Assembly: GCF_029318685.1 (NCBI RefSeq)
Contig: NZ_CP119677.1
Location: forward strand, 3,773,001-3,837,000
Length of the DNA stretch: 64,000 nucleotides
Reading direction: 5' to 3'
Source of the DNA: Ruminiclostridium papyrosolvens DSM 2782
Lineage (GTDB): Bacteria; Bacillota; Clostridia; Acetivibrionales; DSM-1351
Each line of letters opens with the position of its first letter. Position 1 is the stretch's first letter. Made by a program: the position numbers and the translations under genes. Under the pieces are notes generated by a model. The model searched no databases, was not told the DNA's origin, and was given only the letters and a program-made list of their open reading frames with translations. Shown one piece after another: positions 1 through 64,000 of the stretch.

Positions 1-282
1 AAGCTTGTGCATAGCCTCATTAAATGAATTATTTAAAAATGAAATCTGTGAATCCAGCAAATTTTCAAAACGCAATAGTACAGGCATGTCCAGTCCGCGT
101 TCCCGAACTCCTGATATAATATCCATCAGGCTTACAGCCGCAGAGCTGTTATCCTTGTAAGGATTTACCATAACCTCTCCATTGTCAGATACAGAAAAAT
201 AGCCGGCTCCCCAATTCTTAATTCCATAAAGTTCTTCGGACTTTTCTTTAGTCCATCTACCCAAAAGTTCTGCTTTATTCAT
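1..282 (-). CDS. speA: Biosynthetic arginine decarboxylase SpeA, N-terminal part (cut by window edge)
   Basis: The frame opens with ATG at 282 and stays open to base 1, giving the first 94 residues of a longer protein. The start (MNKAELLGRWTKEKSEELYG, then IKNWGAGYFSVSDNGEVMV and later LPVLLRF-like text read as MPVLLRFENLLDSQI) resembles the N-terminus of the roughly 630-residue SpeA family, which converts arginine to agmatine with PLP as the first step of polyamine synthesis. The PLP lysine and the rest of the barrel lie outside the window. The assignment rests on remembered family sequence, so moderately sure. Confidence 0.7.
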   Translation of the reverse strand, partial: MNKAELLGRWTKEKSEELYGIKNWGAGYFSVSDNGEVMVNPYKDNSSAAVSLMDIISGVRERGLDMPVLLRFENLLDSQISFLNNSFNEAMHKL

Positions 283-393
283 GGCCCTCTTCCTTTCCAT
301 ATAACAAGTTATTCTCTACCTAACAACGGATTATTCTTGAAAATATCAAGGTGCTTCACAGAGGTAAGAGTCAAAATTTTTTTCTAGAAGCAG

Positions 394-423
394 ACAATAC
401 CACACTTAAAGGACTGTTGTCAA
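394..423 (-). promoter_or_regulatory. Putative sigma-A promoter of speA
   Basis: On the minus strand TTGACA (423-418) is followed after 18 bases by TATTGT (399-394), about 110 bases before the speA start. The -35 is perfect and the -10 matches 4 of 6. A second extended -10-like TATACT lies just upstream. Confidence 0.45.
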
Positions 424-530
424 TATAGTATAGCACACTTGTAAATATTCCTATTAAATCTCAAATTATACATCTGTATTTTTTAACAAGTATCTGCCAT
501 TATACAATCCAATAGCCAGTCTGCATATGA

Positions 531-1757
531 TTAATTACTATCGTCTAATTTGTTTATACTTAACTTTCCATTATACCTTTTACTTCTTATTATATAACCT
601 GTAAACGCAATAATTTGTGTTACCAGACCGAATATACATACCCCCGTCCATGAAAAATGTTCAAGACTGAAGGAACCCATAAATGAGCCTGTTGCCCCTC
701 CCACAAAATATGATACCATAAACACCGTATTTATCCTGTTTCTTGCTTCATTACTCAATGCGTGAACTCTTGCCTGGTTTGAAATCTGACATGCCTGAAC
801 ACCCAAATCCAGCAATACTATACCTGTTATCAGCCCCCAAAGCTTAAATCCAAGGAATAAAAAACACAGATATGCCGCTGTAACAGTAAACATACCTATT
901 ACTACCGTAAATCTGGGACTTCTTTTATCTGCAATCCTGCCCACTACAGGAGCTGCCAACGCACCTGTTATTCCTATAAGGCCAAATAATCCGGCGGCAT
1001 CTGCTCCCATTTTGTATGCAGGGCTTTGAAGGAGAAAAACAAGGGTTGTCCAAAATGCGCTAAAAGCAGCAAACATCATAGCTCCGTTAAGAGAAGCCTC
1101 TCTTAAAACCGGCAGCTCCTTAGCCAGCTTACCCATTGACCTGAACAAATCCTTATAGCCAAGGCTTGAAATACCGGGGCATTCCGGTATGAACTTTCTC
1201 AGAAACACAGCCAATACCAGCATCATAACCGCCGCTATCAGGTATACAACCCTCCAGCCCATATATTCTCCTATCAATCCGCTAAAGGTACGTGATAAAA
1301 GTATACCAATAAGTAAACCACTCATTACAGTTCCTATAATCCGGCCTCTCTCCTTGGGGTCAGCAAGCTGTGCAGCCAAAGGTACTATAAACTGAGGTAC
1401 TACAGAAGTAAAGCCTATAGCAAAAGATGAAACTGCAATCATTATAATACTATTTGAAAAAAACATTAGCAAAAGAGAGCCACAGGAGAAACAAAGCATA
1501 GTGATTATTAATTTCCTTTTTTCCTTTATATCTGCAAGAGGAAGTAAAAATAACATTCCCAGAGCATATCCTGCCTGAGTAAGCATAGCCACAAACCCCA
1601 CGCTTACCTGTGTAACATTAAATTCTGTTGCAATTTCCGCAAGCAACGGCTGAATATAATAAAGGTTTGCTACAGTTATTCCGGTTGCTGCAGCCATTAT
1701 CAGTACCAAAAATCTGTTTAATTTAAAGCTGTTGTAAGTAGTGTTATTGTTTTGCAA
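531..1757 (-). CDS. MFS transporter (drug-exporter type, 12 TM)
   Basis: A 408-residue major facilitator protein, the usual length for the family, with about 12 hydrophobic segments. It carries the MFS loop signature between TM2 and TM3 (LPLADIKEKRKLI) and a Gly-rich TM5 region (SGLLIGILLSRTFSG). Its start overlaps the end of the upstream MFS gene by 14 bases, so the two are probably translationally coupled and belong to one unit behind the promoter at 3007-3036. Family knowledge supports proton-coupled efflux of small molecules; the substrate cannot be read from sequence. Confidence 0.8.
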   Translation of the reverse strand: MQNNNTTYNSFKLNRFLVLIMAAATGITVANLYYIQPLLAEIATEFNVTQVSVGFVAMLTQAGYALGMLFLLPLADIKEKRKLIITMLCFSCGSLLLMFFSNSIIMIAVSSFAIGFTSVVPQFIVPLAAQLADPKERGRIIGTVMSGLLIGILLSRTFSGLIGEYMGWRVVYLIAAVMMLVLAVFLRKFIPECPGISSLGYKDLFRSMGKLAKELPVLREASLNGAMMFAAFSAFWTTLVFLLQSPAYKMGADAAGLFGLIGITGALAAPVVGRIADKRSPRFTVVIGMFTVTAAYLCFLFLGFKLWGLITGIVLLDLGVQACQISNQARVHALSNEARNRINTVFMVSYFVGGATGSFMGSFSLEHFSWTGVCIFGLVTQIIAFTGYIIRSKRYNGKLSINKLDDSN

Positions 1758-2973
1758 AGAGTCTTGCCCCTTTCAATAATATAAGTATGGGAATCATTAG
1801 TACGACTATAGCTGCACCGCAAGATACAAAACCAATCCGTGCATTGTAGAATTGTGTCATTGCACCTGCAAACAAATTGCCTATAGGTGTTGAGCCTGCA
1901 AAAACCAACGTGTATATGCTCATAACTCTTCCCCTGTATTCATTGTCTGTATTAAGCTGTAATGCTGAATTTGAACTTGAGCTGAACATAACGAAGAAAA
2001 AGCCTGTTATGGCAAGAACAAGTCCCGTAAGTATGAATTTATCCGTAAATGCAATTAATATCAAGAGCAAACCAACCGCAACAGGAACGATGCGTAGTAT
2101 AATCCTTTTTGGGCCTGACCTGCTGAAAGCTGCTACGTAAACTGCACCAAACAGTGAGCCAACTCCCATAAAAGACATAAGATACCCGAATCCGGCTTCC
2201 TTCATATGAAGAATCTTGGACGTAAATACCGGTATCAGTACACTGAAGTTTGGAGCAAAAGTGCCTACTATAGCCATAATTATTATAGTGGAGAAAAGAA
2301 TTTCACTTCTCAATATATACCTAAGTCCTTCTCCGATATTTTGAAATATGGTCTTACCCTTTTCCACCTCTCCATTCTCTAACTTTTGTGGCTTTATGAA
2401 GAACAAACTTATTAAAACAGCTCCAAAGCTGATTGCATTTGCAAAAAAACAAAAAGCTACGCCTGAATATTCCATTAAGATACCTGCTATTGCAGGCCCT
2501 ATAATTCTTGAAATATTAAAAACAGTGGAATTCAGTGCGATTGCATTCATAAGGTCTTCTTTTCCAACCAATTCAATTACAAAGGATTGTCTTGCAGGCA
2601 TATCCAAGGTATTTGCCATTCCAATGGCAGAGGCCATTATTATCAGGTGCCAGTATCTTATTTCTCCCGTAAAGGCTAAAATCGCAAGAATAAGTGTTAT
2701 TAACATAGATGCTGACTGAGTGATTATAAGAAGTTTCTTCTTTGGAAATCTATCAATTATAACTCCGGCAAATAAAGAAAACAACAGTACAGGCAAAAAT
2801 TGAAGTGCTCCTACCAACCCAAGCAAAAAGGGAGAATCAGTTAGTTTATAAGCAAGCAGAGGTTGGGCTATATTCTGCATCCAGGTTCCTATTTGTGAAA
2901 TGCACATTCCAAACCAATAATACCGAAAATTTTTATGTCTCAATGATATAAACGGGTTGTTTAAATTCGCCAA
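1744..2973 (-). CDS. MFS transporter, EntS/MFS_3-like exporter
   Basis: A 409-residue membrane protein. The opening FISLRHKNFRYYWFGMCISQIGTWMQ and the loop GVIIDRFPKKKLL are typical of the MFS_3 subfamily that includes enterobactin exporter EntS and macrolide exporters. The start is a TTG at 2973 behind an AAGAAGG ribosome site. It is the first gene of a two-gene exporter unit divergent from the TetR-like gene, an arrangement common for drug or metabolite efflux under TetR control. The ligand is unknown. Confidence 0.8.
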   Translation of the reverse strand: MANLNNPFISLRHKNFRYYWFGMCISQIGTWMQNIAQPLLAYKLTDSPFLLGLVGALQFLPVLLFSLFAGVIIDRFPKKKLLIITQSASMLITLILAILAFTGEIRYWHLIIMASAIGMANTLDMPARQSFVIELVGKEDLMNAIALNSTVFNISRIIGPAIAGILMEYSGVAFCFFANAISFGAVLISLFFIKPQKLENGEVEKGKTIFQNIGEGLRYILRSEILFSTIIIMAIVGTFAPNFSVLIPVFTSKILHMKEAGFGYLMSFMGVGSLFGAVYVAAFSRSGPKRIILRIVPVAVGLLLILIAFTDKFILTGLVLAITGFFFVMFSSSSNSALQLNTDNEYRGRVMSIYTLVFAGSTPIGNLFAGAMTQFYNARIGFVSCGAAIVVLMIPILILLKGARLFAKQ

Positions 2974-3006
2974 TTAACCGCCTTCTTTCCAGTTCAACTG
3001 ATAAAT

Positions 3007-3036
3007 ATTATACATTTAAACAACCACAATCATCAA
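3007..3036 (-). promoter_or_regulatory. Promoter of the two-MFS operon
   Basis: Minus-strand TTGATG (3036-3031), an 18-base spacer and a perfect TATAAT (3012-3007), about 35 bases before the TTG start of the first exporter gene. Confidence 0.55.
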
Positions 3037-3184
3037 CTATTTATATTTTCTGTCTTTTACAGGATTGTCACATGGCTCATTATTGCCTTTTATGGAGTTT
3101 ATACAGAACTGTTATTATCCGGGTTAATAACAAAATTTTAAAAATATGGTATTTGGTATTGTAAAACTTAATATAATAATATAC

Positions 3185-3210
3185 AATACTACCAAACGGT
3201 AGGTAGTATT
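3185..3210. promoter_or_regulatory. TetR-family operator palindrome
   Basis: AATACTACC (3185-3193) and GGTAGTATT (3202-3210) are perfect 9-bp inverted repeats 8 bp apart. A second, nested palindrome TACC-AAAC-GGTA sits at 3190-3201. It directly precedes the ribosome site of the TetR-like gene, just downstream of a TATAAT at 3172-3177, which suggests autorepression. ACC/GGT half-sites are typical of TetR operators. Confidence 0.65.
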
Positions 3211-3222
3211 TAAGGAGGTCAT

Positions 3223-3798
3223 ATAAAAAAAAATGAGATACTGAACAAATCATTAGAGTTATTTGCAGGCAAGGGGTATTTTGGTACCCACATGGATGAT
3301 ATCGCCAAAGCTGTTGGAATTAAGAAAGCCTCCTTATACTCACATTACTCAGGTAAAGAAAGTATATTTACAGCTATATTCAATGACATTTTAGAAGATT
3401 ACTCTTCTTTTATTGATAATTTGACAGCTTATAGTGAAGAGTTAAACTGTCTGGAGAAATTAGTAAGTATTTTTTCAGGCTACTTAAATAACTGTAAGAA
3501 TAATAACAAAATGGTCTTCTGGGATAGATATTATTATTATCCGCCAGAATATTTAAAAGACTATATTTTACAAAAAACATATGAAATCGAAATGCTTTTC
3601 ATAAACAAAATCACAAATATTATAGAACATGGAATCAAAAACGGAAATATCAGAAATGTACCTGCAAACGATGTTGCCTTATCTTTTTATTACATGATGA
3701 TAGGGTTTTCCATGACGGTTAAGTTTTACGATGAAAAGGATATAGAAAAGGATATTGTTAAATGTACAACTGTATTTCTGGATGGTATAAGAAATTAA
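3223..3798 (+). CDS. TetR/AcrR-family transcriptional regulator (apparent ATA start)
   Basis: The helix-turn-helix reads NKSLELFAGKGYFGTHM then DDIAKAVGIKKASLYSHY, the standard N-terminal TetR DNA-binding domain, followed by a helical ligand-binding domain; 191 residues in all, normal for the family. The first in-frame ATG (3292) would cut the HTH in half. The frame is open back to a TAA at 3211, and the best-placed start behind AAGGAGGT (3212-3219) is an ATA at 3223, where ATG-AAA-AAA-AAT would be expected. Either the gene uses ATA, the start has decayed, or there is a sequence error. It shares direction with the aldo/keto reductase 25 bases downstream. Confidence 0.75.
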   Translation: MKKNEILNKSLELFAGKGYFGTHMDDIAKAVGIKKASLYSHYSGKESIFTAIFNDILEDYSSFIDNLTAYSEELNCLEKLVSIFSGYLNNCKNNNKMVFWDRYYYYPPEYLKDYILQKTYEIEMLFINKITNIIEHGIKNGNIRNVPANDVALSFYYMMIGFSMTVKFYDEKDIEKDIVKCTTVFLDGIRN

Positions 3799-3823
3799 AT
3801 TATATGTTAGGAGGGTATTTTAT

Positions 3824-4813
3824 ATGAATCAAGAATTCAAGAGAAAACTTGGACGGTCAGGAATTGAAGTCAGCCCCTTAGGATTGGGTTGTTGGGCTAT
3901 TGGCGGACCATTCTTTTATGCCGGAATGTACGACGGTTGGGGTGATGTTGATGATGCTGAGTCAATTAAAGCCATACACAGAGCTTTAGAACTTGGTATA
4001 AACTTCTTGGATACTGCAGATTGCTATGGTGTTGGTCATAGTGAAGAAATAATCGGAAAAGCCATTGCAGGAAAAAGGAACAACATTGTACTTGCTACAA
4101 AGTTTGGAAATTTTGGTAACGAAACAACTAAAACCTTATATGGTGTCAATCTTACTCCTGATTACATAGAGAGAGCATGTGATGCCTCCCTTAAAAGATT
4201 CAATACCGATTACATTGACGTTTACCAGCTTCATGAAGGTAATATATTAATCTCCGACGTGGAAACAGTATGTATGACTCTTGACGAGCTTGTCAAAAAG
4301 GGTAAAATTCGCACATATGGTTGGAGCACTGATTTTATTGATGGTGCTAAACTATTTGCAGAAAGACCTAATTGTTCTGTTATTCAGCACTGCCTAAATG
4401 TTTTTAATGATGCTCCGCAATTAGTTGAATTCTGCAAAAACAGCGACCTTGCCAGTATTAACCGCAGCCCTCTGGCTATGGGGTTCCTAACTGGCAAATT
4501 TAATGCAGAATCTTTGTTGCCAAAAGATGATGTTCGAGGTGCGGGTCATTCTTGGATTCAATATTTCAAAGACGGAAAGCCTGTACCTGAGTTCCTTGAT
4601 AAACTAAATTCAGTGAAAGAAATCCTAACCAGCAATGGTCGTACTCTAGTTCAGGGTGCTATAGCATGGATTTGGGGTAAAAGTGATAGCACTATACCTA
4701 TTCCCGGATTTAAAACAACAAAGCAAGTTGAAGAAAACGCAAAGGCAATAAATTTTGGTCCTTTATCAAAAAATCAAATGGATGAGATAGAAGGAATTCT
4801 ATCAAAAGGCTAA
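3824..4813 (+). CDS. Aldo/keto reductase
   Basis: A 329-residue TIM-barrel NAD(P)H-dependent oxidoreductase. The opening RKLGRSGIEVSPLGLGCWAIGG is typical of the YajO/Gpr branch. Catalytic residues are visible: Asp and Tyr in FLDTADCYGVGHSE, Lys in LATKFGN, His in YQLHEGN, plus the C-terminal cofactor loop IPIPGFKTTKQVEEN. It would reduce aldehydes or ketones in the cytosol. It follows the TetR-like gene closely behind AGGAGGG, so it is likely co-regulated, perhaps detoxifying a compound exported by the divergent MFS proteins (inference). Confidence 0.85.
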   Translation: MNQEFKRKLGRSGIEVSPLGLGCWAIGGPFFYAGMYDGWGDVDDAESIKAIHRALELGINFLDTADCYGVGHSEEIIGKAIAGKRNNIVLATKFGNFGNETTKTLYGVNLTPDYIERACDASLKRFNTDYIDVYQLHEGNILISDVETVCMTLDELVKKGKIRTYGWSTDFIDGAKLFAERPNCSVIQHCLNVFNDAPQLVEFCKNSDLASINRSPLAMGFLTGKFNAESLLPKDDVRGAGHSWIQYFKDGKPVPEFLDKLNSVKEILTSNGRTLVQGAIAWIWGKSDSTIPIPGFKTTKQVEENAKAINFGPLSKNQMDEIEGILSKG

Positions 4814-4833
4814 GTAAATAATATGTTTTTTTG

Positions 4834-4866
4834 GGGCTTGTAAGTAATTCTTGAGCTTACAAGCCC
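4834..4866 (+). terminator. Hairpin between convergent genes
   Basis: GGGCTTGTAAG (4834-4844) pairs perfectly with CTTACAAGCCC (4856-4866) across an 11-base loop. It sits between two convergent genes. No U-run follows on either strand (the T7 run precedes the hairpin), so its terminator role is likely from position rather than classical. Confidence 0.5.
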
Positions 4867-4891
4867 TCTATTCAACCGTTTTACTTATTAC

Positions 4892-6121
4892 TTATATCTG
4901 TGTACTGGGCTTACCTGCTTCTAATAGAATCTTGTTCAAGTATAACGCAATTCCTATAAATACTATAAGTACTCCCGTAACTCTCAGCAGCCACTCTATT
5001 TTTATATAATCCGCCATAGGGCCAAACACAAGCATACCTGCCGGCATCATAGAGCTGGTAATCATTGACATAACTCCAAATACCCTGCCCATATACTCTT
5101 CTTCAACCTTTTCCTGTAAAAGGACAGTTGATGGAATATTAAAAACAGGCATTGATAATCCTATCGCCCCCATAAAGAACAGATATATCCAGAATACGGG
5201 TATTATCCCCAGTACCAAGGTACAAATGCCCGTTACCAGTGTAGATAATGCCATGGTATGGGCTTTGTTTTTAAAGCCGCCCCAGGATGCCATGATAATC
5301 CCGCCCAAAGTCATACCTGCTGAAAACACAATTTCAATTGCCGTGAGCCTCCACACATCATTTCCGAAAGTTCTTGTAACCTGAAGTGGTGTAAGGAATG
5401 CCGCCGGAGCTGCTAATATTAAAAAAAGCGCTTCAAAAATAAAAAACGTTCTTAAATATCTATGGTTTTTTGTGTATATGAGACCTTCATGAAAATCTTT
5501 AAAGTAGCCTCCGGACTGTTTGTTCACAGCTTTTGAATGTACGGGAACATGTACAAATAAAAGAAGAACTATAATTGCGATTACAGCTGTAAAGACATCA
5601 ATAAAAAATATGAGATTAATTGTTGTAACACTCATTAATGCACCGCTCAGCATTGGCGATGCAAGCATAACCAGCGCTTGTATACTGCCGTTTATTCCAT
5701 TGACTTTTGTAAGGTTTTCCTGAGGTACAATCTGGGGTATAAAAGCACCTACCGTAGGTGTCTGAACAGCAGTTCCCAGTGCCCTTATTGCAAGAACCAC
5801 AAAAAGCAGCCACATACTGTTGTATCCGGCCATAAACAAAATCGCCATTATAAGTGTAGCCAGTGCTATTAAACTATCGGATGCCATTATAAGAACTTTA
5901 CGGTTATATCTGTCTGCCCATACCCCTGCAAAGGGTGAAAGGAAAAATGTAGGGACGAAACCGCAGATAATGGATATGGTCATCATTACGCCGGACTGTG
6001 TAGTCATGGTAATATACCAAATAATAGCATATTGAACCAAAGATGAGCCCAATAATGATATGGTCTGACTGGTCAGAAACAGTATTATATTCTTCTTCCA
6101 ATTATTACTTGGGTTGTTCAT
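4892..6121 (-). CDS. MFS transporter, Mef(A)-like macrolide-efflux family
   Basis: A 409-residue, 12-TM exporter. The opening WKKNIILFLTSQTISLLGSS, the TM2-3 loop GVWADRYNRKVLIM and the TM4 stretch VLAIRALGTAVQTP resemble Mef-type macrolide exporters of Gram-positive bacteria. ATG at 6121 follows AAGGAGG with a 10-base gap. It is transcribed alone; an 8-bp palindrome lies just upstream of its ribosome site. Antibiotic or metabolite efflux is inferred from family; the substrate is not known. Confidence 0.8.
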   Translation of the reverse strand: MNNPSNNWKKNIILFLTSQTISLLGSSLVQYAIIWYITMTTQSGVMMTISIICGFVPTFFLSPFAGVWADRYNRKVLIMASDSLIALATLIMAILFMAGYNSMWLLFVVLAIRALGTAVQTPTVGAFIPQIVPQENLTKVNGINGSIQALVMLASPMLSGALMSVTTINLIFFIDVFTAVIAIIVLLLFVHVPVHSKAVNKQSGGYFKDFHEGLIYTKNHRYLRTFFIFEALFLILAAPAAFLTPLQVTRTFGNDVWRLTAIEIVFSAGMTLGGIIMASWGGFKNKAHTMALSTLVTGICTLVLGIIPVFWIYLFFMGAIGLSMPVFNIPSTVLLQEKVEEEYMGRVFGVMSMITSSMMPAGMLVFGPMADYIKIEWLLRVTGVLIVFIGIALYLNKILLEAGKPSTQI

Positions 6122-6140
6122 AAGGGTCAGGCCTCCTTGC

Positions 6141-6157
6141 CATAATAAGTTATTATG
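6141..6157. promoter_or_regulatory. Operator-like palindrome before the Mef-like gene
   Basis: CATAATAA-G-TTATTATG is a perfect 8-bp inverted repeat directly upstream of the AAGGAGG at 6132-6138. A TATAAT (minus strand) lies about 20 bases further upstream, so the palindrome would fall near the transcript start. Confidence 0.35.
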
Positions 6158-6209
6158 CTTTCTTGCACACTAACCTATTATAACTAAAAACCGGAACTTA
6201 TACGATAAC

Positions 6210-7262
6210 TTATTTATTTAAATATTTATCAAAATTCTTGCTGTACTTTATTTTACCATCCTTAGTAACCCACAGTGCCTCAGTATCAGGTAAGGATTCA
6301 ATCAATTTGTTTCCCTGTTCAAAGGGCATATTGAAAATAGCAGTAGATAATACATCAGCCATGCCTGAATCATGGGTGACTATAGTAACTGCTGAAAAGT
6401 ATTCTGACGGAAACAGGGTGTTTGGGTCTATAATATGGTGATATCTTTTACCGTTTACTGTGTAGTATCTTTCATAGTCTCCGCTTGAAACAACTGATTT
6501 ATCGGCAACATATATGAGCTTCAAAGTTGAGTTTTTGCTTTCTGTGTCCGGGTTCTGTATTCCCAGATTCCACAACTGATTGTCAACGCCCTTGTTTCCT
6601 ATGGAGCGTATATTCCCCCCCACACTTACAAGTCCGGATTTAAAGCCGTTTTTCTCAGCAATTTTGCTGACCTGTTCTGTTGCATATCCTTTTCCCACAG
6701 CACCAACATCCAGATTCATTTCAGGGTCTTCCAGATAGACGGTGGAGTTTTTTTCATCTATTTTAAGTTTATTTATATTCGTATGTTGTGATGCTTTTTT
6801 TAAAATATCCATAGGAGGTATTTTGGCATTTTCTTCATTATCCAAACCTGCCGTACGGTAATCATGCCATATTTTCAAAACAGAACCAAATGCAATATTC
6901 ATTTTACTGTCGGTTTTTTTATACCACTCCTTGGAAAAAAGCAGTAGGTCTATTATCTTTTTGTCTACCTTAACAGGCTTTTTTCCTGCATTATCATTTA
7001 TAGTCTTTATATTGTTTTTCCCGGGATAATCATGATATATATCATATAGTTCATGGTATTCTTTCAGGTTATCATATATTAGCTGAGAATACTTTGTAAA
7101 TTCTTCTTTGGTGTCAGTATATGCAACAATTTTTGTTACGGTATCAAAAAGCACAAGAAATTCTGCTTCATATCTGGTTTTCTTCTTGTCTGCACATGCC
7201 GTAAGATTTATGGAAAATGCCAGTATAAGTATTATCACTGTCAGTTTTTTTAACGTTTTCAT
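6210..7262 (-). CDS. apbE: FAD:protein FMN transferase, ApbE family lipoprotein (FmnA/FmnB of EET)
   Basis: 350 residues with a lipoprotein signal ending in LTAC (Cys about 23). The ApbE core is present: NLDVGAVGKGYATEQ, VSVGGNIRSIG, the HHIIDPNT motif and the metal-binding Asp in MADVLSTAIF. ApbE covalently attaches FMN from FAD to Ser/Thr of extracytoplasmic proteins. It is the last gene of the EET operon; in Listeria the matching enzyme loads FMN onto PplA. A 229-base gap holding a MITE-like repeat separates it from the lipoprotein gene. Confidence 0.88.
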   Translation of the reverse strand: MKTLKKLTVIILILAFSINLTACADKKKTRYEAEFLVLFDTVTKIVAYTDTKEEFTKYSQLIYDNLKEYHELYDIYHDYPGKNNIKTINDNAGKKPVKVDKKIIDLLLFSKEWYKKTDSKMNIAFGSVLKIWHDYRTAGLDNEENAKIPPMDILKKASQHTNINKLKIDEKNSTVYLEDPEMNLDVGAVGKGYATEQVSKIAEKNGFKSGLVSVGGNIRSIGNKGVDNQLWNLGIQNPDTESKNSTLKLIYVADKSVVSSGDYERYYTVNGKRYHHIIDPNTLFPSEYFSAVTIVTHDSGMADVLSTAIFNMPFEQGNKLIESLPDTEALWVTKDGKIKYSKNFDKYLNK

Positions 7263-7322
7263 TTTATATTAGCCTCCGTAAGCCATTCGGCACTTTTTTC
7301 ATTTAAAAAATTAAGCTTAAAC

Positions 7323-7426
7323 GGGGCTGTTACAAAACACAAAGTTTTTCTGTTTAGCACCCGTACTCCCGTATACAATTTATACTCACGTACAGTTTAA
7401 GAAAAAACTAATTTTGTGACAACCCC
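7323..7426. repeat. MITE-like inverted-repeat element (104 bp)
   Basis: The ends are GGGGCTGTTACAAAA (7323-7337) and TTTTGTGACAACCCC (7412-7426), inverted repeats with two mismatches. The interior also folds on itself (GTATA/TATAC, CGTAC repeats). A shorter relative lies at 32364-32407. No coding capacity. It sits between the EET lipoprotein and apbE and could attenuate transcription. Confidence 0.6.
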
Positions 7427-7491
7427 AATTTAAGCATTGAATTTGATTTATTACTTATATTATTTGTGGATGATTTGTTTTAATTCAACAA

Positions 7492-8571
7492 TTATTTAGC
7501 ATTTGCAGCTGCTTTAGCTATAACAGCCTGGTAGTCGCCAATGTGAATTGTTACAGAGCTTGTTAATTCTGCCTGTGAAGGTACTCCTTCTGCATTAACA
7601 GCAATACCCTTGATTTCATCAGCTGTTTTTCCTGCAACGTATTTTGCAAGAGCTTCTGTCTGTTCAAACCACTCTTTTTTAATTTTTGAAACCTTACCAA
7701 GACCATAGTCAGCACCAAGTTCAATTTTACTCTTTAAAGGAGCCTTTAAATCTGAAGTGATTTTTCCTGCCTTAGAGAATTTCACGTCTGACTGTGAAGC
7801 ATCAATAACACAGCTGGTTACTTTTCCGTCTGCACCAAATGTTGTAGCTGAGTAATTTGAGTAAGCCTGTGCTACTCCGTCCTTGTCGGCTGCATCAGTT
7901 GACTTGCTGATGTTTGTAGTAACACCAAGTCCAAGCTTGTCTCCGGCTTTTGCACCAAGGTCCTTTGCACTGTTAACAGCCTTTTCAATTGCAGCAGTGA
8001 AGTCCGCAATATGTATTGTAACTGTAGCGGAAAGTTCCTTATCTGATGGAACACCTTCTGCATTTACAGCTATTCCCTTTACTTCAGCAACTGTTTTACC
8101 TTCAACATATTTTGCAAAAGCATCAGCTTCTTCATTCCAGTCCTTACCAAGTTTAGAAATCTTGTTCATTCCGTATGCAGTCTTCAATTCCTGTTTTGAT
8201 TTGAATTCTTTTTTCAGGTCAGTAGTAAGTTTGCCTGCTGCTGAAAAATTAATCTTTGTCTGTGCTGCATCAATAGCACACTTAACAATTTTACCGTCTT
8301 TATCTACTGTAACTGCAACAACAGTAGAATCAACTTGTCCAAGACCATCTTCTTTTCCTGCATCTTTGGAATTTGCTATTGATGAAATAACAGCGAGTCC
8401 TGTTTTAACAGCATCTCCATTTGCTTCACTGCTTACAGCTGCAGTAGAGCTGCTTGCGGAAGTAGATGGAGCTGAATTTGTTGAATTACTTGAATCGGAT
8501 GATGAGCCACAGCCGGCAAGAAGTGAAATTGCCAAAACAGAACTCATTACTAGCGAAATAATTTTTTTCAT
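7492..8571 (-). CDS. Two-repeat lipoprotein in the PplA position of the EET operon
   Basis: 359 residues. A lipoprotein signal (SLLAGCGS, Cys about 21) is followed by a Ser/Thr-rich linker and two homologous repeats of about 145 residues (about 55-205 and 210-359), each with a KFS/NFSAAGK(L/I)T(T/S)DLK block, an (A/G)KYV(A/E)GKT block and GIAVNAEGVPS. Listeria PplA also is a two-domain lipoprotein that carries FMN for extracellular electron transfer. I do not see the usual ApbE acceptor motif (D-x-x-[SA]-G-[AS]-[ST]) in either repeat, so FMN attachment would need a variant site. Function as extracellular redox carrier is inferred from context. Confidence 0.75.
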   Translation of the reverse strand: MKKIISLVMSSVLAISLLAGCGSSSDSSNSTNSAPSTSASSSTAAVSSEANGDAVKTGLAVISSIANSKDAGKEDGLGQVDSTVVAVTVDKDGKIVKCAIDAAQTKINFSAAGKLTTDLKKEFKSKQELKTAYGMNKISKLGKDWNEEADAFAKYVEGKTVAEVKGIAVNAEGVPSDKELSATVTIHIADFTAAIEKAVNSAKDLGAKAGDKLGLGVTTNISKSTDAADKDGVAQAYSNYSATTFGADGKVTSCVIDASQSDVKFSKAGKITSDLKAPLKSKIELGADYGLGKVSKIKKEWFEQTEALAKYVAGKTADEIKGIAVNAEGVPSQAELTSSVTIHIGDYQAVIAKAAANAK

Positions 8572-8606
8572 AAGAAGTCCTCCTATATAATTGTATATGT
8601 TTTTAT

Positions 8607-9134
8607 TTAAGCCAGCTTTTTAAGGGCCGGTAAAATAAACCTGAGTAAGGTAGATGTTGCTATCCCTGCGATTACCCCTGCAAATAAAAGCACAGGCAAA
8701 TAAACCCAAAGATACATGTTTGTATAAAGAATTGATATAATAATAAACTGACCTGCGTTATGTGCTACTGAGCCAAAGATACTAAGAATCAGATATGAAA
8801 TTTTATCCTTAAAAGCAAATACCAGCAACGCCATTACAACTATGGACAAAACTCCTCCGCCAAGGCTAAGTAAGCCTGCTATAGGTCCTCTTACAGACAA
8901 GACGAACAGTGCCTTTAAAACAGCAATTGTAAATGCCTGTCTTTTGTATAAAAAGAATAGAGCAAACATTACGGCAATGTTGGAAAGTCCAAGTTTTATA
9001 CCGGGAATTCCTGCCGATATTGGCGGAAAAGAATTCTCAACTACAGAAAGTACCAAGGCAACAGCAAAAAGCAATGCAGTAAGAACCAGTTGTTTAGTTT
9101 TTGTCATACTGTTCCTTGAATTATTCATGAGCAA
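8607..9134 (-). CDS. eetB: EetB-like Gx transporter family membrane protein
   Basis: 175 residues, five to six TM segments, matching the Gx transporter / heptaprenyl-diphosphate-synthase component I family (ENSFPPISAGIPGIKLGLSN is the typical first loop). In flavin-based EET loci this protein is called EetB and with EetA is thought to link the quinone pool to extracellular flavoproteins. The start is probably the TTG at 9134, six bases after AGGAAGG; an ATG at 9128 is the alternative. It sits 11 bases from eetA and 35 from the lipoprotein gene. Confidence 0.8.
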   Translation of the reverse strand: MLMNNSRNSMTKTKQLVLTALLFAVALVLSVVENSFPPISAGIPGIKLGLSNIAVMFALFFLYKRQAFTIAVLKALFVLSVRGPIAGLLSLGGGVLSIVVMALLVFAFKDKISYLILSIFGSVAHNAGQFIIISILYTNMYLWVYLPVLLFAGVIAGIATSTLLRFILPALKKLA

Positions 9135-9145
9135 TATTGACCTTC

Positions 9146-9541
9146 CTATTTACCTATTATCATGTCTATATCATCGTTGCTGCGGTTATTATCCTGTGGC
9201 ACTATTTTTAGAAATACTTCATTAGGAAGACATGCCGCAGTCTGTCCAACCTTGTCAAGCCATCCTGTCTTTATGCAAATCTTATCCGGACAATCTGATT
9301 CTTCAAAACGTATCCTGCCATCAGCTGAAAGATGAAATACTACATGCTTGGATTGGGGTATACTGAAGGTTTTATCCTTACCCTTAGTCAAATCAACAGT
9401 TTCAACAAGTTGAGATTTATAGTATATTTCAGCTTTTGCAGGCTTTTTTGAAAAGGAGCTGTTATATACTGCCCACAAAACTCCTCCGGATATGAGAATT
9501 ATTATTATTATTAAAATGTCTGTCTTTTTAGCAAATTTCAT
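9146..9541 (-). CDS. eetA: EetA-like NusG domain II protein
   Basis: 131 residues with one N-terminal TM anchor (about 8-25) and an extracytoplasmic NusG_II domain. The C-terminal block SDCPDKICIKTGWLDK followed by AACLPNEVFLKI is characteristic, with three conserved Cys. In EET loci this is EetA, a membrane-anchored partner of EetB. It lies 9 bases from the upstream prenyltransferase gene and 11 from eetB, clearly one operon. Confidence 0.85.
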   Translation of the reverse strand: MKFAKKTDILIIIIILISGGVLWAVYNSSFSKKPAKAEIYYKSQLVETVDLTKGKDKTFSIPQSKHVVFHLSADGRIRFEESDCPDKICIKTGWLDKVGQTAACLPNEVFLKIVPQDNNRSNDDIDMIIGK

Positions 9542-9550
9542 ATTAACTCC

Positions 9551-10465
9551 TTAATTACCCTGAAATAAGAGTCCTCCTATAAAAATCAGCAATGATATGG
9601 AGCTCATTATAAGCACATAATTTTTTATGGAAACAATAAAAGTTTTTGCTTTATCCTGCTCCTTGAAAAACAGATTTATGTTTTTCTGTACCGGATATAA
9701 TGATATTAATGCTAACAGGCATACCCAAGGCAGTTTGCCAAGCGCCACCATGAGAATGATATCCAGATACACGAGATAATACAACCCGGCAAACAGATAA
9801 ACTGATTTGCTTTTACCCAAATAATAGGGCAGTGTAAATCTCTTTACTGTAATATCCCTTTCAAGGTCACATATATTATTTGCCAGCATTATGTTTGCTG
9901 TAGTACATACCGGTGGTATTGAAAGCAGAATTACTGTAATTATAGGCATAATGCTTAATTGCAGATTTATTTCAGTTAAACTAAGGCTCAAATTCAAAAG
10001 TGTTCCCTTTGGAAGGTTAATATACAGAAGAATAAAGGGTATCAGTAACCCGTAAAAAAAACCGGAAAAAATCTCTCCCAAAGGTTGTCTTGATATGGGT
10101 ATAGGCCCGAAAGTATAAAAAATACCGCACAGGAAACATACACCACCAATAAGAAGTACTACCACATCACTGAGATATGCAAGATATAAACCCAGTGCCG
10201 TACTTATACCAAGCATTACATATATAATAGCCAGAGCGGTATTCCTTTTAAATCCCAGTGATTGATGATTGGTTTTTGAATCTATATAGTTATTTATTGC
10301 AGTAGTAGTCATATCAAATATGAACATTGATGCAAAAAATATCAAAGTAAGCTTCCAGTTAACAGGATTTCCTATATAGAACAAATAAGCCATTGTAATA
10401 AGAAATGCAAATGTACTGGTTATCTTAGTCTTTATTTCAACATAATTCAAAAATCTTCCAATCAC
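9551..10465 (-). CDS. UbiA-family prenyltransferase (MenA/DmkA-like)
   Basis: 304 residues, about nine TM segments, with both Asp-rich prenyl-diphosphate sites: NNYIDSKTNHQ near 60-70 and NNICDLERD near 195-203. It most resembles 1,4-dihydroxy-2-naphthoate prenyltransferase, which makes demethylmenaquinone. In the Listeria EET locus DmkA makes a quinone dedicated to extracellular electron transfer. No DmkB-like polyprenyl synthase is in this operon, so the chain must come from elsewhere. GTG start. Confidence 0.82.
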   Translation of the reverse strand: MIGRFLNYVEIKTKITSTFAFLITMAYLFYIGNPVNWKLTLIFFASMFIFDMTTTAINNYIDSKTNHQSLGFKRNTALAIIYVMLGISTALGLYLAYLSDVVVLLIGGVCFLCGIFYTFGPIPISRQPLGEIFSGFFYGLLIPFILLYINLPKGTLLNLSLSLTEINLQLSIMPIITVILLSIPPVCTTANIMLANNICDLERDITVKRFTLPYYLGKSKSVYLFAGLYYLVYLDIILMVALGKLPWVCLLALISLYPVQKNINLFFKEQDKAKTFIVSIKNYVLIMSSISLLIFIGGLLFQGN

Positions 10466-10495
10466 CCTATCACCTCTTTAAGCTCATATTGAGCA

Positions 10496-12484
10496 TTAAT
10501 CATTGTATATATACCATTTTCTGACTACAGGTAGCTTTTTCCACTGTCTTTTCAGGAAAGGCATTGCATAGTAATCAAGTCCGAAGGTTCTTCCTGCGCC
10601 AATTAATACGGCAATTCCGGCAAATATCATCCAGAAGGTTCCCAGATACAAGCCTGTTGTACACACGAACATAAACTGCAATATAAGAGATACTGCTGAA
10701 GCAGGTGTAGTAAACAAACCGCCTATTAATGCAAGACCTATTAAGATTTCAGCTATTACTATTGAAATCTGCATAAACATCTGAATAGAATCATTTCCAA
10801 GTATAACTTTATTAACAAAAGTGTTCATAAGCGGTATATCAAGTCTGAATGCAAAATCACTCAATGCAGACTCAGCAAGGTGCTTTCCACTTACAAATAT
10901 AACACGGAAAAGGTGTAAGAAATCAAAGTTAATTATTGTAGTTCCTATCTGCTTGACTCCTTCTGCAACTGCTTCTCCGCCTCCTGCAGCTGTAGCCGAG
11001 GAAACTGCTTCTGCAGCGGCCTTTCCTGCTTCGCCGGTTGCACCGTTTAGAATACTGTCATACCAGCCGTTAGCCCCACCGAAGAATCCTGCCAGATGTG
11101 GTTTGCTAAACCATCCCTCAACAATCTTCATAACACCTTCAAATAGCCATACTGCACCAAGCCATACTCTAAGAGCAACTAGCAAAAAGCTAGGTGTTCT
11201 GTTAGAAAAATGTCCGCCGACAAAGCTTCTGCAATTTCTAATTGTGAAAAATTCATGTTTTACGTAGCTGAATATTTTGTTCCAGCCTAGTACCTGTATA
11301 AAATAAATAATATTAATGAAATGCTTTGCAAACATTGCAAGAAAAGACGGCAGATTAAACATTAATTTGGGCAAGCCCACTCTTGCTACACCGTATCTTC
11401 CTCCTACACATACCATCATTCCATGGAAAGATGGCTTGTAAGCTTTCATTTCACCTTTACCTGTAATAGCACTGTAAATATTCTTTGCTGCAACCGCCGC
11501 ACTTTGTTCACAGTTCTCTACCATTTGCGGAACAGGTCTTTCCTCTCCCTCAGCTGTAAAGAGCATATTGTCTCCAACTACGTATACATGGTCGTTATCA
11601 AGTGAGCGCAAATATGAATCCAGCTTTATACGACCTCTTGCAGCAGATTGAAGAGTTTTTGCAGCCTCATTGGTAATATCGGAGCTTTCGATACCTGCCG
11701 CCCATATAACTGTTCCGGAAGAATGTCTTGTAACCTTTTCTCCGTTTTTAGTCTCAATAAAGTCTGCACCGACTCCTACAACGCCATTATTAAGCATCAT
11801 AGTAACGCCCATTTTCTTCAAGCGGTTTTCAACCTTGTTTGACAGCTTTTCAGGCAAGTTAGGAACTGTACGTGTTAACACGTCTACGTTGAATATACTT
11901 ACATCTTTTCTGTCTATTTCATATTTTTCACATAGAACAGGAACGTATTCTGCAAGTTCCCCTACCATTTCAACTCCTGTAAAACCCGCTCCAACAACAT
12001 GGAAAGTCAAAAGTTTCTTTTTCTTTTCTTGGTTGGTTTCTGCTGCAGCCTTTCTGAAGCAGTTATGAATATGTTCTCTCAAATTAACAGCGTCATCGAA
12101 AGACCAAAGCTTATGGGAAAATTCCTCAGCACCTGGCACACCGAAATATGTCGGTTTTGAACCTGCTGCCAGTACAAGATATTCATATTCGTAAGTATCA
12201 CAGTTTCCCATAACCTTATTATTCTCAAAATCAATGGATTCTACGATATCCAGTACAACGTTAACCTTTCTGCCTGCAAACACCTTGCTCAAGCTGATTT
12301 TGATACTGTCCTCATCTACTCTATTTGCAGCTACCTCATGGAGCTCAGTTAGCATTGTATGATACGGATTTTTATCAATTATAGTGATGTTTACATCATC
12401 ATTCTTTTTGAATTTTTTAGCCAGTTTCTTAGCAGTGAGTATTCCCGCATAGCCTGCACCAATAATAAGTATTTTGCTTTTCAA
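10496..12484 (-). CDS. ndh2: Ndh2-type NADH dehydrogenase with C-terminal membrane (DoxX-like) region
   Basis: 662 residues, much longer than the ~400 of ordinary type II NADH dehydrogenases. N-terminal FAD-binding GAGYAG (about 7-12), central NAD-binding VGAGFTGVE (about 165-173) and a second FAD contact VYVVGDN. After residue 400 come several TM segments (ALRVWLGAVWLFEGV; LIGGLFTTPAS; LQFMFVCTTGLYLG) like DoxX proteins. This architecture is typical of EET Ndh2, which passes NADH electrons to a dedicated demethylmenaquinone. First gene of the operon. TTG start at 12484 behind GAGGGGG. Confidence 0.88.
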   Translation of the reverse strand: MKSKILIIGAGYAGILTAKKLAKKFKKNDDVNITIIDKNPYHTMLTELHEVAANRVDEDSIKISLSKVFAGRKVNVVLDIVESIDFENNKVMGNCDTYEYEYLVLAAGSKPTYFGVPGAEEFSHKLWSFDDAVNLREHIHNCFRKAAAETNQEKKKKLLTFHVVGAGFTGVEMVGELAEYVPVLCEKYEIDRKDVSIFNVDVLTRTVPNLPEKLSNKVENRLKKMGVTMMLNNGVVGVGADFIETKNGEKVTRHSSGTVIWAAGIESSDITNEAAKTLQSAARGRIKLDSYLRSLDNDHVYVVGDNMLFTAEGEERPVPQMVENCEQSAAVAAKNIYSAITGKGEMKAYKPSFHGMMVCVGGRYGVARVGLPKLMFNLPSFLAMFAKHFINIIYFIQVLGWNKIFSYVKHEFFTIRNCRSFVGGHFSNRTPSFLLVALRVWLGAVWLFEGVMKIVEGWFSKPHLAGFFGGANGWYDSILNGATGEAGKAAAEAVSSATAAGGGEAVAEGVKQIGTTIINFDFLHLFRVIFVSGKHLAESALSDFAFRLDIPLMNTFVNKVILGNDSIQMFMQISIVIAEILIGLALIGGLFTTPASAVSLILQFMFVCTTGLYLGTFWMIFAGIAVLIGAGRTFGLDYYAMPFLKRQWKKLPVVRKWYIYND

Positions 12485-12504
12485 TTGGCTTCCCCCTCTT
12501 TGCT

Positions 12505-12582
12505 TACTAAATTTTACTACTTTATTCTACATTTTTCTACACATTTCTACACTATTCTATCAAAGGAATACTAAATAATCAA
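12505..12582 (-). promoter_or_regulatory. EET operon promoter with 10-bp phased TAGAA repeats
   Basis: Minus strand: TTGATT (12582-12577), 17-base spacer, TAGAAT (12559-12554). On the plus strand TTCTA ends at 12529, 12539, 12549 and 12559, and TACTA at 12509 and 12519, six copies at an exact 10-bp period. The first copy is the -10 and the others run through the start of the transcript to the ribosome site. The helical phasing suggests protein binding on one DNA face (inference). Confidence 0.55.
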
Positions 12583-12671
12583 TGAAATTGTTAAATTGTA
12601 AACACACCAAATATTTACATTATTTATGTGTCTATAGTCATTTGATATTTACCACATTTTTATCTGTATAA

Positions 12672-12727
12672 ACAAAGACCGCAGCTACAATTTGCATTTT
12701 TTTGCATATTGTAGCTACGGTCTTTGT
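12672..12727 (-). terminator. Long intrinsic-terminator hairpin after the LysM-GH18 gene
   Basis: ACAAAGACCGCAGCTACAA and its near-perfect inverse (12709-12727) pair over about 24 bp with a T7 loop. It lies just past the stop of the LysM-GH18 gene; U-rich sequence follows on both strands. Confidence 0.75.
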
Positions 12728-12761
12728 TTTTGTTCAATACCATGGAGTGGTAACAATAAGA

Positions 12762-14042
12762 TTAGAGGAGCTTTCTTATATTAAAAATAGAGCTTAAAAC
12801 TAACCAATTCTGCGGGAAGTAACGATTTATTGTCCAGTAGCTCACTCCCCCAAGCCTGTAGTCATGGGCCAGAGTCAGTCTTGCAAAAATGCTTCTGGCA
12901 TCCTCAAACCAAACCACATGCTGTTTTCCGTCATCAGCATAATAATAGAAGAAAGGTGCCTGAGATACTTCGTCATACTGAATTTCAGCCCCTTCCCTTC
13001 TGGCAAGATCCACCGCACCTGTATTGGTGACAGTTCTTGCAGCAGTTCCGGGAGTATATGGCAATGTCCAGTCATAGCCGTAATTTGACATACCCATAAA
13101 TATTTTACGCCTTGGGATTACCGTTACGGCATAGTCCAGAACACGCTTAACCCCGGTTATTGGGGATACTGCCATAGGTGCACTGTATGTGAAGCCCCAT
13201 TCATAAGTCATAAGTATAACATGGTCTACCAAGGCTCCATGAACAGGATAATCATGAGCCTCATACAATTTGCCCTGCTGAGTCGCTGATATCTTAGGAG
13301 CAAGTGCTGTAGTGATGGTATAGCCAAGTGGCCTTAAGGTTCTTACGATTCTTCTCAGAAAATTATTATAGCTCTCTCTGTCATACGGATATATATACTC
13401 AAAATCAATGTCCAGACCAAAATAGTTTTTCTGTTTTAAATTTCGGGTAACATTATTAATAAGATTTGTCTGAGCAGTCTCATTTGTAAGTATTGAATGG
13501 GCAATATCACTGTCAAAGCCTCCACCCTCTTTTATGTTTGTAATAACCATCAGGGGGGCTACCTTTGCAGCTCTTGCTGCCTGAATAAGAGGCTCATCGG
13601 GTATGGACTTCAGGTTCCCGTCGGGACTTACCTGATAGCTAAAAATACTGAGATATGTCAGATTTGGCAGCGTCTTTTTCAAGACTTCCATATTAATATT
13701 GGGAAAGGCATAGCCGTTTACTTCCATAGGTCCGTAATTATAGGTCATCGGAGGTATGGTAATAACCATACCCGGCTGTATTCTTGAGGGGTCTGTAATT
13801 TGAGGGTTGGCTGCCAAAAGCTCATTAACACTTATCCTATAGGACCTTGCTATGGAATAAACTGATTCACCGGGGGCTACAACATGTCGCCGGGTCCCTT
13901 CCAGTATTACTAAAGTTTGTCCTACTACCAGCTGATTCGGGTTGGTCAGCTCATTATCAGATATTATTTTTTCCGGGGAAACCCTATATTGCTGTGCAAT
14001 TGAATAGATACTTTCACCTGACTTTACAACATGAATTCTCAA
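12762..14042 (-). CDS. LysM-GH18 peptidoglycan glucosaminidase, SleL/YaaH type
   Basis: 426 residues with no signal peptide. Two LysM domains (about 1-47 and 50-97; VKSGESIYSIAQQYRVS and VAPGESVYSIARSYRIS) are followed by a GH18 catalytic domain with the DxDxE motif in FGLDIDFEYIYP (about 213), YEW and a C-terminal SYWTINRYFPQNW. The layout and length match SleL/YaaH, the spore cortex-fragment lytic N-acetylglucosaminidase acting in germination. Monocistronic, with its own terminator. Confidence 0.85.
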   Translation of the reverse strand: MRIHVVKSGESIYSIAQQYRVSPEKIISDNELTNPNQLVVGQTLVILEGTRRHVVAPGESVYSIARSYRISVNELLAANPQITDPSRIQPGMVITIPPMTYNYGPMEVNGYAFPNINMEVLKKTLPNLTYLSIFSYQVSPDGNLKSIPDEPLIQAARAAKVAPLMVITNIKEGGGFDSDIAHSILTNETAQTNLINNVTRNLKQKNYFGLDIDFEYIYPYDRESYNNFLRRIVRTLRPLGYTITTALAPKISATQQGKLYEAHDYPVHGALVDHVILMTYEWGFTYSAPMAVSPITGVKRVLDYAVTVIPRRKIFMGMSNYGYDWTLPYTPGTAARTVTNTGAVDLARREGAEIQYDEVSQAPFFYYYADDGKQHVVWFEDARSIFARLTLAHDYRLGGVSYWTINRYFPQNWLVLSSIFNIRKLL

Positions 14043-14119
14043 AGCAAATCACTCACTTATATATATTTATAAATCCAATATATGTGAGTTAAATTTAATT
14101 GGTTACTGTGTTTTGTTGG

Positions 14120-14287
14120 CTACTTAAAAAGTCTGTTTGGCCCAATTATTATAACAACTGCAATAAGACTAATAATTATCGGATATACACTATCTGGTAT
14201 AAAATGTACCTGTCTTAAAATAAGTGTCATTATTAATAATACTGATAAAATTATTCTAATAATAAGAAGCTTTTTTTTATTTTCCAT
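14120..14287 (-). CDS. Small membrane protein (55 aa)
   Basis: Not recognised. ATG at 14287 follows AAAGGA at a usual distance, and 55 residues read MENKKKLLIIRIILSVLLIM, a short polar turn with Pro and Asp, a second hydrophobic segment IIISLIAVVIIIG, then a basic end PNRLFK. This would be a two-TM hairpin protein. It occupies most of the gap between two larger genes. No homology-based function can be given. Confidence 0.5.
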   Translation of the reverse strand: MENKKKLLIIRIILSVLLIMTLILRQVHFIPDSVYPIIISLIAVVIIIGPNRLFK

Positions 14288-14375
14288 ATAAGTTCGTCCT
14301 TTATATATAGTTGTCTTGCCGTTGAAGCCTTACCCTCAAAAACAAATGCAGCATTATTTACCTCATAAGTACAAA

Positions 14376-14894
14376 TTAAATTATTTTTTTGCAAGGCAGA
14401 AAATATCCACAAGTGAAAATATTGTTACCATCTTCTTTGATATTTGCATAATTATCGAATGAGTAGTATTCCATTGAAATCCCAACAACTGAGTAATCAG
14501 GCATATACCCGTTTTCTCTCATTATTTTCTCGGTTTTGGTATGTGCCCCCTTTTCCAGATTAGAAGTATTTCCTTTTATCCACCCAATACCCATTAGACA
14601 TTCCGGGATGTCGCGATAAGAAAATCCGTTTGGAACATTAGTATCCGGTTTGGCAAATACCCCCGCTATGTAAGTAAACTCTTTAGTCTTGGAATTGTAA
14701 TCACCCATCCAGCCTATTGTGTCCCCTCTGGGAGAAACTCTCTGTGGCATATTTTGAAGAAACTCATTTGTACCGTCTTCTAACATATTACTCCATAATT
14801 CAGGAACAGGATTTTTCTTGCCAACAACCACCTCTTTACCAATAAGCCTCACTGCTTTGAAGTTTTGTACTTCAAAAGATATTTTCAGCCCCAT
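14376..14894 (-). CDS. GyrI-like / AraC effector-binding domain protein
   Basis: 172 residues from the ATG at 14894, five bases after GGAGG (start chosen by this ribosome site; the frame is open further upstream). The opening KISFEVQNFKAVRLIGKEV, the central GYMPDYSVVGISMEYYSF and the run of aromatic residues match the SOUL/GyrI-like small-molecule-binding fold (integron Cass2/AraC_E_bind), without a DNA-binding domain. Such stand-alone proteins bind cationic drugs or sequester ligands. Single gene; function otherwise unknown. Confidence 0.65.
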   Translation of the reverse strand: MGLKISFEVQNFKAVRLIGKEVVVGKKNPVPELWSNMLEDGTNEFLQNMPQRVSPRGDTIGWMGDYNSKTKEFTYIAGVFAKPDTNVPNGFSYRDIPECLMGIGWIKGNTSNLEKGAHTKTEKIMRENGYMPDYSVVGISMEYYSFDNYANIKEDGNNIFTCGYFLPCKKII

Positions 14895-15100
14895 AAAATC
14901 CTCCATAGTTAAGTCCAATAATAATATAATAATTTAGTCTGTACATTATACCATACATCTCATTTAAAGTAATAATTTCACATTGCTTCTATAATCAAAT
15001 TAATCCATAGTCACTTGAAACCAGTGGCTTATTAATTCAAAAAACTTATAGCAGTTTCCAAAAGCCGGTTATTTATTTTTTTCATAGTTTCTCATAAATA

Positions 15101-15238
15101 TTGTACAATTTTTTTCACCGTGTTATAATAGCCGTAAGTTAATTAAGTTTTTTTCGGTTGAACGGATAACTACCGTTTTCAAGAGTACTTGGCTTCTGGG
15201 GTGGGAAGCTCGTATGCGTACGAGTTTTCCACCTTTTT
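15101..15238 (+). ncRNA. Putative Na+-I riboswitch (DUF1646 motif) with promoter and intrinsic terminator
   Basis: TTGTAC-N17-TATAAT (15101-15129, extended -10) gives a start near 15136. The leader then forms an ACGG/CCGT hairpin and ends in a 15-bp stem GGTGGGAAGCTCGTA/TACGAGTTTTCCACC (15200-15233) with TGCG loop and T5, an intrinsic terminator. GCTTC (15192-15196) can pair with GAAGC (15205-15209) of the terminator arm, giving mutually exclusive folds. It precedes a DUF1646 transporter; the DUF1646 motif RNA is known as the Na+-I riboswitch class. The aptamer identity is inferred from gene context, not from a model match. Confidence 0.6.
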
Positions 15239-15336
15239 CGCGTCCTTATTTAGAAAAATCTGGTTCTCGTAACATAAATTACTTCCCAATATTTGAAAGT
15301 TTCCCATGCATTTAGATAAAAAAGGGGGTGACACTA

Positions 15337-15429
15337 ATGAATAGCGTAAAAAAACATCTTATAATGGTAGCTTGCTATCTTATAGCTGCAATTGGAATTG
15401 TTATTGTTTTAGCTAATTTAATGAAATAA
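15337..15429 (+). CDS. 30-residue single-pass membrane peptide
   Basis: ATG at 15337 is seven bases after a strong GGGGGTG ribosome site. The peptide is MNSVKKHLIMVACYLIAAIG followed by a hydrophobic end and NLMK: a basic N-terminus plus one TM helix. It lies between the riboswitch and the DUF1646 gene (21-base gap), so it would be under the same switch. It could be a small subunit of the transporter. Strong ribosome site and context support it; no homology is known to me. Confidence 0.6.
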   Translation: MNSVKKHLIMVACYLIAAIGIVIVLANLMK

Positions 15430-15450
15430 ATAGACTTTGGAGGATACTAA

Positions 15451-16506
15451 ATGATTATTGGTCTTTTGATTGTACTGGCATTAATATTAATACTACCTTT
15501 CGTATTTAAGCCCATAGAGCATAATCTGGAATACTTTCTGCTGGTTATGGGAATTGCAGCAACCTTAATTTCAGGTACACTGTCTACGGACTTAGTACTG
15601 CATATATTTGAAAACTATCTTCTTTATTTTATAACCGGGGCAGTACTGGTAGCCGGATTTATTTTCAGGATTTCAGTGGGTAAAATCAAAAAATTTGTAG
15701 GTTATGCCACAAAACGCATACCAATAAGTATTTTTGTTTTTCTGTTAATAATAGTTCTTGGTCTGGTTTCCAGTCTGATTACAGCTATAATCGCTGCTTT
15801 GATACTTGTTGAGATAGTACACGCTCTACCCTTCAAGCACAGTCAGAAGGTAAAGCTGACTGTAATATCCTGTTTTGCCATTGGTTTGGGTTCAGCCCTA
15901 ACTCCTATAGGAGAGCCTCTTTCAACTATAGTAGTTTCCTCTCTGAAAGCTGATTTTACGTATCTTTTCAGAAACATAGGTATATATGTTATTCCCGGAG
16001 TTCTTGTTGTGGCAATACTTGGAGCTGTGATTGCAAAAATGATGCATAAGGCAAACCAAAGTGAAATTGAGGGAGAAAATAGCTGGAAGGATGAAAACGA
16101 AGGAGTTTTGGAGCTTGAAAGCATAAAAGCAGTATTTGTTCGCGCCATAAAAATATTTTTGTTTATAGTTGCTTTAGAGTTACTTGGTTCAGGTTTTAAG
16201 CCACTTATAAACACATATGTAATTCATCTGCCCAGCATGCTGCTATACTGGATAAATATATCCTCTGCTGTACTTGACAATGCAACACTTGCAGCTGCCG
16301 AGGTAAGCCCTGCTATGAGTACCAAACAGATTCAGGCAATTCTTATGGGGCTGCTGCTTAGCGGAGGAATGCTTATTCCGGGCAATATTCCGAATATCAT
16401 ATCGGCCGGAAAGCTGGGAATTAAGAGTCGTGAATGGGCAAAAATCGGACTTCCGCTGGGTTTTGCTCTGCTTATTATTTATTTTGTAATTATATTCTTT
16501 ATATAA
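15451..16506 (+). CDS. DUF1646 family membrane transporter (probable cation/Na+ transporter)
   Basis: 351 residues, about ten TM segments, fitting the DUF1646 family: VFKPIEHNLEYFLLVMG near the start, GLGSALTPIGEPLSTI near 150 and GLLLSGGMLIPGNIPNI near 305, features shared with the ion transporter (NhaB/ArsB-like) superfamily. Genes of this family are often behind the Na+-I riboswitch, which suggests Na+ handling at the membrane. ATG at 15451 follows TGGAGG. A strong terminator follows. Confidence 0.8.
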   Translation: MIIGLLIVLALILILPFVFKPIEHNLEYFLLVMGIAATLISGTLSTDLVLHIFENYLLYFITGAVLVAGFIFRISVGKIKKFVGYATKRIPISIFVFLLIIVLGLVSSLITAIIAALILVEIVHALPFKHSQKVKLTVISCFAIGLGSALTPIGEPLSTIVVSSLKADFTYLFRNIGIYVIPGVLVVAILGAVIAKMMHKANQSEIEGENSWKDENEGVLELESIKAVFVRAIKIFLFIVALELLGSGFKPLINTYVIHLPSMLLYWINISSAVLDNATLAAAEVSPAMSTKQIQAILMGLLLSGGMLIPGNIPNIISAGKLGIKSREWAKIGLPLGFALLIIYFVIIFFI

Positions 16507-16515
16507 TAGAAGTAA

Positions 16516-16567
16516 AAAATAAGCGTAATAACAGAAGTAAAATTCCTTCTGTTATTACGCTTATTTT
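16516..16567. terminator. Bidirectional intrinsic terminator
   Basis: AAAATAAGCGTAATAACAGAAG (read in two halves) at 16516-16537 pairs perfectly with 16546-16567 across an 8-base loop: a 22-bp stem with A/T ends that serve as U-tracts both ways. It separates DUF1646 (+) from the DUF1858 gene (-). Confidence 0.85.
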
Positions 16568-16590
16568 ATGTCTACTATTCCTAACAGGAA

Positions 16591-16785
16591 TTATTCCTTT
16601 ATTGCTTCATTAAGTTCTTTTATCAGTTCATCCGCATTTATACCGTGAGCCATGGCACCCTGTTCTATGTTCTCAAACCTTGCTGCCATACACCCGAAAC
16701 AGTGCATTCCGTGGTTCATCAATATTTCTGCAGTTTTAGGATATTTCTCAACTATATCAGTTATTGACCAGTCCTTTGTTATCAT
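16591..16785 (-). CDS. DUF1858 redox-disulfide domain protein
   Basis: 64 residues: KDWSITDIVEKYPKTAEILM, then HGMHCFGCMAA with a CxxC pair, then a helical end. This is the complete DUF1858 domain (hybrid-cluster-protein-associated redox disulfide domain), usual length about 65. It probably acts as a small thiol-disulfide or metal-binding partner in anaerobic redox or nitrosative stress. It lies downstream of, and likely with, the old-yellow-enzyme gene (39-base gap). Confidence 0.85.
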   Translation of the reverse strand: MITKDWSITDIVEKYPKTAEILMNHGMHCFGCMAARFENIEQGAMAHGINADELIKELNEAIKE

Positions 16786-16824
16786 TTTATCACCTCCTTG
16801 CGAGATTAATTTATTAACCTAACT

Positions 16825-17814
16825 TTATATACCCATTGCACGGGCGGCCCAATCAGAATCATTTAAAATTATTCTGCCTACCCCTATCAAATCAGCCTTT
16901 CCATCAGTTAAAAGCTGTTCTGCAACCTCCGGCTCCGTGATTCCTCCGGTAAGTATGACAGGAATGGAAACCTGTTCCTTAATTGCCTTTGTCAATGGCC
17001 AGAAGTAGCCCTGTTCCTTTGCATCCGGCTTACTATAGCCGCAGAAGCCCCCTGAAATGTCCAGAGCTGCCACGCCTGCCTTTTGAAACTCACGAGCTGC
17101 AATAGAACTATCTTCTATTGTAGTGCCACCCTCCATATAATCAGCTGCCCCCAGTCTCAGAAAAACGGTGAAATCCTCTCCTACTGCTTTTTTTACAGCA
17201 TCAATTACCTGAAGATGTATTTTTATTCTGTTTAAAACATTTCCGCCATATTCATCGGAACGCTTATTACTAATAGGAGACAAAAACTGGCTCAGAAGAT
17301 AACCGTGGGCAGAATGTATCTCAACACCATCAAAACCCGCATCTTTAACTCTTTTTGCAGCATTTGCAAATGAACTTATTATGCCATTTATTTCTTCCTT
17401 TGTAAGTTCTTTAGGAACCACCTTCGGACTTCTCGGATGCGGTACGGCGGATGGGCCTACAGGACTCTTTCCGGTTACCTCGGCAGATGCGACACTTCCT
17501 GCATGATTAATCTGCATAATGGCCTTAGAGCCGTTTTTGTGGATTACCTCCGATAATTTTTTCAGATTTTCTATTACACTGTCATCAGCTATGGACAACT
17601 GATTCGCACTGGCTTTGCCTTCTCTGGTTATATAACTGTGTTCAATAATTACAAGACCTATATGGCCTCCCTTTGACTTTTCATCGTAGTAGTCAATAAT
17701 GTCCCGGCTTACTTTGCCGTCCTCCTCTGACTTTGCAGTAGCCATAGGCGGCATAACCAATCTGTTGCTTAGTTTAAGATTTCCTACATTTACGGGCTTA
17801 TGCAGCAATTCCAC
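16825..17814 (-). CDS. NADH:flavin oxidoreductase, old yellow enzyme family (YqjM-like)
   Basis: 329 residues. FMN-binding TIM barrel with LKLSNRLVMPPMAT, QINHAGS, the substrate-binding HSAHGYLLSQFLSP (His/His pair), LRLGAADY and the phosphate loop GVGRIIL. The family reduces activated C=C bonds or nitro compounds using NAD(P)H. I place the start at the GTG at 17814 because GGAGGT lies 7 bases before it; the upstream in-frame GTG at 17829 includes that site. Divergent from an ArsR-type gene with a large palindrome between them, so probably repressed by it. Confidence 0.88.
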   Translation of the reverse strand: MELLHKPVNVGNLKLSNRLVMPPMATAKSEEDGKVSRDIIDYYDEKSKGGHIGLVIIEHSYITREGKASANQLSIADDSVIENLKKLSEVIHKNGSKAIMQINHAGSVASAEVTGKSPVGPSAVPHPRSPKVVPKELTKEEINGIISSFANAAKRVKDAGFDGVEIHSAHGYLLSQFLSPISNKRSDEYGGNVLNRIKIHLQVIDAVKKAVGEDFTVFLRLGAADYMEGGTTIEDSSIAAREFQKAGVAALDISGGFCGYSKPDAKEQGYFWPLTKAIKEQVSIPVILTGGITEPEVAEQLLTDGKADLIGVGRIILNDSDWAARAMGI

Positions 17815-17866
17815 AATATCTACCTCCACACATATATTATATTCTAAAATCTAAAGTTTACTTATG

Positions 17867-17898
17867 TTAAATAGTTCAAATATAATTGAACTATTTAA
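17867..17898. promoter_or_regulatory. ArsR-type operator, 13-bp perfect inverted repeat
   Basis: TTAAATAGTTCAA (17867-17879) and TTGAACTATTTAA (17886-17898) flank a 6-bp centre. It lies between the divergent old-yellow-enzyme and ArsR genes and overlaps the likely -35 (17894-17899) of the ArsR promoter, whose extended -10 is TATAAT at 17917-17922. Confidence 0.7.
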
Positions 17899-17965
17899 AT
17901 ATATCACAGCTTGTGGTATAATTCAATAGTATATTAAGTTAAAATAATACAGGAGGTACAAAAAC

Positions 17966-18265
17966 TTGCGGGAATTATTTCATCCTACAGCAGAACAAAT
18001 GTGTTTATCTACTGTTTTAAATGCCCTTGGTGATCCTACCAGACTTCAAATTATTAAAAACCTTGCAAATCAGCAGGAAACCACCTGTGCAAGCTGTAAC
18101 ATAGACTTGACCAAGTCTGCCCTTTCCCATCACTTTAAGGTTTTAAGGGAATCAGGCATTATAAACGTACGGATTGAAGGTAAACAAAGATTTATGTCCA
18201 TAAGATACAATGATTTAGACGCAAGATTTCCTGGGTTACTGCAATCTGTAATGAAGAGTATTTGA
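17966..18265 (+). CDS. ArsR/SmtB-family transcriptional regulator
   Basis: 99 residues, winged helix: ALGDPTRLQIIKNL, then recognition region LTKSALSHHFKVLRESGII and the wing VRIEGKQRFMSI. TTG start at 17966, seven bases after AGGAGGT. A CASC pair just before the recognition helix and other Cys could sense redox state or metal, but the classical ELCVC metal motif is not present. It probably represses itself and the divergent old-yellow-enzyme/DUF1858 genes through the 32-bp palindrome. Confidence 0.85.
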   Translation: MRELFHPTAEQMCLSTVLNALGDPTRLQIIKNLANQQETTCASCNIDLTKSALSHHFKVLRESGIINVRIEGKQRFMSIRYNDLDARFPGLLQSVMKSI

Positions 18266-18273
18266 TTTGTTGA

Positions 18274-18314
18274 AAAAAGCATGAACCGGCTGCTTGTGCC
18301 AATCCATGCTTTTT
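18274..18314. terminator. Bidirectional terminator between convergent genes
   Basis: AAAAAGCATG (18274-18283) pairs with CATGCTTTTT (18305-18314), with an inner GGC/GCC pairing. U-runs form in both directions. Confidence 0.75.
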
Positions 18315-18336
18315 CTTACGTATATGAAATTACTTA

Positions 18337-18807
18337 TTATACGGGAACTATTCTGAACTTATATTTATCAAGCTTCAATTCATTTTCACCGCTGTCAGGT
18401 GCTGTTTCTACAACATGGTCTGAACCCTTTTTGGTGGTGGAGGCGGCAAACATATAACTAAACTTTACATTCTGTATGTACATTCCCAGCATGGGATGGT
18501 CTTCATTAATATAGCCTATTCTCCATTGTGATTTAGCTACATCACCTACGTTTCCGGCTTCAACATAATGGTCATTTTCATCCTTTGTGGTGCTGGCTGC
18601 AAACATAGTTCCATACTTGAGATTTTCAATTGAGTAATAGCCGCCCGGATGCTTTGTAATTTTAAATTTAAATTTTTCGTAATTTATATCATCATCTGAT
18701 GGCCTTGATTCTACAATGTGATCATTCTCATCCTTATCACCATCAGCTGCAAAAATGTATCCATACCTTAAATTCTGGATATAGTATATTCCATCCAAAT
18801 CTTTCAT
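18337..18807 (-). CDS. Beta-trefoil repeat protein
   Basis: 156 residues made of three repeats of about 50 residues, each with (Y)IQN(L/V)(R/K)(Y/F)xYMFAA followed by DENDH(I/Y)VE- or GSDHVVE-type text. A threefold repeat of this size is the mark of a beta-trefoil fold (ricin/fascin-like, often carbohydrate or protein binding). No signal peptide. Last of three genes transcribed together with two tail-collar proteins (40-base gap). The specific family is not recognised; binding function is inferred from the fold. Confidence 0.65.
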   Translation of the reverse strand: MKDLDGIYYIQNLRYGYIFAADGDKDENDHIVESRPSDDDINYEKFKFKITKHPGGYYSIENLKYGTMFAASTTKDENDHYVEAGNVGDVAKSQWRIGYINEDHPMLGMYIQNVKFSYMFAASTTKKGSDHVVETAPDSGENELKLDKYKFRIVPV

Positions 18808-18847
18808 AAAAGAAACCTCCTTTTAACTTTATTTGTATATTTACGCT

Positions 18848-19954
18848 TTAAACATTACTGGATTTAATGATATAGTCCAGATAAATATTTACAGGTCGTG
18901 TCTCGGCGTCTCCTCCGGCGATAACATGTGTATGATTTCCGTTATTATCCGTTACTTGGCCTGAAGGAAAATTGGCAACCTCGTGTCCTGCACAATAATT
19001 TTCTATATATTTATCATGTGGCAGTTTTGGCGCACTGTGAGTATGTAAACCGTCTGTGGATAAAGAAAAATTAGCAGCTTTGGGAAGAGCAGTCAAGTAA
19101 TCCTCTGTTTGTCCTACTCTGGTGGAGCCCTGTACTCCTGAGGTATCTGATGTATTTGTGTTTACACCTCGTACAAATAATCCTCTGAGATCCGGTACAT
19201 TGAAGTTGGTCTGGTCTCCGCCGTATATATTGCAAATATTTTCGTAAAGTTCAGGATATTTGCTGACTTCATATGCACTTCCGGTACATGGAAGCCATCC
19301 GTTAGCAATCAGGTCATTATTCTGATTTACCGCATCTCCTGCAAAGGAGACAATAGACCCTGCAGCTAATAGCATAGACTCATCATAGTCAGCAGAAGTG
19401 AATTTTATAATCCAATACATATAAAGATTTATAGGTCTGGATTCACTGTCTCCACCGGATATAATAGTGTGTGAATGTTGTCCGGCTTCCCCTGATGTAG
19501 CTGTACGTCCCGGGAAATTTGCACCTTCATTATCGGTTATGGCACATGCTGCATTCCAGTAGTCTGTGGGCAGATGGTCAACCGAGTGGTTATGATTGCC
19601 TTGGTCGTTTGTTATAAAGGTATTTTTTGGCCTGCCTGTGGCAAAGTCCTGAACTGAACCGGTATTGTCTCCTGTCACTGCTCCTGACCTTGTGGCTTTA
19701 CGCTGCTGTGCATCAGGGTCATACCCTCTTCCATGATCCGTTGCACGAACAAATCTTCCCCGAAGATCAGGTATATAAAAATTAGGTACACCATCTCCTC
19801 CATATTTTGTTCCTATTACATTAAACAGTTCTGAATATTGTGCTTTATCCAATACTCTTCCGTCACAAGGAAGCCAGCCGGAAGATTTCAACTGGTCTTC
19901 TTTAAGTGGTCCGGCAAAAGGTATAACTATACCTACGGGAAATTTTAAAGGCAT
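18848..19954 (-). CDS. Protein with two phage tail-collar domains
   Basis: 368 residues containing two tandem tail-collar (PF07484-type) units, about 1-180 and 190-368. Each has PVGxIxxFAG or GSIVSFAG, GWLPCDGR or GWLPCTGS, YGGDG/YGGDQ, (Y/N)(I/V)PDLRGRFVR or VPDLRGLFVRG, and GDxE(S/T)RPxNxYxxYIIK. The fold occurs in phage fibre tips and in bacterial microcystin-dependent-protein-like proteins. No signal peptide and no other phage genes nearby. It is 26 bases from the single-domain homolog upstream. Role unknown. Confidence 0.75.
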   Translation of the reverse strand: MPLKFPVGIVIPFAGPLKEDQLKSSGWLPCDGRVLDKAQYSELFNVIGTKYGGDGVPNFYIPDLRGRFVRATDHGRGYDPDAQQRKATRSGAVTGDNTGSVQDFATGRPKNTFITNDQGNHNHSVDHLPTDYWNAACAITDNEGANFPGRTATSGEAGQHSHTIISGGDSESRPINLYMYWIIKFTSADYDESMLLAAGSIVSFAGDAVNQNNDLIANGWLPCTGSAYEVSKYPELYENICNIYGGDQTNFNVPDLRGLFVRGVNTNTSDTSGVQGSTRVGQTEDYLTALPKAANFSLSTDGLHTHSAPKLPHDKYIENYCAGHEVANFPSGQVTDNNGNHTHVIAGGDAETRPVNIYLDYIIKSSNV

Positions 19955-19980
19955 ATCTCTTCCTCCTATATAAAAAATGA

Positions 19981-20589
19981 TTATTTGCTGTCTTTGCTGA
20001 ATTTAATTAAGAAATGCAGATTCATATTTCTTGGTCGGGTTTCCGGATCTCCTCCACCAACAATAGCATGAGAATGGACACCGGCTTCACCTGTTCTGGT
20101 ATCGGCGCCGGCTTCTTTTCCGCCATCTCTGCCTATACTTCCGGCATACGCATTGTGGGAACCATCAGGCAAGTGAGGTAAGTTGTGTGTGTGACTGCCG
20201 CTTACATTAGTATAAAAACCAGCCTTTGGAAGTCCTGTTGCAAAATCCTGATAGGAACCTACATCATTTCCGGCATTTCCACCGGCTTTAGCAGCCGCTC
20301 TTTGAGCTGCATCAGGATCCATCAGCTTACCTGACGGACTAACGGCATCCCCGTTAACTCCTCTAATAAACTTGCTTTGCATATCAGGCACATAAAAATA
20401 ATTATTATCTCCACCATGTGCATTTCCGATGGCCTGAAAAAGATCGGGATAATCAGCAATTTTTAATCTGCTTCCGTCACAGATAAGCCACCCCATTCTA
20501 TACAATCTGTTAACCATTTCAGATTTAATTTCTCCTGCAAATGATATAACACTTCCTACAGGCATTCTCTCCGTAGCTGCCATAAGCAA
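19981..20589 (-). CDS. Protein with a single phage tail-collar domain
   Basis: 202 residues with one tail-collar unit: PVGSVISFAGEI, GWLICDGSRLK, GNAHGGDNNYFYVPDMQSKFIRG, repeated HxHxLPHLPDGSH and GGGDPETRPRNMNLHFLIKF at the end. Clear paralog of each half of the neighbouring 368-residue protein. First gene of the three-gene set. The His- and Gly-rich collar loops may bind metal as in tail-fibre tips (inference). Confidence 0.75.
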   Translation of the reverse strand: MLMAATERMPVGSVISFAGEIKSEMVNRLYRMGWLICDGSRLKIADYPDLFQAIGNAHGGDNNYFYVPDMQSKFIRGVNGDAVSPSGKLMDPDAAQRAAAKAGGNAGNDVGSYQDFATGLPKAGFYTNVSGSHTHNLPHLPDGSHNAYAGSIGRDGGKEAGADTRTGEAGVHSHAIVGGGDPETRPRNMNLHFLIKFSKDSK

Positions 20590-20645
20590 ACATTCCTCCT
20601 TCTTTTGGAATCAAATTTAATTTCATTTATTCTATACACAATAAT

Positions 20646-20766
20646 ATGTCATAATTAATGACATGTCAATATATAGAATTAAATTCACTTTTACCCTTTA
20701 GCCTGTAGTTATTGAGTTGTCTAACTTTAAGCTCAAATATTTTTTTATTCAATATTAATGACATGT
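20646..20766. repeat. ATGTCAT palindrome and 12-bp direct repeat in the divergent control region
   Basis: ATGTCAT-AATTA-ATGACAT (20646-20664) is an inverted repeat. TTAATGACATGT occurs at 20655-20666 and again at 20755-20766, exactly 100 bp apart. The region separates the tail-collar genes (-) from the chemoreceptor (+) and may hold shared regulatory sites. Confidence 0.45.
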
Positions 20767-20871
20767 TCTTATTTGCAGCTTTATGTTAACAATTTGTCGT
20801 TAATTAGCATAAAATATATTAATAGCTCAAATTTGCGTAAGTACATATTCAAACTTAAGGAGGTAGGTAAT

Positions 20872-22590
20872 TTGCCACTCACATTAAGATTTAAATTATT
20901 TTTATCATTCGGCATTATATCAGCTGTTTTGATAGGATTGGGAGTATATGCATATGCAAGTGTCGGGCAAATGTATAAGAATGACACTGAATTTGATAAC
21001 ATGTGGCTTACAACTGTAGAGGGTGCACACAAAATAGATACTTTGAGCTATGAATATAAAACCAATGAATACAGGTTTATGCTTTATAAAAGTGCTTATG
21101 CCGATAAAATGGCCTTTGAAAAGTTTGAAAAGGAAATGAGCAATATTGAGACAGAAGCCCAGAAAATTATAACATCAAACAGGACTTCCAGTGTACGAAC
21201 AGAATATGCCAAGAAATGGGAACAAATTGAAATACTATGGGAACACTATATAAACGCCAGCCGGAAAGTTGTTGATAACACAAAACAGAATAATTTCACG
21301 GAAGGTATTAATCTTTTGTTTGCAGACAAATCAAATGAGGCCTATGACAATTTGCGTAATGCCACCGATGCTCTTGTAAATTATAACCGTGAGCAGGTTG
21401 CGAAAGCCGGTGAAACTCATCATGAGGACTACAAAGATTTAATAGAGGTACTATTAATATACCTCACTGTGTCATTGGGCATTATTATTATAATGGTATT
21501 GTATTCTTGTACGGTTCTATCCGGGCCAATTAGCGGGTTAGAAGAAGTATCTCGCGCAGTAGCTGACGGCGACCTTACAATCAGAGCTGAAATTGAATCA
21601 AATGACAAGCTTGGCCAATTAGCAGAAGCCTTTAACTCTATGATTAAAAGACTTAGAGTATTAATGCTGCAAATAGGCGAAAGTTCTCAGCACCTTTCAG
21701 CCTTATCTGAGGAGTTAACCTCAAGTTCCCAGAAAAGCTCTGACGTTATGGAAAAAATCGAGCTTACAAGCCGTAACGTAGCATTAAGTACTGATAGACA
21801 ACTTTTAAGCATCAAGGAAGTTTTTGATTCCATTTCTCAAGTTTCTGCAGGCCTGAACCAGATTTCGGTCAGCAGTCAGAATGTTACGGAACTTGCACGG
21901 GCGTCTGCCGTTGCAGCAAATAATGGGATGGTTAGAGTCAATGCAGTAGCCGAGCAAATGAAGGAAATTGACAGTACTATTTCAAATACTGCGGAAGTAA
22001 TAAAAAATCTTAATTTAAAATCCAATGAAATCTGTAAAATTATTGATATAATTTCTGATATAACAGACCAGACAAACCTGCTGTCTCTCAATGCAGCAAT
22101 CGAAGCAGCCCACACAGGCGAATGCAGCAAAGGCTTTTCCGTTGTTGCCGACGAGATTAAAAATCTGTCAAAGCAGTGCAAAGTATCCGCAAGCCAAATA
22201 AGAAGCCTTATATTAAGTATACGTGAAGAAACCAAAAATGCAGTTACGGCAATTTCAAAAGGTACTGCCAAAGTTGCAGAAGGCCTTGAAAAATCCCTTC
22301 AGGTAAGTCAAGTATTTGAGGAAATTCAACAATCTGTAGAAAATGTAGATACACAAATTCTGGAGGTATTCTCTGCAACAAAACAAATTACGGCTGAAAG
22401 CAATAATATTGTAAAAACCATTGATATTGTTGAAAAAACAGCTGAGCAAATCAATAATACCTGTCAGGAAAATACAGTTACAACACATGAGCAAACTAAA
22501 GAACTTGAAAGAATCTCATCAAATACACAATTATTATTAAAGTCTATGGAAGATTTAAATGCTGTGATTTCACAGTTTAAAACCCAATAA
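20872..22590 (+). CDS. Methyl-accepting chemotaxis protein
   Basis: 572 residues from a TTG at 20872, seven bases after AAGGAGGT; an upstream in-frame ATG has no ribosome site. TM1 about 8-28, extracellular four-helix-bundle sensor about 30-185, TM2 about 190-212, HAMP about 213-265, then the long signalling hairpin with its tip at SDITDQTNLLSLNAAIEAAH and FSVVADEIKNLSKQ. It would pass ligand signals to CheA/CheW. Cys in the tip region (GECSKGF, QCKVS) is unusual for this normally Cys-poor region. Single gene. Confidence 0.9.
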   Translation: MPLTLRFKLFLSFGIISAVLIGLGVYAYASVGQMYKNDTEFDNMWLTTVEGAHKIDTLSYEYKTNEYRFMLYKSAYADKMAFEKFEKEMSNIETEAQKIITSNRTSSVRTEYAKKWEQIEILWEHYINASRKVVDNTKQNNFTEGINLLFADKSNEAYDNLRNATDALVNYNREQVAKAGETHHEDYKDLIEVLLIYLTVSLGIIIIMVLYSCTVLSGPISGLEEVSRAVADGDLTIRAEIESNDKLGQLAEAFNSMIKRLRVLMLQIGESSQHLSALSEELTSSSQKSSDVMEKIELTSRNVALSTDRQLLSIKEVFDSISQVSAGLNQISVSSQNVTELARASAVAANNGMVRVNAVAEQMKEIDSTISNTAEVIKNLNLKSNEICKIIDIISDITDQTNLLSLNAAIEAAHTGECSKGFSVVADEIKNLSKQCKVSASQIRSLILSIREETKNAVTAISKGTAKVAEGLEKSLQVSQVFEEIQQSVENVDTQILEVFSATKQITAESNNIVKTIDIVEKTAEQINNTCQENTVTTHEQTKELERISSNTQLLLKSMEDLNAVISQFKTQ

Positions 22591-22613
22591 GGTAAAATCT
22601 GAGGTGTTTTTAC

Positions 22614-22643
22614 TTGACTGGTACGTTTACTGTGGATTATAAT
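22614..22643 (+). promoter_or_regulatory. Promoter of the thi operon
   Basis: TTGACT (22614-22619), 18-base spacer, TATAAT (22638-22643). Confidence 0.7.
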
Positions 22644-22661
22644 ATAGGTAATTGAACAAAG

Positions 22662-22717
22662 AAGCACAAAATGGGGTACACCACCGCGGGTGTAAATTCA
22701 TTTTGTGCTTTTTTTTT
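22662..22717 (+). terminator. Leader attenuator before thiS
   Basis: AAGCACAAAATG (22662-22673) pairs with CATTTTGTGCTT (22699-22710), enclosing an inner TACACC/GGGTGTA hairpin, and ends in a T9 run (22709-22717). It lies only about 12 bases after the predicted transcript start and 28 bases before thiS, so it must be read through or regulated. No TPP-riboswitch core is present. Confidence 0.65.
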
Positions 22718-22745
22718 CGAAATTTTTATGAAAGGAAGCACTAAT

Positions 22746-22940
22746 ATGAAGGTAAACGGAGCTCATACGGAATTGGCATTTACACAAAGCCTGCAGGATT
22801 TTTTGATTTCTCAAAACCATGATGTTTCAAGAATTGCCGTAGAACTAAACGGTGAGATTGTTCCTAAAACAACCTATTCCCAAGTAATACTGGATAATGG
22901 AGATACCCTTGAAATTGTCAGGTTTGTAGGAGGAGGCTGA
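22746..22940 (+). CDS. thiS: Sulfur carrier protein ThiS
   Basis: 64 residues, beta-grasp fold, ending in the required Gly-Gly (FVGGG). Contains AVELNGEIVPKTTYSQ and DGDTLEIV-like LDNGDTLEIVRFVGGG text. ThiF adenylates the C-terminal Gly and it then carries sulfur as thiocarboxylate to ThiG. ATG at 22746 is preceded by AAAGGAAG; the frame runs further upstream but through the attenuator. First gene of thiSFGHE; thiF begins 2 bases later. Confidence 0.9.
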   Translation: MKVNGAHTELAFTQSLQDFLISQNHDVSRIAVELNGEIVPKTTYSQVILDNGDTLEIVRFVGGG

Positions 22941-22942
22941 AA

Positions 22943-23746
22943 ATGCTTATTACACTAAATGGAAAAAAAATGAATGTCACATGGGGAACAGCCTTTGAGG
23001 TACGCCGTGAACTTGGCAGGGAAACTGACATAGTTATTTTAAACGGATTTCAGATAGACCAGGATTGCGAGCTTTCCGAGAGTGACACTCTTGCTGTCAT
23101 TCCAAAGGGCTGTATGCCTGACAGGGATGAGCTTGAAAGCATGATGATGGCACGGCATACTCCAAATGTTCATAGCAAGCTGAAGAAAGGCCGTGTTGCC
23201 ATAGCCGGACTTGGAGGACTTGGTTCAAACATAGCTGTCATGCTTGCAAGAATAGGCGTGGGTCACCTGCTTCTGGTGGATTTTGACGTGGTGGAGCCAA
23301 GTAATCTCAACAGACAAAGTTATTACATAAGTCATCTTGGTATGGAAAAAACTGCTGCTCTAAAAATGCAGCTTAAGGAAATCAACCCTTTCATAACCGT
23401 TGAAACACGAACGATACGTGTAACAGAAGACAATGTTTGTGAGCTTTTCAATGACTACGGTATTATTTGTGAAGCCTTTGACAAGCCGGAAGCAAAGTCA
23501 ATGTTGGTCAACACTGTTCTGGAAAGGCTTCCGGGCAGTAAAATTGTTGCTGCCTCCGGCATGGCAGGATATGAAAGCTCAAATATTATTAAAACCGTCA
23601 GGAGAATGAAGGGTTTTTACCTGTGCGGTGACTTTGAAAACGGAGCAGGCATGGGCAAAGGCTTAATGGCGCCACGAGTTCAAATATGTGCCGGACATCA
23701 GGCCAACATGATTGTGAGGCTGCTCCTTGGTATTGAAGATGTATAA
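22943..23746 (+). CDS. thiF: ThiS adenylyltransferase ThiF
   Basis: 267 residues. An N-terminal ThiS-like beta-grasp region (about 1-60) precedes the E1-like domain: ATP-binding GLGGLGSN (about 90-97), LVDFDVVEPSNLNRQ with the Asp and Arg that bind ATP, and a C-terminal CAGHQANMIVRLLLG. It activates ThiS for sulfur transfer in thiazole synthesis. The zinc CxxC pairs of MoeB-type E1 proteins are absent, as in the clostridial short form. AGGAGG lies within the end of thiS. Confidence 0.9.
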   Translation: MLITLNGKKMNVTWGTAFEVRRELGRETDIVILNGFQIDQDCELSESDTLAVIPKGCMPDRDELESMMMARHTPNVHSKLKKGRVAIAGLGGLGSNIAVMLARIGVGHLLLVDFDVVEPSNLNRQSYYISHLGMEKTAALKMQLKEINPFITVETRTIRVTEDNVCELFNDYGIICEAFDKPEAKSMLVNTVLERLPGSKIVAASGMAGYESSNIIKTVRRMKGFYLCGDFENGAGMGKGLMAPRVQICAGHQANMIVRLLLGIEDV

Positions 23747-23767
23747 ATAATTTATAAATGGAGGTTA

Positions 23768-24544
23768 ATGAATTTTATGAATGATAAGTTAGTTATAGGT
23801 GGACATGAATTTGAATCAAGATTTATACTTGGCTCCGGAAAATTTTCTTTGGATATGACAAAAGCGGTTATTGAAAGCGGAAAGGTTGAAATGGCAACTC
23901 TTGCTCTTCGCCGTGCAAATGTTGGCGGTGAAGAAAATATTCTGGACTATATGCCCAAGGGCATAACTCTGCTTCCAAACACCTCAGGAGCAAGAAACGC
24001 TAATGAAGCTGTGAGAATAGCACGGCTTGCCAGAGAAATAGGCTGCGGAGATTTTGTAAAGGTCGAGGTGGTTAATGACTCAAAATATCTTATGCCTGAC
24101 AATTACGAAACTATTAAGGCAACGGAGATACTTGCAAAAGAAGGCTTTATTGTAATGCCCTACATGTATCCCGACCTTAATGCAGCCAGAGCTATGACAC
24201 AAGCCGGTGCAGCAGCAATTATGCCTCTTGCCGCCCCTATAGGCAGCAACAAGGGTCTTAGTACCAAGGACTTTATTCAAATCTTGGTGGACGAGATTAA
24301 TTTACCTATTATAGTTGATGCGGGAATAGGACGTCCCTCACAGGCATGTGAAGCAATGGAGATGGGCGTGGCTGCAATCATGTGCAATACTGCAGTTGCA
24401 ACAGCAGGTGATGTGGCCTTAATGGCAAAGGCTTTCCGACTTGCAATAGAAGCCGGACGTGCAGCTTACCTATCAGGTCCGGGAAGAATATTAAACTACA
24501 AGGCGGAAGCATCCAGTCCCTTGACAGGCTTTTTGGAGGATTAA
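23768..24544 (+). CDS. thiG: Thiazole synthase ThiG
   Basis: 258 residues, TIM barrel. FILGSGKF, the catalytic Lys in [32 protein letters not shown] and the phosphate loop [18 protein letters not shown] are all canonical. It condenses deoxyxylulose phosphate, ThiS-thiocarboxylate and dehydroglycine from ThiH into the thiazole. Two ATGs (23768 and 23777) sit 3 and 12 bases after GGAGG, so the exact start is open. thiH starts 3 bases after its stop. Confidence 0.92.
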
Positions 24545-24547
24545 AAA

Positions 24548-25696
24548 ATGATAAAAACAAATCATATGGAATATCAAAAAGGCATGGAGGCAATTGATTC
24601 AAATATAATGAATCAGGTTCTGAAGCTTACAAATGAATATGACTATAGCAAATATACCTTCGAAGATGTTGAGACAGCTCTCATGAAATCATGGCTGTCC
24701 CCGGATGATTATGGAGCCATACTTTCTCCTGCGGCTGCACCCTATCTGGAATATATGGCACGCAATGCAGCAATGGAAACAAGAAAGCATTTTGGTAGTT
24801 CAGTCAGCATGTTTACACCTCTGTACATAGCCAACTACTGCGAAAACCATTGCGTTTACTGTGGCTTTAACTGTCATAATAAAATTCGCCGCGGAAAACT
24901 CAACTCTTTAGAGATGGAGGAAGAACTAAAGGAAATTGCAACGACGGGGCTTCGGGAGATATTGATTTTAACAGGAGAAGCCCGTAATGCTTCAGGAGTT
25001 CAATATATAGGGGATGCCGTAAAGCTTGCTTCACGATATTTTTCTACTGTAGGACTTGAAATATACCCTCTAAATTCAGATGAATATGCGTATTTGCATG
25101 AGTGCGGAGCGGATTTTGTCTGTGTATATCAGGAAACCTACAACCCCGACAAGTACCAACAGGTACATCCAAGCGGCCCAAAGAGGATTTTTCCGTACAG
25201 GTTCAACGCTCAGGAGCGTGCCTTACTTGGAGGTATGAGGGGCGTGGCCTTTGGTGCTTTGCTGGGTTTGGATGATTTTCGCAAGGATGCCTTTGCCGCA
25301 GGCCTTCACGCATATTTCATTCAACAGAAATATCCTCATGCAGAAATTTCTTTCTCTGTTCCACGGCTAAGACCCTTCATAAATAATGAAGAGAACAACC
25401 CAAATGACGTACATGAAAAACAACTTTTGCAAGTTATGCTTGCCTACAGACTTTTCATGCCTTTTGCAGGAATTACTATTTCTACTAGGGAAAGAGCAGG
25501 TTTTCGTGACAATGTGGTGGGACTTGCAGCCAACAAGATTTCGGCAGGAGTAAGTGTAGGCGTAGGAGGCCACAAAAATGACGAAAAAGGCGACGAGCAA
25601 TTTGAAATCAGCGACAGCAGAAGTGTAGATGAGGTTCATGAAATGATTTTGTCAAGAGGCTTACAACCTGTTTATTCAGATTACATCAGAGTTTAA
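24548..25696 (+). CDS. thiH: 2-iminoacetate synthase ThiH (radical SAM)
   Basis: 382 residues with the radical SAM cluster motif CENHCVYC (about 97-104) and the ThiH-specific C-terminal region. It cleaves tyrosine to dehydroglycine and p-cresol, the oxygen-independent route expected in an anaerobe (instead of ThiO). FPYRFNAQERALLGGMRGVAFGALLGL and ISTRERAGFRDNVV are typical ThiH blocks. Directly downstream of thiG in the operon. Confidence 0.92.
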   Translation: MIKTNHMEYQKGMEAIDSNIMNQVLKLTNEYDYSKYTFEDVETALMKSWLSPDDYGAILSPAAAPYLEYMARNAAMETRKHFGSSVSMFTPLYIANYCENHCVYCGFNCHNKIRRGKLNSLEMEEELKEIATTGLREILILTGEARNASGVQYIGDAVKLASRYFSTVGLEIYPLNSDEYAYLHECGADFVCVYQETYNPDKYQQVHPSGPKRIFPYRFNAQERALLGGMRGVAFGALLGLDDFRKDAFAAGLHAYFIQQKYPHAEISFSVPRLRPFINNEENNPNDVHEKQLLQVMLAYRLFMPFAGITISTRERAGFRDNVVGLAANKISAGVSVGVGGHKNDEKGDEQFEISDSRSVDEVHEMILSRGLQPVYSDYIRV

Positions 25697-25711
25697 AAGG
25701 AGACGTACAAA

Positions 25712-26395
25712 ATGGTGATTTATGTAACCAACCGTAATTTGTGCAGGGACGATTTTCTGAAAAGAATAGAGTATTTAGCCTCAGGCAAACCCCATGCCAT
25801 AATATTGAGGGAAAAGGATTTGAGTACTGAAGATTATCAGGCTCTGGCGGAAAAAGTCAAACCTATAACTGACTCCGCAGGAGTTCAGCTTATAGTCAAT
25901 AAATTTATTGAAACTGCAAAAAATTTGGGAATAGCCACAGTACATGTTTCCATGGGGGATTTAGTGAAATACCAAGATGCATTGCAATGCTTTTCCCAAG
26001 TTTGGGTTTCCGTACATTCGGCAAAGGAAGCACAAGAGGCATATAACTCGGGTGCTTCCGCCCTGATAGCCGGACATATCTATGAAACGGACTGCAAAAA
26101 GGATTTATCTCCAAGGGGATTGAATTTTTTAAGAGAGGTTTGCAGTTCTGTTTCCATTCCCGTTTTTGGAATCGGGGGTATTACTAGAGACAGAGTAAAA
26201 GAGGTAACTGAGGCAGGTGCAGAAGGTGTTTGCATAATGAGTGAAGCAATGACCAGCCTCTCCCCCTCCTCTCTTACGTCACAGATGCTATCTTTTACAC
26301 TTAAAGACTCCTGCTATACTGTCAATGATTACAATTATAATAAAAACAGCAGCAAATATCATAAGCCCCCTTTGCCAAAGCAATGTCACTTGTGA
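25712..26395 (+). CDS. ThiE/TenI-family protein
   Basis: 227 residues. The barrel matches thiamine-phosphate synthase/TenI: IILREKDLSTEDY, LIVNKF, VHVSMGDL, VSVHSAKEAQEAY and the phosphate loop FGIGGI near 152. ThiE usually has LIxxDxx in the pyrophosphate site where this has LIVNKF, so it may be a TenI-type thiazole tautomerase rather than ThiE. The last ~28 residues are low-complexity (Asn/Tyr/Lys-rich) and overlap the convergent membrane-protein gene by 108 bases, an unusual extension. Last gene of the thi operon. Confidence 0.8.
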   Translation: MVIYVTNRNLCRDDFLKRIEYLASGKPHAIILREKDLSTEDYQALAEKVKPITDSAGVQLIVNKFIETAKNLGIATVHVSMGDLVKYQDALQCFSQVWVSVHSAKEAQEAYNSGASALIAGHIYETDCKKDLSPRGLNFLREVCSSVSIPVFGIGGITRDRVKEVTEAGAEGVCIMSEAMTSLSPSSLTSQMLSFTLKDSCYTVNDYNYNKNSSKYHKPPLPKQCHL

Positions 26396-27259
26396 CAAAG
26401 TCAGGTTTGTAAGGTCCTCTAATAAGTGTAAAAATTTAACATTTACTATATTAGTGTCTCTTACCATAAACAGCATAAGAACGGCTGTGGCAATGTTAAA
26501 GCCTGCATTTGCGGCAGCCAAAGGTATGCTCCAATATGGATAAATTGTCTTCCATACCAGAATACCAAGACTTACAATCGCCAATAATACTATACCAACT
26601 GTATACGTAGACAATATTTCTGCATTGAGTATTGGCACAAATCCGCTGCCCTTCAGGGAAACACCTATAATTTCAGGTCGGAAGATTAATAGCGATGCAA
26701 ACAAAATTGTAAAAAATATTTCTACCGTTGTAGATACTCTTGATATTTTCTTTTTTCCATAGTCAGGTATAGCCTTCAAGTCTTCCAAAGTCCATTTTTT
26801 ATTTTTAAAAGGGCTATGGCCCTCATGTACTCCGCTTCTTTCCATAATTATAAATACCAATGTAACCCAGAAGGCTCCCTGCATAGCCCCGCCCATAGCC
26901 GCCGATATAACATCCGATACTATTTCCTGAGGTTTTTGTACATCTGAAAAATTAAACACCCCGGTAAATATAGCTATACATCCCAGAGTTATTGCAGCAA
27001 TACCTGTTACTAACTTTAACAGTTTTATATACTGGTTATAGACACCCGGGCCTATCAGGTATCTTTTTTGCGGATTATATTCAACCGCAAGTTTCGCAGG
27101 ATTACCCAACTTCTCCAGAACCTCCTTTATTTGAGCGTCCGATGCATCCTCCGTCAACATATCCTGAATATTAGACCGAAGCTCCTTGCTTACATCCTCA
27201 CGGATGTTTTCCGGCAGGTGTTGTGCAACAGCATATATATAACGGTCAATCATTTCCAT
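26288..27259 (-). CDS. HAAS-domain membrane protein
   Basis: 323 residues. The N-terminal ~70 residues (IDRYIYAVAQHLPENIREDV, LRSNIQDMLTE, VLEKLGNPAKLAVEY) form the helical HAAS domain found in proteins encoded next to PadR regulators; the remainder has about six TM segments. HAAS proteins are thought to signal membrane stress together with the adjacent PadR. Its start overlaps the padR stop by 14 bases. Its 3' end overlaps the convergent ThiE/TenI gene. Confidence 0.78.
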   Translation of the reverse strand: MEMIDRYIYAVAQHLPENIREDVSKELRSNIQDMLTEDASDAQIKEVLEKLGNPAKLAVEYNPQKRYLIGPGVYNQYIKLLKLVTGIAAITLGCIAIFTGVFNFSDVQKPQEIVSDVISAAMGGAMQGAFWVTLVFIIMERSGVHEGHSPFKNKKWTLEDLKAIPDYGKKKISRVSTTVEIFFTILFASLLIFRPEIIGVSLKGSGFVPILNAEILSTYTVGIVLLAIVSLGILVWKTIYPYWSIPLAAANAGFNIATAVLMLFMVRDTNIVNVKFLHLLEDLTNLTLSQVTLLWQRGLMIFAAVFIIIVIIDSIAGVFKCKR

Positions 27260-27602
27260 AATCTTTTTCCTCCTCTAATAAATTCTCCAAATTCCCGGAC
27301 AATGTTTTCCATTCCTCTTTAAGACACTGAAATACTTTTTTCCCTTCTTCACTAATTACATAGAATTTTCTCGGTCTGGCTTCGCTTGTATCCCAGTTGC
27401 TTACCAAAAGCTGCTGCTTTTCCAGTCTCCTCAATAAAGGATAAAGAGTGCCTGCATCAATAGGGTTATTTTTTTGCTCAAGCTTTTGTACTAGAGAGTA
27501 ACCATACTCAGGGTTAAATAGTTGGCTGAGTACCGATAGTATCAAGGTTCCTCTCTTTAGCTCCACAACCAGTGAACTTAGTATGTCATCTGTTGCTTCC
27601 AT
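27246..27602 (-). CDS. PadR-family transcriptional regulator
   Basis: 118 residues, winged helix: LKRGTLILSVLSQL, YGYSLVQKLEQ, the recognition region IDAGTLYPLLRRLEKQQLL and the wing ARPRKFYVISEEGKK are diagnostic of PadR. ATG at 27602 follows GAGGTG. It is co-transcribed with the HAAS protein, with translational overlap, behind a consensus promoter containing palindromes, suggesting autorepression. Confidence 0.9.
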   Translation of the reverse strand: MEATDDILSSLVVELKRGTLILSVLSQLFNPEYGYSLVQKLEQKNNPIDAGTLYPLLRRLEKQQLLVSNWDTSEARPRKFYVISEEGKKVFQCLKEEWKTLSGNLENLLEEEKDYGND

Positions 27603-27620
27603 TGTATCACCTCACTTATT

Positions 27621-27650
27621 ATTATACTGTACGTCATACAATATTGTCAA
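27621..27650 (-). promoter_or_regulatory. Consensus promoter of padR with operator-like palindromes
   Basis: Minus strand TTGACA (27650-27645), 18-base spacer, TATAAT (27626-27621): both boxes perfect. The spacer holds TGTA-CGTCA-TACA (27628-27640) and the palindrome ACAATATTGT (27638-27647), possible PadR sites. Confidence 0.75.
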
Positions 27651-27700
27651 TGTGTTATTATTACGTATTTTAAATTAATATCAAATCATGCATATAAAAA

Positions 27701-27729
27701 CTCCCGAGGTTAATAGTTAACCTCGGGAG
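27701..27729 (-). terminator. Intrinsic terminator of the BceAB-like operon
   Basis: CTCCCGAGGTTAA (27701-27713) pairs perfectly with 27717-27729 over a 3-base loop. TTTTTATATG follows on the minus strand. Confidence 0.88.
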
Positions 27730-27747
27730 CTATATTCATACGTTAAT

Positions 27748-29664
27748 TTACTGCGGAATACCTTTTAGAATCCGCTGTAAAAAGGAATTTGAATATGTTT
27801 TAACAAAACCGTTCTGAAGTATAAGCATTATAGCGGATATAATGATACAATACCCAACACTAAGCCATTTGTAATACCAATTAAATGATAAGAATACAAA
27901 ATAAATATAGAAGCTTGCAATAACGCCTCCTGTAAAAACCGGAAGCAAAAACATAAGTCCAAGTTTTTTATTAACAAGAGACCGAAACTCATCCTCCCTC
28001 ATTCCCATTTTATATAAACTCATGAATTTTCTTTCCTCGTCTTCAAATTCCAATTGCAATTTCAAATAAAGAATTATATTTGCAGAAGCCCAAAACAGAA
28101 GAAAAACAAAGGTTTCAACAAATATTAAGAAAATTGCTGATTGTTTTGCAAGATTATATTTTCCCAACCTTGAGGACATTTTGTAATACTTAGGCTCGAT
28201 TGTGGGATTAACTTTATACTGCTTTTGCTCCAGCTTGTCTAAAATATCGCCGGATTTTCTCCATTGTGCAAATTTAAACATCTTAACATTCCCCGCCTTA
28301 TAATTAAGAGAAGCTTTCTTAATTTGCATATAATCAGCATCATTAACAAGTATTGTAAAATCGGACAGAGCGTTATTATCACCAAATAGTATTCTTATAT
28401 CCTTCCCAGCAGTCTTTAATGGATAATCCCCATCATTACAGGGAATATTTATTACAGGTACCGATAGAAAAGAATGCTCATACCCGTCCTGTAAATCATA
28501 TTGGTACAACATCAAAAAATTTCCTTTTGCTACATGGTAGTCCGTTTTAAAAACTTCATTAACCTTTGAAGCAGATAATATGTTAAAAGCCCCTCTTAAT
28601 ACTTCAATTGACTTCTGCTGAGTTACCTTGGTATCTCCACTTTCAAATATTTCGCCAAGGTCATAATCAGATATTTTGTTCATACCGTAAATCTCAGCGT
28701 ATACCATATGATAAGGGGTATATATAACTGCATTTTCAAGCATGGACGGATATGTAACTGTACATAAGCCCATAAAAAAGATTGCAAATACAAACAGCCA
28801 TATCATAGTAAAAGTAACTTTTTTGGTTGAATGAAAACGGTATTTGAAATCTCCTAAAAACAGGCAATTTCTTATGTAAAAATTTTTAAACCTTTTACTT
28901 ACAAACAACACAATTACTTCGGCGTTGCATAAAATCAAATAGGTGGCTCCACAACAAACCAACATACTTATAAACCACATATTCCAAAGCTTGATATAAT
29001 TATTTACAAACATAAGCACTGCAGAAATAACCAAAATAGCTGTTCCAATGCCAAATACAATTTTAGATGACTTAGCTCCTTTATCAGCCTTATACCTCTC
29101 CTTTATCATATCAATTATTTGCATTTTAAGGGATTTGAGAATACTTATTAGTACAGTCACAATAAATATCCCACCGTAAAACAATATTGTTATCAAGTAT
29201 GCTTTGAAGCTTATTCCAAAGGTTACGTTTTTGATACCGATTACATGTATAATAAAGCTAAAAAAACCCATTGAAACCAGAGTTCCTGCAAGCAGTCCCG
29301 TTACAATGGAAATCAAAGCAATCATTCCATTTTCAAATAAAACATTTCTGAAAATTTCTTTGTCTGTCATTCCCAAAGTCATGAGTATACCGTAATCGTT
29401 TCTACGCAGCTTTTGGAAAGCACTGTGGGAATATGGCACAAACAGAGCCAGAAATATTGAAACCATAATACTTGGAGCAATAACATTGCTGGAAATCATG
29501 CTGATTTCTGATGTTGTGTCCATAAATGACTTGTTTGTGAATAATGCAGCAAAGCAGTAAAACAGTACAATGGAAAAGGTATTGCAAATAAAATAAAGCA
29601 AATAACGTTTATAGTTTGCGCGAAACATCTTTTTGGCTATGGAATTAAAATTCATCTGTATCAC
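27748..29664 (-). CDS. FtsX-like ABC transporter permease, BceB type
   Basis: 638 residues with ten predicted TM segments and a large extracellular region between TM7 and TM8 (about 310-500), the BceB layout. NSIAKKMFRANYKRYLLYF at the start and FSAMFxxLRRNDYGILMTLGM-like text are typical. These permeases, with their ATPase, give resistance to bacitracin-like peptides and sense them. The usual BceRS two-component genes are not adjacent. It overlaps the ATPase gene by 20 bases. Confidence 0.82.
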   Translation of the reverse strand: MIQMNFNSIAKKMFRANYKRYLLYFICNTFSIVLFYCFAALFTNKSFMDTTSEISMISSNVIAPSIMVSIFLALFVPYSHSAFQKLRRNDYGILMTLGMTDKEIFRNVLFENGMIALISIVTGLLAGTLVSMGFFSFIIHVIGIKNVTFGISFKAYLITILFYGGIFIVTVLISILKSLKMQIIDMIKERYKADKGAKSSKIVFGIGTAILVISAVLMFVNNYIKLWNMWFISMLVCCGATYLILCNAEVIVLFVSKRFKNFYIRNCLFLGDFKYRFHSTKKVTFTMIWLFVFAIFFMGLCTVTYPSMLENAVIYTPYHMVYAEIYGMNKISDYDLGEIFESGDTKVTQQKSIEVLRGAFNILSASKVNEVFKTDYHVAKGNFLMLYQYDLQDGYEHSFLSVPVINIPCNDGDYPLKTAGKDIRILFGDNNALSDFTILVNDADYMQIKKASLNYKAGNVKMFKFAQWRKSGDILDKLEQKQYKVNPTIEPKYYKMSSRLGKYNLAKQSAIFLIFVETFVFLLFWASANIILYLKLQLEFEDEERKFMSLYKMGMREDEFRSLVNKKLGLMFLLPVFTGGVIASFYIYFVFLSFNWYYKWLSVGYCIIISAIMLILQNGFVKTYSNSFLQRILKGIPQ

Positions 29665-30406
29665 CGCCGATTAAAGAAAGTACATCCAGAATTTCCTTAA
29701 AAAATTGCTTTCTGGACTCTTTTTTTGAAATCTCCGTTATTATCTTTCCGTCTTGCAACAGTATAACCCGGCTGCAATAACTTGCAGCCACTGAATCATG
29801 AGTTACCATTAGCACACTGGTTCCGCACTCTTGATTAACCTTATTGAGATATTGCATAACATCCTTTGATGACTTAGAATCCAGGTTTCCCGTAGGCTCA
29901 TCAGCGAGTATCACTTCCGGCTCATTTACAAGTGCCCTGCATATTGCAACTCTCTGCTTCTGTCCTCCTGAAATCTCGTATGTATTTTTGTCCAGAATAT
30001 CTGATATTCCCAGTAATTCTGAAAGCTTTTTCAGTTGAGCTTCTATCACAGCCGGCTCTTTTTTCTCCAGAATCATTGGCAGCATTATATTTTCCTTCAC
30101 AGAGAGGCTGTCAATCAGGTTAAAGTCCTGAAAAACCATTCCCATCTGTCTTCTGCGCAACAATGCCATCTCCGATTTATCCATATCTATGAATTTCCTG
30201 CCGCTAAACATCACTGTTCCGCCATCAGCCCGGTCTATGCCGCTGATTATATTCAAAAAGGTGGTTTTACCGCTTCCCGACGGCCCCATGATTGCAATCA
30301 TTTCGCCCTTGCATATACGCAAGTTTACACCGTTAAGAACTGTAATTCCACCTTTGTTTTTGAGTTTATAAGTTTTAGTAATATGTTGAATCTCCATAAT
30401 ATCCAT
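29645..30406 (-). CDS. ABC transporter ATP-binding protein, BceA/MacB type
   Basis: 253 residues. Walker A GPSGSGKTT (about 41-49), Q-loop VFQDFNLID, signature SGGQKQR (about 145), Walker B VILADEPTGNLD and the H-loop VMVTHD. The short spacing and NLIDSLSVKENIMLP region fit the MacB/BceA group that powers FtsX-like permeases. It is the first gene of a two-gene exporter unit that probably removes antimicrobial peptides from the membrane. Confidence 0.88.
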   Translation of the reverse strand: MDIMEIQHITKTYKLKNKGGITVLNGVNLRICKGEMIAIMGPSGSGKTTFLNIISGIDRADGGTVMFSGRKFIDMDKSEMALLRRRQMGMVFQDFNLIDSLSVKENIMLPMILEKKEPAVIEAQLKKLSELLGISDILDKNTYEISGGQKQRVAICRALVNEPEVILADEPTGNLDSKSSKDVMQYLNKVNQECGTSVLMVTHDSVAASYCSRVILLQDGKIITEISKKESRKQFFKEILDVLSLIGGDTDEF

Positions 30407-30493
30407 ATGGGTTTCATCCCTTTCAATCAGGCAAAATTTGATACATTATTTCCCATATGTTATCACTTTACAGGTTCTTTAGTCAATGTCGCT

Positions 30494-30864
30494 TCAAAGT
30501 AACATTTCATTGATACTGATGTTTGGATTGGTATAACGTCCCTTTTTTTCAGTACCTTTCCCAAATTGTATTGCCTTTGTGGGACAAAAATTTATACATG
30601 CCAGACACTGGTTACATTCCTTTCCCCACTTTGGTTTTTTATCTACTTTAATGCTTTTGCAGGTACACACCTTTTCACATATACCGCACCCATTACACTT
30701 GGAAATACAAATCCAATTATTTCACCGTCCTCAAGGTAATATTCAAATATTTCTGCTTCGCTGTTTACGGCAGAAGTTATGGATACTAATTTTGTGTCAT
30801 TTTGTTGTGCAATGCTTTTAGCAATATATAGTGAATTTCCTGTGCCCGAAAACCAAAATATCAT
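30494..30864 (-). pseudogene. Decayed EFR1-type flavodoxin-ferredoxin gene
   Basis: The first ~53 codons from ATG 30864 read MIFWFSGTGNSLYIAKSIAQ and GEIIGFVFP, the flavodoxin start of EFR1-family proteins. The frame then shifts, and the other frame continues with CNGCGICEKVC and CNQCLACINFCPTKAIQFG, a two-cluster ferredoxin end, to TGA at 30494. About 130-150 residues that normally link the two parts are missing. So an internal deletion with a frameshift has inactivated the gene. Confidence 0.75.
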
Positions 30865-31026
30865 ATTATCACCCTTTCAAACGATTATTTACGTTTATTC
30901 TCTCTATATTTCAGTCAATGTGTAACATGCCGTAAATCCCCAACATAATATATTAATAACCTATATTCTAACTGTATCACATTATGATACGAAATCATAT
31001 ACTTCTAAAATTAAGGATGATTTATC

Positions 31027-32346
31027 ATGAGTCTGTATGAAAATATATTAAATCGCAAAGAAAAAATAGCGGTAATAGGCCTCGGATATGTAGGATTACC
31101 TCTTGCTATCGCGTTTTCTAAAAGAGCCTCTGTCATAGGTTATGACATAAGTATTGATAAAATAGAGTTATACAAAAAAGGTATAGATCCAACCAAAGAA
31201 GTAGGAGACGATGGAATAAAAAACTCTGCTGTAGAATTTACGTCGGATGAAACACGACTTAAGGAAGCAGGCTTTTTAATTATCTCGGTACCTACACCTG
31301 TTAAATCAGACCATACTCCCAATCTGAATCCCGTAGAAATGGCAAGCCGCCTTGTAGGCAGAAATCTTGCCAAAGGGACAATTGTTGTATATGAGTCCAC
31401 TGTGTATCCCGGTGTCACCGAAGAAATCTGCATACCCATACTGGAGAAAGAATCTGGTATGAAATGCGGGGAAGATTTTAAAGTAGGCTATTCTCCCGAA
31501 AGAATAAACCCCGGAGATAAAACACACAGGCTTGAAAACATTATAAAAATTGTATCTGGCATAGACGAAGATGCACTTGATACAATAGCAAAGGTTTATG
31601 CAATGGTTATAAAAGCAGGCGTATACCCTGCTGAAACAATTAAAGTCGCGGAAGCGGCAAAGGTTATAGAAAACTCTCAACGAGATATTAATATTGCATT
31701 TATGAACGAAATCTCAATGGTTTTCAATAAAATGAACATTAATACTAAATCTGTGCTGGAAGCAGCGGGAACTAAATGGAATTTTCTGAAGTTTTCCCCC
31801 GGATTGGTGGGAGGGCACTGTATAGGTGTTGACCCTTACTATTTTACCTATAAGGCAGAACAGTTGGGATATCATTCTCAAATTATTCTCTCGGGCAGAA
31901 GAATTAATGATGTTATGGGAAAATATATTGTTGAGAATCTTATAAAAAACATGATTAGGGCTGATTTACCGGTCAGAAATTCCAAAGTCGCAATCCTTGG
32001 CTTTACTTTTAAAGAAAACTGTCCCGACACCCGCAATACAAGGGTTATAGATATAGTGGAAAGCCTCGGTGAATACGGAATTACACCCGTTGTTTCTGAC
32101 CCCGAAGCTGATGCTTTGGAAGCAATACAGGAGTATGGTATTGCTTTGACTCCTATTGAAGACATCAGAGATATGGATGCAGTAATATTGGCCGTTAGCC
32201 ATAACTCTTTTTTACAGCTGTCAAAAACTGATTTTGATAGGATGTTTAAGACTGATGTAAAAGAAAATAAAGTCATCGTGGACGTTAAAGGTGTATTAAG
32301 TATAAATGAGTTCGTTAATCCTGAGTATATTTATTGGAGTCTGTAA
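31027..32346 (+). CDS. UDP-N-acetylhexosamine 6-dehydrogenase (TviB/WbpO/WecC-like)
   Basis: 439 residues. NAD-binding GLGYVGLPLA near the N-terminus, VPTPV, YESTVYPGVTEE, SPERINPGD, catalytic LVGGHCIGVDPYY (Cys about 262) and a C-terminal GFTFKENCPDTRNTRV block. The PER-N-P-G-D and DPYYFTYKAEQ text fits dehydrogenases of UDP-GlcNAc or UDP-GalNAc rather than UDP-Glc. It would make a uronic-acid sugar for surface polysaccharide. Single gene with its own terminator; no glycosyltransferase neighbours. Confidence 0.85.
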   Translation: MSLYENILNRKEKIAVIGLGYVGLPLAIAFSKRASVIGYDISIDKIELYKKGIDPTKEVGDDGIKNSAVEFTSDETRLKEAGFLIISVPTPVKSDHTPNLNPVEMASRLVGRNLAKGTIVVYESTVYPGVTEEICIPILEKESGMKCGEDFKVGYSPERINPGDKTHRLENIIKIVSGIDEDALDTIAKVYAMVIKAGVYPAETIKVAEAAKVIENSQRDINIAFMNEISMVFNKMNINTKSVLEAAGTKWNFLKFSPGLVGGHCIGVDPYYFTYKAEQLGYHSQIILSGRRINDVMGKYIVENLIKNMIRADLPVRNSKVAILGFTFKENCPDTRNTRVIDIVESLGEYGITPVVSDPEADALEAIQEYGIALTPIEDIRDMDAVILAVSHNSFLQLSKTDFDRMFKTDVKENKVIVDVKGVLSINEFVNPEYIYWSL

Positions 32347-32363
32347 AATTTATTAACATCAAA

Positions 32364-32414
32364 GGGATTGTTACAAAATAGGAAGTTTTTCTGTTTTTGT
32401 GACAATCTTTTTTT
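32364..32414 (+). terminator. Terminator built from a short copy of the MITE-like repeat
   Basis: GATTGTTACAAAA (32366-32378) pairs with TTTTGTGACAATC (32395-32407), then T7. The segment 32364-32396 matches 28 of 33 positions of the repeat at 7323, and its right end matches the other terminus, so it looks like an internally deleted copy now acting as terminator for the dehydrogenase gene. Confidence 0.75.
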
Positions 32415-32604
32415 ATGCCGCTCACGTCACACTGTAAGCACTTTGTATTATATTTGTATATTTATGTAATATATGTTTGAAAATGTATGCCATGTAGAGT
32501 ATAATTGTAATAGTATTAAAAATATTTTTTTAAAAGTATTTTTTATAAGCAAACTGAACCTTGAAAAATGAATATTTACTAATCTACTTATAGGAGGTAT
32601 TTTT

Positions 32605-34458
32605 ATGAAAAAAAGTCGTTTGCTGATTTTATCAGCATTTTTTACACTCTTCACCCTGCTATTACCCATGACAAGTGTCGGGGCAACTATAGTGTACGGA
32701 GATCTGAATACTGACAGTTCAATAGATTCTATAGACTATTCCATTTTGAAGGGTTATCTTTTTGGCAGTATAACCATTTCAAATCCTACAGCAGCCGATG
32801 TAAACGGAGACGGCAATATAGATGCTATTGATTTATCGTTAATGAAGCAATATATTCTGCACATTATTACCAAGTTTCCTGCTGATAATAATACAAATCC
32901 CGAAGATAACACTCCTGCAGCTCAATTGATTGGAGATATGGTTTTCTCTGTTCCAAGTTGTACCTTCAGCAACCAAGTAACAGTAACATTGAGCTCAAAA
33001 ATTGCCAATTCTCAAATCCGCTATACTACCGACGGTAGTGTTCCTACCGCAAGTTCTCCTTTGTATAGCATTCCTTTAACCTTTACCAAGACAACACAGT
33101 TGAGAGCTCAATCCTTTGTAAACGGAGTTGTAAGCGGTAATATGGGTACTGCAGTATATGTTGCAAGTGCTATAAACACCAAGCATGACCTTCCTGTATT
33201 GATTCTTGACGCCTACGGTGGTGGGAAACCCGCTCGTGACTATAAAGATGTTGCAGTTATGCTGATGGAGCCCCAGAACAACGAAGCTTCATTATTACAA
33301 ACGCCCACAGTCGCCACTCGTGCAGGTTTTCATGTGCGTGGTCAGTCCTCAGCTAATTACGAAAAGACTCCCTATCGTCTTGAGTTGTGGGATAACAAAA
33401 ACGATGATGCCAAGTACTCTCTGCTAGGTATGCCGGGGGACGGCGATTGGGCATTGCTCTCACCTTTCCCTGATAAATCTCTGATAAGAAATGCTCTCGC
33501 TTATGAATTAGGGGCCAGTATGGGATTAAAATCACCAAGGTACAGATTTGTTGAAGTGTACCTGAATCTTGATAATCAACCCTTATCCTCCGCAGATTAC
33601 CAAGGTGTATATCTGTTAACAGAAACTTTGGAAATAGACAAGGATCGTGTCAATATCAAAAAGCTTAAGGAAAAGGATCTTACAGAGCCGAATATTACCG
33701 GAGGTTATCTGATGCAGTTCAACATGATGGCAACTGATGGGCCGTTAGTAAAAGGGTCGGGATGGAATGATCTTGAGATAACAGACCCAGACGATTTACT
33801 GCCTGAACAACTAACTTGGATAAGCAACTATATTCAGAAGGTGCACAATTCTATTCACAGTTCTAATCCTTCTGATACAACCAACGGATACCCTGCTTAC
33901 ATTGACGTTGATTCTTTTATTAATTATATTATTGGAAATGAAATTGCTCGTGAAGGCGACTCATATATGCGCAGTACTTACATATACAAGGATCGTGGTG
34001 CAAAGCTCGCCGCCGGACCTCTTTGGGATTATGATCTGGCCTACAACTGTGTAACAGGTATGATGGGGTCAACAAACTACATAGAAGGCTGGCAGTTCCA
34101 ACCAATGTTTGGTATGAGTTCAACATGCGACTGGTACTACAAGCTTATGCAGGACCCTACTTTTCAAAGCAAGATTAGTGCACGCTGGCAGGAATTGCGC
34201 AGCGGACCTCTTTCAGATGCACAGCTAAAAGCACTGGTTCAAAAGCTTACAACACCTTTAACAAACGGTGCTAAACGTAATTTCCAAAAGTGGAACAATC
34301 TAGGTACTAAAAATGTAGGTGGTTTCAGTACACAAACAACTCAAACCTGGGAAGAGCAAATATCAATTATACAGAACTTTCTTCTGCAAAGGGCAGCTTG
34401 GTTGGATAAATCAGGATGGAAACCAACTACTCGCACAAATCCCGGCTGGGGAGGTTAA
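32605..34458 (+). CDS. Dockerin-bearing CotH-kinase-family protein (cellulosomal)
   Basis: 617 residues. Signal peptide about 1-26; dockerin type I at about 32-92 with two Ca-binding repeats (GDLNTDSSIDSIDYSILKGY; ADVNGDGNIDAIDLSLMKQY); a chitobiase/hexosaminidase C-terminal-like beta-sandwich at about 112-185; then a CotH domain with RGQSSANYEKTPYRLEL, KSLIRNALAYELG, EDKD-like EIDKDRVNIKKL and the active-site segment AAGPLWDYDLAY. CotH proteins are atypical kinases of spore coats; in cellulolytic clostridia CotH-dockerin proteins join the cellulosome. Ends in a Gly-rich tail. Strong AGGAGGT site. Confidence 0.85.
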   Translation: MKKSRLLILSAFFTLFTLLLPMTSVGATIVYGDLNTDSSIDSIDYSILKGYLFGSITISNPTAADVNGDGNIDAIDLSLMKQYILHIITKFPADNNTNPEDNTPAAQLIGDMVFSVPSCTFSNQVTVTLSSKIANSQIRYTTDGSVPTASSPLYSIPLTFTKTTQLRAQSFVNGVVSGNMGTAVYVASAINTKHDLPVLILDAYGGGKPARDYKDVAVMLMEPQNNEASLLQTPTVATRAGFHVRGQSSANYEKTPYRLELWDNKNDDAKYSLLGMPGDGDWALLSPFPDKSLIRNALAYELGASMGLKSPRYRFVEVYLNLDNQPLSSADYQGVYLLTETLEIDKDRVNIKKLKEKDLTEPNITGGYLMQFNMMATDGPLVKGSGWNDLEITDPDDLLPEQLTWISNYIQKVHNSIHSSNPSDTTNGYPAYIDVDSFINYIIGNEIAREGDSYMRSTYIYKDRGAKLAAGPLWDYDLAYNCVTGMMGSTNYIEGWQFQPMFGMSSTCDWYYKLMQDPTFQSKISARWQELRSGPLSDAQLKALVQKLTTPLTNGAKRNFQKWNNLGTKNVGGFSTQTTQTWEEQISIIQNFLLQRAAWLDKSGWKPTTRTNPGWGG

Positions 34459-34472
34459 TCAAGATATATTAA

Positions 34473-34510
34473 AGGCATCAATCAAGGTTTTCTGATTGAT
34501 GCCTTTTTTT
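34473..34510 (+). terminator. Intrinsic terminator after the CotH gene
   Basis: AGGCATCAATCA (34473-34484) and TGATTGATGCCT (34493-34504) form a 12-bp stem, followed by T7. Confidence 0.88.
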
Positions 34511-34576
34511 ATCTCCGTTATTTTCTCTGAATTACCTGCAATTAAAATTTCATATTACTCATTTAAAAATTCTGAA

Positions 34577-35047
34577 TTAAAGAATATTTGGATTTATTCC
34601 TATATAGACGTCGATAATCATATCATCAAGAGTCAGTCCGGGCATGGGTTCATTTATCAGAACATTATACCCTACTGTTATCTGCTGCAAAGCATTTTCC
34701 TGGATAAATAAAAGCATTTCATTGTACGTCTTCTGCAAATCAGTCGGATTGCCTTTGTGTCTTGCATAAACTGCATTCGTCACCTTAAACAAAGGTTTAA
34801 ATACATAGTCACCCGATAGTTCCAATTCCTTATCCATAGGCACAAGTATTTCCATGTCCAGTACAGGTTCTTCGTTCTGCGTGTCAATTGAAAAAGTTAC
34901 CGTAACTATGGGCCCCGCCTGAGTTGCACCATTACTCTGAAGAAACTCTCCTATTTTCTCCATTTCATCGTCTAATTGTCTCTGAGTCATCTTTTTTCTA
35001 AGAGACAGAACATTTTCCATTATAAATTCTTTACCTGATTCCACCAT
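34577..35047 (-). CDS. Effector-binding-like protein (DUF5085-like)
   Basis: 156 residues from ATG at 35047 (MVESGKEFIMENVLSLRKKM); the frame is open upstream without a ribosome site. Text such as QRQLDDEMEKIGEFLQSNGA, PIVTVTFSID, DMEILVPMDKEL and the C-terminal DDMIIDVYIGI fits the GyrI-like/DUF5085 group of cytosolic ligand-binding-fold proteins in Firmicutes. No DNA-binding domain. It lies alone between two dockerin genes. Function unknown. Confidence 0.55.
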   Translation of the reverse strand: MVESGKEFIMENVLSLRKKMTQRQLDDEMEKIGEFLQSNGATQAGPIVTVTFSIDTQNEEPVLDMEILVPMDKELELSGDYVFKPLFKVTNAVYARHKGNPTDLQKTYNEMLLFIQENALQQITVGYNVLINEPMPGLTLDDMIIDVYIGINPNIL

Positions 35048-35138
35048 GAGTTTACATATTCCCCTATCTATGTATAATATTTGCAAACATCTGCAACCAA
35101 TATTATATATCATTATCAAATAGGTTACTATAGCTTTT

Positions 35139-35849
35139 TTAGTATATCATATCTACATATCCGTCAAGCCAATCCACCAAAGTCTGAGTGTAGGGTGACA
35201 TATTTTCCTGGTCAACATCGCCATATTGCTTCAAAAATACGTACTGCAAAGCTCCATTCTTTACGATATTTCCCCCATAAACATTTATCCCCATATCACA
35301 AGCAGCATTCTGAGGATTCGTTATTGTTCCCTGTGAGGCCAGATATAAATCTAAATACATAGACTCAATCTCAATTTTAGGAACTTTTATAGTTGAGGGA
35401 TCTACATTTGGTGTTATGTTTCCGCTGGTGTAAATATTTCCTTGTTTATCTATACTTAATCTTATATTTCTATATCCCCATGCACCATTTACATAACTAT
35501 ATTGAAATACTGTTTGTGGCATGTTCCTTAGTATATCCGCTGATGGCAGTGATGCCAGTGAACCTGATATAAATTTGTTCAGCAGATCGAAATCCTGTCT
35601 GTTAATATATCCGTCATCATTAACATCCATTGTGTAGTCCGCCATATCATATGGAAATGTATTTGTGTAGCCGGATACGTATAGATTCAGAATTGCCGCG
35701 TCAGTCACATTGACAAGTCCGTCCCCATTTGCATCACCAATAATTAAACCACCTTCCTGAGCCGCTACAGGAAATGCCCCACAAGTAATCAATAAAGCCA
35801 GTACCAGAGCCATTGCAAAAACCGCTTTACTTTTTCTTAAACCTTTCAT
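35139..35849 (-). CDS. Secreted dockerin protein with uncharacterised C-terminal domain
   Basis: 236 residues. Signal peptide about 1-30; an N-terminal dockerin type I about 36-100 with two Ca-loops (GDANGDGLVNVTDAAILNLY; MDVNDDGYINRQDFDLLNKF). The remaining ~135 residues (QTVFQYSYVNGAWGYRN to DWLDGYVDMIY) match no family I recognise and contain no glycosidase motif. The two dockerin repeats differ at the recognition positions (VT versus NR) from the hydrophobic pairs of Cel5A, so its cohesin partner may differ. Good AGGAGG site before the ATG. Confidence 0.78.
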   Translation of the reverse strand: MKGLRKSKAVFAMALVLALLITCGAFPVAAQEGGLIIGDANGDGLVNVTDAAILNLYVSGYTNTFPYDMADYTMDVNDDGYINRQDFDLLNKFISGSLASLPSADILRNMPQTVFQYSYVNGAWGYRNIRLSIDKQGNIYTSGNITPNVDPSTIKVPKIEIESMYLDLYLASQGTITNPQNAACDMGINVYGGNIVKNGALQYVFLKQYGDVDQENMSPYTQTLVDWLDGYVDMIY

Positions 35850-35930
35850 TTTTATTCCTCCTTAAAATTATAATAAAGTACACTATATACCAATATTACC
35901 ATTTTAAAGAAATACAGTAAATATATTCTG

Positions 35931-36116
35931 CTATTCAAATAGATTTAATCCATGTCTTAAATAATAATTTACCGCATCGTAATTATTCTTATGGTCATTG
36001 ATATAATACCCAAAGGATTGATACATTTGATTTAAGCCTATTTGATAGTTATTATACTTCATGGAAATCTTTCTGTTGCCTTCGATATTTTGAAATTCAA
36101 AGCCCACCATTTTCAT
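35931..36116 (-). CDS. Small hypothetical protein (61 aa)
   Basis: Not recognised. The frame encodes MKMVGFEFQNIEGNRKISMK, an Asn/Tyr-rich middle and a NYYLRHGLNLFE end. It could be a real small gene, but no ribosome site is evident before its ATG, and it may be a remnant. It sits between the orphan dockerin gene and the terminator of Cel5A. Confidence 0.25.
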   Translation of the reverse strand: MKMVGFEFQNIEGNRKISMKYNNYQIGLNQMYQSFGYYINDHKNNYDAVNYYLRHGLNLFE

Positions 36117-36166
36117 ATATTCGCAAAGGCTTATAGAGAATATAGGGAAATATTTACTATTTTATG

Positions 36167-36217
36167 AAAAAAGTATCATTCATCAGGCTTTTACACCTTT
36201 TGAATGATACTTTTTTT
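36167..36217. terminator. Terminator after the Cel5A gene
   Basis: AAAAAAGTATCATTCA (36167-36182) pairs with TGAATGATACTTTTTTT (36201-36217). A U-tract forms on both strands; it serves cel5A on the minus strand. Confidence 0.85.
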
Positions 36218-36228
36218 AATACTATTGT

Positions 36229-37656
36229 TTAGTTGCTTGGAAGTATGGTTACCATACCAAGGAGATATTTTTTCAAAACTACAAGGTCAAATGCATTTAC
36301 TTCATTGTCGAGATTAACATCCAAATTCTTTACATAAGCATGGTCAGCATTCAAAAGATATTTCTTTAAGCCTGCAAAATCAAGTGAGTCAACATATCCA
36401 TCGTTGTTAATATCTCCATATACAATTACAGGGTCAGGATCATTCTGTGCTTCAAAAGCATATTTCACCATTCCATCCATGATTTCAGGGAACTTGAACT
36501 GACAGTTTCTTCTATCTAAGAAACCAAATAATTCACCGGTACCTGAGAAATTATTGTTATCCCACAATACGCATAATATACCACGTGCTTTGGCTTGTGC
36601 AACATAATAGGACATATATTCTACTCTTGTCTTCAGATTGTTCTTGTCTACTGCTCCACATTCACCGATTATTACAGGAATGCCCCTGCTTGTATATTTA
36701 TTATAAATATTATCCATAAACCAAGTAACTTCACTTTGATCTTTTGAATCATTTATATTCCAAGTACTTACTCCTCCACTGGACATTGACTGTCCTGCAA
36801 AAACCCAAGGACAGTATGCATGTACGGATACAATTAATTTATTATTATTACTTGAAATATCATTTGGCATTTTAAAGTAATCATTTGTTGCTCCATCAGG
36901 AGATGCAACATATCCCGGACACATTAAATATCTGCTTGCATTTTTTCCACCTGTTGCACGTACTGTATTAACAAAATCCTGATTAAGTTGATTAATACAA
37001 TTAATAGAATCAAGTACATCGGAATTTTTTAAATCAGGCCACCACTCATTAGCATGTCCTACAAGACGAGGCTCGTTCATTCCTTCAAAAATAAGATGCT
37101 CATCATAGTTTGCAAACTTAGCAGCAACCTGTGCCCATACACTGGTTATAAATTTCTTAGAGCTTGTCAAATATTGACTACTTGGGAAATAACCTTTTGC
37201 TTTGTCAATGTCATGATGTGTGTTTAAAATGACATACATTTTATTATCTATACAATAATTTACTACTTCTTGAACACGATTCATCCACACATCACTGATT
37301 TTGTAATCTGAGCCACTTAAGTGTGGAAACCAGGATACAGGAATACGAACTGTATTGAATCCTTTTTGCTTTATGGTATCAATCATCTGCTTAGTTGTTT
37401 TGATACCGCTCCAGGATGTTTCATAATCCAATTCATTAGTAATATTTGTACCGTTATTTGCATCAAATGTATTACCCAGATTCCATCCAAGCCTTAATTT
37501 CTTTACAAAATTCATTGCATCATTACCGGGAACGTTCTTTTGCTGAATCTGAAGATTCGGGATAAGTGAAGCATCATAAGCATTAGCATTTTGCAGTGGC
37601 AATAATGCTGTAAAAATCATTAGAAAACATAATAAAAAGGCTGTTGTTTTTTTCAT
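36229..37656 (-). CDS. cel5A: Endoglucanase Cel5A (GH5) with C-terminal dockerin
   Basis: 475 residues from ATG 37656 (seven bases after GAGGGGGT). Signal peptide about 1-26 (ends NANA), GH5 domain about 30-400, dockerin about 415-475. Catalytic residues: acid/base Glu in [10 protein letters not shown] (about 196) and nucleophile Glu in [10 protein letters not shown] (about 333); His in NTHHD and Tyr in SVHAYCPW line the cleft. Dockerin repeats are [20 protein letters not shown] and [20 protein letters not shown]. Length and text closely match C. cellulolyticum Cel5A (CelCCA) as I remember it. It cuts beta-1,4-glucan within cellulosomes. Confidence 0.93.
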
Positions 37657-37699
37657 TAAATTTGACCCCCTCAATTAATAATAGTTTGTAATTACCAGT

Positions 37700-38005
37700 T
37701 CACATTAAAATAAAAATGTGACTTGCTGCTTGAGATAAGAGGTATAATTTGAGATGCTGTATTTGAATAATGTATGTGTAACATACACATTGACGTTAAT
37801 AGCATAGTCGGCTTAATTATGTATTAAGCCTGAAGACAGGAAGTACTAAAATATATATAATTTCATTAGGTGCTGCATTATCTTACCTCATAAAAACTAC
37901 TTTTCTGCCCCCCTTTCAAAATACCGTTATTTCATAGATTACTTTTAGAATTGGTTTAATGTTTCTAGCAAAGAAATAAAAATATTTACTGTAATTTACT
38001 GTAAA
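37700..38005 (-). promoter_or_regulatory. Cel5A upstream region with several palindromes
   Basis: The ~450-base gap before cel5A holds TCACATT/AATGTGA (37700-37721), TGTATGT-GTA-ACATACA (37771-37787), GGCTTAAT-N5-ATTAAGCC (37810-37830) and a 10-bp tandem repeat ATTTACTGTA (37984-38003) that includes the palindrome TTTACTGTAAA (37995-38005). No gene is seen. They may be operators and 5' leader hairpins of the cellulase transcript. Confidence 0.4.
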
Positions 38006-38056
38006 TATTATACTTTAATATGAACCACTATTCAATTGGTTTTTATTTTATCTACA

Positions 38057-38088
38057 TAAAAAGGATGCACCAATCACCCGGTACATCC
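38057..38088 (-). terminator. Intrinsic terminator of metG
   Basis: GGATGTACC (38088-38080 on minus) pairs with GGTGCATCC (38071-38063) and TTTTTA follows. Confidence 0.8.
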
Positions 38089-38110
38089 CCTCTTTGTCAA
38101 CTACAAACTT

Positions 38111-40075
38111 TTATCTTATTTCCGCACCTGCCGGCATCGGTTTTTCAGGTACCATAAGTGCAAGTTCTCCATTTTCATCCTCTGCACATAGTAGCATACC
38201 CTCGGACAAAACTCCTGCCAGTTTTACAGGCTTGAGATTTACCAACACCATTACCTTTTTGCCAACCATTTGTTCCGGCGTATAATGCTTCTTTATACCT
38301 GAAACAATCTGCCTAATCTGCCCGCCTACTTTTACCTGTGAGCACAACAACTTCTTGGATTTTGGAACCTCTGCACATTCCACAATTTCGCCAACCTGAA
38401 ACTGCATTTTTGTAAAATCATCATATGAGATTTCTTCCTTTGCAGCCACTTCAATAACATTTTCCTTCTTTTCCTCTGCAACAGTTGGTGAAGTTGTTTC
38501 AGGCTCGTCTTTTTGCCCCACTTTCTCCAATATGTCCTTTATATCCAATCTCAAAAACAGGATTTCTGGTGTTTCAGTGACTTTCGCTCCTGATTTGTAC
38601 TGCCCGTAAACCTTCATATCCTCTAACGACCTGATGGAGGTATTTAACTGTGCAACAATTTTTTGTGCAGTCTCAGGCATGAATGCTTCCAATAAGCTTG
38701 CTCCGGTCACAATGCTTTCTACCAGATTGTACAATACCGTTTCCAGCCTTGGCTTTTTGTCTTCATCCTTTGCAAGTATCCAAGGCATTGTTTCATCAAT
38801 ATACTTATTGCAACGTTTGAATAATGAAAAAATCTCTGAAAGTGCATCTGCAACTCTCAATTTATCCATTTTTTCAACTACTGTTTCAGGTGTTTTCAGA
38901 GTTAACTCAATGAGTTCATTGTCGATTTCTTCCCTGACATTTGAATTATTTACAACACCTGAAAAATACTTGTTGCTCATAGCAATTACTCTGTTAACCA
39001 GATTTCCCAGCACATTTGCCAAGTCCGAATTTATACGTTCAGTAATCAATTCCCAGGAAATTACACCATCATTATCAAAGGGCATTTCATGAAGAACATA
39101 GTATCTGACTGCATCTACTCCGAAAATGTCAACCAGTTCATCTGCATATATTACATTTCCCTTGGATTTGCTCATTTTACCGTTACCCATCAACAGCCAC
39201 GGATGTCCAAATACTTGCTTAGGAAGCGGTACCTCCATTGCCATAAGCATAATCGGCCAATATATTGTATGGAACCTTAAAATATCCTTGCCTATCAGGT
39301 GCATATCGGCAGGCCAGTATTTATTAAATTTTTCATCATTATTTCCGTCAACATCAAAGCCCAGACCTGTAATATAGTTGCTCAGTGCATCAAGCCACAC
39401 ATATACAACATGCTTGTCATCAAAATCTACAGGAATTCCCCATTTGAAGGAGGTTCTTGACACACACAAGTCCTGTAGTCCCGGCAGCAGAAAATTGTTC
39501 ATCATTTCATTTTTTCTGGACTCAGGCTGAATAAATTCAGGATGTTCATTAATGTGCTGAATCAAACGGTCCGCATATTTACTTAGCTTTAGGAAGTATG
39601 CTTCCTCTTTAGCAGGATGACATTCTCTTCCGCAGTCGGGACATTTACCGTCTACTAACTGTGAAGGCGTAAAAAATGCTTCGCAGGGTGTACAGTACAT
39701 TCCTTCATAGTGTCCCTTATAAATATCCCCCTGTTCATATAGCTTTTTGAAAATCTTCTGAACCTGCTTTTCATGATATTCGTCAGTTGTACGTATGAAT
39801 TTATCATATGTTGTATTCATTAAGTCACAAATTCGCTTTATTTCTACAGCAAAATTATCAACGTATTCTTTCGGGCTGATACCGACTTCCTTGGCCTTCA
39901 GTTCTATTTTCTGGCCATGCTCATCAGTCCCGGTCTGAAAACGTACATCGTAGCCCTGCATTCTTTTAAATCTTGCAAAGCTATCAGCCAATACTATTTC
40001 AAAAGTATTACCTATGTGAGGTTTACTGGATGTGTATGCAATAGCCGTAGTCAAATAATAAGGTTTTTTTGACAT
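38111..40075 (-). CDS. metG: Methionine-tRNA ligase
   Basis: 654 residues from ATG 40075, behind GGAGGAG. Class I synthetase: HIGH-type HIGN (TSSKPHIGNTFE), zinc Cys pairs CTPC and CPDCGREC, the KMSKS loop GKMSKSKGN (about 297), an anticodon-binding helical domain and a C-terminal tRNA-binding OB domain (KMQFQVGEIVECAEVPKSKKL, IVSGIKKHYTPE) joined by a charged linker. Under control of a Met-specific T-box in its leader. No terminator is seen between it and the upstream GH10 gene except the T-box one. Confidence 0.95.
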   Translation of the reverse strand: MSKKPYYLTTAIAYTSSKPHIGNTFEIVLADSFARFKRMQGYDVRFQTGTDEHGQKIELKAKEVGISPKEYVDNFAVEIKRICDLMNTTYDKFIRTTDEYHEKQVQKIFKKLYEQGDIYKGHYEGMYCTPCEAFFTPSQLVDGKCPDCGRECHPAKEEAYFLKLSKYADRLIQHINEHPEFIQPESRKNEMMNNFLLPGLQDLCVSRTSFKWGIPVDFDDKHVVYVWLDALSNYITGLGFDVDGNNDEKFNKYWPADMHLIGKDILRFHTIYWPIMLMAMEVPLPKQVFGHPWLLMGNGKMSKSKGNVIYADELVDIFGVDAVRYYVLHEMPFDNDGVISWELITERINSDLANVLGNLVNRVIAMSNKYFSGVVNNSNVREEIDNELIELTLKTPETVVEKMDKLRVADALSEIFSLFKRCNKYIDETMPWILAKDEDKKPRLETVLYNLVESIVTGASLLEAFMPETAQKIVAQLNTSIRSLEDMKVYGQYKSGAKVTETPEILFLRLDIKDILEKVGQKDEPETTSPTVAEEKKENVIEVAAKEEISYDDFTKMQFQVGEIVECAEVPKSKKLLCSQVKVGGQIRQIVSGIKKHYTPEQMVGKKVMVLVNLKPVKLAGVLSEGMLLCAEDENGELALMVPEKPMPAGAEIR

Positions 40076-40112
40076 TTTTACTCCTCCTGATTTACTGTCT
40101 GTCTTTTGGTTA

Positions 40113-40399
40113 AAATAAAAAACGTCTTTAAATAAATAATTATTTAAAGACGAGAAAACTCGTGTTACCACTTTAATTTACTTTTGCCTCACGGCAAAAA
40201 GCCTTAACAACTGCAATAAATACAGTATGCACTATAACGGGTGTTCCCGTCCCTGCCTAAAGCCGAAATTCCAGCCCTCAGCAAAGAAGCTCCGAGTCCA
40301 TCTTCAACAATTTCACGACTCCCCTGTTCTCAGCACTCCCAAGGTTCTCTGTAATCGTTACCTCGTCTACTCTTCTCTTCACAGCCTGTTAACATTATT
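40113..40399 (-). ncRNA. T-box riboswitch, methionine-specific
   Basis: Read on the minus strand, the leader has the stem I purine-rich start (AGAGAAGAGTAGACGAGG), a specifier loop with ATG at 40301-40299 (within GAAGATGGACTCGG), the T-box AAGTGGTAACACGAG (40173-40159) and a terminator CGTCTTTAAATAA/TTATTTAAAGACG with a T-rich tail (40152-40113). Uncharged tRNA-Met would favour antitermination of metG. Confidence 0.88.
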
Positions 40400-40405
40400 A
40401 ATATT

Positions 40406-40434
40406 AGTCTAAAGCTAACACGATTTGTTGTCAA
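40406..40434 (-). promoter_or_regulatory. Promoter of metG T-box leader
   Basis: Minus strand TTGACA (40434-40429), 17-base spacer, TAGACT (40411-40406), seven bases upstream of the leader. It directly abuts the stop of the GH10 gene. Confidence 0.65.
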
Positions 40435-40449
40435 GGGGATTAGTCCCAG

Positions 40450-41703
40450 TTATATTAAAGCAACTTTAATTTCTTTACTTTCTTCCCCTCTATCCAGCTT
40501 GAAATTGCCTTTCATTCCGACTGCTATTGCTTCATAGTCTCCAAAGAAGCCTGAAACCGTTACTTCGCCATTTTTATCTGTAACTGCATTAAACGCCCCC
40601 GTCCACCATTGCTTCTTGATAAGTTTATGTAACTCATCATATATGGGTTTCAGCCTATTGTCCTGTGACACAAAACCTGTTGGTGCACCAAGCCATTGTC
40701 CGTCTACAAAGTCCCACCAGGTTATTGATTCTACAAGAGGATGAGAAAACAGTGTCTTATAATGCAAGGCTGCCTCTTTTGCCTGACGTTCTTCTCCTTC
40801 CGGGGTGGAAGGCCATTTATCAATAACATAATCATTAAAATCTTCTATTCCTCGTGGCATGGTATGTCCTGATACCAAGGTGGACTCTGTAAAGTGAATT
40901 GGAAGCATAAAACATGAAAATCTCTCCAGAACCTCACAGGTTCTTTCAACTCCCCAGTACCCCTGATGCATATGTGATTGAATTCCTATGGCATCAATGG
41001 AGACTCCTGCTTCAAGGCAGCCCTCAATTAATATTTCATAAGCATCAATGCCTGTATAAACAAAATCATTAATCATCAGAAAAGCACCCGGGTTCGATTC
41101 CTTTGCGGCAGAAAACATCTCCTGTACGGCACAAATCCGCCCCATGCTTTTGCAAATTCTGGTTATTCCGTTATCGTATTTATTAAATATTGGCATAATA
41201 ACCGCTTCATTAACTACATCCCAAATATCTATTAATCCGGTAAAATTTTTCATTTCACGCCGGATACGTTCAAGCTGCAATTCAAGGATTTTAGCATTTG
41301 TCATGTCAAGGAGCCAAGACGGGGCCAAAGTGTGCCAGCACAAGGGATGTCCCTTTATTGTACAGCCGTTTTCCTTAAACCATTGGGCGGTTTTCTTCAA
41401 TCTTTCGGTATCCGGTTGACCTCTTACATTTTCAAAGTTACTCCAATAGAATGGCAGCGTCACATAATTGAACAGGTCGAAAAATTTTTTAAATATCCAT
41501 TTGGCTCTTTCATTTTCCTCCTGATTAAGCTCATTATTGGCAAAGGGTATGGAGCTGAATTCCGCACATCCAAAAAGAAATTGGTGCTTTGTCTGTCTGA
41601 TTGAAACCACTGTATTTGCAACGGGTTTTCCATTTTGTCCAATCAACTTTAATTTTCTCGTACCCATACGATGTTCGTATTTCTTATAGTATTCAATATC
41701 CAT
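40450..41703 (-). CDS. GH10 family (xylanase-like) enzyme without signal peptide
   Basis: 417 residues. GH10 barrel with KGHPLCWHTLAPSW, acid/base Glu in WDVVNEAV (about 165) and nucleophile Glu in IHFTESTL (about 268), then SITWWDFVDGQW. About 25 N-terminal residues form a beta-strand region and ~60 at the C-terminus a small beta domain (GEVTVSGFFGDYEAI). Unlike cellulosomal xylanases it has no signal peptide and no dockerin, so it is likely cytosolic. It starts 13 bases after the cyclase stop, which makes it a co-transcribed member of the biosynthetic cluster. Substrate unknown. Confidence 0.8.
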   Translation of the reverse strand: MDIEYYKKYEHRMGTRKLKLIGQNGKPVANTVVSIRQTKHQFLFGCAEFSSIPFANNELNQEENERAKWIFKKFFDLFNYVTLPFYWSNFENVRGQPDTERLKKTAQWFKENGCTIKGHPLCWHTLAPSWLLDMTNAKILELQLERIRREMKNFTGLIDIWDVVNEAVIMPIFNKYDNGITRICKSMGRICAVQEMFSAAKESNPGAFLMINDFVYTGIDAYEILIEGCLEAGVSIDAIGIQSHMHQGYWGVERTCEVLERFSCFMLPIHFTESTLVSGHTMPRGIEDFNDYVIDKWPSTPEGEERQAKEAALHYKTLFSHPLVESITWWDFVDGQWLGAPTGFVSQDNRLKPIYDELHKLIKKQWWTGAFNAVTDKNGEVTVSGFFGDYEAIAVGMKGNFKLDRGEESKEIKVALI

Positions 41704-41716
41704 AGTTTCTTCCTTT

Positions 41717-42850
41717 CTATTTCATGTACATCCTGTTTATTGCTTGCATAACCAATTCCATGGGAACAGCCGTAAGTATGCTGTGATTAAAGGTTTTGCC
41801 AACCCTGTCCAAAAGCACCATTTGGACAGTTCCTTCCTCAACGGCGGTATATCCCCTCTTGTTGTCATATTTCAATATGGATAAGATGGTGTCAGCATTT
41901 ATTTTTCCGTCTATGGCTGTGGGGGCTCCTGCCTTTTCCAGTAGTGTTCTGTGTATTTTAATATCTTTGTCCGGCAGATGTCCCAGCATATGGGATATTT
42001 CAGCTGCACACAGCATTCCCAAGCCCACCGCTTCTCCATGAGTTACAATCCCCCCACCTGCCAGCTCTATGGCATGTCCGATTGTATGGCCATATTCCAA
42101 TATCAACGCACCTTTTTTTTCATAGGCATCATTTTTCATAACCTGTGTTTTGGCTTTTACGGACATTTCAATAAAATAACGGTAATTTCCCCCGGTATAG
42201 CTGCAATCCGCATTAAGTATATCTGACAGCCGCTCTATATTTTCAGGTAAAATAGTAAGCACATTCTTAATTGTTTCGCACAAACCGGATATAATCTCTT
42301 TTTTAGGTAATGTTTTCAGAAATTCAGTGCTTGTTATTACCATTTCGGGAGTATGGAATACACCTATTAGATTTTTACCGTAATCTGAATTGATGGCTTG
42401 TTTTAATGACAGCACAGAGTCGGATATTGCCATAAGAGATGTTGGTATATGTATAAACTTTATTCCACGAAACAGTAGTGCAGCAACCATTCCTGCCATA
42501 TTTCCGCATATACCTCCGCCAAGTCCTATAATACATGTACGTCTGGTTGCTTTTAATGAAATAACCTTTTCTATCATTTCTTGCAAAACCGTCAGGTTCT
42601 TGGTCTTTTCTGTACACTCAAATATAATCAATTCACACCTGTAGTTTTTCCTTATACGTTTTACAATATCTTGTCCATATATTCCTCCAATATTTTTATC
42701 ACTTAAAATTACAAAGGAATCAATGTCCTCTAAATCGGACAGTCTTTCCGTAATATTCTCAAAATCGTTATATAAATAGTATTTAAAGGATTTGTCCCCG
42801 AACTGAATATCAAAAGTACTGCATGAATTCTCTGCATAAGCATTCTTCAT
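41717..42850 (-). CDS. 2-deoxy-scyllo-inosose synthase-like sugar-phosphate cyclase (BtrC-like)
   Basis: 377 residues, dehydroquinate-synthase fold: NAD-binding GLGGGICGNMAG (about 107-118), metal ligands Glu in LCETIKNVL, His in EYGHTIGHAIE and His in THGEAVGLGM. AroB proteins carry SSVGGKTGVN; here the matching text is SDSVLSLKQAIN, and AroB's EVIKxG is ETIKNVL. Both substitutions resemble BtrC of butirosin biosynthesis, as does DNKRGY. It would convert glucose-6-phosphate to 2-deoxy-scyllo-inosose, the first step to 2-deoxystreptamine-type cyclitols. It follows a BtrH-like gene by 13 bases. Confidence 0.82.
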   Translation of the reverse strand: MKNAYAENSCSTFDIQFGDKSFKYYLYNDFENITERLSDLEDIDSFVILSDKNIGGIYGQDIVKRIRKNYRCELIIFECTEKTKNLTVLQEMIEKVISLKATRRTCIIGLGGGICGNMAGMVAALLFRGIKFIHIPTSLMAISDSVLSLKQAINSDYGKNLIGVFHTPEMVITSTEFLKTLPKKEIISGLCETIKNVLTILPENIERLSDILNADCSYTGGNYRYFIEMSVKAKTQVMKNDAYEKKGALILEYGHTIGHAIELAGGGIVTHGEAVGLGMLCAAEISHMLGHLPDKDIKIHRTLLEKAGAPTAIDGKINADTILSILKYDNKRGYTAVEEGTVQMVLLDRVGKTFNHSILTAVPMELVMQAINRMYMK

Positions 42851-42863
42851 CCTACCACCACCC

Positions 42864-43856
42864 TTAATTATTTGTAATCATACTGTCCATGGAATCAAAC
42901 AGGCTATTATAAAGCTTGCTTTCCATATCATATATTTGGCACAGCTTATGATAATATTTCTTCTTATCCTGTACTCCGCCTCTTAACTGGTCTCTATATG
43001 CCAAATCCCTCATAACTGCCCACGCCTTATAGATTTCCTCCATCAAGGGTACATATTTACTGTTTTCCCCCAGTATGTTTCTGAACTTAAACAAATTTGA
43101 AGCCGAAGCAACTTTATTATTGAAACAAGCTGTCTCACTCATATCAAATTCATTTATGTTTTCAGCCAGTGTTCGTATGCTTTTCAAACCATTATGAATT
43201 ATTTCACTGTTTGCCATAAGATTATTTATCATTGTATTTTTATATAATTGAGGGTCATCATTTACTTTAATTTGGGGATTTATTTTTGATATCAGCCTTA
43301 TTGTCGGCAAGCCGCCTTGTACGTAATTAACAACTCCTTCATGACATTTTTTCATATCCTGAAAGCTTATTTCATGCTTATAGAAGCATCTTTCCGAATC
43401 TGATTCCATGCCATTGGCTTCTGCAGTCAGAAATACCTTCCTTTCCGAATTAAAACCGTAAATCAATATACTTTGGTAGTGATGGTGCTGCAGATAAAAC
43501 AAGTCATGGTACGGATGCTTGTAATAGAACCCATCAATTGGAATTATGATTAGCTTGTCATGAAGTAATGCTTCTTTTATTATATCTACAATATCATGGC
43601 AGTACTCAAATTTGCTTTCCGTAAGTATTCCGTTATATTTCTCCAAATCTTCTACGGGTCGAATCTGGTAATTTCGGACTACCAGCGACAAACCGGCAGG
43701 TGTTTTCTCCAGATTATATGCAAAATAATCATTGGATATATAGCTGAAAATACTTCCGTTAAAAGCTTTTATTGCTGTAAAAAGAGCTAAGAAAAAACAG
43801 TCAACATAATAGACCGTATTAAAAGGAGAAACATTTTTTATTTCATAATGTTTCAT
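42864..43856 (-). CDS. BtrH-like papain-fold acyltransferase (1)
   Basis: 330 residues. The N-terminal ~200 residues match the butirosin biosynthesis protein H N-terminal family: nucleophile-like Cys in YYVDCFFLALFTAI (about 20), His in HHHYQSILIYGFN (about 127) and an acidic/Asn partner after it, then a helical C-terminal half. BtrH moves an acyl group from carrier protein BtrI to an aminoglycoside amine; papain-like CtaG does transacylation in closthioamide assembly. Strong AAGGAGG site; adjacent to the cyclase, so a likely transfer to the cyclitol (inference). Confidence 0.75.
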   Translation of the reverse strand: MKHYEIKNVSPFNTVYYVDCFFLALFTAIKAFNGSIFSYISNDYFAYNLEKTPAGLSLVVRNYQIRPVEDLEKYNGILTESKFEYCHDIVDIIKEALLHDKLIIIPIDGFYYKHPYHDLFYLQHHHYQSILIYGFNSERKVFLTAEANGMESDSERCFYKHEISFQDMKKCHEGVVNYVQGGLPTIRLISKINPQIKVNDDPQLYKNTMINNLMANSEIIHNGLKSIRTLAENINEFDMSETACFNNKVASASNLFKFRNILGENSKYVPLMEEIYKAWAVMRDLAYRDQLRGGVQDKKKYYHKLCQIYDMESKLYNSLFDSMDSMITNN

Positions 43857-44021
43857 TTGTATCTGACCTCCTTACTTATGGTATCAGGCGGGTTTTCTTA
43901 CATATTTTATAGTAATATAAACCACGAGTCAGTTCCACTATATGTATTTGTAGGAATTATAAGTAAGATAAAAAGAAATGCTATGGCATTATATAGTGCT
44001 AATGTAATAAAAACCCATAAC

Positions 44022-44050
44022 AAAAAAAGCCATGGCACATGTCATGACTT
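44022..44050 (-). terminator. Terminator after the ABC exporter pair
   Basis: On the minus strand AAGTCATG (44050-44043) and CATGGCTT (44034-44027) pair with one weak position and T7 follows. It separates the exporters from the BtrH-like/cyclase/GH10 group, which may therefore be expressed at a lower level or from its own promoter. Confidence 0.6.
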
Positions 44051-44064
44051 TTCTTATATACCGC

Positions 44065-45801
44065 TTACACGGCTACCTTCTGCTCATCAATTAATTGCTT
44101 GTACAGACCATTATTATTTAAAAGTGTATCATGGTCTCCCCTTTCAGCAATATATCCGTCTTTTACGACAATGATTTCATCAGCATCCTTAATAGTTGAT
44201 AATCTGTGTGCTACAACAAACATTATGCCGCCTTTGTCATACACAATATCATTTATATTCTGCTGCAAAATTTCTTCTGTTGAAATATCTATGGCTGAAG
44301 TTGCTTCATCCAGAATATAAATATCAACGTCCTTTGTAAACAGTCTCGCCAATGCAAGTCTTTGTCTTTCTCCACCTGACAGGGTAATACCTCTGTCCCC
44401 GATTTCAGTGGATAAGCCAGCCTCCTGCTTTTTAATAAAATCATAAAAGCAGACTTTTTTGCATACTTCCACGATTTTTTCGTCTGCTGTGTCATATCCA
44501 AACAGAATATTATTTCTAATTGTATCTGCGAACAAAAATGTATCCTGAAAACAAATTGCTGTCTTTTTACCTATCCATTCGTCACTGTCAATTGTACTTA
44601 AATCAATACCGTTGACTTTTATAGTCCCTCCTGTTGGCTTAATGATAGACAGCAATAGCTTGATAATTGTAGATTTACCTCCACCGCTGGGGCCTACTAT
44701 CGCTATTTTCTTCTTACCTTCTATCTTAAAGCTCACATCCCTTAAGACCTCTTCTTTTGAGTTATCGTCGTATTTGAAGCTGACGTTGCAAAACTCTATG
44801 GTTTTTATCTTACCTATATTTGCACATGATTCCGGTTTCTCTGTATCATAAGTAAGTTTTTGAACCCTTGATATTTTTGCAACAATTTTTGATAAATCCG
44901 TTGCTTCATTATACACTACTTCAGCAGAGTTGAGGAAAAGGTCGCAGTATCTGTAAATTGCTACATATACGGCAATGCTCATACTGCTATTTATAACAAG
45001 ATATCCTCCATATAACAGGAAAAACACCATCAAGGTCCATTTAATTATATTTGTAGTCAGGAATTGTAAATTCTCCATGTTTTTTAATTTCTTGGCCTTA
45101 ACATAATACCTGTCGAATACTCTTATTCTTCTGTCCTTTTCCCATTTTGCGCGATTGTACGCCAGCACCTCTCTGGTAGCAGCAACCCCTTCTTCAGTAA
45201 CTTTATGTATTAGCGTCACATCTACAAAGTAGTCATCCATTGCCACTAAGAATTTCTCTGTAAATATTTTACCTATTAACAGATATAGCCCTCCCAGTAC
45301 AACGGTTATCAGCAATATGTATATACTTATTCTTCCGAGTAGGAACATGAGCACCAGCATTTGAACAACAAAACTTATACTCTGGGTTTTTTGCTTTATG
45401 CCTGAACCGATAGCCTGTATGTCTTGTGTAAGCACATCCACATATGTGGCATTTGAGGTCTCTTTTAGTTTACCTAACGGCATAGCATATACAGCTGATA
45501 AAACCATTTTGGTTAAATTGTCTACAAGTGGGATTTGTAACAGTTTGAGTCCGAAATATTCCATAATCGAAGGAAAAATACCTTTTGCAATGAGTATTCC
45601 TGCCAAACTTAAAGCTAATACTACAGTTGTATGCAGCTGATTATCCAGAACGCTGTTAATAATGGATTGCAGTACAAAAACTTCACTTAATGTAATAAAA
45701 GCAAATGCCAAAGACAAAAGAATAATAATTGCTATCTTTATTTTTATTTTTTCTATTTTAGACAGCACCCAGGACAAGTTGGAAAATACTTTATTCATCA
45801 C
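44065..45801 (-). CDS. ABC exporter half-transporter (1)
   Basis: 578 residues: six-TM domain about 1-310, then an ATPase domain with Walker A GPSGGGKST (about 370), Q-loop CFQDTFLF, signature LSGGERQR, Walker B IYILDEATSAID and H-loop VAHRLST. MsbA/LmrA-type fused half. Its start overlaps the stop of the next half-transporter gene by 11 bases, so the pair likely forms a heterodimer that exports the cluster product or a precursor. Confidence 0.88.
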   Translation of the reverse strand: MMNKVFSNLSWVLSKIEKIKIKIAIIILLSLAFAFITLSEVFVLQSIINSVLDNQLHTTVVLALSLAGILIAKGIFPSIMEYFGLKLLQIPLVDNLTKMVLSAVYAMPLGKLKETSNATYVDVLTQDIQAIGSGIKQKTQSISFVVQMLVLMFLLGRISIYILLITVVLGGLYLLIGKIFTEKFLVAMDDYFVDVTLIHKVTEEGVAATREVLAYNRAKWEKDRRIRVFDRYYVKAKKLKNMENLQFLTTNIIKWTLMVFFLLYGGYLVINSSMSIAVYVAIYRYCDLFLNSAEVVYNEATDLSKIVAKISRVQKLTYDTEKPESCANIGKIKTIEFCNVSFKYDDNSKEEVLRDVSFKIEGKKKIAIVGPSGGGKSTIIKLLLSIIKPTGGTIKVNGIDLSTIDSDEWIGKKTAICFQDTFLFADTIRNNILFGYDTADEKIVEVCKKVCFYDFIKKQEAGLSTEIGDRGITLSGGERQRLALARLFTKDVDIYILDEATSAIDISTEEILQQNINDIVYDKGGIMFVVAHRLSTIKDADEIIVVKDGYIAERGDHDTLLNNNGLYKQLIDEQKVAV

Positions 45802-47545
45802 CGCCTATTACCCCTTTTTTCACAAGATTATAAAAGCATGTACCTTCTTTAAATAAGCTGTTGAAATCACCGTCTTCAACAATCCTGCCTTCATTTAGTA
45901 CAAGTATTCTGCTGAATTGTTTTATGACTGAAAGCCTGTGTGAAACCATAAGCATTGTTTTGCCGTCAGATATGTCAAAAAGATTGTTCATAACCTTTGC
46001 TTCCGTAATGGAATCCAAATCAGATGTTATTTCATCCAACAAGTAGATTTGAGGAGCTTTAAGTATAACTCTGGCAATTGATAATCTCTGTCTTTGGCCT
46101 CCCGACAGATTTTCGCCCCTGCTTCCCAGCATAGTATCATAACCGTCTTTCATATTTTCAATAAATTCATGAGCTTCTGCCAATCTAACCGCTTTAGTAA
46201 AATCATCTTCGGCAGCATCCGGCTTTGCAAATTTCAGATTTTCCTTTATGGTTTCAGAAAAAAGAAACATCTCCTGAAATACAATACCAAAAGAATTGCG
46301 AAGGTCATTAAACCTATAGTCTTTTATTGGTACACCGTCTATGAGTATTTCGCCCTCACAGCAGTCATAGCATCTAAGCAGAAGTTTCAGAATTGTTGTT
46401 TTACCGTTGCCGCTTCCACCTACTATTACAACTTTTTCGCCTTCGGCAATATTGGTAGTAAGATTATTTAGAATACCAGCTTGATTTTCATAATTAAAGC
46501 TCACATTGTTAAAGGTAATACTCCCCTTGATTTTGTTATTAGTGGGATTTTCGCTTTCTTTAACAGTAGGCTCAATATGCATAAAGGTATAAGGCTTTTC
46601 AGCATCGGTCAGATTTTTATTCTGGTTAATCAATAAATTAGTCAGTTTGGATAATGCAGTAATCGCCATGGATACATATGCATAATACGCAACTATATTA
46701 CCTACTGAAAAGAAATTTCCGTCTGCATTATTTATTCCTAGAATAAAATATGTTCCGATTGCTACGGCTTGAAAAAAGTTAACGTAGTTCAATATCCTTT
46801 GTTCCAGCCCCAGATTTCTAAGTTTCTTGCTGTTGAGGTTACCCAGCTCAGAAATTACCCCTTTGGAAATCCAGCTGCCTGAGTTGTATCCCCGAACATC
46901 TCTTACAGATTCAATGCAGTCATATACCTTCTTATAATGCAAATTTGTAACATCTCTTATTTCCATATTTCTGGTATATATGCGCCTGCTGGATACTAAC
47001 GTCACAGCCGCTACGCAAAGACAGCAAATTAAAACCGTTGCAATAAAGTAAATATTTTTGCTTAGAATAATCATTATCATAGGAAGTGTGAAGGCACACA
47101 ATAACCGCATTGTATTTGGAATAAAGTCATAGTATAAAAAGTAGACGGACAATACATTCTGATATGTCTTGGCCAAAAAATCTCCTCTTGGCGTTTTTTC
47201 AAAATAGTCATAGCCCAAATCTCTTGCCTTGTCTATAACTGCATATTGTATTACCTTTGTTCCCTTCTCGCAAAAAACCATACCGCATAATCCGTGTAAA
47301 AGACGGACAATAATAATCACAGCCACAATCAAAACAGTGTATGCCACAAGTCTTGTAACAATGGAAAAATCCTTACTTATGGCAACAACGTCAATAAATT
47401 TTTGAATCTGCTTTGGCAACAGTATAAAACAGGTTTCCTGAATTGCTACAAGTACAAAATACGAAATTACATAGAAAGTGTACTTTTTTAAAAACGTAAA
47501 GCACCATAAGTACAACTTAAAATGATTGACCTTTTCTTCTTTCAT
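45791..47545 (-). CDS. ABC exporter half-transporter (2)
   Basis: 584 residues, TM domain then ATPase: Walker A GGSGNGKTT (about 388), Q-loop VFQEMFLFSE, signature LSGGQRQR, Walker B IYLLDEITSDLD and H-loop VSHRLSV. In the Walker B follow-on, Glu after Asp is retained, so both ATP sites of the pair could be active. Downstream of the PP-loop enzyme gene in the cluster and coupled to the other half. A product exporter and probable self-protection factor (inference). Confidence 0.87.
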   Translation of the reverse strand: MKEEKVNHFKLYLWCFTFLKKYTFYVISYFVLVAIQETCFILLPKQIQKFIDVVAISKDFSIVTRLVAYTVLIVAVIIIVRLLHGLCGMVFCEKGTKVIQYAVIDKARDLGYDYFEKTPRGDFLAKTYQNVLSVYFLYYDFIPNTMRLLCAFTLPMIMIILSKNIYFIATVLICCLCVAAVTLVSSRRIYTRNMEIRDVTNLHYKKVYDCIESVRDVRGYNSGSWISKGVISELGNLNSKKLRNLGLEQRILNYVNFFQAVAIGTYFILGINNADGNFFSVGNIVAYYAYVSMAITALSKLTNLLINQNKNLTDAEKPYTFMHIEPTVKESENPTNNKIKGSITFNNVSFNYENQAGILNNLTTNIAEGEKVVIVGGSGNGKTTILKLLLRCYDCCEGEILIDGVPIKDYRFNDLRNSFGIVFQEMFLFSETIKENLKFAKPDAAEDDFTKAVRLAEAHEFIENMKDGYDTMLGSRGENLSGGQRQRLSIARVILKAPQIYLLDEITSDLDSITEAKVMNNLFDISDGKTMLMVSHRLSVIKQFSRILVLNEGRIVEDGDFNSLFKEGTCFYNLVKKGVIGGDE

Positions 47546-47621
47546 AAATTTCTCCTAAATTTTACGTTATTTCCATTATTATCAAAATTATACCAATAAA
47601 CCCAGTCAAGTTCAATTAATA

Positions 47622-48542
47622 TTACAGTAATTGCCCATTTAGTCCAAGTTTTTCAACAATACATTTCATTTCACAGTTCAGCTCCTTTGAAATCATATCT
47701 TTAAAATAACTTGTGGCATGTTCAAATTCTTCTTTAGTTAAGCTTCCGTTTTCATAATCCAATTTAAACTCATTTAATTCATGGAACTTAAATCCCAGTT
47801 TTTCTTTAAATATTCCAAAAAGACTTGTCAGTTTGCAGCCTGAAGTGGTATATTCTGCATTTGATACACCGGGTGTGGGGTTTTCCCATTGATACTCTTC
47901 CTGAAGCTCCTTTTTTATTTGAGAAATGTTGTAACCAAAATACAAGAAGGGATGGATTACAGAGACACTTTCGGGGCAAATGAACATCTTGTCAACAATA
48001 TCTTTTACAACACAATCTGTTTTGTACCGTTGTGTGGTTTTTATAGTTTCATAGGCATTGTCAAATCTTGCTTTCAGCATCTCCTCTGCTATATTTATCA
48101 TGCGTTCGGACATTTGTGCCTTTGTACCAAAGATTTGTGCTGCGGTTGTACCGCTTGCCACAAAAGGAATACCCATATTGTCTGCAAAATGCATTCCTAA
48201 CGAGGTAAAATAACGGTTGCATAAATAACACAAAGGATTATCATCTAAATCTATTATAGCGGGATCTATTAACAAAAAATTATAGAATTTTAGTATATCC
48301 CTTACCTTTGGCTTGTAGATAAAAAGGTCAAGATTCAGTTGATCCGCAACTTTTTTTGCCTGAGCATCATCCTCAAAACTGTTATCTACAGTAAACAGAC
48401 AAACTCTTTGACCTTTTACCTGTTTAATGAGATGGGCCAAATATGTACTATCCTTTCCTCCGCTGAACAGTACGAGACAATCATATTTTGATGTCCCGTT
48501 TTTTTCTGATAATTTATTATAAAAAACATTTTCAAGTGACAT
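47622..48542 (-). CDS. PP-loop (alpha-ANH family) ATP-dependent enzyme
   Basis: 306 residues from ATG 48542 (seven bases after AAGGAGG). The PP-loop SGGKDST (about 27) followed by LFTVDNSFEDDAQAKKVADQ and FVASGTTAAQIFG marks the adenine-nucleotide alpha-hydrolase superfamily that adenylates carbonyls for N or S attack (PAPS-reductase-, WbpG-, QueC-like). Cys residues (CYLCNRYF; GCKLTS; CEMKC) could bind zinc or carry sulfur. In the closthioamide pathway an alpha-ANH protein is the thioamide synthetase, so sulfur insertion is one possibility; amidation is another. Confidence 0.7.
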   Translation of the reverse strand: MSLENVFYNKLSEKNGTSKYDCLVLFSGGKDSTYLAHLIKQVKGQRVCLFTVDNSFEDDAQAKKVADQLNLDLFIYKPKVRDILKFYNFLLIDPAIIDLDDNPLCYLCNRYFTSLGMHFADNMGIPFVASGTTAAQIFGTKAQMSERMINIAEEMLKARFDNAYETIKTTQRYKTDCVVKDIVDKMFICPESVSVIHPFLYFGYNISQIKKELQEEYQWENPTPGVSNAEYTTSGCKLTSLFGIFKEKLGFKFHELNEFKLDYENGSLTKEEFEHATSYFKDMISKELNCEMKCIVEKLGLNGQLL

Positions 48543-48562
48543 AGCCACCCCTCCTTATATAA

Positions 48563-50431
48563 TTAGTTTTTTATCATGCTTTCCACGTAGTCAATCAGCT
48601 CCTTGATTATAGAAAATCTACCGTTATTCAACTCCTCTTCCCCAAATTCAAAGTTAAACTCCCCTTCTATTAATACAACTATTTTGATATAAGTAATTGA
48701 ATTGATGCCAACCTCCGTTAGCTGACTGTTTGTATCAATTTGTTCTATGTCAGCAATTCCATCCACAGTGATTCTTATCATTTCTTTTATTTTTAACTCT
48801 ATATCTTCATATTTTGGAGCTTGGGTATTTGGTTGGATTTTTTGATTTGGTTGCTTTGAAATCAGCTCAGGAGGAGGCAAAGCCTTTCTGTCTATTTTCC
48901 CGTTGAGAGTTTGAGGTATGTTGTCTATCCTAATAAAATAGGCCGGCAGCATATAATCGGGCAAAGACCTTACCATCTGTTCACGTAAATCAGATACCGA
49001 AATTTCCTCGTCAGAAACATAATACGCACACAAATACTTAACACTTTCTTTTCCATCTATTACTGCAACAACCGCCTGCTTAACAGGGGCAAATTTTAAA
49101 ATACAGCTCTCTATTTCCTCAAGCTCAATTCTGTAGCCTCTGATTTTTACCTGATTATCAATTCTCCCCAGACACTCAATATTGCCGTTCTCCAGCCATC
49201 TGGCAAGGTCGCCTGTTTTGTATATTTTTTCATTAAAAGCTGTCGAGTCCTTTATGAATTTCTGAGCTGTTAATTCAGCTCTGTTAAGATATCCTCTTGA
49301 AAGCCCGTCTCCTCCGATACAAAGTTCTCCCTCAGCACCGTCTGTAACAGGTTTATTGTCTTCGTTAACTATGTATATTTGCGTATTTCGTATTGGCAGC
49401 CCTATGTCAATACTGTCTCTCTCGGTTAAATCAGCTACTGTTGACCAGACTGTAGTTTCCGTAGGGCCGTACATATTATATATTCTGGCACTTGTATAGC
49501 TTTTTACTTTCTCCAACAGCACTTCCGAAAGTGGCTCTCCTCCAATCATAATAATCTTAAGATTCTGCAGGCACTCCAGATTTTTATTATGGTTAATCAG
49601 CATTTGCAGTCTGGAGGGAGTAATTTGCAGAATATCTACACTGCATTTCATAATGAGGTTACACAGGGACTTGGGATTTTTCTGGTCGTTCTCATCGGCA
49701 ATGGCTATTCTGCGTCCAAGTGCCAAAGGAATTAATGTCTCCAATATAAATATGTCAAAAGAAATAGTAGTTAGTGCCAATATCACGCTATGTTCACTCA
49801 AGGGAATTATGTCCGATATACCATATAACAAATTAACTACAGACTTATGCTCAATCATTACACCTTTAGGCTTACCCGTGGAGCCGGAGGTATAAATCAC
49901 ATAAGCAAGATCAGAAGCCTTTGCAACTTTATTCAAATTTGAATTATCATGGTCGTATATATCCGGTTCATTAACGCAAATTACTTTATCCTTAAATGGA
50001 AGAAATCTATGTTCCATTTCAGCATCAGATATTATAATTTTTGCATTACTGTCTTCAACCATATAAACTATCCGTTCTTCCGGGAAATCAGGGTCAACAG
50101 GCAGAAACGCTGCTCCTGACTTTAATACCCCTAAAAGTGCCACAAACATCTGCAGTGACCTTTTAACCATAATACACACTATATCGTTTGGCTGAACTCC
50201 CATTTTTCTGATTTTCCAAGCCAGTTGATTCGACCTACTATTCAGTTCCCGATAGGTGAGATAACTGCCTTTGAATTCCACGGCTATGGCATTTGGAGTC
50301 TTTTCTGCCTGTTCTTCTATTAATTCATAAATTAACCTGTATTCGCTATTTTTAATTTTATGCCACGGCTGTATCTGTTGAAGCAGCTTTTTGAATCCGG
50401 TAACCAGTGAATGTGAATTATTCCTTCCCAT
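48563..50431 (-). CDS. NRPS adenylation-carrier didomain protein (A-T 1)
   Basis: About 622 residues. A domain about 30-510 with LTYRELN, YVIYTSGSTGKPKG, NMYGPTETTVW, GELCIGG, YKTGDLA, GRIDNQVKIRGYRIE and NGKIDRK; carrier domain about 540-620 with the phosphopantetheine Ser in VGINSITYIK. No condensation or thioesterase domain. Reading the pocket gives roughly DILQMGMVWK, near the glycine code known to me (DILQLGLIWK), so glycine is a tentative substrate. ATG 50431 is 10 bases after AAGGGAG; upstream in-frame starts exist. Follows a BtrH-like gene. Confidence 0.85.
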   Translation of the reverse strand: MGRNNSHSLVTGFKKLLQQIQPWHKIKNSEYRLIYELIEEQAEKTPNAIAVEFKGSYLTYRELNSRSNQLAWKIRKMGVQPNDIVCIMVKRSLQMFVALLGVLKSGAAFLPVDPDFPEERIVYMVEDSNAKIIISDAEMEHRFLPFKDKVICVNEPDIYDHDNSNLNKVAKASDLAYVIYTSGSTGKPKGVMIEHKSVVNLLYGISDIIPLSEHSVILALTTISFDIFILETLIPLALGRRIAIADENDQKNPKSLCNLIMKCSVDILQITPSRLQMLINHNKNLECLQNLKIIMIGGEPLSEVLLEKVKSYTSARIYNMYGPTETTVWSTVADLTERDSIDIGLPIRNTQIYIVNEDNKPVTDGAEGELCIGGDGLSRGYLNRAELTAQKFIKDSTAFNEKIYKTGDLARWLENGNIECLGRIDNQVKIRGYRIELEEIESCILKFAPVKQAVVAVIDGKESVKYLCAYYVSDEEISVSDLREQMVRSLPDYMLPAYFIRIDNIPQTLNGKIDRKALPPPELISKQPNQKIQPNTQAPKYEDIELKIKEMIRITVDGIADIEQIDTNSQLTEVGINSITYIKIVVLIEGEFNFEFGEEELNNGRFSIIKELIDYVESMIKN

Positions 50432-50456
50432 AATTGGCATACTCCCTTTCAAAGTT

Positions 50457-51476
50457 TTATAAAGCTTCCTTCAGGGAAACAATACTTTCTATAAAATTTT
50501 CAAATTCTTGTATAAGCTGAGATACTCTGTTAATCGTCTTTTCATACATTTGTGCTGAATTTGTATAGGAGGTTTTTAGTATTAACGGAGATAAAACAAG
50601 GAGATGATTTTTAATGTTTTCGAGACAATTAATAGTGTCCTTCAGAACAGGTAATTTCAATTCATCATAGCTTAACTGAAAATAAAGCTGTGAAAAATCC
50701 AAGCCATTTTTTATGATGTAAAATTTATTGAACAAGCCTTTCAGAAATGCATTTTTTTTATTATTATCAAGCCCTGAATTTTCTTTAATTATATTCAGTA
50801 CATGTTTCAGTCCCGAAACTCCTCTTTTAGGAGCATTGTTTTTTTGCAATGTCAATTCAATTGTTTCGTAAAGTAAAGAATCAATATCTGCATTCCAATC
50901 TCCACTTTGTATTTCAATAAATTTACAGTTTGTCGGATAACCTGCAAATAAGCCTTCCCCCGAGGGATTGTTTGACTTTCTGGCAAGAGTAAATTCGTCG
51001 TAAGTTATTTGTCCTTTAAAAAACCAAGGAGAAAACCAATCAACAATATCTATCCTGTCTGAATTTTCATCATAGCCACAGAATATATTTGCATGTAAAT
51101 TATGTGACTTCTGATAATTAATAGAGTAATTCAGATAAAAGGTGTCAACAGCAGTAATAATTGGTGTTCCAGAGTGAACTCTCCTTTTATTGTCTTCGTA
51201 CAGACTCTCAAAATCTTTAAAATCATTTATGTTGTAACAGTTAACCTTATGACAATGGCTTGGTAAAACTGTAGCATTATCACTTAACCCCAGCTTAAAG
51301 TCAGGAAAATCTGAATCTGCATCATTTATAACAATATTAAGAGCACTATTGATAAAAAAAATGGCTTTATCCACTCCATAATACTCTAAAACCTGTCTTA
51401 CTGCATTATGAAAGCATAGAACATCAAATGCCCTATTATAGCTATGTTCAAAGTTATAAAAATCATTAATCAGCAC
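50457..51476 (-). CDS. BtrH-like papain-fold acyltransferase (2)
   Basis: 339 residues, GTG start after GGAGGGG. Cys in DVLCFHNAVRQVLEYYG (about 21), His in SHNLHANIFCGYD (about 131) and Asp in IDIVDWFSPWFF give a papain-like triad in BtrH N-terminal-domain order. The C-terminal ~150 residues are helical with a KNNKAF-like basic patch. It precedes the A-T 1 gene by 25 bases. It probably forms an amide between carrier-bound groups or onto an amine acceptor. More divergent than the other two copies. Confidence 0.65.
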   Translation of the reverse strand: MLINDFYNFEHSYNRAFDVLCFHNAVRQVLEYYGVDKAIFFINSALNIVINDADSDFPDFKLGLSDNATVLPSHCHKVNCYNINDFKDFESLYEDNKRRVHSGTPIITAVDTFYLNYSINYQKSHNLHANIFCGYDENSDRIDIVDWFSPWFFKGQITYDEFTLARKSNNPSGEGLFAGYPTNCKFIEIQSGDWNADIDSLLYETIELTLQKNNAPKRGVSGLKHVLNIIKENSGLDNNKKNAFLKGLFNKFYIIKNGLDFSQLYFQLSYDELKLPVLKDTINCLENIKNHLLVLSPLILKTSYTNSAQMYEKTINRVSQLIQEFENFIESIVSLKEAL

Positions 51477-51487
51477 CTTAACCCCTC

Positions 51488-52537
51488 CTACTTTTTGTAA
51501 TTTATCGCATTAGTCGGGCATAATTCCATACAACATGTGCATAGAGCACACTTATCCCGGTCAAACTCCGGTATTGTTTTCAGAGTAATTGCATGGAAGG
51601 GACAGGCGTCAACGCATGCACCGCATCTTATACATAAGCTGTCATCAACTTTGTAGGTTCGTTTCAGCATATCCATATACTTTTTTCTGTACTTACCAAT
51701 ATAAACAGGTACCCTGTTAAAATTTTCTTCTTTGTCCTGAAATCCACAGTCTATCATTTTCAAGTCGTCTATTTGGGATTTTGTCAGTTCTCTCTTAAAA
51801 GCAGTTTGAAGTACCTGAAGATTTTCCGTTTCATACCCTACCAGCTTGGACATATAATAGTCTGCAAAGACACCATCGGTACTAAGCACCAGATATCCCA
51901 GATGTCTGGGTTCTCCCAGAGAAGGCCCCATCCCCTCCATACATACTATTGAATCCATTATAATCAAATCAGGAATACGTATAGAGTAGATAGAGCAAAT
52001 AATATTGGCAAAATCACCGGCATCAATGAACTTGTGCAGTTCCTTTCTTTGCTTTCTGGATATACAGCCATACATGTTTTTTATTGCTCCTGTAAAATCA
52101 GTAAGCATATGATTCTTATATTTGGGTACGGAAATGACTATATCGCAGGATTCTATCAGTGACGAATACATATATTCTATTCCTTCAACAAGAACAGACT
52201 CGTAGCCGTAGTCTCGCAGATTGTAAAATTTCAGGTTGTAATCCTTTATTAATTCCTTTATACCTGTAACTTCCAACACGTTTTCTTCAGATATATCTTC
52301 GCAAAGGACTATTTCACAGTCCAAAGGCAGTAGTGCTTCAACCACCGAACGTACCACCTCAGGGTGAGTCGTTGCAGCTTTTTGAGGCTCAAAGGGGCCC
52401 ACAAGGTTGAGTTTTACAGCTACCCTGTCTGCTGCTTTCATATTACAATTTTTACTTATGTATTCTGAAATATCCTTTGTCAAAAAAGATAAGTCTTGGT
52501 AATGTAAATCTTTTATTATCTTGAGATTATTGTGCAT
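51488..52537 (-). CDS. DUF362 protein with C-terminal 2[4Fe-4S] ferredoxin domain
   Basis: 349 residues from ATG 52537, six bases after GGAG (an in-frame GTG lies upstream). The DUF362 part (about 1-285) includes ADRVAVKLNLVGPF, KYKNHMLTDFTGAIKNMYG and GMGPSLGEPRHLG; the end has CIRCGACVDACPF and CALCTCCMELCPTNAI, eight Cys for two [4Fe-4S] clusters. DUF362-ferredoxin proteins act as anaerobic electron carriers. In this cluster it may feed electrons to the radical SAM enzymes or catalyse a reduction (inference). Confidence 0.82.
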   Translation of the reverse strand: MHNNLKIIKDLHYQDLSFLTKDISEYISKNCNMKAADRVAVKLNLVGPFEPQKAATTHPEVVRSVVEALLPLDCEIVLCEDISEENVLEVTGIKELIKDYNLKFYNLRDYGYESVLVEGIEYMYSSLIESCDIVISVPKYKNHMLTDFTGAIKNMYGCISRKQRKELHKFIDAGDFANIICSIYSIRIPDLIIMDSIVCMEGMGPSLGEPRHLGYLVLSTDGVFADYYMSKLVGYETENLQVLQTAFKRELTKSQIDDLKMIDCGFQDKEENFNRVPVYIGKYRKKYMDMLKRTYKVDDSLCIRCGACVDACPFHAITLKTIPEFDRDKCALCTCCMELCPTNAINYKK

Positions 52538-52551
52538 TTTTATCTCCACCC

Positions 52552-53310
52552 TTACAATCCTACCGTGTCTTTGGTAAGATCATGAACAAGCCATAAGTTT
52601 TCCTGTGAATATTCAACTGTACCTTTTTCAATATCAACTTTTATGGGCTGCAGTGCACCGGGAACAATATATTCGCCTGAGTATGGAAATTTCAACCCGG
52701 TCCAGTCCTCCCATTCACTAATGGTTCCTGATATGTAGATTCCGTTGCACTTCTTTACTATGGTTGCGCCAAGCTTAACATGGACTCTTATCCAAGGGTC
52801 AAAGGGCAACCCTTCCTCATTTGTCCAATTGAAGTATTTCTCACTATCCATTAGAGGATACTTAAATTTTGCAGAAGGTCGGATTGGAATGAACAACCTT
52901 GTATAACCCTTTTCTTTCCCGAGACGAATCAGTTCCTTAACACATATATAGCTCAATTTTTTGCCTTTATAATCAGGATTAATGGTTATCTGCAAAGCCA
53001 TAAAAGCATTTGGCTTTTTGTTCTTATAAAAATCACTGGCTATTTTTTTTAGTCCCCAATATATTCCACCTTCATCCAACTCCGCATTATCACCGTCAAA
53101 GTTAAACGCTCCTGAATTTACTATGGCTATCACTTTATCTTCTGATGTAAGTAAAATCTGATAATCAGAAAATTCCTCTTCAACGAATTTCCAATACGTT
53201 CTCATTACTCTTTCAGCACCCATAAATTTAGGAAAAGCACCGGCATACAATTTTTGCATCTGCTCCGCTAAATCAGGACGGCTTTTTACAGTTGAAATTT
53301 CAAACCTCAT
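52552..53310 (-). CDS. GNAT-like N-acyltransferase
   Basis: 252 residues. Middle part ALQITINPDYKGKKLSYICVKELIRLGKEKGYTRLFIPIRP resembles the GNAT motif A/B (acetyl-CoA or acyl-carrier loop KGKKLS in place of RGKGIG), with a longer C-terminal half (WIRVHVKLGATIVKKCNGIY). The family is only weakly recognisable. With carrier proteins on both sides it may acylate an amine from an acyl carrier. ATG 53310 after GAGGTG; 14 bases before the DUF362 gene. Confidence 0.55.
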   Translation of the reverse strand: MRFEISTVKSRPDLAEQMQKLYAGAFPKFMGAERVMRTYWKFVEEEFSDYQILLTSEDKVIAIVNSGAFNFDGDNAELDEGGIYWGLKKIASDFYKNKKPNAFMALQITINPDYKGKKLSYICVKELIRLGKEKGYTRLFIPIRPSAKFKYPLMDSEKYFNWTNEEGLPFDPWIRVHVKLGATIVKKCNGIYISGTISEWEDWTGLKFPYSGEYIVPGALQPIKVDIEKGTVEYSQENLWLVHDLTKDTVGL

Positions 53311-53320
53311 ATGGACACCT

Positions 53321-53572
53321 CTATCTGTTTAATAGTTCTTCTATATATGAAATAATAGTTCTAATGCTCTCAAACTTTTTAATATCTAAGTAGCCTGTCT
53401 CAAACTCAATTCCAAACTCAGTCTCTATCTCCACCAAAAGTTTGATAAAAGTCATAGAAGTTATGCCGACATTTGCAAGAAAATCATCAAATTTACTTTC
53501 GTCGTTGATATTTAACTCAAGCCTCTCATTAAGTATTATCATTACCTTGTTTTTTACCTCATTAGAAGTCAT
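53321..53572 (-). CDS. Acyl/peptidyl carrier protein (stand-alone)
   Basis: 83 residues, four-helix carrier protein. The phosphopantetheine Ser lies in VGITSMTFIKLLVEIE (about 37) and matches the GINSITYIK site of A-T 1, so the two carriers are close relatives. Acidic, no other domain. Start ATG 53572 behind GGAGGG. It lies between a BtrH-like gene and the GNAT-like gene, like BtrI in butirosin, and would hold a growing acyl chain. Confidence 0.82.
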   Translation of the reverse strand: MTSNEVKNKVMIILNERLELNINDESKFDDFLANVGITSMTFIKLLVEIETEFGIEFETGYLDIKKFESIRTIISYIEELLNR

Positions 53573-53589
53573 TACAATCCCTCCTTTAT

Positions 53590-54609
53590 TTACGCCATCG
53601 CCTTATATGAGCTATCAATCAGTAAGTCAATCATTTTTCTTTCATCTCCACACAGTTTTTCCATAACGCTGATGGCATTACTGAGTTTTTCATCAATATA
53701 TTCCCCTGAGTACTTGTAGCTGAGGATTGACAGACGGACAAAAGTCCAGCCGTTCACTATATCCTGTATGGTATCTTCCAATTCTTTGTTTTTAAAAAAA
53801 CTGTTTATCCTGTATTGCTCAAGTTTCTTTGCAGCGATAATCTCCATAAGTGACTCAAGTATTTCATCTGCATGTTGTTCTAGGAGTTCTCTATTCTGCA
53901 TAGTGTCTACCAGATTATTTTTCATACTAAGCAAATGTTCCATACTTTTTATGACTTCAGCCCGGTTCTCCAGATATCGCGCTGCATATCTGGACACATA
54001 TGCTTTAAGGGGATGCTTGTTTTTTTCTTCACGGCAAGCCGATTTGCAAAACTTTATGTACGCAGGTTCTTTTAAATGTCCAAAATGCCGGTAATACCCG
54101 TCACTGGCTTCCTGAATACAAGCGTATGATATAGTTTCGGGCTTATACCTCAAGCTGTTTTTATTTTTGTGCTCAAAAATATTAAAGGTTTGCATTGAGT
54201 CATCGTAGCCATAGACAAGCAAGTTGTGGTCCAAATGTTCAGTTCCGTATAAATCGGGTCTCATAGGCTCATAAAAGCAATCTACCTTCACTATTACCGG
54301 CATACCCTTGCTTAAGGCCTCTCGTATGCCGTATACAATATTTCCGTATTCCTTACATTCAACTAATTCAATACTCATATCATTTAAAAGCCGGGTTACC
54401 GGCTGGATGAGGACATAGTCCACATCCGCCTGTAACCAGCAATAGGGGGAATGTCTATACAAAATGATATCATTGAGAAAAAATCTCATGACCTCACCTT
54501 GAAAGTATTTAACTATTGAAAATAAGCAATTATAGAAGCAATCTTTGTAGTAAACTTCATTAAACGGCATAATATCAGTCAGTTTTTTTGCTGCTATCAA
54601 CTCTTTCAT
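53590..54609 (-). CDS. BtrH-like papain-fold acyltransferase (3)
   Basis: 339 residues. Cys in YYKDCFYNCLFSIVKYFQG (about 23), His in EHLDHNLLVYGYDD (about 123) and the following NIFEHK give the BtrH N-terminal layout, very like copy 1 (YYVDCFF; HHHYQSILIYGF). The C-terminal half is helical. The start overlaps the end of the A-T 2 gene by 35 bases, which implies coupled synthesis with that adenylation-carrier protein and joint action. Confidence 0.72.
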   Translation of the reverse strand: MKELIAAKKLTDIMPFNEVYYKDCFYNCLFSIVKYFQGEVMRFFLNDIILYRHSPYCWLQADVDYVLIQPVTRLLNDMSIELVECKEYGNIVYGIREALSKGMPVIVKVDCFYEPMRPDLYGTEHLDHNLLVYGYDDSMQTFNIFEHKNKNSLRYKPETISYACIQEASDGYYRHFGHLKEPAYIKFCKSACREEKNKHPLKAYVSRYAARYLENRAEVIKSMEHLLSMKNNLVDTMQNRELLEQHADEILESLMEIIAAKKLEQYRINSFFKNKELEDTIQDIVNGWTFVRLSILSYKYSGEYIDEKLSNAISVMEKLCGDERKMIDLLIDSSYKAMA

Positions 54610-56464
54610 ACAAATTATTCTTCCTTATGTAATCAACTAGTTTATTAATTGTGTTATTGGCGTAAATGGCATCCTGTTCAAGTGCTATGCCAATCTTCTC
54701 CAGGGATATCTGCATCATTGCTATAATAATGGAATTGCCCCCCATATCAAAGAAGTCTTCATCGGGATTTATAGTCTCCAGATTAAGCAGTTGTTTCCAT
54801 ATACTATTAAGCTTATTTACCAATACATCACTGCTATCATTTGTCCTGGTACTATGTTGGTTTATTCTATAACTTCTTAATTTTTCTCTGTCTACTTTGT
54901 TGTTGACAGTCAGAGGTAACTTGTCTATAAGGACAAACTGCTGAGGAATCATGTAAACCGGAAGGGACTTACTCAAAAAGGTTTTTATTTGTGGGATATC
55001 CACCCCTTGATTCGTAAGGAAGCAAACCAGTATATTTTCACCTAAATGGTCCTTCTTATGAATAACAGCCACTTCGTCAACACCCTCAAACAGCAGTATG
55101 TTCTTTTCGACTTCACTGATTTCAACTCTGTTTCCACGAATTTTCACCTGATTGTCCATTCTTCCAAAGTAGGCAATATTACCATCACTGCATAATGCCC
55201 CTATGTCCCCTGTTCTGTACAGGGTTTGGCTATCTATGGCATTACAGTCAAATTTATCTTTTGTCAGTTCAGGCTTATTCCAATATCCCTTTGCAAGGCC
55301 TGTACCACTTATACATATCTCACCTTTTTGACTTATATCACACAATTCATTTTCTCTATTGAGTATATACACTTTGGTATTAGCAATGGGTTTTCCTATG
55401 GAAATGGAATCCTGCCCTTGGTCCAGCTGCTTTTCTATGATGTTACAGGTTGCATATATGGCAGATTCCGTCATGCCGTATATGTTGGCAATTTTCGCTG
55501 TACGAAACAGTTTGTTCCATCTTTCGGCCAGCTGAGGGGTGATATGTTCTCCTCCGTTGAATATCCATTTAAGTTCGGGCAAAGGATTTTGTATCATATG
55601 TCCTTCAATAAAGTCCAAAAAAACCTTGAGGATGGATGGTACGAATTGTGTAATACTGACTTCATTTTCTTTAAGCCTGTAGTACAATCTCTTCTGATCC
55701 TTTATATCCCAATCCTTTATAATTGATATCTCCGCACCGTTCATCAGTGGCCAGAAAATTTCCCAAATAGAGTCTGTAAAACTAATGGATGTTTTATGGG
55801 CTATAATATCTCCGGAACCTATATCAAATTTTTCACTCATCCAGAACAGGGTATTAAGGACAGCCTTATGTGTTACCATAACCCCTTTTGGTTTTCCCGT
55901 GGTACCAGAAGTATAGAGGAGGTAAGCCAAATCATCCTCCTTCACAGGCCTCCTGTTAACCAAATCAAAGGTTCTTGTGTGCTTCCTGCCTGATGTTGAC
56001 GAGTATTGAAACGAATCCATCACCTGATCTATATAGAGAATTATAGTTTCATCCATATTGATGCCTTCCGGTAAAGTATGACCTGTCAAAGGCAGGATAA
56101 CCGCCTTACATGAAGTGTCCTCCAATATGTACCTTACCCTGAGTTCAGGATAAGAAGCATCGATTGGAACATAAACTGCGCCACACTTCAATATGGCAAC
56201 AGCCGAGACAATTAGTTCAATACTTCTGTCCAGCAGAACAGCTATTGGCTGTCCTGCTTCTACACCGCTTTCCAGCAATATATTAGCGACATAGTCGGAC
56301 CATTTATCAAGTTCTTCATAAGTCATTTCTCTTCCATAATCAGTAACTGCTGAATTTTCAGGGCTAATCCTTGTCTGAGCTGAAATCAGTTCATGGATGG
56401 TTGCATTTTTTTGGTACACCTTTGCAGTGTCATTTATCCGGTTATATATATCCATTTTCTCCAT
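54575..56464 (-). CDS. NRPS adenylation-carrier didomain protein (A-T 2)
   Basis: 629 residues. A domain with MTYEELDKW, LLYTSGTTGKPKGVM, NIYGMTESAIYA, YRTGDIG, GRMDNQVKIRGNRVE and VNNKVDREKL; carrier domain with MGGNSIIIAM (Ser about 585). Again no condensation domain. The pocket segment SFTDSIWE has Thr where alpha-amino-acid A domains have Asp235 and Asp one place later, suggesting a non-standard acid such as a beta- or gamma-amino acid. Coupled to BtrH-like copy 3. Confidence 0.85.
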   Translation of the reverse strand: MEKMDIYNRINDTAKVYQKNATIHELISAQTRISPENSAVTDYGREMTYEELDKWSDYVANILLESGVEAGQPIAVLLDRSIELIVSAVAILKCGAVYVPIDASYPELRVRYILEDTSCKAVILPLTGHTLPEGINMDETIILYIDQVMDSFQYSSTSGRKHTRTFDLVNRRPVKEDDLAYLLYTSGTTGKPKGVMVTHKAVLNTLFWMSEKFDIGSGDIIAHKTSISFTDSIWEIFWPLMNGAEISIIKDWDIKDQKRLYYRLKENEVSITQFVPSILKVFLDFIEGHMIQNPLPELKWIFNGGEHITPQLAERWNKLFRTAKIANIYGMTESAIYATCNIIEKQLDQGQDSISIGKPIANTKVYILNRENELCDISQKGEICISGTGLAKGYWNKPELTKDKFDCNAIDSQTLYRTGDIGALCSDGNIAYFGRMDNQVKIRGNRVEISEVEKNILLFEGVDEVAVIHKKDHLGENILVCFLTNQGVDIPQIKTFLSKSLPVYMIPQQFVLIDKLPLTVNNKVDREKLRSYRINQHSTRTNDSSDVLVNKLNSIWKQLLNLETINPDEDFFDMGGNSIIIAMMQISLEKIGIALEQDAIYANNTINKLVDYIRKNNLYERVDSSKKTD

Positions 56465-56469
56465 AACTG

Positions 56470-57645
56470 TTATGACGCTCCCCCATTAAAAAAATCCACC
56501 AGCAAATCTATTCCTTCCTTGTACCTACTAGTTGAGAATGAGAGCCTTAATGTGGTAGGCAGGCCAAAATCAGAACCCGGTACTGTTGCTACACGTTTGG
56601 TTTCAATGATTCTTTTTGCCAGTTCAAGACTGTCTTTATAGTTATGTTTGTCCATGAAATCCTTACATTCCAGTGTGATGTAAAAGCCACCTTCTGAATT
56701 TATTACTTTTACCAACTGGTTGTTACGGAATTTTTCCACGGTATAATTTCGTCTATCTTTATAAAGCTCCACAAGCTTCTCAACCTCTTCAGGATAATCA
56801 AGGGCTGTCAACGCACCATATTGAACCACCGGATCAACCGTCAGCAATGTATGATGCTGTATAACAGTAAGGGGATCTACCAACTCATCAGGTACGATAC
56901 AGTAGCCTACTCTCTTGCTGTACATACGATACGCTTTTGAGAATGCATTGGTCGTAATGAAAACGGATTTAGTATTTTTCAGTTGCATTACTGATTTATT
57001 TTTTTCGTCAAAATATGTATTGGAATAGATTTCATCGTTGATAATTACTGCTTTGCCGTCAACAATTCTGTCCATCTCGTACAGTTCGTCATCGGTGAGT
57101 ACATTTCCAAGGGGATTACCGGGTGTATTTATAACTACAATTTTGGTCTTCTCTGTAAAATTCTCTCTGAAGGAATCCATGTCCATTCTTCTGGTGCAGG
57201 GATCAATTTTGTAGTACTTTATATCAGCCCCGGAGAGCAGTGCAGAGAATCTGTATAAGGAATAGTACGGGGTAGGAAGTAAAACCTCATCACCCTTTTG
57301 GGATAGTATATAAAACAGATTTCTAAAAATTGCACTTGTACCTGTACTGATAATAAAATTATTTGGGTTTATATCCACATCATACTGCTCTTTATAGTAG
57401 GAAGAGAGCTTTTCCTTGAGCTCCGGCAAGCCTCCTGGGAATACAAGTGAGCTCTTGCTGAAATCTCCTGTTGCGTCCTGCATGCTTTTGATGATATCAG
57501 GATGCAGAGGTAGTTCTGATTTTCCTAAGGTCATTCGGATTACCTTATTATCCGGGTTTTGTTTATCCAGCTCATACGCCATTTGGTCTAAAACAAACAT
57601 CAAAAATTTGTTATCGAAAAAATTCACTTCGGTTCTTAATTCCAC
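56470..57645 (-). CDS. PLP-dependent aminotransferase, class I/II
   Basis: 391 residues, fold type I. SGTxAIF-like ISTGTSAIFRNL, NTPGNPLGNVL, NDEIYSNTYF, the PLP Lys in NAFSKAYRMYSKRVGY (about 236) and substrate-binding Arg in LRLSFSTS. Closest in style to aspartate/aromatic aminotransferases. In the cluster it may build an unusual amino acid or aminate a keto intermediate, including the cyclitol ketone, though known inosose aminotransferases are of the DegT type. GTG start; 5 bases before A-T 2. Confidence 0.88.
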   Translation of the reverse strand: MELRTEVNFFDNKFLMFVLDQMAYELDKQNPDNKVIRMTLGKSELPLHPDIIKSMQDATGDFSKSSLVFPGGLPELKEKLSSYYKEQYDVDINPNNFIISTGTSAIFRNLFYILSQKGDEVLLPTPYYSLYRFSALLSGADIKYYKIDPCTRRMDMDSFRENFTEKTKIVVINTPGNPLGNVLTDDELYEMDRIVDGKAVIINDEIYSNTYFDEKNKSVMQLKNTKSVFITTNAFSKAYRMYSKRVGYCIVPDELVDPLTVIQHHTLLTVDPVVQYGALTALDYPEEVEKLVELYKDRRNYTVEKFRNNQLVKVINSEGGFYITLECKDFMDKHNYKDSLELAKRIIETKRVATVPGSDFGLPTTLRLSFSTSRYKEGIDLLVDFFNGGAS

Positions 57646-57704
57646 TTTTGACCTCTCCTTTCAACCTGTGTAAGGTTTGTTGTCTGATGTATTTCAAATT
57701 CCAC

Positions 57705-58145
57705 TTACTGTAAGCAAGGGTCCATTTGTAATAATTCAATAACGTTTTTATCCGGATCCTCATAAAAAACAATTTTTGTTTTCCCAAACTTTGGAGTGTC
57801 AACAGAAAAAACTTTACTTATGGGTTTAATCCCGTAATCCGCCAGCTTTTCCATCTTCCTATCCAAGGAATTGACCAGAATTGTGAAATTTGCCGGAGAT
57901 GGTGCCAACTCCGCAGAAATTCTGCTTCCGTCCTCATTCATGTATTCCATAAGTTCAAGCATGGAACCTGTGTGTGAGACCTTTAGCAGTACCAGTCTGT
58001 AACGGTTATAGGCACCATTCGACACAAAATTTACAAGTTCTCCGTCGATTTGGGTATCGTCTACTATTTCCATTCCTAATTTATTTACATAAAAGTCTAA
58101 TGATTTTTCCATGGAGCGGACGAACAAATCTATATGTAGCAACAT
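57705..58145 (-). CDS. VOC-family (glyoxalase/bleomycin-resistance fold) protein
   Basis: 146 residues: HIDLFVRSMEKSLDFYVNKLGM, LELMEYMN, ANFTILVNSLDRKMEKL and FYEDPDKNVIELLQ, a complete VOC domain pair of beta-alpha-beta-beta-beta units. A metal-ligand set of His (HIDLFV), Glu (LELMEY) and Glu (VIELLQ) is visible. It could be an epimerase/lyase-type enzyme of the pathway or a product-binding resistance protein. Located between the radical SAM and aminotransferase genes. Confidence 0.8.
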   Translation of the reverse strand: MLLHIDLFVRSMEKSLDFYVNKLGMEIVDDTQIDGELVNFVSNGAYNRYRLVLLKVSHTGSMLELMEYMNEDGSRISAELAPSPANFTILVNSLDRKMEKLADYGIKPISKVFSVDTPKFGKTKIVFYEDPDKNVIELLQMDPCLQ

Positions 58146-58163
58146 AACTTTGTTACTTCTCCC

Positions 58164-59795
58164 TTAAATATTAAAGTATTGTTTAGGTTCAATCCCTGCT
58201 TTATTCAGCTTCAGGTAAAGTGACAAGCGATTTCTTTCAAGGTCATCACTGGTACTCTTGAAATACTTGAGGTTCCAGTATTCCTCTGTTATCTTATCAG
58301 CCTTGTCCTTATTCCATCCGCCTTCAGTCATTGAAAGAAGTTCTCTGAAGCACTTTGCATTGTTCTTATTAACCTTGTGCAAAACTTCCCATGCATAATC
58401 TTCATGTGCTTTTATTGTGCTAAGGAATTCAGGAAATTGGCGTTTTATATGATTTAAAAGCTTAAATTCCTCACGGATGTAGCTTCCTATTTTTTTAGAA
58501 TAAAAGTACTCTTTTGAATTTTCATTTTCGTGATACTTGAAATATAAATAAACCGATAGTTTTCCTACATCTTCATCCACATATCTATATGAATGGCAGC
58601 TGTCAATATCATCATTAATGATAAGTCCGTCTCCTTTTACCTTGTAATAAATATTAGAGAATTTGGTTATTCCGCATCTTTCCACAAGGTAGTAGAGTAC
58701 TGAAGCAAAACAGGTCTTTTCAAGATAATCTACGTTTTCACTAAGTCTTTTTATAGTCGAATAAGGATTAAAGTTTATGAAGCCTATATCAATTGCTATA
58801 TCATTATCTCTGAAATATTTGATAGTATTATAGTTGTCTTCAGCAGTCGCAGGTTTGTTATAAAGCTTCAAATCTTCCGCATTTCCCGACTCTATTCCAA
58901 AAATAGTACCTACAAAACCGGAATCCTTTAAAAGCTTTATTTTCTTTTCGTCAAACTGCTTGTAAACCTCTGCTCTGAAATATGTTTCATAGGATATATG
59001 CAAATTATTTTCAATTATTTTTTCGGCTATTTCCCACATTCTGTTGGGACATGACTTATTGCAATCCTCAAAGCTGTCATCAATGAACCAGAACCTGTTT
59101 ACATTATATTCGTCAACAATTTGCTTGACTTCTCTTACTACGTTTTCCGGGCTTCTTCCTCTCCACTGGTTTTTGCCATTGGTTCCCCAGAAATCGTTAT
59201 GCCAGCAAAAGCTGCAATTTGCCTTACATCCACGGCTGGTTGAAATGTACGCATACTTTAACATGTTGTTCCTGAGGAGATCTCTTTCAGGGAATGGCAG
59301 TGAGTCCAAATCCTCAATAAGTGCTTCCCTCTCATTTTCAATAATCTTATCGCCATCTCTGTATAACAAGCCCTTCACATTACTATATCCACTGTCATTT
59401 TCCATTGCTGTTACCAGATTCTTGAAAACTATTTCTCCTTCTCCCTTTATGATGAAATCCACCATAGGGTATTTCTCCATAAGGATATCTCCGCACAGGG
59501 TAGGCCAATATGCTCCAAAGCATATCTTTGCATTTGGTACTTTTTCCTTAATTTTTTTGCATACCTCATAAACAACCTTTTCTGTTGTAGAATACACCGG
59601 AAGACCTATTAAGTCCGGCTTCATTTCATAGATACGTTCAAGATCAAGATATTTTCTGCTGGAATTAATAAGCTCAACATCAAAATTTTCTTTCCTCAGG
59701 TATGCTGCAATAGAACATATGCCTATTTCCTCAGTAATTATTGCATTTTTTTCAGTCAATACACTCAGGAGCAAGGTCTTTATACGTTTTTTCAT
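58164..59795 (-). CDS. B12-binding-domain radical SAM enzyme (1)
   Basis: 543 residues from ATG 59795 (after AAGGGTG). N-terminal Rossmann-like cobalamin-binding region (about 1-150: GICSIAAYLRKENFDVELIN, DLIGLPVYSTT, ICFGAYWPT), radical SAM motif CKANCSFC (about 190) preceded by STSRG, FIDDSFED, and a long C-terminal region. The layout fits class B radical SAM methyltransferases and related enzymes. The usual DxHxxG cobalamin motif is not evident, so cobalamin may be base-off or absent. Likely C-methylation or rearrangement of a carrier- or cyclitol-bound intermediate. Confidence 0.8.
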   Translation of the reverse strand: MKKRIKTLLLSVLTEKNAIITEEIGICSIAAYLRKENFDVELINSSRKYLDLERIYEMKPDLIGLPVYSTTEKVVYEVCKKIKEKVPNAKICFGAYWPTLCGDILMEKYPMVDFIIKGEGEIVFKNLVTAMENDSGYSNVKGLLYRDGDKIIENEREALIEDLDSLPFPERDLLRNNMLKYAYISTSRGCKANCSFCWHNDFWGTNGKNQWRGRSPENVVREVKQIVDEYNVNRFWFIDDSFEDCNKSCPNRMWEIAEKIIENNLHISYETYFRAEVYKQFDEKKIKLLKDSGFVGTIFGIESGNAEDLKLYNKPATAEDNYNTIKYFRDNDIAIDIGFINFNPYSTIKRLSENVDYLEKTCFASVLYYLVERCGITKFSNIYYKVKGDGLIINDDIDSCHSYRYVDEDVGKLSVYLYFKYHENENSKEYFYSKKIGSYIREEFKLLNHIKRQFPEFLSTIKAHEDYAWEVLHKVNKNNAKCFRELLSMTEGGWNKDKADKITEEYWNLKYFKSTSDDLERNRLSLYLKLNKAGIEPKQYFNI

Positions 59796-59826
59796 ACTTA
59801 TCACCCTTCTCTTTACTAGATTTGAA

Positions 59827-60069
59827 CTAAGACTTACTTTTCTTTTCGACTGTATCAACCATTGCATTCAGCGTTTCGAAATTTTCAGGCAGCATATCTT
59901 CTTCACTGAATGAAATTTTGAATTGCTTTTCCAAAAACAGAATAACATTAACGATACTGATAGAATCGATTAACCCGCTATCTATCAATTGCTGCTCATC
60001 AGATATCGTATCCACTTCCTTAATCACAGTATCCAGTAGGAAATCCTTTATGATTTTCTTTTTGTCCAT
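59827..60069 (-). CDS. Acyl carrier protein (stand-alone, second)
   Basis: 80 residues, carrier fold with phosphopantetheine Ser in GLIDSISIVNVILFLE (about 37). The GLIDS site is of the ACP type and unlike the GINS/GITS carriers of the cluster, so it may serve another loading enzyme. Between the hydrolase fusion (22-base gap) and the radical SAM gene. Confidence 0.82.
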   Translation of the reverse strand: MDKKKIIKDFLLDTVIKEVDTISDEQQLIDSGLIDSISIVNVILFLEKQFKISFSEEDMLPENFETLNAMVDTVEKKSKS

Positions 60070-60091
60070 ACTCTCCCCTCACTTTCTATTT

Positions 60092-62065
60092 TTACTTTTT
60101 TGAGATAATATTTTTAGAATAGTACTTCATATGCTGCTCAATTCTTTCCATTACGTCCTCCGGCCTTTCCAGAATCATCAGATGCGTAGCACCGGGCAAA
60201 CGGGAATAGTTTGAATTTTTAACCCGATTGTGGGCCCATTCGGACTGTTTATACGGTGCTATTTGATCACACTCCGCAGAAATGAATAAAACAGGCTTAT
60301 CAACTTCAGTCAGAAGGTCTGTTATATCGTGCAGATAATACTCCATACACATATTCAGAAAATTCACCATCTTTTCCTTGGAGGTAAACGGCTCGAGAAG
60401 AATATCCCTGTGCCTTTCGGGCATAACTTCATATATATATTTATCATTCTCGCCGGAGTATTGCTTAATAGGTTTATTGAACATGCCGTTATGGATAATG
60501 CGCATGTAGAAATCCAGCATCTTTTCATTATCACTTACGAGTTTTGCAATCAGCTGTATGTTCTCTCTGAATTTAGAGTGATGTGCTTTACTTCCCTCGT
60601 AAGGTGCATATTCACCTGCCAGCAAGATATGGGATTTTATCATTTCCTTATGCTTTTGGTAATACATCATTGCAGATTTTATACCGGAGCACCAGGATAT
60701 TATATGAAAGCTTTTTAAGCCTTCGTTATTAACAATTTCTTCTATATCTTCAACCTGATGTTCAACGCCAAAGATAAAGGACGGATCTTCATTGGGTTTA
60801 TCCTTATGATAAATGCCTCGTGTCTGCCATACTATGACATAGAAATTCTTTGACAATTTTTCTATAACCAGATCCCATGCATCGGGACTGACTCCATAAG
60901 CATTTACGATTATTATGGCTTCTCCCTTACCCGCAGTATAATATGTAAATTCACGTCCGTTTTGGGATATAATCGTTTTCTGGTTTTTGTTTACGGCAGG
61001 AGGAGGCAGCAAGTTTCTATTCCGGCTCATTTTCAAGGTATCTGCAATATAATCATATATATACATATAACTTTGCTTAACAGCTTCCGGGGATTGTTCT
61101 ATGACTTTTTCAGAGTCTGTTGTAAGTCTTAGGTACGGGAGATGATATGACAGGATATGCTCGAATATAAGATCAATTTCATTCAATGTCTCTTTATTAT
61201 GAGTAATTTCTATGCGGATATCACTCATATTTCTGCTGATTTCCTTTATCAGCTTATCAAACTGAAAACTACAGGAACATGTGGCAGGAAGAATTTCAAT
61301 GTTATTTACACTCTCTTCCCTGTATTGCTCTACTATCCTGTCTATGATGCTCTGGGTGCCTGAAATATCAATTGTAAATTCATCTTCTGAAAATATAGTC
61401 AGGGCATTATCATCAAAATAACTGGGAATTCTTGAATTTACCCATTGTTTAAATTCCAGCAATCTGTATATAAAACGGTCTATTGCTTCAATCCAGTCAC
61501 TTTCCTTCAACTGCCTGAAAGCTAGGGGTGTCTGATACACTTTTATTCTGATGTTTGTACCCTTAAATTTTTCTGTCAGGAATCTCTTATTTTCCGTCTG
61601 TAATTTTCCAAGCAAAGTGCAGTTATCATCACCTTTAGCCTCCACCGCCGAATACATGGAAGTTATATAATTCACCTCGGATACATAGCACTTTTCACAG
61701 AGTTCCTGAATATTGTCCATGATTTTTTTGTTGCTGCTTAATATCTGGGACTCATAAATTGATACAATACACACCTCTTTATCCAGATGCCAAAGGCTTA
61801 TTTCCTTGTCTGCGAACAGTTCCTTGCAATTAAATACCTTTAATTCTTCAATATCCTCAAAAATAACCTGTATACTGTTCATTGTATGGAATAAATCTTC
61901 TCTTTCGTGGATACATGAAATACTGTCTACTATTTCCAGCAACGTATTCCATTCCTTCTTCCCGGAAAAGCAATAAACGGGGCCCAGACTTTTTTCCATA
62001 AGGGTATTGATGAATCTCAATCCAAAAAGGTCGTATATTCCTGTAAATAAGATAATCTTATCCAT
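60092..62065 (-). CDS. Alpha/beta hydrolase with Cys nucleophile fused to an unknown N-terminal region
   Basis: 657 residues. About 1-350 is unrecognised; its opening KIILFTGIYDLFGLRFI hints at a degenerate extended-SDR (thioester-reductase-like) Rossmann start without the GxxGxxG motif. About 365-657 is an alpha/beta hydrolase: oxyanion region IIVNAYGVSPDAW, nucleophile elbow SWCSG (Cys in place of Ser, about 448), Asp in ISAECDQIAP and His in GATHLMIL. Cys nucleophiles occur in PHA synthases and some acyltransferases. It may release or transfer a thioester-bound product. Confidence 0.75.
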   Translation of the reverse strand: MDKIILFTGIYDLFGLRFINTLMEKSLGPVYCFSGKKEWNTLLEIVDSISCIHEREDLFHTMNSIQVIFEDIEELKVFNCKELFADKEISLWHLDKEVCIVSIYESQILSSNKKIMDNIQELCEKCYVSEVNYITSMYSAVEAKGDDNCTLLGKLQTENKRFLTEKFKGTNIRIKVYQTPLAFRQLKESDWIEAIDRFIYRLLEFKQWVNSRIPSYFDDNALTIFSEDEFTIDISGTQSIIDRIVEQYREESVNNIEILPATCSCSFQFDKLIKEISRNMSDIRIEITHNKETLNEIDLIFEHILSYHLPYLRLTTDSEKVIEQSPEAVKQSYMYIYDYIADTLKMSRNRNLLPPPAVNKNQKTIISQNGREFTYYTAGKGEAIIIVNAYGVSPDAWDLVIEKLSKNFYVIVWQTRGIYHKDKPNEDPSFIFGVEHQVEDIEEIVNNEGLKSFHIISWCSGIKSAMMYYQKHKEMIKSHILLAGEYAPYEGSKAHHSKFRENIQLIAKLVSDNEKMLDFYMRIIHNGMFNKPIKQYSGENDKYIYEVMPERHRDILLEPFTSKEKMVNFLNMCMEYYLHDITDLLTEVDKPVLFISAECDQIAPYKQSEWAHNRVKNSNYSRLPGATHLMILERPEDVMERIEQHMKYYSKNIISKK

Positions 62066-62073
62066 ATTTCCCC

Positions 62074-63702
62074 CTACTTATTTCTCATTTTCAAGTTGTT
62101 AACCAACTCGGTATTTCCTCTGAATACATTAAGCATTTTGTTGACGTTTTCCCTATACCTGTCATCAATTTCCTCGTCCTTGTATCCTACTACATCCTTA
62201 AATATTTTTGAAAGCTCCATAAATTCACTTATTTGTGTTCCCTGAGTCAGGAAATAGGCCAAAGACCACAGATTAAAAGAAAGAGAAGGCATAAAGTAGG
62301 AATTTTTTATGTTTCTGATTCCATCCAGAACTATTTTACCGGCTGACTCATAATCCATGTCCTTATGGGACCAACTGTACCCGTACCCTTCAAGATTGTA
62401 ATAATCTCTTTCCTTAGATATAGGTACGGCATTTTCAAAGAACCATACCTGAAGGTCATAAAATGTAGGTTTGGCTTCCTCAATAAATTTAATGGTATCC
62501 CTTGCTGTTTTTTCCGTTTCCCCTGGGAATCCCACCATACAGGATGCATGGCTGACAATACCGTATTTATTTAGCTGTCCGATACCCCATACCAGCTGTT
62601 CGGTAGAAACTCTTTTGTCCATATTTTTTCGTATGGTATCATTGCCGGACTCTACGCCCAAAATAACACCACCGCAGCCGGATTTAGCCATTAATTCATA
62701 GGTTTCTTCATCTGAATGGGATATTCTAAAAAAGGAGTACCACTTGAAATTATATTTATTTCTTATCATCATCCTTAACATGTCTTTAAACCTATCCAGA
62801 GGTACATTGAGGGAATCATCAACAAAAACTATGGATTTTACTCCTAGAGAGTGAATATAGTTCATGTTTTTTTCAATACTCTCTACTTTCATGAACATTG
62901 GCTCCCCGCCAAGTATAGGGTATCGGCAGAAAGAGCAGCACAAACTGCAGCTGATGGAGCAGCGCATATAAACCGGCGGTTTAGGATGATTTTCATAAAA
63001 TGTAAATTCTTTTATAGGATCATCATCCAGACATATGTTTTCAGGTACTTTTACCGTTCTTTTGTAATGTCCGTCCTTGTATATGATATTTGGGATTTTG
63101 GTTAAGTCGGGCTTGTCCTTTCTTAATTCGGTACATATCTGAAATAATGTATCCTCCCCCTGACGCTCATGAATGAAAATATCTGCCCCTATACTCTGAA
63201 GCAAATAATTTTGCTGGGGAGTTGAATATTCAAAATTTATACTGTTAATAAAGGGACCGCCTACCACAATTACAATAGATGGGTCGATTGAGCGGATATA
63301 GTCCACAATTTCCCTGATTGGTGCAGGTTCAACATGGCATGTTGAGGATACGCCTATGCAATTTGGTGAATAGTTTTCAATCAGATACTTCAATTTTTCT
63401 CTGCCATCATTAAAGTAGTTTACATATCCTACTGACATTCCGTGCTTTTTAAGGTAATTCATACAGTAGTGTACTGCCATGTTGGGCATTCTGTATATTG
63501 TAAGGTCGCTATGCATTCCTGTTGAATTTGTAATACTTTCTCTTACAATTTCAGAATACTTCAACCGTTGTCCGTTAACTACAGCAGACCTTGCAAGCAT
63601 ATGTTCATAAGCTGCACTTTTATCCTTGTATGGCTCTATACGTTTGATAATGGTACTCATTTTTTCATCATTAAAGCCAATCATTACGCAATCATGTTTC
63701 AT
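62074..63702 (-). CDS. PhpK-like B12-binding radical SAM enzyme (2)
   Basis: 542 residues. It opens MKHDCVMIGFNDEKMSTIIK, as in the PhpK (radical SAM P-methyltransferase) family, followed by a cobalamin-type Rossmann region (IGVSSTCHVEPAP, VVGGPFIN), the cluster motif CSLCCSFC (CxxxCxxC, about 257) and GVILGVESGNDTI. PhpK methylates phosphorus in phosalacine-type compounds, but relatives occur in clusters with no phosphorus chemistry. No phosphonate gene is seen here, so C-methylation or another radical step is more likely. Confidence 0.78.
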   Translation of the reverse strand: MKHDCVMIGFNDEKMSTIIKRIEPYKDKSAAYEHMLARSAVVNGQRLKYSEIVRESITNSTGMHSDLTIYRMPNMAVHYCMNYLKKHGMSVGYVNYFNDGREKLKYLIENYSPNCIGVSSTCHVEPAPIREIVDYIRSIDPSIVIVVGGPFINSINFEYSTPQQNYLLQSIGADIFIHERQGEDTLFQICTELRKDKPDLTKIPNIIYKDGHYKRTVKVPENICLDDDPIKEFTFYENHPKPPVYMRCSISCSLCCSFCRYPILGGEPMFMKVESIEKNMNYIHSLGVKSIVFVDDSLNVPLDRFKDMLRMMIRNKYNFKWYSFFRISHSDEETYELMAKSGCGGVILGVESGNDTIRKNMDKRVSTEQLVWGIGQLNKYGIVSHASCMVGFPGETEKTARDTIKFIEEAKPTFYDLQVWFFENAVPISKERDYYNLEGYGYSWSHKDMDYESAGKIVLDGIRNIKNSYFMPSLSFNLWSLAYFLTQGTQISEFMELSKIFKDVVGYKDEEIDDRYRENVNKMLNVFRGNTELVNNLKMRNK

Positions 63703-63709
63703 ATGTATT

Positions 63710-64000
63710 TTATCTCCCCTCTCTACTAATAAGACTTACCAGATTAGCTATATTCGGCTTATTGAAGAATTCGCTGTAATCAACTTCCACATTAAATTTA
63801 TTGTAGATTTCGGCTAGGAGTGTCATAACCCGCAAGCTGTCCCCTCCAAGGCTCATAAAGTTTTCATTTACGCCTATTCTATTTATTTTGAGTATTCTTT
63901 TCATAACTTCAGCCACAGACACTTCAAGCTCTGTACTTGGAGAATCCTGAATTTCCTTTGATTCTAAACGGTCTTCTAAAGGAACAGGCAGTCTCTTTCT
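63710..64000 (-). CDS. C-terminal end of a third adenylation-carrier protein (cut by window edge)
   Basis: The frame is open from the stop at 63710 to base 64000. The last visible 96 residues begin KRLPVPLEDRLESKEIQD, the linker that follows the A10 motif of an adenylation domain, then a carrier domain with Ser in SLGGDSLRVMTLLAEIYNKF. A GTG at 63922 could be misread as a start, but the frame continues upstream. It lies 7 bases from the PhpK-like gene and shows that the cluster extends past the window. Confidence 0.82.
   Translation of the reverse strand, partial: RKRLPVPLEDRLESKEIQDSPSTELEVSVAEVMKRILKINRIGVNENFMSLGGDSLRVMTLLAEIYNKFNVEVDYSEFFNKPNIANLVSLISREGR

Follow-up and report, generated by a model that had tools for sequence, protein, structure and literature searches.

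The window, that is the whole stretch of 64,000 nucleotides of Ruminiclostridium papyrosolvens DSM 2782 that was analysed, carries from 40450 an array of 22 genes, all on the minus strand, that runs past the window end at 64000 to about 68320. Pfam and NCBIfam searches placed every gene listed in an earlier note on this DNA on that strand and where the note had put it, including the PP-loop enzyme, two B12-radical SAM proteins, the DUF362-ferredoxin, PLP, VOC and Cys-hydrolase proteins and the exporters; the three adenylation-carrier proteins and two free carriers that it had counted are likewise present, the third adenylation gene beginning beyond the window. The genes are listed below, with comparisons to the related strain R. 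papyrosolvens C7 where these define a feature.

40450..41703, minus strand, GH10-like protein (PF00331, 105 bits; 87.5% identity to C7)
41717..42850, minus strand, predicted 2-deoxy-scyllo-inosose-synthase-type sugar phosphate cyclase (DHQ_synthase, DHQS_C)
42864..43856, minus strand, BtrH-like protein 1 (by alignment with the other two; Cys retained, Gln in place of the catalytic His)
44065..45801, minus strand, ABC exporter half (Pfam)
45791..47545, minus strand, ABC exporter half (Pfam)
47622..48548, minus strand, PP-loop (AANH) enzyme (SGGKDS, C107/C110/C238)
48563..50452, minus strand, adenylation-carrier protein (code DILQMGMVWK)
50457..51476, minus strand, BtrH-like protein 2 (PF14399, 41.6 bits; Cys/His/Asp complete)
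51488..52549, minus strand, DUF362 plus ferredoxin protein with two [4Fe-4S] motifs (Pfam)
52552..53310, minus strand, GNAT-like acyltransferase, weak match (PF00583, E 0.011, under cut-off)
53321..53572, minus strand, free carrier protein (GITS serine)
53590..54609, minus strand, BtrH-like protein 3 (PF14399, 36.4 bits; Cys/His/Glu)
54575..56464, minus strand, adenylation-carrier protein (code TDWQFGIIYK; usual Asp235 replaced by Thr)
56470..57645, minus strand, class I/II PLP enzyme (archaeal aspartate aminotransferase and GntC models best, both under cut-off)
57705..58145, minus strand, VOC (glyoxalase-like) protein (Pfam)
58164..59867, minus strand, B12-binding radical SAM protein (BchE the top-scoring model, below its cut-off; judging from C7, the gene probably starts nearer 59800)
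59827..60069, minus strand, free carrier protein (LIDS serine)
60092..62065, minus strand, alpha/beta hydrolase with Cys nucleophile elbow S-W-C-S-G (Pfam and C7 comparison)
62074..63702, minus strand, B12-binding radical SAM protein, PhpK model (TIGR04479, 744 bits, cut-off 600)
66082 (start, outside the window) to 63710, minus strand, adenylation-carrier protein of 790 aa (code DAQDLGVVDK)
66141-67409, minus strand, beyond the window, antiporter (contig extension)
67550-68320, minus strand, beyond the window, regulator (contig extension)

The identical gene set was found in the same order in C7. Over the 21 of 22 genes that could be compared at full length, identity ranged from 82 to 98% and dN/dS from 0.037 to 0.234 with no internal stops, which argues that the locus is not a product of chance. 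The 22nd gene, the ABC half at 44065-45801, is split by a C7 contig end, and its larger piece is 93% identical over 431 residues. Constraint was weaker in most cluster genes than in two flanking control genes (dN/dS 0.048 and 0.083). A decayed NRPS remnant was rejected on the open frames and purifying selection in the 21 genes. A larger cluster at the right (about 72994-101611), which contains one PF01041 protein, was considered as part of the locus and set apart from it because it is missing from C7, where the flanks of the locus are otherwise conserved. A defence-system reading of three of the proteins was likewise dropped, as PADLOC returned no match. At the other edge, the GH10-like gene is the last of the array, 13 bp from the cyclase gene, and no signal peptide was apparent by reading; its membership in the cluster is uncertain. 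Literature listings and abstracts yielded no description of the locus, and an earlier mention in subscription papers is possible.

All five carriers display their attachment serine on direct reading. By comparison with known adenylation codes, DILQMGMVWK would be glycine-like and DAQDLGVVDK would stand for glutamine. The second adenylation domain (TDWQFGIIYK) is devoid of the Asp that binds the alpha-amino group and would thus need an unusual acid, so that the three codes together suggest glutamine, glycine and one non-alpha-amino acid. The claim of an assembly free of condensation domains held upon extension of the contig: the nearest of the 28 PF00668 matches found genome-wide lies 164 kb away and the next 287 kb away, and no normal condensation-domain NRPS occurs past 64000 up to 117000 (window numbering). 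Moreover, the motif HHxxxD[GAS] is absent from every frame of 40450-68320, as against 2, 3, 2 and 5 occurrences in four NRPS-containing control loci. When scored against four proteins, the 790-aa adenylation protein showed, ahead of its adenylation domain, a stretch faintly resembling the C-terminal part of a condensation domain; PF00668 was not among its Pfam matches, even at E 5.

Of the three BtrH-type acyltransferases proposed in the earlier note, two stand as candidates, BtrH-like proteins 2 and 3 both scoring above the PF14399 cut-off with their catalytic residues complete. BtrH-like protein 1, in contrast, has lost the catalytic His, a replacement also present in C7. It gave no Pfam match even at E 5, its C7 ortholog reaching only E 0.12 for BtrH_N, and it may not be an enzyme. 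With this loss, and with the Cys missing from one BtrH-like protein of a paralogous locus in the same genome, some members of the family are probably not acyltransferases. An AlphaFold model of BtrH-like protein 1 built from a four-row alignment was too poor for use (mean pLDDT 45.5), and a search of solved structures with BtrH-like protein 2 returned no relevant match. Aligned with hhalign, a BtrH profile matched CtaG of closthioamide biosynthesis from end to end over 290 columns (97.2%, E 4.5e-11), compared to 0.4% and 0.2% for two controls, CtaJ and the PP-loop protein, these profile-to-single-sequence scores carrying no database calibration. The parallels with butirosin and closthioamide drawn in the earlier note are thus valid at the family level: BtrH and CtaG align over their full length, and the two precedents therefore concern one enzyme family, a kinship that may already be noted in the subscription literature. 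In vitro proof of the CtaG job was reportedly provided in a 2020 PNAS paper.

Across the genome, 16 of 17 BtrH_N places (BtrH-like protein 1 lying outside the 17) have a carrier domain no more than 10 kb away, and 13 of the 17 have no condensation domain within 20 kb. Among 5000 circular shifts, which preserve the clustering of the 17 places into 9 groups, a mean of 2.4 places fell near carriers and a single shift was as high as the observed 16. BtrH proteins that only loaded, proof-read or released chains, with the amide bonds being formed by condensation domains acting in trans, could draw on the 28 domains encoded elsewhere, and this would suit both the incomplete catalytic residues of BtrH-like protein 1 and of the paralogous protein, and the faint condensation-domain match in the 790-aa protein. 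Yet the closest such domain is 164 kb away, the gene set is kept as a single block in C7, and CtaG is assigned, as a proposal in PMC6772006, the amide-forming peptidyl transfer of closthioamide. We therefore regard condensation in trans as quite improbable and favor the BtrH proteins themselves as the candidate amide-forming enzymes.

The cyclase, called BtrC-like in the earlier note, scored 270 bits with BtrC versus 161 for the best dehydroquinate synthase. In a 17-row tree it fell with eight other DOIS-like rows, on the side of the 2-deoxy-scyllo-inosose synthases, of a branch with 100/100 support; the flags raised on this tree concerned two long branches and, for uneven composition, five rows, none of them the cyclase of the locus. 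The residues GN, KQA, EYGHT and DNKRGY were present in all nine DOIS-like rows and in none of the eight others, and the Glu among these DOIS-type residues has a catalytic role. An AroB copy, which the earlier note had named alongside a normal condensation-domain NRPS past 64000 as grounds for refuting its reading, was ruled out by tree and residues, and the protein is supported as a predicted synthase of the 2-deoxy-scyllo-inosose type. At E 1e-60 the cyclase turned up in 2 of the 11 family genomes and, with up to five candidates scored per genome, in at least 3 of the 391 genomes sampled from the class, DSM 2782 and C7 included. A contig scan with three cyclases recovered the C7 locus alone, a result of little weight because the peptide patterns used were narrow. 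One relative of the cyclase, from a different family of the same order, adjoins large modular NRPS genes.

Among the Pfam matches of the 22 genes, there was none to a DegT/StrS aminotransferase (PF01041), a glycosyltransferase, a BtrG-type protein or an ATP-grasp, and the cyclitol part could therefore serve another end; the first two would be expected in a cluster for a 2-deoxystreptamine aminoglycoside. The inosose might, for example, be opened, oxidised or aromatised into the acid of the second adenylation protein, whose domain lacks the alpha-amino-binding Asp, or feed another pathway. A related locus (L093 of genome G003) encodes a pair of related radical SAM proteins, a BtrH, a carrier and an adenylation-carrier protein, with no cyclase match in L093 or, at E 1e-60, in the rest of that genome; the peptide part can thus stand alone. 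Set against a product without cyclitol are the transfer by BtrH to a DOI-derived amine in butirosin, a direct precedent (PMC8430323), the class I/II PLP enzyme, which could transaminate the inosose, and the recurrence of a paralogous cyclase beside a BtrH/adenylation-carrier locus. A condensation-domain-free peptide assembly yielding no cyclitol is, on balance, unlikely, and a cyclitol within the product is plausible.

Residues D33/S34, C107, C110 and C238 of the PP-loop protein align with D77/S78, C154, C157 and C284 of the thioamide synthetase CtaC, which were tested in PMC6772006. The protein is devoid of the N-terminal CxxC pairs of CtaC, and its closest relative in genome G002 adjoins an NRPS gene. 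Since two WbuX-like relatives have the three cysteines as well, the best NCBIfam score is that of the WbuX N-acetyl sugar amidotransferase (63.9 bits, under the cut-off of 203) and placement on the CtaC side of a 10-row tree has a support of only 85/88, thioamide formation is not secured. The same score and shared cysteines would fit a WbuX-like amidine- or amidotransferase, giving a product with an amidine or amide and no sulphur; the CtaC-side placement, the NRPS neighbor of the G002 relative and the absence of a glutaminase partner from the Pfam matches of the locus speak against this reading, and we consider the amidotransferase somewhat unlikely.

The PhpK-type radical SAM protein exceeds its model cut-off, as would be expected of an enzyme that methylates phosphorus on the way to a phosphinate. 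However, a genome-wide search for PEP mutase (TIGR02320) at E 0.001 came back empty, with 6 of 14 control genomes yielding matches under the cut-off, and two further proteins above the TIGR04479 cut-off adjoin NRPS genes in other Ruminiclostridium genomes; the neighborhoods inspected were those of three of the family's five other PhpK-type matches. A phosphinate product was rejected as very improbable. The N-terminal part of the hydrolase, about 370 residues, has no family assignment, and a single-sequence AlphaFold model of this 657-aa protein was too poor for use (mean pLDDT 35.0).

Taken together, these observations lead us to propose, with slightly better than even confidence in the explanation as a whole, that this is a complete and functional locus for a small secreted compound built by condensation-domain-free thiotemplated assembly. 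Each of the three adenylation-carrier proteins would charge its own carrier, one with glutamine, one with glycine and one with an acid that is probably not of the alpha-amino type, and the two free carriers would serve as way-stations. The BtrH/CtaG Cys-His proteins, two of three with the needed residues, would accept the acyl chain as a Cys thioester and hand it to an amine, which could belong to the residue held by the following carrier or to a free acceptor. The cyclase is predicted to convert glucose-6-phosphate to 2-deoxy-scyllo-inosose or a close inosose, which, once transaminated, would be a likely acceptor. On a carrier-bound intermediate, the PP-loop enzyme may swap oxygen for sulphur to give a thioamide, and the two B12-radical SAM proteins may carry out carbon methylation or other remodelling, after which the Cys alpha/beta hydrolase would free the product and the ABC exporter and antiporter would carry it outside. 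The wider proposal, that BtrH/CtaG proteins generally take the place of condensation domains among anaerobic clostridia and that the locus makes a thioamidated peptidyl-cyclitol, with such proteins acting twice, first in building a (thio)peptide of glutamine, glycine and an unusual acid on the carriers and then in setting it on an inosose-derived amine, is speculative and, in our estimate, distinctly unlikely in full. To our knowledge, this compound class has no described member.

The locus is of interest because a single enzyme family here connects the assembly of closthioamide with the transfer of the butirosin side chain, and in this genome that family sits by carriers at nearly every site detected, mostly without condensation domains near. 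Whether papain-fold transferases provide a second general route to non-ribosomal amide bonds can thereby be directly tested. DSM 2782 and C7, two strains from a cellulolytic genus that can be cultivated, both carry the locus intact, and its limits are clear, so that it could be excised or transferred as a unit.

The butirosin genes (btr) of Bacillus circulans share with the locus a DOIS-type cyclase and BtrH with a carrier protein; the locus differs in its three BtrH copies and adenylation domains, and in giving no match to the DegT aminotransferase, glycosyltransferase, BtrG-type and ATP-grasp proteins of the butirosin set. With closthioamide (cta) of R. cellulolyticum it has in common carrier proteins without NRPS modules, a papain-fold acyl transferase (CtaG resembling BtrH over its whole length) and a PP-loop protein matching the residues of CtaC. 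According to PMC6772006, closthioamide biosynthesis relies on an ATP-grasp, the transglutaminase CtaJ and a loader resembling acetyl-CoA synthetase, whereas the locus loads through adenylation-carrier proteins and adds the cyclase and B12-radical SAM proteins; neither ATP-grasp nor transglutaminase was matched by Pfam in the 22 genes, CtaD itself scoring 36 bits with PF02222. The 2-methyl-ACC clusters (PMC7277169) likewise bring peptide synthetase genes together with a PLP enzyme and a B12-radical SAM methyltransferase; their Orf29 falls, according to that paper, in a clade separate from PhpK, and the PLP enzyme of the locus scores best with aspartate-aminotransferase/GntC models. Similar as well is the paralogous locus (about 1.637-1.659 Mb), with a cyclase 63-64% and a Gly-type adenylation-carrier protein 50.5% identical, two BtrH-like proteins and ABC exporter halves. 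Its cyclase, in contrast, is on the opposite strand and at the edge, and a pyruvate-formate-lyase-like (glycyl radical) enzyme and, by reading, radical SAM/SPASM-like proteins are found instead of a B12-radical SAM pair. Parts of the combination described as unfamiliar in the earlier note therefore recur elsewhere, in the paralogous locus and where the cyclase relative adjoins modular NRPS genes.

The genome is a single contig of 5,027,861 bases, in which the window spans 3773001-3837000; the adenylation gene cut by the window edge starts at 66082 when the numbering is continued to the right. Upstream of this gene, which encodes a protein of 790 residues, two further genes lie on the same strand:

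66141-67409, minus strand, Na+/H+-exchanger-type antiporter (PF00999, 166 bits)
67550-68320, minus strand, regulator (LuxR-type helix-turn-helix; GAF match weak)

Past 68320, genes are found on both strands and, by reading, appear unrelated. The last gene of the array on the left side is GH10-like, at 40450, with metG next. R. papyrosolvens C7 has the same genes in the same order, on two contigs broken inside one ABC gene, flanked by metG on one side and by the same neighbours as in DSM 2782 on the other. Based on the array ends and on the match in gene order and neighbours with C7, the locus was delimited to 40450-68320 (22 genes), the membership of the GH10-like gene and of the antiporter being less sure. 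No published description of this locus was found in the literature searched. The GH10-like protein (40450-41703), whose gene adjoins that of the cyclase, scored 616 bits against the solved beta-xylanase 8b73 and only 82 bits against the next structure, with no signal peptide evident; the hydrolase at 60092-62065 carries ~370 N-terminal residues devoid of a convincing family match before its Cys-type alpha/beta hydrolase part.

The earlier note had correctly listed the gene content and had proposed peptide assembly free of condensation (C) domains. Extending the reading past 64000 uncovered no normal C-domain NRPS: the genome holds 28 PF00668 matches, of which the nearest to the locus (3,813,450-3,841,320) end at 3,525,994 and begin at 4,005,701, 287 and 164 kb away, and the motif HHxxxD[GAS] occurred 0 times in the six frames of 40450-68320, compared to 2, 3, 2 and 5 times in four NRPS-gene control loci. 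In a sister locus of genome G003 (L093), residues 6-229 of the adenylation (A)-carrier protein matched only the second half of the C domain (PF00668 profile positions 192-445; 26 bits, below the cut-off of 30.6), and the 790-residue protein gave a very faint match of 9 bits, covering positions 408-452 of the 457 in that profile, directly before its A domain. These partial matches weakly suggest an origin of the A proteins of both loci in ordinary NRPS modules whose catalytic half has been lost.

Direct reading revealed the attachment-motif serine in all five carriers. Ten-residue adenylation codes, read by core-motif position with the GrsA code positions, were DILQMGMVWK, TDWQFGIIYK and DAQDLGVVDK, all identical in C7. 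The first is close to a Gly code and the last reads as a Gln code; that of the second A protein, TDWQFGIIYK, is devoid of the Asp that holds the alpha-amino group. Codon comparison with C7 covered 21 of the 22 genes, leaving out the ABC half cut by the C7 contig end; protein identity ranged from 82.4 to 97.5%, with no internal stops and dN/dS values of 0.037-0.234. Since two flanking control genes gave 0.048 and 0.083, most locus genes are less constrained than the controls and none is apparently free; the BtrH-like protein missing the catalytic His (42864-43856) stood at 0.224.

The cyclase (41717-42850) proved inosose-synthase-like, as proposed earlier, and did not group with AroB; with the C-domain result above, both outcomes that would have spoken against the earlier note were looked for and not seen. 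In phmmer searches of solved structures it scored 270.5 bits against BtrC, a 2-deoxy-scyllo-inosose synthase (DOIS), versus 160.7 for the best dehydroquinate synthase, and its NCBIfam aroB score (256) was below the cut-off of 305. In a 17-row tree including plasmid-borne rows, nine DOIS-like rows, the cyclase among them, formed one side of a 100/100 branch; GN, KQA, EYGHT and DNKRGY were present in 9/9 of these and in 0/8 others. To our knowledge, only BtrC has been experimentally tested within this set. The genome has five DHQ_synthase matches: two ordinary, one distant, the locus cyclase and a paralog at 1.658 Mb, 63-64% identical to it. At E 1e-60, the family yielded relatives in 2 of 11 genomes and the class sample in 3 of 391, DSM 2782 and C7 included. 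In the third (G120, another family of the same order), the DOIS-type cyclase (contig 78, 15912-17045) directly precedes large modular synthetases with C-domain motifs, one of these very large NRPS genes being by reading also PKS-like, and no BtrH_N match was found in that genome.

The paralog (region 1.630-1.670 Mb) lies on the opposite strand to an adjoining locus encoding two BtrH-like proteins (one without Cys), a Gly-type A-carrier, an M16 peptidase-like protein, a pyruvate-formate-lyase-like enzyme with a likely activase, and four apparently radical SAM/SPASM-like proteins; site-specific recombinases were read on the far side. An apparent aminoglycoside-like cluster, judging by its genes, occurs on Sodalis praecaptivus plasmid pHS1 (~384-399 kb), with an annotated DOIS, DegT aminotransferase, deacetylase, glycosyltransferase, radical SAM/SPASM and ABC genes.

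Turning to tailoring enzymes, the PP-loop protein (47622-48548) aligned with the closthioamide thioamide synthetase CtaC at 5/5 named residues with nearly equal spacing, and a tree of 10 rows put it on the CtaC side (85/88), but the cluster cysteines are common to two WbuX-like rows too; its best NCBIfam score was to WbuX, far below cut-off. On contig 37 of genome G010, an NRPS adenylation domain apparently harbours, in its C-terminal part, an inserted PP-loop (AANH) domain that has CxxC motifs. One B12-radical SAM protein (62074-63702) passed the PhpK model (744; cut-off 600). Five further PhpK-type matches were found in the family at E 1e-60; the three whose surroundings were read (G001, G003, G004) adjoin NRPS, BtrH or carrier genes, and two of these three exceeded the model cut-off. 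Given these neighbourhoods and that no PEP mutase was found in the genome, the protein is read as a putative carbon methylase of peptide precursors. In PMC7277169, a B12-radical SAM methylase and a PLP enzyme together make 2-methyl-ACC, a pairing that could serve here as a model for how an unusual building block arises.

All 17 BtrH_N places in the genome had a carrier domain within 12 kb (8/17 within 5 kb, 16/17 within 10 kb). Over 5000 circular shifts the means were 1.8 (5 kb), 2.4 (10 kb) and 2.6 (12 kb), and the observed counts were reached in 47, 1 and 1 shifts, respectively. A C domain lay within 20 kb of four of the 17, all in one of nine groups, and at 23.7 kb from a fifth. BtrH_N matched in 28 of the 391 class genomes, eight of which are every genus member in the sample. 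More BtrH, carrier and AMP-ligase loci lie at 0.80, 0.90 and 1.22 Mb; no C domain was found within 75 kb of the BtrH genes at 0.90 and 1.23 Mb. C7 lacks a second large cluster (72994-101611, window numbering), which holds several radical SAM proteins and three free carriers together with a BtrH protein (87268-88374; PF14399, 42.6 bits), a DegT aminotransferase (84849-86087), AMP ligase and nucleotide-sugar genes (by reading), HAD-type proteins, a KAS III-like protein with a weak match and, at its edge, an AdoMet decarboxylase.

Of the three BtrH proteins in the locus, two scored above the Pfam BtrH_N cut-off. Of 24 family members selected from several genomes, this one included, 23 have the Cys and 23 the more C-terminal His; the catalytic positions read C/H/D at 50457, C/H/E at 53590 and C/Q/E at 42864, the Gln replacing His being also present in C7. 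A 15-protein BtrH profile matched CtaG end to end (97.2% probability, E 4.5e-11, 290 columns, 14% identity), while CtaJ and the PP-loop protein, aligned as controls, reached 0.4% and 0.2%; with Pfam alone, CtaG showed only a weak hit, to Peptidase_C39 at 20.7 bits (cut-off 22). CtaG, whose role was reportedly proven in vitro in a 2020 PNAS paper, was picked from its place in a run of genes, B through K, beside a PP-loop gene in G002; from this order and the residues of that PP-loop gene we take G002 to be R. cellulolyticum H10. The PP-loop gene has D77, S78, C154, C157 and C284, precisely the five that PMC6772006 gives for CtaC; the same paper designates CtaG as the peptidyl transferase of closthioamide. 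Two other papers place BtrH_N near the papain-like families C39 and C70 (PMC10318531) and attribute introduction of the butirosin side chain to BtrH with BtrG (PMC8430323). That BtrH and CtaG belong together, as the profile match argues, is the most secure new point, although the PNAS paper may already have noted the BtrH link. This kinship merges the butirosin and closthioamide precedents, until now separate, and makes the locus a well-bounded candidate case of assembly without condensation domains that also includes a DOIS-type cyclase.
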